28,441 nt of DNA, taken from the IMG/VR virus record IMGVR_UViG_3300034374_008744, positions 1 through 28,441 of that record; one strand, given 5' to 3'. Shown here one piece after another: positions 1 through 28,441 of this stretch. Numbering within the stretch: the first letter of the stretch is position 1; each line of letters begins with the position of its first letter. A program made the translations under genes and the position numbers. The notes beneath the pieces were generated by a model. That model did not search any database. It was not told the origin of the DNA and was given only the letters and a program-made list of their open reading frames with translations. This DNA comes from a virus.

Positions 1-14
1 GAATCAATTACGAT

Positions 15-383
15 ATGATAGGCGTTACCAGCGTTTGCGAGGCTTTATATTTTGATTATAACGTTTCTACATTATCGCACCAAACCTCATTTAAAGAGCT
101 GAGCGGCTCCGTTATCGACTGGGCAAAGAAAAGGGAACTATTAAGCCCTGAAAACGCTAAAAGCCAATACCTCAAATTTATCGAGGAGTCGGGAGAACTT
201 GCTCGGGGTATCCTGAAAGCAGACGCAACCGAAACGGAGGACGCATTCGGAGACGTTTTAGTCACACTAATAATCCTTGCTGAGCAAACAGGCTACAACC
301 TTGAACGCTGCCTCCAAACTGCCTATAATGAGATTAAAAGCCGTGAGGGTAAAACGGTAAACGGAACATTTATTAAAGCCTAA
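15..383 (+). CDS. MazG-like nucleotide pyrophosphohydrolase
   Basis: Probable all-alpha NTP pyrophosphohydrolase, a family that hydrolyses (d)NTPs to NMP and pyrophosphate. Phages often carry it to shape the nucleotide pool or to lower alarmone signalling. Visible motifs are FIEESGELARGI (metal-binding ExxE) near residues 55-66 and DAFGDVLVTLIILAEQ (ExxD-type helix) near 76-91, followed by the family-typical ending REGKTVNGTFIKA. The reading frame is open upstream to the window edge, so the gene may start before base 1; the ATG at 15 is only the first one visible. It is followed 4 bp later by the next gene, in one operon. Family assignment is by motif only. Confidence 0.8.
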   Translation: MIGVTSVCEALYFDYNVSTLSHQTSFKELSGSVIDWAKKRELLSPENAKSQYLKFIEESGELARGILKADATETEDAFGDVLVTLIILAEQTGYNLERCLQTAYNEIKSREGKTVNGTFIKA

Positions 384-387
384 AAAA

Positions 388-582
388 ATGACTGAAAAAG
401 AAATTAAACGCTTTAGATACTTACGCAATAAAAAAGCTGAGTATCAAAAGGAACTTGAACTCCGACCTTTAAAATCGGAGTTTGATTTCCAACGCCTACG
501 AGCATTAATTGCAGCTTGTAACGAGGAAATGCAAAAAATAGGGGAGCCGTTCTCCCCCGCTGATTACGGAGTCAAACAATAA
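388..582 (+). CDS. Small charged hypothetical protein
   Basis: A 64-aa protein rich in Lys, Glu and Arg and predicted mostly helical (MTEKEIKRFRYLRNKKAEYQ onward, possibly a short coiled coil), with a short tail SPADYGVKQ. No family recognised. It begins 4 bp after the MazG-like gene behind an A-run (taaaaaaatg), the usual A-rich start context in this window. Coding-like base use and tight operon spacing support it as real. Confidence 0.6.
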   Translation: MTEKEIKRFRYLRNKKAEYQKELELRPLKSEFDFQRLRALIAACNEEMQKIGEPFSPADYGVKQ

Positions 583-607
583 TTTATAAACCAAAAAAAG
601 ATAACAA

Positions 608-1357
608 ATGAAACAATTAAAAGTATCCGTCACGGAGGATTTAGGAATTTTCAAACTACTAAAAGGAAACCGACCTCCAAACCCGCACCACGTTAAACGA
701 TTAGCAAGCAGTATTGAAAAATTCGGTATGCTTGCAAACCCTATTCTCGTAAACGAGGATTATGAAATTATAGACGGGCAGCACCGCTATTTAGCAGCGA
801 AGGAAACAGGCTCCCCAGTTTATTATATCATTGCGGAGGGCTACGCATTAGAGCAAGTTCACGCGCTTAATATGAATCAAAAGAACTGGACGGCAATTGA
901 ATTTTTAAACGGTTACGCTGATATGGGGGTTGAGGATTACGTTATACTCAAAAAGTTCCTAAAACGTCATAGCTGGCTAAGGGTAAACGATGCCGTCGCT
1001 ATTTGCTCAAATGTTACGAGCAGCCATATTAACGAGGCAAATTATACTAATAATATAAACTCGACTCGATTATTCAAAGAGGGAACTTGGAAAACTCGAG
1101 ATATGGATTTAGCTGAAATTAACGCAAACAAGATAAAATCTATCGAGCCGTATTTTGATGCTTATAATACCTCGGCTTTTATTCAGACAATGTTATGGAT
1201 GTTTAAAAACCCGAATTATAATCACGATACTTTTATCCAAAAACTAAAGCTCCAGCCCTATGCTTTAGTACGTTGTGCAGGTCGGAGCCAGTATAAAATG
1301 ATAATAGAGGAGATTTATAATTACAGAAACCGAAACAAAGTAAATTTAAGGTTTTAA
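608..1357 (+). CDS. ParB/sulfiredoxin-fold protein
   Basis: The N-terminal half (residues about 15-90) has the ParB-like nuclease/NTPase fold: RPPNPHHVKRLASSIEKFGM, then PILVNEDYEIIDGQHRYLAA, where the GQHR motif is the family's phosphate/nucleotide-binding signature. The C-terminal half (about 100-249) is not recognised and may bind DNA or a partner. In phages such proteins occur next to methyltransferases, replication genes or packaging genes and their roles are mostly unknown. It sits in the DNA-metabolism operon, 1 bp before the next gene. A second, distinct ParB-like protein is encoded at 4983. A plasmid-type partition role is unlikely because no ParA is visible. Confidence 0.8.
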   Translation: MKQLKVSVTEDLGIFKLLKGNRPPNPHHVKRLASSIEKFGMLANPILVNEDYEIIDGQHRYLAAKETGSPVYYIIAEGYALEQVHALNMNQKNWTAIEFLNGYADMGVEDYVILKKFLKRHSWLRVNDAVAICSNVTSSHINEANYTNNINSTRLFKEGTWKTRDMDLAEINANKIKSIEPYFDAYNTSAFIQTMLWMFKNPNYNHDTFIQKLKLQPYALVRCAGRSQYKMIIEEIYNYRNRNKVNLRF

Positions 1358-1358
1358 G

Positions 1359-2129
1359 ATGCTAAAAGTAGGAAAAGAAAATATACCCTTTTTTGTCTCG
1401 GAAATCAAATACTCAAACTATTTAGATTTCCTTGAAACTGAGCCAACGCCTGAAAACCGATATAAAGATATTGACGTATTAACAGGCGTTGAGTTTAGCA
1501 AAATGAAATTTACAGGGATAACAGGAAAAAAGAACGCTGCCTCCTCGTTAAGGAGACGTATTAAAGAATACCAGCCGCAACGTATAAAAAATTTTATTCA
1601 CAATAATGAGTTTTATATCCTCCCCGAGCAAAAAGAGCTAACAATCCTCGAGGGAATTTTAGCCCTCAATTTTGCGAAGGAGTTCTCAAAACCTAAATAC
1701 AAAAATAAAGGGATTTTTGCGATGCGTTTATACTTAATAGCTACAATGAGCCGCAAAGTAAAAAACGGGCAACCTGAGGAACTCCCCGTAAACTTGGGAG
1801 AGGTTCACGACTTTATCGAGGAGCGGGTGCAAGAACTGGAGGATATAAGTTTTAAAATTGCAATGGACTTTAATACTTTTTTTTTTGAATTTGAAAAGAA
1901 AATGAGCAGCGGGTTTTTTCAATACGCTTTTAAGTCAATCCACCCTATTAACATAAAAAAGGTAGACAGGGAGGGCAACGAAAGGAGCAAACGTTTTTTA
2001 AGCGTTTTCGGAGCGTTTTCAATCCTCGACCACTTAATAGCTCAAGGAATTATTGACGCAACGCCTGAGGGCTTAAAAACGCCCTTTTTTCACGCTTTAT
2101 TACTTTATTCAATTAACGTAAATAAATAA
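1359..2129 (+). CDS. Hypothetical protein in DNA-metabolism operon
   Basis: A 256-aa protein with no recognised family. It is mixed and charged, with a basic patch KKNAASSLRRRIKEYQPQRI (about residues 59-78) that could contact nucleic acid, and an aromatic-rich segment FNTFFFEFEKK (about 172-182). No signal peptide or membrane span. It starts 1 bp after the ParB-like gene (taa-g-atg) and ends 2 bp before the next, so it is very likely co-translated. Its place among ParB-like, nuclease and OB-fold genes suggests a role in replication or recombination, but the sequence does not show one. Confidence 0.65.
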   Translation: MLKVGKENIPFFVSEIKYSNYLDFLETEPTPENRYKDIDVLTGVEFSKMKFTGITGKKNAASSLRRRIKEYQPQRIKNFIHNNEFYILPEQKELTILEGILALNFAKEFSKPKYKNKGIFAMRLYLIATMSRKVKNGQPEELPVNLGEVHDFIEERVQELEDISFKIAMDFNTFFFEFEKKMSSGFFQYAFKSIHPINIKKVDREGNERSKRFLSVFGAFSILDHLIAQGIIDATPEGLKTPFFHALLLYSINVNK

Positions 2130-2131
2130 AA

Positions 2132-2353
2132 ATGATAGACACACAAAACAGGGGCTATAAATTTACAGACCTCAACGGGAATACAAGGCTTTTCGTAAAA
2201 CTGAGCGAAGCCGACAAGGAATTATTCGGAGGAGCTAAATATCAAAATATCTACCAGCGATTATTCGGAGGCAAAGGAGCCGACCAAATATTTTTTGAGG
2301 GCTATAAAATTGAGGTTGTGGACCTGAATAAAATCTTTAGCAATGCCCAATAA
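2132..2353 (+). CDS. Small hypothetical protein
   Basis: A 73-aa protein (MIDTQNRGYKFTDLNGNTRL onward) with beta-type alternation in the first half and a C-terminal VDLNKIFSNAQ. No family recognised. It begins 2 bp after the upstream stop and overlaps the nuclease gene downstream by 11 bp, so it is translationally coupled to both. Possibly a small partner of the VRR-NUC protein; this is an inference from position only. Confidence 0.55.
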   Translation: MIDTQNRGYKFTDLNGNTRLFVKLSEADKELFGGAKYQNIYQRLFGGKGADQIFFEGYKIEVVDLNKIFSNAQ

Positions 2354-2729
2354 TGAAAGCAAACTCCAGGCGGCTTGTGTTCGCTGGTTTAATATTGCTT
2401 ATCCTCGCTATAAGCTCCTCCTTTTTGCAGTACCAAACGGAGCGTATTTAAGCGGGGATAAATTACAGCGGATTAAACAATGGAATAAATTAAAGAGCGA
2501 GGGAGCAGTCGCTGGAGTTTCCGATTTAATCCTATTGATACCAAGCGGTGAATTTAATGGCTTATGTATCGAGATGAAAACAACGGCTAAACATAGTAAA
2601 CAATCCTCCGCTCAAAAGAAATTTGAGGAGGCGGTAATTGCTCAAGGATATCAATATAAAATAATTCGTAATTTTAACAGCTTTAAAAATCTAATTGAAA
2701 ACTATTTAAAATCTAAAAACAATGGATAA
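2343..2729 (+). CDS. VRR-NUC domain nuclease
   Basis: A stand-alone VRR-NUC protein of the PD-(D/E)xK nuclease superfamily. The core motif is GVSDLILLIP followed by CIEMK: Asp61, Glu77 and Lys79 form the catalytic D...ExK set, with Glu5 in the N-terminal helix (ESKLQAACVRWF) as the extra acidic residue. At 128 aa it matches the usual length of phage stand-alone versions. These act on branched or flapped DNA, probably in replication or recombination intermediates. It overlaps the upstream gene by 11 bp and the downstream DUF3127 gene by 8 bp, so the nuclease and a candidate ssDNA-binding protein are made together. Confidence 0.88.
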   Translation: MPNNESKLQAACVRWFNIAYPRYKLLLFAVPNGAYLSGDKLQRIKQWNKLKSEGAVAGVSDLILLIPSGEFNGLCIEMKTTAKHSKQSSAQKKFEEAVIAQGYQYKIIRNFNSFKNLIENYLKSKNNG

Positions 2730-3096
2730 TAATTTCAGTATAACAGGGGAACTCCACCATATAGGGGAGGAAAAGGAATTTAGTAAAAAGTTTAAAAAAC
2801 TGGATTTCGTGCTCAAGATTAACGACAATAATTATGAGCAGTTTATCAAGTTCCAAATGATAAACGATAGATGCGATTTAATGGATAAATTCCGAGTCGG
2901 TCAAGATGTTGTCGTATATTTCAACCTCAAGGGGCGACCATTTGAAAAAGGCTCAGAAACTTTGTATTTTACCAACCTGGAGGCTTGGAGGATTAAGAAA
3001 GCAGACGGAGACGAAACGCCCGCACCCGCACCCGCTCAAAAGCTAAAAAACAAAGCTCCAGTAATTGAGGATATCGACGAGGATTTACCTTTCTAA
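2722..3096 (+). CDS. DUF3127 OB-fold protein with SSB-like acidic tail
   Basis: Matches DUF3127, a family common in Bacteroidota: ITGELHHIGEEKEFSKKFKK, then the LEAWRIKK strand near residues 90-97. The region from 1 to 98 looks like an OB-fold. A Pro/Ala-rich linker (TPAPAPAQ) leads to an acidic tail ending IDEDLPF, which closely matches the C-terminal tip of bacterial SSB proteins (DDDLPF/DDDIPF) used to recruit helicases, nucleases and clamp-loader subunits. Inference: a phage ssDNA-binding protein or SSB mimic working with the overlapping VRR-NUC nuclease. It is the last gene of this operon, ending 24 bp before a terminator. Confidence 0.8.
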   Translation: MDNNFSITGELHHIGEEKEFSKKFKKLDFVLKINDNNYEQFIKFQMINDRCDLMDKFRVGQDVVVYFNLKGRPFEKGSETLYFTNLEAWRIKKADGDETPAPAPAQKLKNKAPVIEDIDEDLPF

Positions 3097-3120
3097 ATAA
3101 ATATTTGATGCTTAATTTAT

Positions 3121-3156
3121 AAACCGTTCGGGGGAAGCCTTGAGCGGTTTTTTTAT
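3121..3156 (+). terminator. Rho-independent terminator
   Basis: AAACCGTTC pairs with GAGCGGTTT (one G-T pair) around a GGGGGAAGCCTT loop and runs into a T tract. It ends the DNA-metabolism operon and isolates it from the promoter that starts 40 bp later. Confidence 0.85.
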
Positions 3157-3193
3157 TAAAATCAATTTAATTTTAAAATAAATTTAAAAAAAG

Positions 3194-3224
3194 TTTGGTA
3201 GTTAAGAATAAAGGCCTATATTTA
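3194..3224 (+). promoter_or_regulatory. Bacteroidota promoter of cassette A
   Basis: TTTG (-33) at 3194-3197, a 19-bp spacer, then TATATTTA (-7) at 3217-3224. It is preceded by an A/T-rich UP-like stretch (TTTTAAAATAAATTTAAAAA) and followed by the leader AAGAAACAAACAATATT. The whole block recurs before 8291, 10815 and 17997. The likely transcript start is about 7 nt past the -7 box, giving a leader of about 45 nt before the ATG at 3275. Confidence 0.85.
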
Positions 3225-3274
3225 AGTATAATTAAGAAACAAACAATATTTATAAAATCAAAAAATCAATTATT

Positions 3275-3670
3275 ATGACAAATGCAACCTATTACGCTGA
3301 AAAAGAATTATCTAATTTATGGGAGGAAAACGGGGCGTTCTTTGCCTTTAGCCAATCACAATTTGACAAAGCAGCCGAGGAGGGAATAAGATACAAGACC
3401 CTCAGCTCAATCGGATTATATATCCCAGTCGATAACGTCGCAACCGTTTTAAACGGAATGGAGGCAATCCAAAAAAATAAAATTGAAAGAGATATCAAGG
3501 ACAACGGCTTACGGTCTATAATAATCAGGGAGCTATACAATTACGAATGCTTTTATACTTGGGATTATTCTAATGCCCTTGAAGCCCTCGAACCTTACGG
3601 AGTCACTGAGGAGCAAGTTTATAAGATTTTCAGGGAGGAAATGAAAAATATAGATTTCGATAATTATTAA
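3275..3670 (+). CDS. Hypothetical protein of cassette A
   Basis: A 131-aa soluble acidic protein with no confident family. It has aromatic-rich segments (ELYNYECFYTWDY, about residues 89-101) and a C-terminal helical part with EEQVYKIFREE. It resembles hypothetical proteins I associate with flavobacterial phages, but I cannot name a function. It is the only gene of a self-contained unit: terminator, strong promoter, gene, terminator. This sits between the DNA-metabolism operon and the terminase, the arrangement of a phage moron. Start chosen at the ATG that fits the conserved leader-TTATTATGAC pattern shared with the other cassettes. Confidence 0.65.
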   Translation: MTNATYYAEKELSNLWEENGAFFAFSQSQFDKAAEEGIRYKTLSSIGLYIPVDNVATVLNGMEAIQKNKIERDIKDNGLRSIIIRELYNYECFYTWDYSNALEALEPYGVTEEQVYKIFREEMKNIDFDNY

Positions 3671-3692
3671 TACTATTTTATGTGGTTATACT

Positions 3693-3727
3693 AAACCCGC
3701 TGGGCGTCTTGCTCGGTGGGTTTTTTT
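3693..3727 (+). terminator. Rho-independent terminator of cassette A
   Basis: AAACCCGCTGGGC pairs with GCTCGGTGGGTTT (some G-T pairs) around GTCTT, followed by a T tract. It lies directly upstream of the terminase promoter. Confidence 0.85.
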
Positions 3728-3728
3728 A

Positions 3729-3803
3729 GTTTTAAGCGGTTTAATATCCCTTTTTGTATATTTGCACCAAAGCCAAAACAAAGCACTTTAAAACGCCTAA
3801 AAA
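3729..3803 (+). promoter_or_regulatory. Late-type promoter and phased repeats before terL
   Basis: A perfect -7 box TATATTTG lies at 3757-3764 without a TTTG at the proper distance. In its place are two phased elements, GTTTTAAGCG (3729) and GTTTAATATC (3739). A second pair, CTTTAAAACGC (3786) and CTAAAAATG (3797), lies in the leader and runs into the terL start codon. Similar arrays occur before 6786, 8854, 12530 and 19292. Confidence 0.6.
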
Positions 3804-4972
3804 TGATATATACCGAAACTCGAGTAATACAGCGAACCTATACCAGCCTAATAAAAAACGTCCCTTATATCATTCAGCAAGGAGGCGTTTCATCAGGTAA
3901 AACATTCGGTATCCTTTACGCCCTATTATCTTATTTTATGTATTATGAAAAGGAGGCAAAAGTCGTATCTATTGTTTCTCAAAATTACCCGCACCTCAGA
4001 AAAGGAGCAATCCGAGACCTCGAAACAATAATCAGGGAGCGAGGCTTAACCGATTTAATAGAGCATAACAGAGGCTCAAATTTCTTTAAACTCCCCAACG
4101 GTACGATATTAGAATATTTCTCAGTAGATAGGGAGGACAAAGCCCTCGGAGCAAAACGGGATTTCCTTTTTATCAATGAGTGCAACGCAATAAATTACGA
4201 TATTATATTCCAGCTATTTATTAGAACTCGAAAAACGGTAATACTGGATTTTAACCCTAAATCTACCTTTTGGCTGCACGATAAACTCCTCCCGTCACTT
4301 AATCAAAAGGATTACGTATTTACCCGAACAACGTATATAGATAATCCAGCCTTGAGCGAAAAGGAGCGGGAGCGTATCGAATCGATACAAGACGACTACA
4401 AACGTGACGTTTACGTCTCAGGAATTACGGGACGCCTGGAGGGCTTAATATTTGACTTTTCAATCGTTGACGAGTTCCCTGATGATTGCGATAAAATAGG
4501 CTACGGGCTTGATTTTGGATTTCACCCCGACCCGACCGCCCTCGTACGTTGCGGAGTTAAGCACGGCAATTTGTATATCGAGGAGCTAATTTATGAAACG
4601 GAGCTTTTAAACAGGGATTTAGCAAAAAGAATGACGGAACTCGGAGTATCTAAAGGCTCAAAAATATTGTGCGACCATTCTCCCTCAAGCATTCAGGAAT
4701 TAAAAAAAGTGTACGGATTCTATACGATGGCCGCAAAGAAGGGGAAGGGCTCAATCATTCACGGTATCCAATTAATGAAAAACTATAATATTAAAATAAT
4801 TAAAAATTCTATAAATTTGATTGCTGAAATGAGCGAGTATGTTTGGGAAACTCGAAACGGGAAACCAACGGGCAAGCCCTCGGAGGGTTTAGACCATTTA
4901 ATTGATGCCTCAAGATATTACGCCTCAACTTATTTAGTGCGACGAGCAAAAACTCGTACGGCAACAATTTAA
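3803..4972 (+). CDS. terL: Terminase large subunit
   Basis: ATPase and nuclease of the DNA-packaging motor. Numbered from this start (389 aa): Walker A GGVSSGKT at 27-34, Walker B FLFINE at 121-126, the coupling-motif region TVILDFNP near 145-152, and a C-terminal RNase-H-like nuclease with Asp237 in GYGLDFGF, Asp291 in ILCDHSPSS and the acidic DHLIDASRY near 364-372. It resembles PBSX/Terminase_3-type large subunits. The frame is open back to 3716, but that earlier ATG lies inside the upstream terminator and ahead of the -7 box, so 3803 is the better start. The gene is followed 10 bp later by the ParB-like gene. TerS is not adjacent; it lies 1.8 kb downstream. Confidence 0.93.
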   Translation: MIYTETRVIQRTYTSLIKNVPYIIQQGGVSSGKTFGILYALLSYFMYYEKEAKVVSIVSQNYPHLRKGAIRDLETIIRERGLTDLIEHNRGSNFFKLPNGTILEYFSVDREDKALGAKRDFLFINECNAINYDIIFQLFIRTRKTVILDFNPKSTFWLHDKLLPSLNQKDYVFTRTTYIDNPALSEKERERIESIQDDYKRDVYVSGITGRLEGLIFDFSIVDEFPDDCDKIGYGLDFGFHPDPTALVRCGVKHGNLYIEELIYETELLNRDLAKRMTELGVSKGSKILCDHSPSSIQELKKVYGFYTMAAKKGKGSIIHGIQLMKNYNIKIIKNSINLIAEMSEYVWETRNGKPTGKPSEGLDHLIDASRYYASTYLVRRAKTRTATI

Positions 4973-4982
4973 AACTTAAAAA

Positions 4983-5675
4983 ATGAAATTAAAAGATTTA
5001 AGGAGCAACCCTCAAAACCCCCGAACTCTAAAGGATACCAGCTTTAAAAAATTGCTTAATAAAATCCTCGTTTATCCTCGTTTGCTGGAAAAGAATAAAA
5101 TCACTTTTGACTCGGAGCAGCAAAATGTAATATTAGGCGGAAATATGCGATTTAAGACGCTTAAATATATTTGCAGTACCTATCGACCTGATAATATAGA
5201 AACGGTTATCAAAACGGCTCAAAACGCTTTAAACATAGATAGTGACGATTTATTAAAAAATAGCGTTTCTGTTTTTTCTGAGCTTATAGAAACAGAAACC
5301 CTCCCTAAAAACTGGACTCAAGACGCTAAAGGATTGAACGAGGAGGAAAAAAACGCCTTTGTAATAATTGACAATGTAAGCGACGGAGATTGGGACTTTG
5401 ACGTATTGGCGAATGGTTGGGATATTGAGCTGAGCGAATGGGGTTTAGTAGATTGGAGCAATGATACGGAGCAGCAAAACGAACAGGATTACAGCGATAA
5501 AAATAATGAATACGGGGAGGATGATTTCAACGATTTAGCTATTTTAAAACTTGAGTTCACTTTAGAGGATTACGAGCTGGTAAAATCGGAGCTTTTAAAG
5601 CACGGTCAAACGCCTGAGGATGCTATTTTCAAACTTTTAAATTTAGACGATGACCGACCACAAATTCCCGTATAA
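4983..5675 (+). CDS. ParB-like protein paired with a DNA methyltransferase
   Basis: The N-terminus LKDLRSNPQNPRTLKDTSFK, then NVILGGNMRFKTLKYI (about residues 49-64), is the ParB-like fold of the type usually found beside or fused to phage DNA methyltransferases. GGNMR is the counterpart of the GQHR loop. After it comes the family-typical FVIIDNVSDGDWDFDVLANG and WDIELSEWGL (about 126-155). The last 70 residues are very acidic. It overlaps the methyltransferase start by 26 bp, so the two are coupled. The role is unproven. It shares little with the other ParB-like protein at 608. Confidence 0.8.
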   Translation: MKLKDLRSNPQNPRTLKDTSFKKLLNKILVYPRLLEKNKITFDSEQQNVILGGNMRFKTLKYICSTYRPDNIETVIKTAQNALNIDSDDLLKNSVSVFSELIETETLPKNWTQDAKGLNEEEKNAFVIIDNVSDGDWDFDVLANGWDIELSEWGLVDWSNDTEQQNEQDYSDKNNEYGEDDFNDLAILKLEFTLEDYELVKSELLKHGQTPEDAIFKLLNLDDDRPQIPV

Positions 5676-6699
5676 ATGGCATTTAAAAAACGGATACCCC
5701 GCTAAAGATATAAATTATCACGGCTCAAAAGTATTTGGAACTTTTGTTTGTGGAGGAGGCTCAACAATGGGTTACAAATTAGCTGGATTTAAACATATTG
5801 GAGGGGTTGAAATTGATGAAAAAATTGCTACCGTTTATAAAGAAAATCACAACCCTAATTATTTCTTTACGGAGGATATAAGGCTATTTAATAAGCGGGA
5901 GGATTTACCCTCCGATTTATACAATTTAGATTTATTAGACGGCTCCCCGCCTTGCTCGAGCTTTTCAATGGCTGGAAATAGAGATAAGGACTGGGGCAAA
6001 AAAAAGAAGTTTAAAGAGGGGCAAAAAATGCAACGCCTTGACGATTTAGTTTTTGAATATATCAAGACGATTAAAAAGCTCCAGCCAAAAGTCGCAATTT
6101 TAGAAAACGTCAAGGGATTAATTCAGGGCAACGCAAAAGCATACACTAAAAAAATATTTCAGGAATTTAGAGCGGCTGGTTATAGGGTGCAATTATTTTT
6201 GTTAAATGCTGCAAGTATGGGCGTTCCTCAAAAGCGGGAGCGGGTTTTCTTTATTGGCCTCAGGAATGATTTTAAACTCCCTAAATTAGAATTAAGTTTT
6301 AATGAAAAGCCTATTTTGTTTGGTGAGATTGAGGATGTGACAGACTTAAACGAAGTTAAAAATAAAGATACAAGGACATATAAAGGTTGGACGTTATCAA
6401 AATCAGGTCAAACTTTTGCAGATGGTATAAATGATGGCGGCAGTATGTTTGGATATACAAAAGTTAATAGAAATGATGTTGTTAAAACAGTTGTTTCAAG
6501 CGATGGTACTTATGAATGGCATGATAAACTATTTAGGAAATTAAATAATTTAGAACTTTTGCAAGTTGGCTCTTATCCTTTAGATTATAATTTTAAAGAT
6601 GTTAAGCCTAAATATTTAATAGGGATGAGCGTTCCTCCAGTGATGACGGCTCAAATATCAAATCAAATATATTTGCAATGGCTTAAGCATATAAAATAA
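5650..6699 (+). CDS. dcm: DNA (cytosine-5) methyltransferase
   Basis: Transfers a methyl group from S-adenosylmethionine to cytosine C5, probably to protect phage DNA from host restriction. Motif I is FGTFVCGGGSTMGYKLAGF (about 29-47), motif IV GSPPCSSFS with catalytic Cys102, motif VI ENVKG (152-156), motif VIII QKRERVFFIG (194-203), and motifs IX/X lie around SYPLDY and IGMSVPP (308-330). The target-recognition region is about residues 220-300. At 349 aa it is a full-length orphan enzyme; no restriction endonuclease is visible. Base use shifts in the target-recognition part (about 6300 onward): fewer GAG/GGAGG words and more A/T, which suggests exchange of the specificity domain. The recognition sequence cannot be read from the protein. 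Confidence 0.92.
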   Translation: MTDHKFPYKWHLKNGYPAKDINYHGSKVFGTFVCGGGSTMGYKLAGFKHIGGVEIDEKIATVYKENHNPNYFFTEDIRLFNKREDLPSDLYNLDLLDGSPPCSSFSMAGNRDKDWGKKKKFKEGQKMQRLDDLVFEYIKTIKKLQPKVAILENVKGLIQGNAKAYTKKIFQEFRAAGYRVQLFLLNAASMGVPQKRERVFFIGLRNDFKLPKLELSFNEKPILFGEIEDVTDLNEVKNKDTRTYKGWTLSKSGQTFADGINDGGSMFGYTKVNRNDVVKTVVSSDGTYEWHDKLFRKLNNLELLQVGSYPLDYNFKDVKPKYLIGMSVPPVMTAQISNQIYLQWLKHIK

Positions 6700-6701
6700 A
6701 G

Positions 6702-6788
6702 CGATTTAACGCACTAAAATAAAAAACCTTATATTTGTATAGGGCAATGATTAAAACGCCTTTAAACGGCTTAAAAAACGGTTAAATG
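6702..6788 (+). promoter_or_regulatory. Late-type promoter and phased repeat array before terS
   Basis: The -7 box TATATTTG is at 6730-6737, with a weak TTTA at 6705-6708 (21-bp spacer) in the -33 position, itself part of ATTTAACGC and CTAAAATAA elements. Downstream is a four-unit array: ATTAAAACGC (6750), CTTTAAACGG (6760), CTTAAAAAACG (6770) and GTTAAATG (6781), the last containing the terS ATG. The T-to-A steps fall at 6752, 6763, 6772 and 6783, close to one per helical turn. As it lies beside terS it could also be a packaging (pac) site. Confidence 0.6.
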
Positions 6789-7154
6789 AGTAACAAAAGT
6801 GACATTTATAAAAGCAGATTGCTTGAGGCGTTGGAAAACTCCCTCGGAGTCGTTACAACAGCGTGCAAAAAAGCAAACGTAAGCCGCAAAACATTTTATC
6901 AATATTGCAATGACGACCCCGAGTTTAAAAAGGCAGTAGATGACATTGAAAATATAGCCCTTGATTTTGCGGAGTCTCAACTCCATAAACAAATACAGGG
7001 AGGCAATACAGCAGCAACGATTTTTTATTTAAAAACAAAAGGTAAAAAGCGGGGATATGTAGAGCGTCAAGAAATAACAGGAAACGACGGAGACGCAATA
7101 CGATTTATCCTCCCCTCAACCTCCGACGATTTAACAAGTGACGAAATAAAATAA
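6786..7154 (+). CDS. terS: Terminase small subunit
   Basis: A DNA-recognition subunit that would guide TerL to the packaging site. The N-terminal helix-turn-helix reads GVVTTACKKANVSRKTFYQY (about residues 20-39). The helical segment DDIENIALDFAESQLHKQIQ and the closing GNTAATIFYLKTKGKKRGYV (about 78-97) are typical of small-terminase proteins. 122 aa is a normal length. It is separated from terL by the methyltransferase pair and has its own promoter and repeat array. It is followed 2 bp later by the gene at 7157. Alternative: a phage HTH regulator, but the C-terminal signature favours TerS. Confidence 0.82.
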   Translation: MSNKSDIYKSRLLEALENSLGVVTTACKKANVSRKTFYQYCNDDPEFKKAVDDIENIALDFAESQLHKQIQGGNTAATIFYLKTKGKKRGYVERQEITGNDGDAIRFILPSTSDDLTSDEIK

Positions 7155-7156
7155 AT

Positions 7157-7537
7157 ATGAAAGCACAAAAAATAAAAGTAACTAAACAGCAAATTCGAGT
7201 TTATACAGCTCAAAATGATATTCGTACTTTTTCCTATGACGAGGAGTTCCTCAAAAAATTAACAGCACCCGAGGGCAGCTTTAAAGTATCGGAAAGCAAT
7301 AAAAACGCAACCTGGTACGAACGCACTACTAAAGCTCCAGCGATTGAGGAAACGCCTAAAATCGAGGCAACCGTTGAGCAAATAGCGACCGCTGATTATT
7401 TGGAGGCAATAGGCTACGAAATAACAGACTCAGCAAGGAGGGAGATTGAATCCTCCGATTTAACCGCTCCCGAAATACTGGAGGATTTAGAGGGGGAAAA
7501 AATAACCGCTTGGCACGTCAAAAAACTTAAAAAATGA
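7157..7537 (+). CDS. Hypothetical protein downstream of terS
   Basis: A 126-aa protein with no recognised family. The first 55 residues look beta-rich (IKVTKQQIRVYTAQNDIRTF). The rest is an acidic, helical region with DYLEAIGYEITDSARREIE and a C-terminal motif EKITAWHVKKLKK that may be a small helix-extension-helix like SAP-type domains. It starts 2 bp after terS and overlaps the next gene by 4 bp (ATGA). Its position suggests a head-tail joining or packaging accessory role, but nothing shows that directly. Confidence 0.55.
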   Translation: MKAQKIKVTKQQIRVYTAQNDIRTFSYDEEFLKKLTAPEGSFKVSESNKNATWYERTTKAPAIEETPKIEATVEQIATADYLEAIGYEITDSARREIESSDLTAPEILEDLEGEKITAWHVKKLKK

Positions 7538-8121
7538 GATTAAACCTCACGGATATTTACAAGATTTTAGCAAACGTCACGGAGCGGGAAAATGATAAAC
7601 TCAAAACCTTTGCAGCATTAAAATTTACGGAGCAGTTTAATGCGGTTGCATTTGATAAAAACTATAAATACAACGCCTCCCCAAACGAGGGGATTTTCTA
7701 CTCTAAAGCATGGGACGATTTAGGGAGACCTACTCAAAAGATGCCTGTCGAATTTCCCGCCCTGATTAGCTTTTCAAATACGATGCGAACGGCTAATAAT
7801 TTTAACCCTATCTACTCAGTAGAAATTTATACGGTTGAGATTGACGAAAGTAAGGTCAAGGCGTGGGAAATTCAAATGACGGATTTAGATTCCTATCTTG
7901 TTTTAGTATTGAGGGAGCTGCAAAAATATGTTTACGTTCAGGATATACCCTCCGAGGGCTGGCACCATTTAGAGGACGCTGAATTATTAGGAGGTCGTAT
8001 TAATGGCTGGTTAAGGGAGCGAATTAAGACTCGACAAATTAATATTACAAGGGGCTACGAACAAACCCCGAAACGCCTCCTTACCGTTGGCACAGCGATA
8101 GAGATTGAGGGTTGTTTTTAA
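7534..8121 (+). CDS. Possible tail-terminator/neck protein
   Basis: A 195-aa protein with an N-terminal helix and a beta-rich middle (NFNPIYSVEIYTVEIDESKV, about residues 89-108). It lies just upstream of an HK97 gp10-like gene in the place where neck or tail-terminator proteins are usually encoded. I do not recognise a named family with confidence. It overlaps the upstream gene by 4 bp and is the last gene before a strong terminator. Alternative: an unrelated structural or accessory protein. Confidence 0.5.
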   Translation: MRLNLTDIYKILANVTERENDKLKTFAALKFTEQFNAVAFDKNYKYNASPNEGIFYSKAWDDLGRPTQKMPVEFPALISFSNTMRTANNFNPIYSVEIYTVEIDESKVKAWEIQMTDLDSYLVLVLRELQKYVYVQDIPSEGWHHLEDAELLGGRINGWLRERIKTRQINITRGYEQTPKRLLTVGTAIEIEGCF

Positions 8122-8151
8122 TATTTTTCATTTGGTTTTATTTGTTAGTTT

Positions 8152-8177
8152 GCCTCCTCGATTGAGGGGGCTTTTTT
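8152..8177 (+). terminator. Rho-independent terminator
   Basis: GCCTCCTC pairs with GAGGGGGC (one G-T) around GATT, followed by six T. It closes the terS operon and isolates cassette B. Confidence 0.9.
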
Positions 8178-8207
8178 AATTAGTAATTAAAATAATTTAA
8201 AAAAAGT

Positions 8208-8238
8208 TTTGATAATTAATAAAAGCATTATATATTTG
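8208..8238 (+). promoter_or_regulatory. Bacteroidota promoter of cassette B
   Basis: TTTG at 8208-8211, a 19-bp spacer and TATATTTG at 8231-8238, behind AATAATTTAAAAAAAG and followed by the leader TTATAATTAAAAACAAACAA. Same module as at 3194, 10733 and 17914. Confidence 0.88.
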
Positions 8239-8290
8239 CTTTATAATTAAAAACAAACAATATTTTTTAGCTTTCAAAACCTTTTTTATT

Positions 8291-8737
8291 ATGACACTTG
8301 AGCCGACAACACTTTATGACTTTGCAGAGAAAAACGCTATACGATTACAGCGAGAAGGAAACAGGTTTTACCGCAATAATAGACCTGATGACGGATTATC
8401 TTTTTACCGTCGTTCTTGGCAGTTTATGAATACGGTGCAAGATATTGAGGGAGGGACAAAAGAAAATAAAGAGCATCTCCCGTTTGCTGAAATTAAGGAC
8501 GGGTATGTAAGAATAGCGAGCTGGAAACGCTGCACCCTTGAGGCTAAAAAATTATTTGATTTAAGCCGCTTTGACCTCCGATATAAAGAGGAAAAAATAA
8601 GAGCAATAATTTTAATTGCTAATGAAATGTTTAGCCGCTGGAGAAAAGATTTCGGAGGGGTTAGTTGCGAGGAAATGGATTTAATCGTAAATCTTGCATA
8701 TTGTAAGGCGGAGGAGCTTGAGGCTCTTATTAAGTAA
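8291..8737 (+). CDS. Hypothetical protein of cassette B
   Basis: A 148-aa soluble protein with no recognised family. It is rich in Arg, Lys and Glu with aromatic residues (FYRNNRPDDGLSFYRRSWQF, about residues 26-45), mostly helical, and has two conserved-looking Cys in the second half. Start context TTATTATGACACTT matches the other cassettes. It stands alone between its own promoter and terminator, inserted between structural genes. This is a moron-like layout, so a role in the host cell rather than in the virion is likely. Confidence 0.65.
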   Translation: MTLEPTTLYDFAEKNAIRLQREGNRFYRNNRPDDGLSFYRRSWQFMNTVQDIEGGTKENKEHLPFAEIKDGYVRIASWKRCTLEAKKLFDLSRFDLRYKEEKIRAIILIANEMFSRWRKDFGGVSCEEMDLIVNLAYCKAEELEALIK

Positions 8738-8766
8738 TGTTTGTAATCATTAATAGTATGGATTTT

Positions 8767-8798
8767 AAGCCTTGAGGAGTTATTCTCAGGGCTTTTTT
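8767..8798 (+). terminator. Rho-independent terminator of cassette B
   Basis: AAGCCTTGAG pairs with CTCAGGGCTT (one T-G) across an 8-nt loop, followed by six T. Confidence 0.9.
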
Positions 8799-8809
8799 AA
8801 TGCTCGTTA

Positions 8810-8850
8810 TTAAAAGACCTTAAAACGGCTTATTTTAGCTTAAAAATAGG
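8810..8850 (+). promoter_or_regulatory. Phased repeat array before the gp10-like gene
   Basis: TTAAAAGACC, TTAAAACGGC, TTATTTTAGC and TTAAAAATAGG follow each other with T-to-A steps at 8811, 8821, 8831 and 8841, an exact 10-bp period. The only -7-like sequence is TATTTTAG at 8831-8838 (one mismatch to TAnnTTTG), and no TTTG lies upstream, so a factor bound to the repeats may be needed. The start codon follows at 8854. Confidence 0.55.
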
Positions 8851-8853
8851 ATT

Positions 8854-9360
8854 ATGGATATACAATCAATAATAGAAAAACAGGCGGAGCAAGTAGCCGA
8901 GTTTTTTAAAGCTGAACTAAAACAGGAACTCGAGGCTCAAGGTCATAAGGATACGGGCAAATTAATAGACTCAATCGAATACGAAATATTAAGCTCCTCA
9001 AAGGAAATTAAAATCGTATTTGAATATTTATTTTATGGAGATATCGTAAACAATGGAGTCAAGCCCGCAAACATTCCTTTTGGCAAATCTACGAACGCCA
9101 AAACCTCAAAATATATCGAGGCTTTAAAAAACTGGGCAGCTCGTAAGGGAATGAAAAACCCGCTCGGAGCAGCGTTCGCAATCGCTAAAACTCAAAAGCG
9201 TGAGGGAATGCCTACAAAGGGCAGTTATAAATTTAGTAGCAACGGGAGGCGTAAAAACTGGAGGAGCTTTACTCTAAATCAATACCTCCCGCAATCACTG
9301 AGGATATTTGCAGACGCTGATTTACAAGATTTAATTAATATAATTTTAAGCCAAAAATAA
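8854..9360 (+). CDS. HK97 gp10-like neck/tail-completion protein
   Basis: A 168-aa protein of the HK97 gp10/minor tail type. The signature is HKDTGKLIDSIEYEI (about residues 31-45), then EYLFYGDIVNNGVKPANIPF (about 57-76), with a basic C-terminal half (SNGRRKNWRS). In siphophages it helps complete the head-tail junction or tail tip. It is transcribed alone from the repeat-array promoter at 8810 and stops just before a terminator shared with the convergent minus-strand gene. Confidence 0.72.
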   Translation: MDIQSIIEKQAEQVAEFFKAELKQELEAQGHKDTGKLIDSIEYEILSSSKEIKIVFEYLFYGDIVNNGVKPANIPFGKSTNAKTSKYIEALKNWAARKGMKNPLGAAFAIAKTQKREGMPTKGSYKFSSNGRRKNWRSFTLNQYLPQSLRIFADADLQDLINIILSQK

Positions 9361-9404
9361 CTATCTTGCAGCGTAATTTTTTTCATAGGTACATAATGCT
9401 TCAC

Positions 9405-9431
9405 AGCCTCGAGAAAGCTCGGGGCTTTTTT
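9405..9431 (+). terminator. Terminator between convergent genes
   Basis: AGCCTCGAG pairs with CTCGGGGCT (one T-G) around AAAG, with six T on the plus strand that reach the stop codon of the minus-strand gene. It is efficient only for plus-strand transcription; the minus strand lacks a T run after the stem. Confidence 0.88.
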
Positions 9432-10644
9432 AATCCAAACTTTTAAAACTCGCTATATATCCCTCCTCGCTTGGGTTGAAAATCTCGTAATAAAAGCCCG
9501 CTTTATTTTTCCCGAAGTTCGTTGTTGTGTAGGTTGTATTTCCTACTAATGACGCAACGTTTATATAGTCAAACCATTTGCCGCGATTCATAGAAAACTG
9601 GTGCAAATCTCCCTTTATTACTCGGGGGTTTTTTAGATTATGCTCGAGGCAATATTCCTTTATAAATAGTTCCGTTTTATTATCAAGATTCAGCGGGAGG
9701 CCGTTTCGTCGGTATTGCGTATCCTTGCCGTGAGTGAAAATTATATCGTGGCTCCCTATTTGCTCAAAACCTAAAAACTCCGTATTGAGGAGCGTCGGGA
9801 GGTTGTAGGCTTTTTGGATATACTCAAATATTAAACGCCAAGCGAAATAACTAAAATCCCCCGAGTGATTGTCGTTGCACGTTGCTATAAATTTATAATC
9901 CTGAGCAACGCCCGCCTCGATAATTGAATTAATAAATTTTATTTCCGTCTCAACTAAAAAATCAAATTGATTGCGATTATTTAAGTTTTGCTCCAGCTCG
10001 TGGCCTCCCCTTGTCGTCTTATTATTGAAACCGTCGAGGGCGTCTCCAAGGTCGAAATAATACATTTTTGAGAATGCTCCAAACCGTCGCTGGATCTTTA
10101 GTACCTCGCAATAAATATCGTACATTTTAGCCGTATGCCCTTGAGCGTTTTTATATAAATCGATTTCGTTTTGTTCGCTCCCGACGTGCTTATCGGAGGT
10201 ATAAAGGCAAAGGATTAAATCGTTTGTTTTTGGAATTACTGGAGGGGTATATTTTAGGGGCGTTTTAAGGCGTTTTAAGAGTCGCTCAATAGTTTCTAAT
10301 AATAAGCCCTCCTCCTCCTTTTTCTTTGCCTCGTATGTTATATTCTGCACCCCGTGACCAAGGTTTACAATTTTACGAGGCTCAAACCCTGGAGGGATTG
10401 CCTCAATAGCTGCAAGGCGTTTTGATTCTACCGTTTTAATTACCTCCCCCGCTTTATTATAAACCCGTTTCGTTACCTCCATTTTAGTATTAAGGAGTTC
10501 CGATATATAGCGTTTTAAATGATTTATTGAGACCTCCTCCTCGGGGTGCAGTCGCTGGATTTCTTTTGCGATTGAGATATAAGTATTGAATTGCGGGAGC
10601 TGGTTTAATTGCTCGATTAGCTCGTTATATTTTTTGTATTTCAT
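9430..10644 (-). CDS. Calcineurin-like metallophosphoesterase
   Basis: A 404-aa two-metal phosphoesterase. The metal-binding set is in order: Asp151/His153 in TSDKHVGS, Asp198-Gly-Asp201 in FDLGDALDG, Asn259-His260 in CNDNHS, His305 in FTHGKD, and the GDLHQF motif with His348. The N-terminal 130 residues are helical and charged and may bind DNA (EEVSINHLKRYISELL resembles an HTH). Family members include Mre11/SbcD-type nucleases, and phage versions are often annotated as DNA-repair exonucleases; the actual substrate is unknown. It is the only gene on the minus strand, divergent from cassette C and convergent with the gp10-like gene. Its upstream region (10651-10664) holds TTAAAAATAAGC, similar to the array elements. 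Confidence 0.85.
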   Translation of the reverse strand: MKYKKYNELIEQLNQLPQFNTYISIAKEIQRLHPEEEVSINHLKRYISELLNTKMEVTKRVYNKAGEVIKTVESKRLAAIEAIPPGFEPRKIVNLGHGVQNITYEAKKKEEEGLLLETIERLLKRLKTPLKYTPPVIPKTNDLILCLYTSDKHVGSEQNEIDLYKNAQGHTAKMYDIYCEVLKIQRRFGAFSKMYYFDLGDALDGFNNKTTRGGHELEQNLNNRNQFDFLVETEIKFINSIIEAGVAQDYKFIATCNDNHSGDFSYFAWRLIFEYIQKAYNLPTLLNTEFLGFEQIGSHDIIFTHGKDTQYRRNGLPLNLDNKTELFIKEYCLEHNLKNPRVIKGDLHQFSMNRGKWFDYINVASLVGNTTYTTTNFGKNKAGFYYEIFNPSEEGYIASFKSLD

Positions 10645-10732
10645 TTTTTGACTTAAAAATAAGCATTTATAAAAGGTATAAGCACCCTCAATAAAAATAA
10701 TTGAATTTATTTTTAAAATAATTTAAAAAAAG

Positions 10733-10764
10733 TTTGGATAATAGGAAAAGCCGCCTTATATTTG
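10733..10764 (+). promoter_or_regulatory. Bacteroidota promoter of cassette C
   Basis: TTTG at 10733-10736, a 20-bp spacer and TATATTTG at 10757-10764, preceded by the TTTTAAAATAATTTAAAAAA block and followed by TTATAATTAAGAAACAAACA. It diverges from the minus-strand phosphoesterase; the 170-bp gap 10645-10814 holds both regulatory regions. Confidence 0.9.
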
Positions 10765-10814
10765 GGTTATAATTAAGAAACAAACATTATTTAATAAATC
10801 AAAACTTTACTAAA

Positions 10815-10937
10815 ATGACAACTGAATTAAAATTAGAATTATTACAAGCAATGACTGCAGCCGCTGTATCTTTTGAAGAGAAAAAGCAATACGACTTAGC
10901 TAAAATGGTTTATGAAGCGATGTCAAAATTAGATTAA
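10815..10937 (+). CDS. 40-aa peptide, first gene of cassette C
   Basis: ORF MTTELKLELLQAMTAAAVSF, then a short charged helix EEKKQYDLAKMVYEAMSKLD. It is too short for most gene callers. It is preceded by the full cassette leader and an ATGAC start like the other three cassettes, and followed by a hairpin with a T run. Mostly amphipathic helix, no signal peptide. Function unknown; it could be a small regulator or a leader peptide for the J-domain gene behind it. Confidence 0.6.
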   Translation: MTTELKLELLQAMTAAAVSFEEKKQYDLAKMVYEAMSKLD

Positions 10938-10960
10938 GAATTAATGAAATAATAAACAGG

Positions 10961-10986
10961 GCGGGGGATTGCTCCTCCGCTTTTTT
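10961..10986 (+). terminator. Hairpin with T run inside cassette C
   Basis: GCGGGGGA pairs with TCCTCCGC (one G-T) around TTGC and is followed by six T. No promoter is visible between it and the J-domain gene, so it probably works as a partial terminator or attenuator that sets the ratio of the two genes. Confidence 0.75.
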
Positions 10987-11022
10987 AAAACAAACATTAT
11001 TTAAAATCAAAACTTTACTAAA

Positions 11023-11499
11023 ATGAAATATTTTAATCACTGCAAAGATTTAAACGAATTAAAAACCGAGTTCAAAAAATTAGCTAAAAAATTTCACCCT
11101 GATAGAGGAGGAGATACGGCTACGATGCAAGAAATAAATGCTCAATATGCTGAGGCGTTGCGAGTAATTTCTAACGGAATGCAATTTGAAGCTGAGGAGG
11201 TAAAGATTGCGGAGGATTTCCAAAAAATTATAAACGAATTAATAAACCTTGAGGGTTTAATTATTGATTTGGTCGGTAATTGGATTTGGGTTTATGGCTC
11301 AACGGTTGATCATAAAAATACAATTAAAAGCCTCGGTTTATGGTGGGCAAAGAATAAAAAGAAATGGTATTACAGACCAGCGAATTTTAAAAGCTCGAAC
11401 AGGAAGCCCAAATCTTACGAACAAATAACAGAAAAATACGGGCGTAAAACCGTAATAAACGCAAGCTCAAAAGCAGCACTAAACGTAAAATTTTCATAA
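11023..11499 (+). CDS. J-domain (DnaJ-like) protein
   Basis: A 158-aa protein with an N-terminal J domain: YFNHCKDLNELKTEFKKLAK, then the invariant HPD in KKFHPDRGGD (about residues 22-31) and the following helix. J domains stimulate Hsp70/DnaK ATPase, so it probably redirects the host DnaK. The C-terminal part (about 78-158) has no zinc-binding or substrate-binding DnaJ domains. It carries an aromatic segment GNWIWVYGS and LGLWWAKNKKKWYYRPANF, then a basic tail, which may be the client-binding or nucleic-acid-binding part. It is expressed from cassette C, outside the structural operons. Confidence 0.88.
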   Translation: MKYFNHCKDLNELKTEFKKLAKKFHPDRGGDTATMQEINAQYAEALRVISNGMQFEAEEVKIAEDFQKIINELINLEGLIIDLVGNWIWVYGSTVDHKNTIKSLGLWWAKNKKKWYYRPANFKSSNRKPKSYEQITEKYGRKTVINASSKAALNVKFS

Positions 11500-11517
11500 A
11501 TTAATATTTAAGCATGG

Positions 11518-11540
11518 CGGGGGAGTACTCCTCCGTTTTT
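11518..11540 (+). terminator. Rho-independent terminator of cassette C
   Basis: CGGGGGA pairs with TCCTCCG (one G-T) around GTAC, then five T. The stem closely resembles the one at 10961. Confidence 0.85.
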
Positions 11541-11578
11541 GTGCAAAGTTCTCATAATTTGGATTTATTTGGTTATAA

Positions 11579-11607
11579 GTCTCGGGAAATTTCCTCGAGG
11601 CTTTTTT
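11579..11607 (+). terminator. Second terminator after cassette C
   Basis: GTCTCG pairs with CGAGGC (one T-G) over an inner palindrome GGAAATTTCC, followed by six T. With the hairpin 40 bp upstream it forms a tandem terminator. Confidence 0.75.
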
Positions 11608-11618
11608 ATTTTAATTCG

Positions 11619-11626
11619 TATATTTA
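11619..11626 (+). promoter_or_regulatory. Possible -7 box before the spanin pair
   Basis: TATATTTA ends 5 nt before the ATG at 11631, so the transcript would be leaderless or nearly so. No TTTG lies at -33, where the terminator stem sits. The box matches the cassette A version (TATATTTAAG). Confidence 0.4.
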
Positions 11627-11630
11627 AGCA

Positions 11631-11771
11631 ATGAAAGCACGAGTAATTACCTATACAGAAAACAACACTAAAATAATAACAGGGAAAATAGAGATTGAAA
11701 TTGCCCTCCGTATCCAAGAGGAACTCGAGAAAATAGACCCTACTCAAGAACATATAATTTACATAATATGA
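11631..11771 (+). CDS. 46-aa protein upstream of the spanin candidate
   Basis: ORF MKARVITYTENNTKIITGKI continuing to a C-terminal EEHIIYII-like hydrophobic end (TQEHIIYII). It overlaps the next gene by 4 bp (ATGA), so it is translationally coupled. Base and codon use match the surrounding genes. No family recognised and no signal peptide. Coupling to a lysis-type gene hints at a role in lysis timing, but this is speculative. Confidence 0.5.
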   Translation: MKARVITYTENNTKIITGKIEIEIALRIQEELEKIDPTQEHIIYII

Positions 11772-12214
11772 GACCAATTTATTTGATTTTAGCGGCTTTA
11801 TTGCTTTTAGGCTGCAATAGTACCAAGCAAGCCGCAAAACGCTTAAAACGGCTTAAAAATAGCAATCCTGAGTTATTTGAGGCGGATACAATATATAAGA
11901 TTAAAATTGATACAATCAAGCTCCAAACAATGGGGGAGCGTTTCGATACAATCGTCAAGGGAGCGGATACAATTTACATTAAGACTCCCGAGCTAAAAAC
12001 GGAAATAAAAATTATTAGAGATACGCTGGATTTTTGGAGGGTGCAAACAATCGTTAAGCCGTTGACAAAAACCGTCATTTTGAGGGATACCAGTTTTATA
12101 ATAAAGGAGCAAGTAACAACGGAAATAAAATACAGGGAGCGGCTCAATTGGTATTTAATAGCTTTGGTTTTTCTGTTATTTCTTTTTATTTTGCGGAGGT
12201 TAGTGATTAATTAA
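11768..12214 (+). CDS. Candidate unimolecular spanin (lipoprotein with C-terminal TM)
   Basis: A 148-aa protein with an N-terminal lipoprotein signal: MRPIYLILAALLLLGCNST, where the lipobox LLLLGC gives Cys16 as the lipidated residue. The periplasmic part is beta-rich with repeated DTI/DTL units (about 40-110). A C-terminal membrane segment WYLIALVFLLFLFILRRL (about 128-145) ends in a basic tail. Outer-membrane lipid anchor plus inner-membrane span is the architecture of u-spanins, which fuse inner and outer membranes in the last step of lysis. No endolysin is visible nearby; the multi-span protein at 25836 could be a holin but lies in the foreign segment. Alternative: a general membrane-linking lipoprotein. 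Confidence 0.65.
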   Translation: MRPIYLILAALLLLGCNSTKQAAKRLKRLKNSNPELFEADTIYKIKIDTIKLQTMGERFDTIVKGADTIYIKTPELKTEIKIIRDTLDFWRVQTIVKPLTKTVILRDTSFIIKEQVTTEIKYRERLNWYLIALVFLLFLFILRRLVIN

Positions 12215-12252
12215 TTTCATGCGATTTCATTTTCATAATTTGATTTGGTCGT

Positions 12253-12281
12253 AACCCTGAGGCAGCTCCTCGGGGTTTTTT
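12253..12281 (+). terminator. Rho-independent terminator after the spanin gene
   Basis: AACCCTGAGG pairs with CCTCGGGGTT (one T-G) around CAGCT, followed by a T run. Confidence 0.9.
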
Positions 12282-12288
12282 ATTTGAG

Positions 12289-12346
12289 GTCGTTAATATC
12301 AAGATATTAAAAATTTTAATGACTGGAGATTAAAAAATTTAACGAC
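12289..12346. repeat. Inverted/direct repeat in the 12.2-12.5 kb gap
   Basis: In the 315-bp gap 12215-12529, GTCGTTAA (12289-12296) is mirrored by TTAACGAC (12339-12346). A related direct copy TTTTAATGACT (12314-12324) lies between them, next to an AATATCAAGATATT palindrome. It could be an operator for the tail operon. The following 12347-12390 is plain A/T-rich sequence with an ATAATAATA run in which I see nothing. Confidence 0.45.
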
Positions 12347-12390
12347 TATTAATAATACTATAATAATAATAAATAAGAAAAGGGAATTTA

Positions 12391-12525
12391 GTTTTTAAAC
12401 GGTTGCGTTAATTTCTGAGCGTTTTAAAGCGTTTAACCTATTGAGATAATAAAACATAAGGGCTTGAGCATTAAAACGGCTTAAAAGCTAAAAAACAGGC
12501 ATTTAAACGGATTTTAATATATTTG
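12391..12525 (+). promoter_or_regulatory. Phased repeat array and -7 box of the tail operon
   Basis: Elements are GTTTTTAAACGG (12391), GCGTTAAT (12405), GTTTTAAAGC (12421), GTTTAACC (12431), ATTAAAACGGC (12470), TTAAAAGC (12481), ATTTAAACGG (12501) and ATTTTAAT (12511). T-to-A steps at 12472, 12482, 12504 and 12515 keep helical phase with one turn skipped. A perfect TATATTTG lies at 12518-12525. The ATG at 12530 begins about where transcription should start, so the mRNA may be leaderless. No TTTG box is present at -33. Confidence 0.6.
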
Positions 12526-12529
12526 TATA

Positions 12530-14503
12530 ATGGACGTAAAAATATATATCGACAAAATAGAGGTTGACTATTCAGAAAACCAAAACTTGCCCTTTGTTCT
12601 CCGTATTGCATACAGGGATTTCCGTAAGATAGGAGAAACGGAGGCAATCGACGTGATGAATGCTGCGACCTCCTTACCCTTACCAGCTACTAAAAAAAAT
12701 CAAAACATACTTGAGGGCAACGAGAATAAAGATTTTAGTTTTGAGGTAACGAGGAACGGGCAAAACTTCTTTTTAGGGCGTTGTAGAATAGTGAACAAAA
12801 GCTACAAAAGGAGTAAATTAATCTCGTACAATTTGGAGCTTTTCGGGGGAACGGCTGATATATTCGAGCGGCTGGAGGGCGTATCGTTAAGGGATTTAGA
12901 CCTCGGGCAGATTGGCTACTCCTCCCCGTCAATTACTGCAACGTGGGCAAACCAAACGAGCGACTCGAATTTAGCTATTTATTTACCCGCTGTTTATGGG
13001 CAATTAAACTCAGGAACTGCAAACCGATTTGAGGTTGAGGATATGCGACCCTCCGTATATTACGAAACGATTTTAAAAGGGATTGAAGATTATTTAGGAA
13101 TTACGATTAATAGCAATTTGAGGGGGACGGATTATTGGAAACGTTGTGTACATTTATTCGGCGTTGGGGAGCTTTGGGAAAACTTTAGCACTCCAATTAC
13201 AATAAATTTAATTTCAGACGGAACGGTCGATACCTTGACTTATACTCAATCGAGTAGCGACACAATAGTTTACAAAGTTGAGGTAAACGTCCCAGCGGGG
13301 AATAATGCTGCAAACGATTTGCACCATTTAGAGATTAACTCCTCAGCGGGGTATAATCAATATATAGCTTATGACGCTACAAATGGAAACGACGTCGTAA
13401 GTGCTGAAATTGAAATAAATTCGGTCGGGCAATCAATAACATTAGAGGGTTTTAAAACTGGAGGCTCATCAAGTGCAAACCTACCAGCGGGAACACAATT
13501 TTTAATAAAATCTACAAGTAAGGTCGTTATTGGCTCAAGCGTAAATATTGCGAGCTGCCTTCACGACATAACGGTCAAAGATTGGCTCAAGGATTTATTT
13601 TTGCAATTCAATTTAGTGTCGTTTTATAATCCAGTGACAAAAATGCTGGACCTTGACCCCGCTTTTGCCTTTACGATTGACGGAGTGCACGGCGGAACGT
13701 ATCAAGGATTTTATAAAACTGATAATCCTCGTACAATAAAAGCCGATACAAGGGAAAGCCAAAAAGCATTCCAGCCGTTATTTGATTCAGCGGTTTTCAA
13801 TTACAAAGCAGACGAGGCAACCGAGCCGCTAATTAATCAATTTGTAATTCATACGGACCACCCGCTAAATTGTATTCACGTGCATATAAACGAGGGGAAA
13901 AATTCAAAGGATTACGAGTCGATTTACTCAAATGTAGCAAACGGATTAGTCGATGGAATTACAACCGCTGAACTGCCGATTTTAGTCGATTCGGACGTTG
14001 ACCTATTGGAGGGGGCAGCCGCTATTTTAGAGCCTACATTTATCACTGAGCCTAAAAATGCAATATTGAGCGGGGAGATTTTCTCAGGGTTTTTCGAGGG
14101 CGTAAACGTTACGACAATGCCTATTGCACGGCAGAACAATTTGCGAGGATACCGCCCCTATACTTTAACGTTTTCCGACGCTGAGGGGAGGACGGGAGGC
14201 AATAGCGAAACGCACCGAGGATTAATATCAATATTTTATAATCAATATTTCAGCATATTATCGAGGCTTGAAATCTTAACGCTGGAGGTTGAAATTGAGA
14301 ATATTTTAGACCCTGAAACTTACCGCAATGTTTATAAAATTGATGGGGAGTTTTATATCCTGATTGAGCTTAAAAAGGTAAATTATAATACGACTTTTTG
14401 CGAGGGGGTTTTTGCTAAATACGATTTAATAAGGGAGGACGATTCCGACTTTTACGAGAACTTTAATCCTCCAGGGGCTTTACAAATTCTAAATATTATA
14501 TAA
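12530..14503 (+). CDS. Large tail structural protein upstream of the tape measure
   Basis: A 657-aa beta-rich protein with no signal peptide. The N-terminal part (about residues 1-110) looks like a small beta domain with GQNFFLGRCRIVNKSYKRSK. The C-terminal part ends in an Arg/Asp-rich region with ETYRNVYKIDGEFYILIELK (about 601-620) and CEGVFAKYDLI, a pattern I associate with Bacteroidota phage baseplate or tail-tip proteins. It is the first gene of the tail block and overlaps the tape measure start by one base (taATG). A baseplate/hub role is an inference from position and composition. The order differs from most siphophages, where hub genes follow the tape measure. Confidence 0.55.
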   Translation: MDVKIYIDKIEVDYSENQNLPFVLRIAYRDFRKIGETEAIDVMNAATSLPLPATKKNQNILEGNENKDFSFEVTRNGQNFFLGRCRIVNKSYKRSKLISYNLELFGGTADIFERLEGVSLRDLDLGQIGYSSPSITATWANQTSDSNLAIYLPAVYGQLNSGTANRFEVEDMRPSVYYETILKGIEDYLGITINSNLRGTDYWKRCVHLFGVGELWENFSTPITINLISDGTVDTLTYTQSSSDTIVYKVEVNVPAGNNAANDLHHLEINSSAGYNQYIAYDATNGNDVVSAEIEINSVGQSITLEGFKTGGSSSANLPAGTQFLIKSTSKVVIGSSVNIASCLHDITVKDWLKDLFLQFNLVSFYNPVTKMLDLDPAFAFTIDGVHGGTYQGFYKTDNPRTIKADTRESQKAFQPLFDSAVFNYKADEATEPLINQFVIHTDHPLNCIHVHINEGKNSKDYESIYSNVANGLVDGITTAELPILVDSDVDLLEGAAAILEPTFITEPKNAILSGEIFSGFFEGVNVTTMPIARQNNLRGYRPYTLTFSDAEGRTGGNSETHRGLISIFYNQYFSILSRLEILTLEVEIENILDPETYRNVYKIDGEFYILIELKKVNYNTTFCEGVFAKYDLIREDDSDFYENFNPPGALQILNII

Positions 14504-17500
14504 TGCAAAAAACAGGATTTACAATAACAATAAACGGGGTCGAAAAATACCTCAAAGATTTCAACTCATTAAACGAGGCGTATAAACAAAACCTCGAGCA
14601 ATTAAAAGGACTTGAAACGGGAACGGAGGAGTATTATAAGCAACAGCAAGTCGTCGCACAATTAAAAAACGGATTGAGTGATTTCAACGAGGCTTTAAAG
14701 GAGCAATCCTCAATATTACAGGACGTACCGACGGACTCGCTGGAGCAATTAAACAAAGAATACAAACAGCAATTAAAAGAGCTTAAAAAGCTCCAAATTG
14801 GCTCGGAGGAGTATAATAAGCAGCTCGACGTTGTAGGTAATTTAAAAAATCAAATCAGCGATTTTAATAAGGCAATACGGGAGCAAGCAAAGGAATATGA
14901 AAACCTAAATAAAGGGGTAACGGCTTATAAGGAATTAGAGGCAGAAACTCGCAAGCTAAAAAACCAAAGTAAGGAATTAGCGGCTCAATTAATCAAGCTG
15001 GAAAAGGAGGGAAAAGCAAATACAAAAGAGTTTGCAGACCTCGAAAAGCAGTATCAAGACACAACGAAAAAGGCTCAGGAATACGATAAGCAATTAAAGG
15101 AAATTGACGAAACGGTCGGAGATTCATTCCGCAACGTTGGTAATTATAAGCAAGGAATTTTAGAGGCTTTTGATGAGGCGGGCGTCGGTGCGTCGGGGTT
15201 TGATAATAAGCTCAAAATATTGACTAAAAATCCTATTATCTTAATCATTGGATTAATTGTAGCGGGCTTAAAATTGTTATTTGATGCCTTTAAGCAATCA
15301 GAAACAGGAACGCAATTAATGAATAAAGCGGGAGCGATTACCTCCGCTGTATTTAGTACTCTGGTTGGATTAGCCGACGATTTGGCTCAAGCTGCAATCG
15401 ATTTAGGAACTCGAATTAAAGAAACTTTTGAGAATCCGAAACAAGCGATTGAGGATTTTAAAAAGCTAATTAAAGAAAATATCCAAAACCGTTTTGAGGG
15501 GCTGCTCGAGTTAATTCCAGCTTTAGGCGAAGCGATTACCCTATTATTTAAAGGGCAATTTGGTGAAGCGGGGACGGTTGCATTTGATGCTGTCGCAAAA
15601 GTTACGTCTGGAGTAGAGGGAGCAAGCGGTAAGATTAAAGATTTTGCGGGCAAAGTTAAGGAAGGCGTCGAGGAAATGGCGGGCAAAATTGAGGAGAATA
15701 TTAAGGCAGCCGATGCCCTCGCTCAAGCTCAATTAAACTCGGCTAAAACTCGAAACGAAATACAGAAATCAATAGAAAACTTGACGACTGCATACGAAAT
15801 AGAAAACCAAAAAGCCAACGATACTACAATCTCCCTCGCTGAGCAAAAGGAGGCAATGAAAAACAGCATGGCAATACGGGAGCAATTAGCGGCAAAGGAA
15901 ATCGCACTCGCTAAAAACGGGCTGAGCCTAATCGACCAAGAAATGGCAATACGTAAGAGGAATAAAATGAGTGTAAACGATTTACTCGAGGCTCAAACGT
16001 CGGCTTTTTCTGAGCTTAAAGCAGCAGAGCGGGCGTATTCATTAGCAGTAAAAGAAAACGCAACGGCAAGGCGGGAAATGCGAATTACGGAGGCTAATTT
16101 GGAGCTTGATATTTTAATTGACGTTTTCGACAAAAGAAAAACAATAAACGAAACGCTAATTAATGACGAGGAAACCACGCACGCACAACGTCAAGCCCTC
16201 CTCGATGAAACCCGAAAACTCGCTGATAAAAGTTATAAGGAACAGGGAGCAATTATTCAGGAATTTACCGACCAAAAAATCAATTTAGACGAACTGGTAA
16301 AAGAGTCGGACGCAACCGTCCTTGCTGAGCGGATTAATAACATGGGGCTTAATGAAAACATTGCTACTCGATTGATTGAGGTTGTAAAGGAACGGCAACA
16401 AGCGGAGGCGGATTTTGCTGAGGTACAAAAGGAAATTAATAAACGCAATATTGAGGATAAATTAGAGGCGTTGGAAACTGAGGAGGAAATCGCTGAGCAA
16501 CTGGCAGAAATTCGTTTTAAAAAGGGTTTAACGAGCGAAGAGGAGTATAATGAGGAAGTAATAAAAATTCAATTAGATAGGCTGCAAAAGGAACTTGAGG
16601 CCTCCGAGCTAACAGGTGACGAGCGTATAAAATTAGAGAATGAAATCCAGCTCAAAATATTAGAATTAAAAGAGGCTGGAATTGAAAAGGAGCTCGGATT
16701 AATTGACGAAAAATACAAAGAGGAGGAGGATTTGTTAAACGAGCAATTATTAAAAGGGGAAATTAAAGAGCAAGAGCACGAGGATAAATTAATGGAATTG
16801 AGGGAAAAAGCCCTCGAGGATAAAATCGAATTTCTCAAGGAATCAGGGGACGAGCAACGGGAATTAATGGAGGAGTTAATGGACGAGGAAGTCGAGCTCA
16901 ACAAAGAAAAGAACGAAAAATTAAAAGAGCAAGACGAGGCGGCTAAAGAGGCAAGGATTCAAAATGCCCGAGCAATTTCTCAATCCTTACAAGGGATTTC
17001 AAACGGTTTATTTGCAGCCCTGATAAATGCAGCCGAGGGGAATCAGGAACGGCAATTAGAATTACAACGAAAGCAATTTCAAGTAAATAAAGCCTTTTCG
17101 GCAACGGATGCAGCTATTAATACAGCTCAAGCGTTTACGGGTGCATTATCTCAATATGCCGAAACGCCTTTAGTTTTTATTATACCCCCGCTTATTTTAG
17201 CTCAGGGAGCGGCTCAGGTAGCAGCGATATTAAGCCAAGCTCCACCAATGGCGGCTGGAGGATTTACAGGTCGAGGGGGCGTAATTGACGAAACAGGGCA
17301 ACGGACGACGGGACTTTATAGATTGCACGAGGGGGAATACGTCGCTCCACGCTCGCAAGTAATGGCAAACCCTGGATTATTTGCAGCCCTCGAAAATAAC
17401 AGGATAACAGGTGCAGCGTTTCAAAATCCTATACAACCACAGCAAAACGACGACCGTTTAATCTCGGCTATTTCAAGAATGACGAGCAATATTAAAGTCG

Positions 17501-17571
17501 TTGCAGACGCTGAGGAAATTATAAAAATTGGTAATGATAAACAGCAAATTAAAAAATCTAAAAACTTGTAA
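14503..17571 (+). CDS. Tail tape measure protein
   Basis: A 1022-aa protein that would set tail length and reside in the tail tube. It is almost entirely coiled coil, very rich in Glu, Lys and Gln. Two tandem copies of a ~50-residue unit occur at about 21-68 and 79-128, ending FNEALKEQ and FNKAIREQ. A membrane-like segment NPIILIIGLIVAGLKLLF is at about 243-260. The C-terminal region has AAGGFTGRGG and TGLYRLHEGEYVAPRSQV (about 915-955), a typical tape-measure ending. Its length would predict a tail of roughly 150 nm at the usual 1.5 angstrom per residue. It is unrelated to the second tape measure at 26278. Confidence 0.9.
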   Translation: MQKTGFTITINGVEKYLKDFNSLNEAYKQNLEQLKGLETGTEEYYKQQQVVAQLKNGLSDFNEALKEQSSILQDVPTDSLEQLNKEYKQQLKELKKLQIGSEEYNKQLDVVGNLKNQISDFNKAIREQAKEYENLNKGVTAYKELEAETRKLKNQSKELAAQLIKLEKEGKANTKEFADLEKQYQDTTKKAQEYDKQLKEIDETVGDSFRNVGNYKQGILEAFDEAGVGASGFDNKLKILTKNPIILIIGLIVAGLKLLFDAFKQSETGTQLMNKAGAITSAVFSTLVGLADDLAQAAIDLGTRIKETFENPKQAIEDFKKLIKENIQNRFEGLLELIPALGEAITLLFKGQFGEAGTVAFDAVAKVTSGVEGASGKIKDFAGKVKEGVEEMAGKIEENIKAADALAQAQLNSAKTRNEIQKSIENLTTAYEIENQKANDTTISLAEQKEAMKNSMAIREQLAAKEIALAKNGLSLIDQEMAIRKRNKMSVNDLLEAQTSAFSELKAAERAYSLAVKENATARREMRITEANLELDILIDVFDKRKTINETLINDEETTHAQRQALLDETRKLADKSYKEQGAIIQEFTDQKINLDELVKESDATVLAERINNMGLNENIATRLIEVVKERQQAEADFAEVQKEINKRNIEDKLEALETEEEIAEQLAEIRFKKGLTSEEEYNEEVIKIQLDRLQKELEASELTGDERIKLENEIQLKILELKEAGIEKELGLIDEKYKEEEDLLNEQLLKGEIKEQEHEDKLMELREKALEDKIEFLKESGDEQRELMEELMDEEVELNKEKNEKLKEQDEAAKEARIQNARAISQSLQGISNGLFAALINAAEGNQERQLELQRKQFQVNKAFSATDAAINTAQAFTGALSQYAETPLVFIIPPLILAQGAAQVAAILSQAPPMAAGGFTGRGGVIDETGQRTTGLYRLHEGEYVAPRSQVMANPGLFAALENNRITGAAFQNPIQPQQNDDRLISAISRMTSNIKVVADAEEIIKIGNDKQQIKKSKNL

Positions 17572-17573
17572 AA

Positions 17574-17783
17574 ATGAGCAAAAGCAAAGAATTAGCAACT
17601 CCGTTAAACTTGACGAGAATGTTTCCTGAGTGTGGATTAAATTCGTCTCAAATAGGATACGCCTATTTTGTCGGAGCGGTCGCGGGGATTAAACCTCCAG
17701 GTAATCGCACGGCTTTAATTTATGTAGATAGTTTTATTGAGTTCTTGAAATATCGAGAAAAAGTCGCTAAATTTGAGCGTTGA
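17574..17783 (+). CDS. Small hypothetical protein after the tape measure
   Basis: A 69-aa protein starting 2 bp after the tape measure stop. The region NSSQIGYAYFVGAVAGIKPP, then ALIYVDSFIEFLKYRE, has the layout of a small winged-helix/excisionase-like DNA-binding domain (helix, turn, wing, helix), but the match is weak. It is the last gene of the tail operon. If it does bind DNA it would be a candidate regulator for the repeat arrays. Function not established. Confidence 0.5.
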   Translation: MSKSKELATPLNLTRMFPECGLNSSQIGYAYFVGAVAGIKPPGNRTALIYVDSFIEFLKYREKVAKFER

Positions 17784-17828
17784 AACCTACATAAGACCTC
17801 AACTTTGAGGCGTTACGTTTTGATTGTT

Positions 17829-17848
17829 ATAAATAATTGTTTGTTTCT
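17829..17848 (+). repeat. Segment complementary to the cassette leaders
   Basis: Just before the tail-operon terminator, TTGTTTGTTTCTAA is the reverse complement of the leader core TTAGAAACAAACAA. It matches 13 nt of the cassette D leader (17953-17965) and 13 nt of the cassette A leader (AGAAACAAACAAT). An exposed antisense stretch followed at once by a terminator hairpin is the layout of a 3'UTR-derived small RNA. Confidence 0.5.
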
Positions 17849-17876
17849 AAGCTCCTTTAAACAGGGGCTTTTTTTA
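17849..17876 (+). terminator. Rho-independent terminator of the tail operon
   Basis: AAGCTCCT pairs with AGGGGCTT (one T-G) around TTAAAC, followed by a T run. Confidence 0.88.
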
Positions 17877-17913
17877 TTTAATTACATTTATTTTTAAAAT
17901 AATTTAAAAAAAG

Positions 17914-17945
17914 TTTGGAGGTTTAAGAAAGTCGTTATATATTTG
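17914..17945 (+). promoter_or_regulatory. Bacteroidota promoter of cassette D
   Basis: TTTG at 17914-17917, a 20-bp spacer and TATATTTG at 17938-17945, with the same upstream TTTTTAAAATAATTTAAAAA and downstream TTATAATTAGAAACAAACAT as the other three cassettes. Confidence 0.9.
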
Positions 17946-17996
17946 CTTTATAATTAGAAACAAACATTAATTTTTTAATAATCAAAATCAATTATC

Positions 17997-18170
17997 ATGA
18001 CTACTTTAGAAAATTTAAAAATCGAATTAGCAGCAAAAAATGAAAGATGTTTAGAGATTAGAGAAATATTAATTTGTAATCAATTAGCTTATCCTATATG
18101 GGGAGCAGACTACGAAGCTGTAAAGAAAGATATTGAAATATTAGAAAACCAAATTAAAGAATTAAGCTAA
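17997..18170 (+). CDS. 57-aa protein, first gene of cassette D
   Basis: ORF MTTLENLKIELAAKNERCLE ending in KKDIEILENQIKELS; two amphipathic helices around a short IWGADYE linker, probably a small helical hairpin or coiled coil. It is too short for many gene callers. It has the cassette leader and the ATGAC start, and its start (MTT-L) resembles that of the 40-aa gene at 10815. It is followed by a hairpin at 18180. Function unknown. Confidence 0.65.
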   Translation: MTTLENLKIELAAKNERCLEIREILICNQLAYPIWGADYEAVKKDIEILENQIKELS

Positions 18171-18179
18171 ACCAAACAG

Positions 18180-18197
18180 GGGAGGAGCAATCCTCCC
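18180..18197 (+). promoter_or_regulatory. Intergenic hairpin without T run
   Basis: GGGAGGA pairs perfectly with TCCTCCC around GCAA, followed by TATTATT rather than a T tract. It occupies the same place as the hairpin at 10961 (after the first small gene of the cassette), so an mRNA-processing, stability or attenuation role is likely. Confidence 0.65.
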
Positions 18198-18225
18198 TAT
18201 TATTAACAATCAAAATAATACTAAA

Positions 18226-18438
18226 ATGAATACAGCAAAAAAAGAATACTCAAGCAAATCAAACGCAAAGCGAGCTTTAAAAAGCAAAACGCATTATTTC
18301 CACGAGGACGAAACAAAAGGGTCAATTTCCTTTGGGAACTTATGGATTGAGGGAGCAACCCTTTACGCCTCCTCAGAGTATTGGAGCGAAACAACGTTAT
18401 CGGATTTCCTTAATAACAAAAACAACGTAAAACTATGA
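18226..18438 (+). CDS. Hypothetical protein of cassette D
   Basis: A 70-aa protein with a basic N-terminus (MNTAKKEYSSKSNAKRALKS) and an aromatic, beta-type C-terminal half (SFGNLWIEGATLYASSEYW). It starts behind ACTAAAATGA, the same start context as the genes at 10815 and 11023. It overlaps the next gene by 4 bp. No family recognised. Confidence 0.6.
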   Translation: MNTAKKEYSSKSNAKRALKSKTHYFHEDETKGSISFGNLWIEGATLYASSEYWSETTLSDFLNNKNNVKL

Positions 18439-18779
18439 AATCAATAGACCAAAGAATTAACGATTTAAAGAAATCCAGCGACTGCAAAAGCGTTACTGAA
18501 CTTGATAAGGAGGCAGCAAAAGCCTATACAATCCTCGTCGAATTACGGAGCAAATATTACATATTATCCGACAATGATTTTGAGCATTTGTGCAAATATA
18601 ACCTCGATGCAGCGGAGGATTATTTATACCGCAAAAGCGACGATATAAAAACAGAGCGAGGGAGCAACGCTTTAGACAATCATTGCAGCCTCCTCGACTG
18701 GTACCAAAGGGAGCGAGAAATTGAGGCTCACGAATACGAACAGGAATTAGCATTTAAAAACCGTATGGATTATAAATAG
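18435..18779 (+). CDS. Hypothetical helical protein of cassette D
   Basis: A 114-aa acidic, strongly helical protein (TELDKEAAKAYTILVELRSK about residues 21-40; QREREIEAHEYEQELAFKNR near the end). No membrane span or signal. It is coupled to the upstream gene by an ATGA overlap and followed 14 bp later by the secreted-protein gene. No family recognised. Confidence 0.6.
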   Translation: MKSIDQRINDLKKSSDCKSVTELDKEAAKAYTILVELRSKYYILSDNDFEHLCKYNLDAAEDYLYRKSDDIKTERGSNALDNHCSLLDWYQREREIEAHEYEQELAFKNRMDYK

Positions 18780-18793
18780 TAAAATCTAAAGCA

Positions 18794-19051
18794 ATGAAAA
18801 AAAATATAATTATAGCAATCTTATTAATCGGAGGTTTAACCGCCTCCGCTCAAACTTACGAGGATACATTAAAAGCACTTACGTTTACCGAATTAGACTC
18901 AGTATTCAGAAAAACTCAATGCGACTATATGCATATACAAAAGGATATGATTTTCAACTCAACACTCGAGCCGCGATTTAAAGAAATAGGCAGACGATTA
19001 GAAATAATAAGCAGACGGAGGGAGTTTTTACTCCAGCTTGAAAGGATATAG
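18794..19051 (+). CDS. Small secreted protein of cassette D
   Basis: An 85-aa protein with a clear Sec signal peptide: MKKNIIIAILLIGGLTASAQ, with likely cleavage after ASA (residue 19) as is common in Bacteroidota. The mature part is about 65 residues, charged and helical (RFKEIGRRLEIISRRREFLL). No lipobox. An exported small protein in a moron-like cassette could act at the envelope, for example in superinfection exclusion or lysis control; this is inference. Last gene before a strong terminator. Confidence 0.7.
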   Translation: MKKNIIIAILLIGGLTASAQTYEDTLKALTFTELDSVFRKTQCDYMHIQKDMIFNSTLEPRFKEIGRRLEIISRRREFLLQLERI

Positions 19052-19068
19052 TATTGATTTTGATTTAT

Positions 19069-19103
19069 AAGCCTCCTAAATTTAGCGTTTAGGGGGCTTT
19101 TTT
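19069..19103 (+). terminator. Rho-independent terminator of cassette D
   Basis: AAGCCTCCTAAA pairs with TTTAGGGGGCTT (one T-G) around TTTAGCG, then six T. Just upstream, 19053-19065 (ATTGATTTTGATT) is the exact reverse complement of 17980-17992 in the leader of the same cassette. Confidence 0.9.
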
Positions 19104-19145
19104 ATTTTATACCCTTATGTTTCTATTATTTGAGGATTAAAAGCC

Positions 19146-19201
19146 CTTAAAACGCCTTAAAATCGCTTTAAATAGCATTTAATAGGCTTTTTTTATATCC
19201 G
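19146..19201 (+). promoter_or_regulatory. Phased repeat array before the tail/capsid operon
   Basis: CTTAAAACGC (19146), CTTAAAATCG (19156), CTTTAAATAG (19166) and CATTTAATAG (19176) are spaced exactly 10 bp, followed by a weak -7-like TATATCCG at 19194-19201. A second weak candidate is TTG 19219-19221 with TATTATTG at 19242-19249 (20-bp spacer). The remaining 19202-19291 is an untranslated A/T-rich stretch ending in an A-rich start context. Confidence 0.55.
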
Positions 19202-19291
19202 TAATAATAGGGGAGGTATTGTATTATAGAAATTCGCTCCTTATTATTGCAAAAGTTTTAATAATAGTTTTAAAAAAAACAATTTAAAAAT

Positions 19292-19855
19292 ATGGATTTA
19301 CAGGGCTTAACATATTCCGTGAGCTGTGACCAAAGAACGGGGATAAAAGAGGTTTATTTATTCAAAACTTCGGAGGTCGATTCTATCACTTTTGACGCAA
19401 CGTCAAGGGAGGCAACGGCAATCACAATGCTTACAACAAAACAGGGCTATAAAGTCGAAATTGACGACGACGAAAGCTCCCTTGTTTCAACAATGGCGGG
19501 AGGATTTGGGACTCGTACAGCGTCGCTTTTAACGCTATCAATTTATAAGCTAAACGCAAGCGTTAGAGAAATCGTACAAAGCTGGGACCGTGCGGCTTGT
19601 TTGGGTGCAATCGCAATCCTATACAACGGGGAGCGTATCTTATTAGGCTACGATTTTGATTCAGCGGACTCAAACGACGTTTATAAACCAGTAGCAAAAT
19701 TAAACGCTTCGGGCAGTGCTAATTCAGGACTTGTTACCGATGCGGGAGAAACTGCAACGCCTAAAATTTTACGCGGCTACCAGTGGACCACTAATTACGA
19801 GCCTCCGTTCGTCGATGCTTCTTTTGATTTAGCTACATTTATAACTCCAGCGTAA
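19292..19855 (+). CDS. Probable major tail/virion structural protein
   Basis: A 187-aa beta-rich protein with no signal peptide. It has an even distribution of hydrophobic strands, few Cys, and a closing RGYQWTTNYEPPFVDASFDL segment near 163-182. Size, composition and its place as first gene of the head operon suggest a tail-tube-like or other abundant virion protein. No definite family motif can be quoted. It is separated from the protease gene by only 3 bp. Confidence 0.5.
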   Translation: MDLQGLTYSVSCDQRTGIKEVYLFKTSEVDSITFDATSREATAITMLTTKQGYKVEIDDDESSLVSTMAGGFGTRTASLLTLSIYKLNASVREIVQSWDRAACLGAIAILYNGERILLGYDFDSADSNDVYKPVAKLNASGSANSGLVTDAGETATPKILRGYQWTTNYEPPFVDASFDLATFITPA

Positions 19856-19858
19856 TTT

Positions 19859-21271
19859 ATGAATAGTTACCCTCAAGCCGCGGTCGATATTGCAAAGCGG
19901 GTTTTAAAATTCCGCGACGAAAATTCTGATATGGATTGCGGAACTCGGGTCGGCTGGGCAAGGGCAAATCAAATCGCTAAAAGGGAGAATTTAAGCCTCG
20001 AAACAATCAAGCGAACATATAGCTTTTTATCGCGTGGGAAAACATACGATACGGGCAGCTTTACAGACCCTCAAGGGGATTATAATTGCGGCTCGATTAT
20101 GTTTGCAGCGTGGGGAGGTGACCCAATGCTAAAATGGGCAAAAATGATAATCGAGGAGGATAAATTTGAGCATATGAAAAAAATAGAAATTAACGGCACA
20201 ATAGGGCAAGGGCAAGGCTCAGCGGAATATTTCAATTATATCTACCAAGGAATTAAACCTGAGGAGGATATTGAAATTGAGATTAATTCCCTCGGAGGTG
20301 ACTTCTTTGCAGCCGTTGAAATCTTTTCTAAACTCAAAAAACACGAGGGTAAAACTCGAGCGATTTACAACGGCCTTTGTGCCTCCGCTGCCACCTTGAT
20401 TGCGTCGGCTTGTGACGAGGTCGTAATGTATGAGACGGGAGCAATTTTAATCCACGATTTGAGCCAATACGTTGAGCTAATAGGGCAACTGAAAAAGGAG
20501 CAAATTGAAAGCCTCCTCGGTGAATTACAGCAAAATGTAAACAACCTCGAAAGCCTCAATAAATTAGCGGTCAAAATGTATAAGCGTAAGACGGGCAAAA
20601 CGGAGGAGGAAATCAAAAACCTAATGGCTCAAGATAGGTGGATTTTAAGCGAAGAGGCGTTATCATTCGGATTAGTTGACAAAGTTATTGAGGACGCTCA
20701 AGGCGTAAAAGCTGAGGTCAAAATAGCAGCCTCAAAACAATTAAAAAACAATAATAATAAACTTATAGAAATGGATTTAAAAGCAAAAATAATGGAAATT
20801 TTCGCGGCTGAGGATGCTCCAAAAAAGGAGGAAACTCAAATGGAGGAGGAATCCCCAAAAAGCGAAATAACTCCCGAGGTGCAAGAAGTTTTCGACGCAA
20901 TGAATACCCGCTTGGAGGCAATCGAGGCGTTTATCATGGAGTTAAAGGAAAAGATGACCGAGGAGGAGGATATTGAAATTGAAAGCGGTAAGGGCTACGA
21001 CAAAGAGATGAGCGAGAAAACGGAGCAAATTGAAAGTCGTATTGAGAATATCGAAAAAAGAGACGCTCAAATAGCAAGCGTTTTAGACGGATTCGTCACG
21101 GGCTTAAAACAGGAATTAAAAAACCAATTAACGGCTCAGGAAAAGCGAATTGAGGAGACAATCACTGCCCTTCAATTAAAAGAAAATTCAATCGTAACAG
21201 GCGACAAAACGTTTGAGCAAAAGAATATAACGACGGCCGCTTGGATTGACCAGTTAAAACAATTTAATTAA
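19859..21271 (+). CDS. Prohead protease (ClpP/S14-like) with N-terminal domain and scaffold region
   Basis: A 470-aa three-part protein. Residues 1-100 form an extra domain: CGTRVGWARANQIAKRENLS, YSFLSRGK and CGSIMFAAWGGDPMLKWAK, a motif set I know from phage head-assembly proteins. Residues about 108-280 are a ClpP-like serine protease with INSLGGD (oxyanion loop, 142-148), nucleophile Ser176 in NGLCASAAT and His199 in AILIHD. Residues about 300-470 are a Glu/Lys-rich coiled coil typical of scaffolding proteins. It would cleave scaffold and capsid delta regions during prohead maturation. An internal start at 20771 can make the scaffold alone. The major capsid gene follows 21 bp later. Confidence 0.85.
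   Translation: MNSYPQAAVDIAKRVLKFRDENSDMDCGTRVGWARANQIAKRENLSLETIKRTYSFLSRGKTYDTGSFTDPQGDYNCGSIMFAAWGGDPMLKWAKMIIEEDKFEHMKKIEINGTIGQGQGSAEYFNYIYQGIKPEEDIEIEINSLGGDFFAAVEIFSKLKKHEGKTRAIYNGLCASAATLIASACDEVVMYETGAILIHDLSQYVELIGQLKKEQIESLLGELQQNVNNLESLNKLAVKMYKRKTGKTEEEIKNLMAQDRWILSEEALSFGLVDKVIEDAQGVKAEVKIAASKQLKNNNNKLIEMDLKAKIMEIFAAEDAPKKEETQMEEESPKSEITPEVQEVFDAMNTRLEAIEAFIMELKEKMTEEEDIEIESGKGYDKEMSEKTEQIESRIENIEKRDAQIASVLDGFVTGLKQELKNQLTAQEKRIEETITALQLKENSIVTGDKTFEQKNITTAAWIDQLKQFN
20771..21271 (+). CDS. Nested in-frame scaffold protein (internal start)
   Basis: The in-frame ATG of residue 305 (MDLKAKIMEIFAAEDAPKKE) is preceded by TTAAAAAACAATAATAATAA, the A/T-rich start context used by the genes of this window. 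Translation from here would give a 166-aa protein made only of the coiled-coil scaffold part. This is the same plan as lambda C/Nu3, where the scaffold is an in-frame internal product of the protease gene. Internal initiation is predicted, not shown. Confidence 0.5.
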   Translation: MDLKAKIMEIFAAEDAPKKEETQMEEESPKSEITPEVQEVFDAMNTRLEAIEAFIMELKEKMTEEEDIEIESGKGYDKEMSEKTEQIESRIENIEKRDAQIASVLDGFVTGLKQELKNQLTAQEKRIEETITALQLKENSIVTGDKTFEQKNITTAAWIDQLKQFN

Positions 21272-21292
21272 TAATATTTAATCTTTAGAAAT

Positions 21293-22450
21293 ATGCAACC
21301 TATTTTAATACCTACGGAGGAGACCCTTTCGTATATAGTAAAACCAGCTACCGAGCTAAACGGAAACCCAATGGCGGGGGAGGTTGGTACTCGTCGTATT
21401 GCTCCCTATCTTGGAGTAAAAAGTGGCGACCCATTATCAGCATTTACAATGCCTGATTTCTTAATCCAAAAACGCCCGACGACTTCGGAAATTGACGCGG
21501 GGAGCGTTTCTCCTTTTGGCAACCCGACCGCTTCGAAACAAAGCTGGAGCCTTAATCAGCAGTATGTACAATCTCGTTTGCATTCTCAAGTTTTGACGAG
21601 CGATATCGGATTGCCAAATTACGGCTCGACTGGTTTACCAGCGACGGCAGACCGTATTATCAATAATTTAGCGGAGCGTTATAAACCAACTTTGGCAAAA
21701 GATTTAGTCGGAACGGCTTTTTGGTCAAATACAGCTTTTGACCCTGATACGGATTTTTCAGGAACGCACGATTTCCCAGCTCAAACGATTGAATCATACC
21801 AGGCGGACAATGGTTTTGTATCTCAATTATCGGCTGCCTTAACAGCGGGAGCGTTTAGCAACTATAAAACAAGCTCAGCGACTGGAGGGATTGACGTTGA
21901 CGGAGCTACATTATCAGCGAGTGACGCATACGATTTGATGGAGCAAATTTTAAGAAATGCTCCTCGTAAATTGCGTAATTTGAATAATAACTTACCGTCA
22001 AGATTTAAGCCGTATTTCATGATTTCGGACGACTTTTTCCAAGCGTTCACGGCTTACCTTGCCTCAACATATAGCGGGACGCCTCAAGGATATTTAATCT
22101 TTGCGACGGGTAAGGACGGAGTAACAGACTTTAATACTACTTTAGGGGTATTGTATAAAGGTTTTGAGGTTTATAATGCGGGGTCGATTTTAGACGAATA
22201 CTGGGAGCATACAAACCCAGCGAGCCAATTCAACCATATGGGTATTTTTACAGCTCGTGAGAATTTGAGTCTTGGTATTAACTTAAAATCTCCAGCGGGA
22301 TTGTTAGGCGGTCAAGCTGGATTATCAATCTACAAACGCCCTGAGCCTGAGAAATTGGGAGCTGTGGATATGACGATTTATCTTGAAACAGATTATTTAA
22401 TTTCTGATACTTCTTTATTTAGCACGGCGGGGCTTGAGTTAGCGGGATAA
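21293..22450 (+). CDS. Major capsid protein
   Basis: A 385-aa protein directly after the protease/scaffold gene and before portal, the position and size of an HK97-fold major capsid protein. The N-terminus is followed by an extended arm-like region (residues 1-90). FMISDDFFQAFTAYLAS (about 242-258) and the C-terminal NLKSPAGLLGGQAGLSIYKR (about 331-350) look like P-domain and A-domain strands. Codon choice is slightly different from neighbours (more TTG and fewer GAGG words), as expected for a highly expressed gene. Start context AGAAATATGC. Not matched to a specific family by motif. Confidence 0.78.
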   Translation: MQPILIPTEETLSYIVKPATELNGNPMAGEVGTRRIAPYLGVKSGDPLSAFTMPDFLIQKRPTTSEIDAGSVSPFGNPTASKQSWSLNQQYVQSRLHSQVLTSDIGLPNYGSTGLPATADRIINNLAERYKPTLAKDLVGTAFWSNTAFDPDTDFSGTHDFPAQTIESYQADNGFVSQLSAALTAGAFSNYKTSSATGGIDVDGATLSASDAYDLMEQILRNAPRKLRNLNNNLPSRFKPYFMISDDFFQAFTAYLASTYSGTPQGYLIFATGKDGVTDFNTTLGVLYKGFEVYNAGSILDEYWEHTNPASQFNHMGIFTARENLSLGINLKSPAGLLGGQAGLSIYKRPEPEKLGAVDMTIYLETDYLISDTSLFSTAGLELAG

Positions 22451-22483
22451 TTTTCGAGTATTCAGTTTTTAGGTTTTATAAAC

Positions 22484-22519
22484 GAGGGCGGGCGGGTTTT
22501 CCGTTTTCGCCCTCCTTAT
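22484..22519 (+). terminator. Strong hairpin after the capsid gene
   Basis: GAGGGCG pairs perfectly with CGCCCTC, with an inner GGG/CCG pairing possible. It is followed by CTTATTTTT rather than a pure T run. It probably reduces read-through into portal or protects the abundant capsid mRNA end. No promoter is visible before the portal gene, so some read-through is needed. Confidence 0.65.
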
Positions 22520-22528
22520 TTTTAATAT

Positions 22529-23755
22529 ATGCAAGCACTGAGTTTTAACGATTTTAAAAGCCCGTTTTTCGACGAAATAAAAGACCCCTCGGAGTTGTCA
22601 TTGACCTTTAATAGGTTTCCGATAATTCCTTACCAGGGCTTAAATTCTACCTCCTCCGACAATGTTTTAAACGCCTTGCACCGCTTGAGCGAGGTGACGC
22701 CTATTTATAGCGGTATCCTCCAAAGTTTACAGCAATTCACACTCGGGGCGGGATTTGAGGCTATACAAACGACAAATAATTTGTTTGGAGAAAGCCGAGT
22801 TTTAACCCGTGACGAGGCTTTAGAATACGGAGAAAATCTCAATAAAATACTTTATAAAACCGACCTTAACTCTATACTTTCTCAATCTCTAAACGGGCTA
22901 CTAATTGACGGGAATATCGGTTTAAAAGTAAGGATTTCAAGCACGGGCAGAGCCTCGATAAAATTTGTTAGTCAAAAGTTTTTTAGATACCTCAAGGAAA
23001 CGATAACGGAGGGTAAAAAGCGGGTTTTAATTTCCCCGACTTTTGTGTACGATTATTTGATTTCTGTTCACCCTTATAGCGTTCCCGTTTATCCTGATTT
23101 TCAGGAACTCGAAAACGGAGCAAAAGAGACGTTTTTTCACTTTAAAGAAAATCGAATTAATAGGGAGCTTTACGGCTTGAGTTATGCGGGCAGTAGCTTA
23201 ATGAATCAGTATTTAGTTAACCAAGTAATTAATTATTTAAGTGCTGAGACTGATAATAGATTTACAGGGCAAATTCTATTCGACGTTCCCGTTCCTCCAA
23301 GCGGGGAGGATGAGGTCGGAATCGAGGGGAAACAACTACTAAACGACCTCCGCTCAGTTTTTAAATCGAAAGGTCAAGGGCAGTCGATAATGGTACATTT
23401 TAGAGACGACGAAACAGGGGAGCTAAAAGTCCACGAGTTCAAAAGTAATACAAACGAGAAATTTTATGAAACGATTAGAAATATCGTAAACGAGGAAATA
23501 ATAACCTCCTTTGCGTGGGATAAAAGGCTAATCGGAATCAGCCGAGAAAACGGACTCGGGGGGAATGATATGGAGGCTATTTTTAAGGTCGCAAGTATGA
23601 AAGTAAGACGGCACCAAAGAATGCTCGAGAATGCTATAAATACCGTTTTAAAAGCGATTAGCGAGGAGTTAAATAACGAGGCTATAAAACGCAAAGGGAT
23701 AAAATTAAAATCGCTATACGAGGCGGCTATTCAATCAGAAAATAAAGTACAATGA
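22529..23755 (+). CDS. Portal protein
   Basis: A 408-aa portal ring protein at the DNA-entry vertex. Characteristic features are the N-terminal stem region with ALHRLSEVTPIYSGILQSLQ (about 49-68), the wing region DGNIGLKVRISSTGRASIKF (about 127-146), the motif YGLSYAGSSLMNQYLVNQV (about 212-230), and the C-terminal helical part with VNEEIITSFAWDKRLIGI, then GGNDMEAIFKVASMKV. The size is typical of compact portals. It overlaps the next gene by 4 bp (ATGA). Confidence 0.85.
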   Translation: MQALSFNDFKSPFFDEIKDPSELSLTFNRFPIIPYQGLNSTSSDNVLNALHRLSEVTPIYSGILQSLQQFTLGAGFEAIQTTNNLFGESRVLTRDEALEYGENLNKILYKTDLNSILSQSLNGLLIDGNIGLKVRISSTGRASIKFVSQKFFRYLKETITEGKKRVLISPTFVYDYLISVHPYSVPVYPDFQELENGAKETFFHFKENRINRELYGLSYAGSSLMNQYLVNQVINYLSAETDNRFTGQILFDVPVPPSGEDEVGIEGKQLLNDLRSVFKSKGQGQSIMVHFRDDETGELKVHEFKSNTNEKFYETIRNIVNEEIITSFAWDKRLIGISRENGLGGNDMEAIFKVASMKVRRHQRMLENAINTVLKAISEELNNEAIKRKGIKLKSLYEAAIQSENKVQ

Positions 23756-24291
23756 GCTTAATTACGCAAACTGAAATAATAGAAAGCGTGAGGGTCGATT
23801 CTAACTTTTCAGTTAATAACATAACGGACGACACAATCCAAAAAGCGGAGCTATATTTAGCAGCGACGTTCCTCGGAAATAGGCTTTACGATGCTTTAGA
23901 GGCTGATAAAAGCGGGGAGGGGACGTTTACCTCGATTAAGTACCAAACGCTTTATAATAAGTATTTGAGGCGGCTGATTGCTGAGTACGTTTTATTTATG
24001 AGCATTGACGAAATAATCCTCCGAGTAGCAAATAACGGGCTAAATAATGAGGAGCAATTACAGGCTTTAAAATACTCAAAAGATAGTTTGCGGGAGGAAT
24101 CGGAACGGAGCAAAGCAATGATTAAAGCGTTCCTAATAAATAATAAAGCAACTTACCCGCTTTTTGCTGAAAATTTAGATGCAGAAACGAGCGAGGAGAA
24201 ACCAAAGAAAATAAGCCTTTTCGGATTTGTGAGGGAAAGCGAAACGGAAAGCGAAACTCAATTTATTGACCAGCAAAATTTTTTAATATGA
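23752..24291 (+). CDS. Head-tail connector-like protein
   Basis: A 179-aa helical protein next to portal. The layout ITQTEIIESVRVDSNFSVNN, then a helix ending GNRLYDALEAD and IAEYVLFMSIDEIILRVANN (about 75-94), resembles gp6-type/DUF6712-like head completion proteins of Bacteroidota phages. The C-terminal tail is acidic and Ser/Thr-rich. It overlaps both the portal gene and the next gene by 4 bp. Confidence 0.65.
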   Translation: MSLITQTEIIESVRVDSNFSVNNITDDTIQKAELYLAATFLGNRLYDALEADKSGEGTFTSIKYQTLYNKYLRRLIAEYVLFMSIDEIILRVANNGLNNEEQLQALKYSKDSLREESERSKAMIKAFLINNKATYPLFAENLDAETSEEKPKKISLFGFVRESETESETQFIDQQNFLI

Positions 24292-24551
24292 TACCGACTT
24301 ACCATTTATTAAATTTCGATACTGCAACCGCTGGGACGGTTTACAGGCTTTACGTTTTAATAGAGCCGTCAAATTACAGAACAAAAACGTATTTAATGGA
24401 GAAGGAATTAACAAGCTCGGGGGTAACTACTCGCACGTATTTTGAAAGCAACGAGGGCGTCGAAAGTATAGCGGATGCATGGACGGCAAGGGCTGCAAAA
24501 ACATACGGAGCGGCTTACGATTTTAAAGGCGTATTTGCTAATAACTTTTAG
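24288..24551 (+). CDS. Small protein, paralogue of the next gene's N-terminus
   Basis: An 87-aa protein. Its core KELTSSGVTTRTYFESNEG and WTARAAKTYG aligns with residues about 34-70 of the next protein (KEETSSSVTTRSYFVASKG, WSNRASLTYS). It looks like a stand-alone beta domain, perhaps part of a neck or fibre-attachment structure. It overlaps the connector gene by 4 bp and lies 8 bp before its larger paralogue, consistent with tandem duplication. Confidence 0.6.
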   Translation: MIPTYHLLNFDTATAGTVYRLYVLIEPSNYRTKTYLMEKELTSSGVTTRTYFESNEGVESIADAWTARAAKTYGAAYDFKGVFANNF

Positions 24552-24559
24552 AAAAAAAT

Positions 24560-25603
24560 ATGTATAGATTTCACAGGTATAATTTAATTCGTTGGGATAT
24601 TTCCTCCCCCTCCGTCGCTTATAAATTGTTTGTTCGGGGTTTATACGATTACGTAATTGTAAAGGAGGAAACAAGCTCAAGCGTGACGACTCGGAGCTAT
24701 TTTGTAGCGTCTAAAGGTATTGAGGCAAGCTGGAGCAATAGAGCCTCGCTTACTTATTCAAATGATATACAGGGGCGTAAATTGGTAAACGAGGGTCAAA
24801 ATTGGCTTTTGGCAAATACTGGAGGGGAGGCGTTTTCAGGTTTATTAGACGAATACGGGGGAGCGGCAGCGGCTTATTCTTTACGCAAATTATCCTCAAC
24901 CTATTCTGGAGATGCAATAGTTGTGAGGCGGTCAAGTGATAATGCTACTCAGTCAATAGGATTTGTAAATAATGAATTAGATATAAGTTCTTTAAATTCA
25001 TTTTGTAGCGGTTCAAATGGATTTATTACGACGTGGTACGACCAAAGCGGAAATGGTTATGATGTAACTCAAACAACAGCATCAAGACAGCCTAAAATAT
25101 TTGATAGTGCAAACGGAATTGTACTTGAAAACGGAAAACCTACAATTGAATTTGATGGTAGTAAAACTTTTACTACAACGGCAACAATTAGCAATGCGAG
25201 TGATTACTATATGTTCTATGTCAGAAATAAAACAGTTGCTGAAACGGGGTATCTTTTACATTCAGAAACGGGTCAATTAATTATCGAAGTTTTTGAATAC
25301 GCAGCTTATTTAGACCCAGTTAATAGCATCGAAGGAACAGGAATACTGGAAGGTCATAAGTTGGTGCATTTTGAATTAAATTCAACAACAGGCGGGAAAG
25401 TTTATGAAAATAGCATAAACACACAAACAGGATTAAATTATTCACAAACAGCAATTTCCTCCAAAACAGCTATAGGCGGTATCTATGCTGGTGAAGGTGA
25501 TTTTATAGGTAATATACAAGAATTAATTATTTATAATACAAATCAAAGCAGCAACCGCACGGGAATTGAAACAAACATCAACAACTTTTATTCAATTTAT
25601 TAG
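24560..25603 (+). CDS. Lectin-domain (GH54/LamG-like) tail or decoration protein
   Basis: A 347-aa protein. Residues 1-75 are related to the 87-aa protein upstream. Residues about 95-200 carry AAAAYSLRKLSSTYSGDAIV, VRRSSDN and TTWYDQSGNGYDVTQTTASR, the signature of alpha-L-arabinofuranosidase-B-like/concanavalin-type folds. The rest is a beta-sandwich LamG-like region up to GNIQELIIYN. It probably binds glycans on the host surface or decorates the virion; catalytic activity is not implied. Base and codon character changes inside this gene near 24950: the first part uses GAG freely, while after that nearly every Glu is GAA. The gene is therefore a mosaic of two sources. Confidence 0.75.
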   Translation: MYRFHRYNLIRWDISSPSVAYKLFVRGLYDYVIVKEETSSSVTTRSYFVASKGIEASWSNRASLTYSNDIQGRKLVNEGQNWLLANTGGEAFSGLLDEYGGAAAAYSLRKLSSTYSGDAIVVRRSSDNATQSIGFVNNELDISSLNSFCSGSNGFITTWYDQSGNGYDVTQTTASRQPKIFDSANGIVLENGKPTIEFDGSKTFTTTATISNASDYYMFYVRNKTVAETGYLLHSETGQLIIEVFEYAAYLDPVNSIEGTGILEGHKLVHFELNSTTGGKVYENSINTQTGLNYSQTAISSKTAIGGIYAGEGDFIGNIQELIIYNTNQSSNRTGIETNINNFYSIY

Positions 25604-25605
25604 AT

Positions 25606-25824
25606 ATGTATTATATCAGTAATAACAAAGCAGATTTGGAAGCATACAATCAACGTGTGGTGCAATCGGAAGGATATGACGGAACGTTCACAACCGATTG
25701 GGCAAACATTATTGAACACGTTGATGGCAATCAATTTGCAATCTTCAAACATGACAACTATCATGATGACAATCTTCAATCATTGAATGATTTGGATGAA
25801 TCATGGTTTGGTTTACCATTTTAA
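25606..25824 (+). CDS. Small acidic hypothetical protein
   Basis: A 72-aa protein (MYYISNNKADLEAYNQRVVQ onward, ending LDESWFGLPF), of a type I have seen after tail genes in Bacteroidota phages but with no known function. It is acidic, rich in Asp, Asn and His, with no signal peptide. It starts 2 bp after the lectin-domain gene. GAA-only Glu codons and absence of GGAGG words place it in the foreign-looking segment. Confidence 0.65.
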   Translation: MYYISNNKADLEAYNQRVVQSEGYDGTFTTDWANIIEHVDGNQFAIFKHDNYHDDNLQSLNDLDESWFGLPF

Positions 25825-25835
25825 AAAATAATAAT

Positions 25836-26171
25836 ATGAATGAATTGATTGAAACAACAAAGACTGCCGGTGAAATATATGTGACGTTCGTGGCACTATT
25901 AATATTTTTCAACACCTTTGCAAAGAAGGTATTTTGGAAACCTGGATTGTCAGTGAAAAAGATTGTTGGCGTTGCATCTGCCATCATGATTGCGGTGTTT
26001 TGGTTTTGGGGTGCATCAATGTGGAAATTGCTTTTCTTCACCTTCTTTGCCTTTGGGTTTTATGATTGGTTTGGAAGATACGTTGAACAATTGTTGGATT
26101 TCCTTTGGTTTTGGATTAAACAAAAGACAATAAAATTGATAAACATATTAAAAGAAAAGGTGAAGAAATAG
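25836..26171 (+). CDS. Holin-like multi-span membrane protein
   Basis: A 111-aa protein with three hydrophobic segments: about 13-29 (EIYVTFVALLIFFNTFA), about 43-60 (IVGVASAIMIAVFWFWGAS) and about 62-79 (KLLFFTFFAFGFYDWFG). It ends in a Lys-rich cytoplasmic tail (INILKEKVKK). Size, span number and charged tail fit a class I holin, but no holin family is identified and no endolysin is visible. An in-frame ATG at 25803 lies inside the previous gene; 25836, behind AAAAAATAATAATATG, is preferred. Followed by a terminator. Confidence 0.6.
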   Translation: MNELIETTKTAGEIYVTFVALLIFFNTFAKKVFWKPGLSVKKIVGVASAIMIAVFWFWGASMWKLLFFTFFAFGFYDWFGRYVEQLLDFLWFWIKQKTIKLINILKEKVKK

Positions 26172-26226
26172 ATCATGTTTTTTTCATTTGTTTATCATGT
26201 TTTTTATTGCTTATTTATAATCAATT

Positions 26227-26257
26227 AGGCGGTTCATTTATTTGTGCCGCCTTTTTT
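26227..26257 (+). terminator. Rho-independent terminator
   Basis: AGGCGG pairs with CCGCCT over a 14-nt loop, followed by six T. It lies 20 bp before the second tape measure gene, which must have its own promoter nearby. TATATTAA at 26259-26266 is a poor -7 match. Confidence 0.8.
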
Positions 26258-26277
26258 GTATATTAAAAGAAAAAACA

Positions 26278-28441
26278 ATGGCTTCAGATATTAATATTAA
26301 GATTGGTGCAAATATATCCGATTTGCAAAAGAAGTTGAACCAAGCGGAAAAATCAATGCAACGTGCCGGCAAAAAGATGACACGCATGGGTGATTCCTTA
26401 ATCATGGGATTGACAGCACCAATTGCCGCATTTGGTGCAATGACATTGCAAACTGCCGCCAACTTTGAATCCGCAATGAACGGCATGAAGGCGGTCACAT
26501 CCGGTGCGGATGCATCATTTGGCGAATTAGAGGCAACCGCCAAAGAATTAGGGGCAACAACTCAATTTAGTGCAACGCAAGCAGCGGAAGGAATGGAAAT
26601 GTTGGGAAGGAATGGTTTGACCGCTTCACAAATCTTAGATGGTGCGGCAAAATCTTCTTTGATGTTAGCCGCAGCAACGGGAACCGATTTGAGTAATGCC
26701 GCAAACATTGCCACCGATGCAATGGCACAATTCAAATTGGAAGCATCGGATTTGGCAGGTGTTGCGGATTTAATCACCGGGGCAACGGTCAATTCAAAGT
26801 TTGGCATTGATGATTTCCAAAATGCAATGGCACAAGCCGGTGGCGTTGCCGGTGCGGTTGGTGTTTCTTTTGATGATTTTGCAACAACAGTGGCAGCAAT
26901 TTCACCATCATTTGCATCCGGTGCAGATGCCGGAACATCATTGAAAACGATGTTGACACGTTTGGTCCCGGAAACCGCCAATGCGGAAGCAATGATGCGG
27001 AAATTGGGAATCATTACGGCAGATGGAACCAACCAATTTTTCACGGCATCCGGTGAAATGAAATCCATGTCAGACATTGCGGGTGTTATGCAAAATGCCT
27101 TTGCCGGATTGAGTGAAGCACAACGGATTCAGGCCGCAAAAACATTGTTTGGAACGGATGCCATGCGGGCAGGTTTACAAATTGCGGAAACGGGAAGTGT
27201 GAAGTTTGATGAACTCAAAGAATCCATTGCCGGTGTTGGTGCGGAAGGTGTGGCGGAAACACGAATGGAAGGTTTGAACGGTGCAATTTTACGTTTGAAA
27301 TCTGCATTTGAAACATTTCAATTGGCAATTGCGGAAGGTGGATTGTCAGAATTTGCGGCATCATTTGTTGAAGGTTTAACCGGAATATTATTGCGATTGT
27401 CAGAATTAGATCCCAAAATTATCACATCATCATCCATTATACTGGGGTTGGTTGCGGCAATAGGTCCAGCAATCCGTGTGGTTGGTATGTTGAAAATAGG
27501 ATACGCCAATTTGATGGGTGTGTTTTCTTCCATCACTGGTGTTGTGAACAAAGTGATTTTGGGCATTCAAACATTGACCGTTGCGGAATTGAGAAACACG
27601 GCAATCACGAATGCAAAAATCAGAATTCAAAAAGCATATAATGCCGCATATATAGTTTCAAATAATATCATTAAATTATTCAAGGTTTCAACTTACAAAA
27701 GCATTGCGGCAACCGTTTCAAGCACTGCGGCAAACATCGCACACAAAGTTGCCGTTTTTGCAACCGTTGCGGCAATACAAGCGGCAATGGCAATTGAAAC
27801 AACATACATGGCATTGAAGGGCGTATTGACCGGCAAAATTAAATTGATGACGGTGGCACAAGCGGCATTGAATGCCGTAATGTTGGCAAATCCCATTGGA
27901 TTGGTAGTTGCGGCAGTTGTTCTTTTGATTATGGCATTTGTTGCGGCATATCAGAATTTGGAAGGATTCCGGAATTTTGTTGACAATGCAATGGATTTTA
28001 TCCGTGACAAGTTTGGCAAAGCGATTGAGAAAATCAAATACATCTTCATGAATTTGCCGGCCTATTTAAATGCATCTGCCGCAGCATTAAAACAGTTTGT
28101 GCAAAATGTGGTGTCAAACTTGAAACGCATGGCATTGAAGGCAAAAGGATTCATGAAGAAATTCCAAAAAGCATTCACAATAAGCAAAGACAAACGGGCG
28201 GAATTACAAAAGGAAATTGAAAGCATTGTTGCGGAAGAAGAATTGTTGGCAGAAAATGCAAAATCAATTGCGGATGTTTTCAATGAACGATTGGCGGAAG
28301 GCATTGAAAATGGTGAACAATTAGACACGGAAAAAATCAAAAAAAACATCCAAGGCAAATTGGAAGGTGTCATGGACATGTTGGGATTGGGTGGAATGAC
28401 CGGTGGCGGGCAAAGTATTGATTTGTCAACTGGTGATGGTA
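26278..28441 (+). CDS. Second tape measure protein (TP901-1-type), partial at 3' edge
   Basis: Open reading frame from the ATG at 26278 to the window end (721 codons, no stop). It begins MASDINIKIGANISDLQKKL, then AEKSMQRAGKKMTRMGDSLI. The TP901-1 core domain spans about residues 55-330: FESAMNGMKAVTSG, ATTQFSATQAAEGMEMLGRN, ASPSFASGADAGTSLKTMLT-like helices and KTLFGTDAMRAGLQ. Hydrophobic segments follow (ILGLVAAIGPAIRVVGM; NPIGLVVAAVVLLIMAFVAA), then a coiled coil. It shares no sequence with the 1022-aa tape measure. Codons differ sharply from the first 24.9 kb: TTG for Leu, GAA for Glu, many GCC/GGT. The gene belongs to another phage lineage. Confidence 0.9.
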   Translation, partial: MASDINIKIGANISDLQKKLNQAEKSMQRAGKKMTRMGDSLIMGLTAPIAAFGAMTLQTAANFESAMNGMKAVTSGADASFGELEATAKELGATTQFSATQAAEGMEMLGRNGLTASQILDGAAKSSLMLAAATGTDLSNAANIATDAMAQFKLEASDLAGVADLITGATVNSKFGIDDFQNAMAQAGGVAGAVGVSFDDFATTVAAISPSFASGADAGTSLKTMLTRLVPETANAEAMMRKLGIITADGTNQFFTASGEMKSMSDIAGVMQNAFAGLSEAQRIQAAKTLFGTDAMRAGLQIAETGSVKFDELKESIAGVGAEGVAETRMEGLNGAILRLKSAFETFQLAIAEGGLSEFAASFVEGLTGILLRLSELDPKIITSSSIILGLVAAIGPAIRVVGMLKIGYANLMGVFSSITGVVNKVILGIQTLTVAELRNTAITNAKIRIQKAYNAAYIVSNNIIKLFKVSTYKSIAATVSSTAANIAHKVAVFATVAAIQAAMAIETTYMALKGVLTGKIKLMTVAQAALNAVMLANPIGLVVAAVVLLIMAFVAAYQNLEGFRNFVDNAMDFIRDKFGKAIEKIKYIFMNLPAYLNASAAALKQFVQNVVSNLKRMALKAKGFMKKFQKAFTISKDKRAELQKEIESIVAEEELLAENAKSIADVFNERLAEGIENGEQLDTEKIKKNIQGKLEGVMDMLGLGGMTGGGQSIDLSTGDG

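Follow-up and report, generated by a model that had tools for sequence, protein, structure and literature searches.

Helically phased arrays ahead of late operons in a Bacteroidota phage and their likeness to the strong gyrase site of Mu

Five gaps ahead of structural or packaging genes in a low-GC Bacteroidota phage carry arrays in which the octamer TTAAAACG and its variants recur about once per turn of the DNA helix. The arrays are helically phased, are in excess over both shuffled sequence and comparison phages, and are similar to the arms found in phage Mu and Mu-like phages. Among characterised elements, the strong gyrase site (SGS) of phage Mu is the closest match, through its right arm. 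The reading favoured here, and held tentatively, is that the arrays are one-armed, SGS-like sites for the wrapping of DNA around gyrase. They more likely aid the wrapping of DNA round a host enzyme than mark the new phage activator that an initial annotation had proposed. The window, that is, the whole stretch of DNA analysed (28,441 nt, IMG/VR record IMGVR_UViG_3300034374_008744), is part of an incomplete genome.

Arrays, phasing and promoters in the window

The arrays, the copies of the element within genes and the late genes are the following.

3728..3803, plus strand: array ahead of terL, with two opposite-strand units at 3728-3744, TATATTTG at 3757, then TTAAAACGCCTAAAA at 3788
3803..4972, plus strand: terminase large subunit (terL)
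5209..5236, plus strand: weak copy TCAAAACGGCTCAAAACGCTTTAAAC within the coding sequence of ORF 4983-5675, without strong phasing
6737..6797, plus strand: array ahead of terS, TTAAAACGCCTTTAAACGGCTTAAAAAACGG, downstream of TATATTTG at 6730
6786..7154, plus strand: terminase small subunit (terS)
8804..8852, plus strand: array ahead of a neck/tail-completion gene, TTAAAAGACCTTAAAACGGCTTATTTTAGCTTAAAAATAGG
8854..9360, plus strand: tail completion/neck-like protein (weak assignment)
10250..10278, minus strand: exact element inside the minus-strand gene 9430-10644
11834..11862, plus strand: exact element inside ORF 11768-12214, encoding KRLKRLK
12391..12440, minus strand: opposite-strand units to the left of the tail-operon array, without helical phasing
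12467..12525, plus strand: array ahead of the tail operon, exact TTAAAACGGCTTAAAA at 12471, directly upstream of TATATTTG at 12518
12530..17571, plus strand: tail block; 12530-14503 without a named family, tape measure 14503-17571
19137..19187, plus strand: array ahead of the tail/head operon, exact TTAAAACGCCTTAAAA at 19147
19292..25603, plus strand: late block; 19292, head protease 19859, 21293 (capsid by position), portal 22529, structural 24560

Each of the five late-leading gaps contains exact TTAAAACG once on the plus strand (3788, 6751, 8820, 12471 and 19147), which in all five arrays is the strand of late transcription, as in Mu. One further exact copy lies on the minus strand at 12420. 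The 889 bp of late-leading gaps therefore hold six exact copies, compared to 0.3 in shuffles (p<0.001), and the 1258 bp of other gaps hold none. When the choice of word is corrected for, an 8-mer of any kind common to the plus strand of all five gaps arises in one of 300 shuffles. Direct reading finds TTAAAACGSCT in every late-leading gap, always on the same strand. The 16-mer TTAAAACGSCTTAAAA, with at most one mismatch, occurs seven times in the window and not once in 40 shuffles. No equal density was seen in unrelated Bacteroidota phages: 357 kb of comparison phages contain no TTAAAACGSCTTAAAA at the same threshold.

The five repeat loci of the initial annotation stand, in the sense that TTAAAACG is exact in all five gaps, but the 3729 locus turned out to consist of two units on the opposite strand and one or two downstream. 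The claim that the arrays precede structural or packaging genes and never cassette genes is good for the gaps, where arrays lead five of the six structural or packaging gaps and none of the nine others (hypergeometric p ~0.002), but exact 16-mers also lie within genes, at 10263 (minus strand) and 11843 (plus strand), compared to 0.017 expected from synonymous-codon shuffles. A scan for chained units was too permissive, giving hundreds of weak chains, and was replaced by exact words, shuffles and a phase scan.

The phase scan, a W/S Fourier analysis at a period of 10-11 bp in 47-nt windows, is blind to the motif and ranks positions across the genome. The segment 19141-19187 is the first of the genome in phasing, 12468-12514 the second, 6753-6799 the fifth and 8804-8850 the seventh, and the phase amplitude of 3769-3815 is in the top 0.5%. 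The ~10-bp phasing described earlier does not extend to the left half of 12391-12525, which is unphased (amplitude 5.7, 17th percentile). A two-armed gyrase geometry at this locus, good by eye, was rejected because the left half failed the phase test. A second periodic arm, which belongs to the Topo-Seq motif but is dispensable in the Mu SGS, is absent here, at the sole locus scored for it.

The relation of the arrays to promoters is less regular. The -7 box TATATTTG was confirmed at 3757, 6730 and 12518, as was the lack of a TTTG -33 box: TTTG-N17-22-TANNTTTG is present at the cassette promoters and absent from the late gaps. The distance from array to core promoter is not fixed across the five loci. 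At 3757 the distance from TATATTTG downstream to the start of TTAAAACG is 31 bp, and at 6730 it is 21 bp; at 12518 TTAAAACG begins 47 bp upstream of TATATTTG. The arrays at 8820 and 19147 have no canonical -7 box. By direct reading, a -7-like box stands in one and the same register to the last array units at both 12471-12525 and 19137-19200. Phased A/T is also found upstream of cassette promoters (17890 and 10709).

The Mu strong gyrase site and arrays in other phages

In the Mu record the gyrase cut is annotated at 17879/17880. The Mu DNA 16-17 bp to the right of the cut is TTAAAACGcgccacgggattTTTAAACCGGtaTTTAACGG, and the right arm of the SGS begins with TTAAAACG. This arm is essential, whereas the left one is dispensable, and its repeat motifs bend DNA (PMC10052514). 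The likeness to the window comprises the helically phased succession of TTAAAACG, TTTAAACC and TTTAACGG, the position in a gap among late head genes and the strand of late transcription; the 19137 array of the window likewise precedes a head-protease and portal block. The two phages differ in that Mu depends for its replicative transposition on a single central site, whereas the window phage has five or more, mostly at the starts of late blocks, and shows no transposition genes. Gyrase binding in the window phage is only predicted.

Mu-like contigs, presumably from Pasteurellaceae (L036, L069 and their relatives, and the Haemophilus phage SuMu), have four or five TTAAAAC units 10-11 bp apart in the gap that separates genes G and I; a terminator-like hairpin often precedes them. 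In L036 the octamer at 10-bp spacing is exact. Among 68 non-redundant loci, the gap ahead of gene I contains 2.1 exact TTAAAACG per kb, compared to 0.10 per kb elsewhere in the loci, and 23 of the loci that were aligned carry the word, in 13 distinct arrays. Position and resemblance suggest that these arrays, too, would bind gyrase. Unlike the window phage, each Mu-like phage has one array in one fixed place.

A 47-nt matrix of the SGS arm was built from the 13 distinct Mu-like arrays, with Mu left out. Its top match in Mu is the SGS arm (score 8.5). In the window, the best match is 19139 (15.6-15.8), scored on the minus strand, which shows that the strand preference of the matrix is weak; 8806 (10.6-10.7) and 6737 (7.4-7.5) follow among the arrays, and the shuffle maximum is 4.1. 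Three of the five arrays are therefore clearly above shuffles, whereas 12467 scores just 0.2 and the 3788 array has no match at or above 0. The second-best match in the window, 17890 (11.8), is upstream of a cassette promoter and outside the TTAAAACG arrays. In part, the matrix detects phased A/T. Scores of at least 7 occur five times in ~33 kb of this lineage and four times in 357 kb of comparison phages. The phase ranks, together with the model matches at three arrays, indicate a phased bendable right arm of ~47 bp of the SGS type, which would begin ~17 bp from the predicted cut.

The best SGS-like site of the lineage (score 31.6) is in a 99%-identical contig, L010, at 1691-1737 on the minus strand, inside a putative replication gene ~3.15 kb to the left of the window. 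The differences between the window and L010 are clustered, and the unchanged gaps therefore carry no information. The TerL relatives (25-40% identity) have no arrays, so that conservation at matching places cannot be assessed. Searches with the capsid and portal proteins for closer relatives gave nothing useful, and a search with the tail protein gave no match.

The octamer at 10-bp spacing is present in 22 IMG/VR contigs, of which ~13 are independent by eye, from very different hosts. The control octamer TTAAAAGC, of the same composition, is found in four contigs and a 13-bp spacing in three, one of them independent. Many chromosomal matches turned out to be clean tandem satellites of 10 bp (such as TTAAAACGAA, from Flavobacterium and other genera), and these were excluded as support. 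A literature search returned no paper with the repeat sequence itself. The nucleosome-positioning repeat TATAAACGCC, also of 10 bp, differs from TTAAAACGCC at two positions. It is known for wrapping DNA, but was selected by eukaryotic histones and is not a phage element.

Alternative explanations

The initial annotation proposed that a phage activator binds one face of the helix at the phased TTAAAACG units, replaces the -33 contact and turns on the late operons in concert. The partition of the arrays among the gaps, the identity of TTAAAACGSCT on one strand of all five, and a -33 box that is missing at the late gaps but present at the cassette promoters are in its favor. It is nevertheless an unlikely explanation, because the arrays keep no constant register to TATATTTG (one is upstream of it, two are downstream, and two have no canonical box) and the sites are not confined to late promoters, given the coding copies at 10263 and 11843 and the replication-type gene of L010. 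The same array is found in phages of unrelated hosts and at the Mu site, is missing from the TerL relatives, and no activator gene is recognised among the annotated ORFs of the incomplete genome. The occurrence of the octamer and its spacing in very different hosts and at the Mu gyrase site points to a conserved reader rather than to a private phage activator. It is likewise doubtful that shape alone is at work, with phased A/T bending the promoter round RNA polymerase or HU-type proteins and substituting for the -33 contact, so that neither gyrase nor a dedicated activator would be needed. Phasing is the strongest feature of the arrays, the last units share a register with the -7-like box at 12471-12525 and 19137-19200, and the cassette promoters, too, have phased A/T upstream (17890 and 10709). 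However, the best units at 3788 and 6751 are downstream of TATATTTG, and shape alone does not explain the fixed CG or the rarity of TTAAAAGC (4 contigs versus 22).

Arrays immediately ahead of terS (6751) and terL (3788) recall cosB- or pac-like sites, to which the small terminase subunit would bind in packaging. In other phages similar arrays adjoin terS-terL (L023 and L027) or, in the cos-type family L035/L041/L042, lie ~112 bp from a physical genome end beside an HNH gene. Packaging, however, needs one such site, whereas this lineage has at least five, among them sites before neck and tail genes and one within a gene of the replication type. The ends of the window's relatives L009-L011 are not at arrays, and a packaging role for the arrays is quite improbable. 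Least credible of all is chance, that is, A/T-rich gaps read selectively. The genome is low in GC and some coding copies follow KRLK-type peptides, but the shuffles at the 8-mer level after correction (1 in 300) and at the 16-mer level (7 versus 0 in 40), the top ranks in the motif-blind scan and the lack of TTAAAACGSCTTAAAA in the comparison phages all argue against it.

A possible role of host gyrase in late gene expression

In the favored, gyrase-wrapping reading, A/T blocks centred on TTAAAA would alternate with G/C once per helix turn, allowing ~50 bp to bend easily round a protein. The likeliest protein would be host DNA gyrase, acting through the C-terminal wrapping domain of GyrA. By analogy to Mu, gyrase cuts are predicted 16-17 bp before the first TTAAAA, near 3771, 6734, 8793, 12454 and 19120. 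Most of the sites are in gaps at the beginning of late transcription units; there they could maintain negative supercoiling of the template while late transcription and replication are heavy, and possibly ease the opening of promoters in which a good -7 box is not accompanied by a -33 box.

The gyrase motif of Escherichia coli defined by Topo-Seq has two 47-bp arms with 10.75-bp G/C phasing and was likened to nucleosomal DNA (PMC6379681). The window arrays are similar in arm length and in their 10-11 bp G/C phasing, which in E. coli is read as bending for GyrA wrapping; the E. coli motif, however, is degenerate and two-armed, whereas the window arrays have one clear arm. Several observations run against gyrase. 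In some arrays just two or three units are good and a second arm is lacking; the match at 17890 is outside the arrays, and the arrays at 12467 and 3788 are weak or missed by the SGS-arm model. Topo-Seq places gyrase downstream of active operons (PMC6379681), yet the gaps after the late operons (8122 and 17784) contain no array. The array near a genome end in the cos-type family L035/L041/L042 suggests that phased DNA of this kind may also serve proteins other than gyrase.

A broader proposal is more speculative and rather unlikely as a whole. A tailed Bacteroidota phage that shows no sign of transposition would have its late operons headed by several arms that load gyrase, host gyrase would control supercoiling at each late promoter and so do the work of a dedicated late activator, and unrelated phages would employ the same wrapping word again, for gyrase and perhaps for terminase.

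Strong gyrase sites are known from few replicons, namely Mu, pSC101, pBR322 and Mu-like prophages (PMC6379681, PMC10052514), and the sequence definition of a gyrase site is still being worked out (PMC12393610). Shared by the Mu site, the related Mu-like phages and, as multiple copies, an unrelated phage, the compact word TTAAAACG, once per turn, would provide a rule by which phage genomes could be searched for wrapping sites. It would also tie gyrase to late gene expression in a way that can be tested.

Phased arrays and gene order in the window

A Bacteroidota host is indicated for the window, a virus record of 28.4 kb, by its consensus -33/-7 promoters and by related phages. Its named genes include those for MazG-like, ParB-like and single-strand-binding proteins. 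Small cassette genes, with consensus promoters of the form TTTG-N19/20-TATATTTG, are interspersed among the named genes. The arrays and the principal genes are:

3728-3803, phased TTAAAACG-type array
3803, terminase large subunit
6737-6797, array
6786, terminase small subunit
8804-8852, array
8854, neck/tail-completion protein (weak match)
12391-12525, array
14503, tape measure
19137-19187, array
19859, head protease
22529, portal

Exact TTAAAACG occurs on the plus strand, one copy per gap, in all five gaps leading structural blocks and in none of the other window gaps. An 8-mer present in all five gaps was obtained in one of 300 shuffles (corrected for word choice), and side-by-side reading of the arrays gives the common word TTAAAACGSCT. 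With one mismatch allowed, TTAAAACGSCTTAAAA was found seven times in the window compared to none in 40 shuffles, and is absent from 357 kb of other phages, mostly Bacteroidota or TerL-related; two exact copies lie inside genes. A motif-blind scan of the whole genome for 10-11 bp A/T periodicity ranked 19141-19187 first, 12468-12514 second, 6753 fifth and 8804 seventh. From the shuffle counts and these ranks, therefore, the arrays are a real, helically phased, multi-copy element. The initial annotation had described helical phasing at five loci, which holds for the arrays so ranked, but the 12391 locus proved unphased in its left half in the same scan.

Four cassette promoters (3160-3250, 8190-8260, 10710-10800 and 17890-17970) share one layout, in which A/T-rich AATTTAAAAAAAG is followed by TTTG-N19/20-TATATTT(G/A) and then, within the leader, by AAACAAACA; they are likely one copied promoter module. 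At 25400-28441 composition and word use shift abruptly and GAGG/GGAG words nearly vanish. A second tape-measure protein (phrog_1533, E 1e-90) starts at 26278, besides that at 14503-17571. This region may be a mosaic junction or a chimeric assembly.

Relation to late promoters

The arrays had been attributed to a phage activator that binds the phased units in place of the -33 contact and coordinates late transcription. Their position supports this, because arrays occupy five of the six gaps at late blocks and none of the nine others, bearing out the proposed tie to late blocks and not to cassette gaps. However, an activator replacing the -33 contact would be expected to keep a single register. 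Relative to the -7-type box TATATTTG, TTAAAACG begins 31 or 21 bp downstream at the terminase loci but 47 bp upstream at the tail operon, and two of the five loci have no canonical box. The activator reading therefore fails on spacing, and it fails also because the sites are not exclusive to late promoters.

The same word in other phages and near probable genome ends

Three phased units (TTAAAACGNNTTAAAACGNNTTAAAA) were found in 22 IMG/VR contigs, about 13 of them independent by eye and nearly all intergenic, compared to four contigs for a composition-matched control in which GC replaces CG and three (one independent) for a control with 13-bp spacing. The places where these units occur in phage contigs include:

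L023 and L027, start of the terS-terL operon
L039, tail-tube gene
L035, L041 and L042, cos-type end
L036 (Mu-like), the Mu G-I gap

In bacterial genomes the phased pattern frequently takes the form of a clean tandem satellite and was treated as background. Three Flavobacterium sequences (L051, L061, L067) carry intergenic clean TTAAAACGAA 10-bp tandem satellites adjoining frames that start M(D)A-NKILYKE, which we take to resemble the GxxExxY family.

The 3' end of L035 and the 5' ends of L041 and L042 share one end point, and a TTAAAACG array adjoining an HNH gene lies about 112 bp away. L035 extends 12 bases past the start common to the other two and then enters sequencing adapter, which is what a cos end that has a short overhang would give. 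L023, L025 and L032 begin at the identical base, likely a genome terminus, 59 bp ahead of a TTAAAACG array of five to six units and a terS-terL operon.

Resemblance to the Mu strong gyrase site

The strong gyrase site (SGS) of phage Mu lies in the G-I gap, where the Mu record places the gyrase cut at 17879/17880. TTAAAACG starts 16-17 bp to the right of the cut, and TTTAAACC and TTTAACGG come after it in phase. The right arm, the phased flank beside the cut, is essential and bends DNA (PMC10052514), and gyrase prefers G/C arms phased at 10.75 bp (PMC6379681). Relatives of Mu protein I were collected (80 in all); the gap preceding their gene I contains exact TTAAAACG at 20 times the density seen over the remainder of these loci, and 23 aligned loci of closer relatives carry four to five TTAAAAC units. 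From this position we infer gyrase binding at the arrays of the Mu-like contigs.

A 47-nt matrix built from 13 distinct Mu-like arrays, Mu excluded, finds the SGS arm as the top site in Mu and matches 19139, 8806 and 6737 in the window with scores that no shuffle reaches; the 12467 array scores weakly and the 3788 array was missed in the window scan. Five sites score at least 7 in about 33 kb of the window lineage, compared to four in 357 kb of comparison phages. The five include 17890, upstream of a cassette promoter, whose phased A/T the matrix also rewards. The highest score, 31.6, was obtained in L010, a contig 99% identical to the window, within a replication-type gene (ORF 1030-2220). 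Synonymous-codon sampling of this gene did not reach 31.6 in 2000 trials, although the protein sequence alone gives 20 in 1% of the trials. This site, at L010 1691-1737 (minus strand), is the strongest SGS-like array of the lineage and has AAATGCTATTTAAAGCG, as reverse complement, in common with the 19147 array; it could also be part of an origin.

The window arrays have only one arm evident, and Topo-Seq would lead one to expect gyrase after late operons, whereas the window gaps there carry no arrays. The arrays most closely match the arm that wraps DNA at a strong gyrase site, and they are thus classed as SGS-like in the way they would work, not as a proven SGS. The TTAAAACG word may be usable by any DNA-wrapping protein, including TerS near cos ends.
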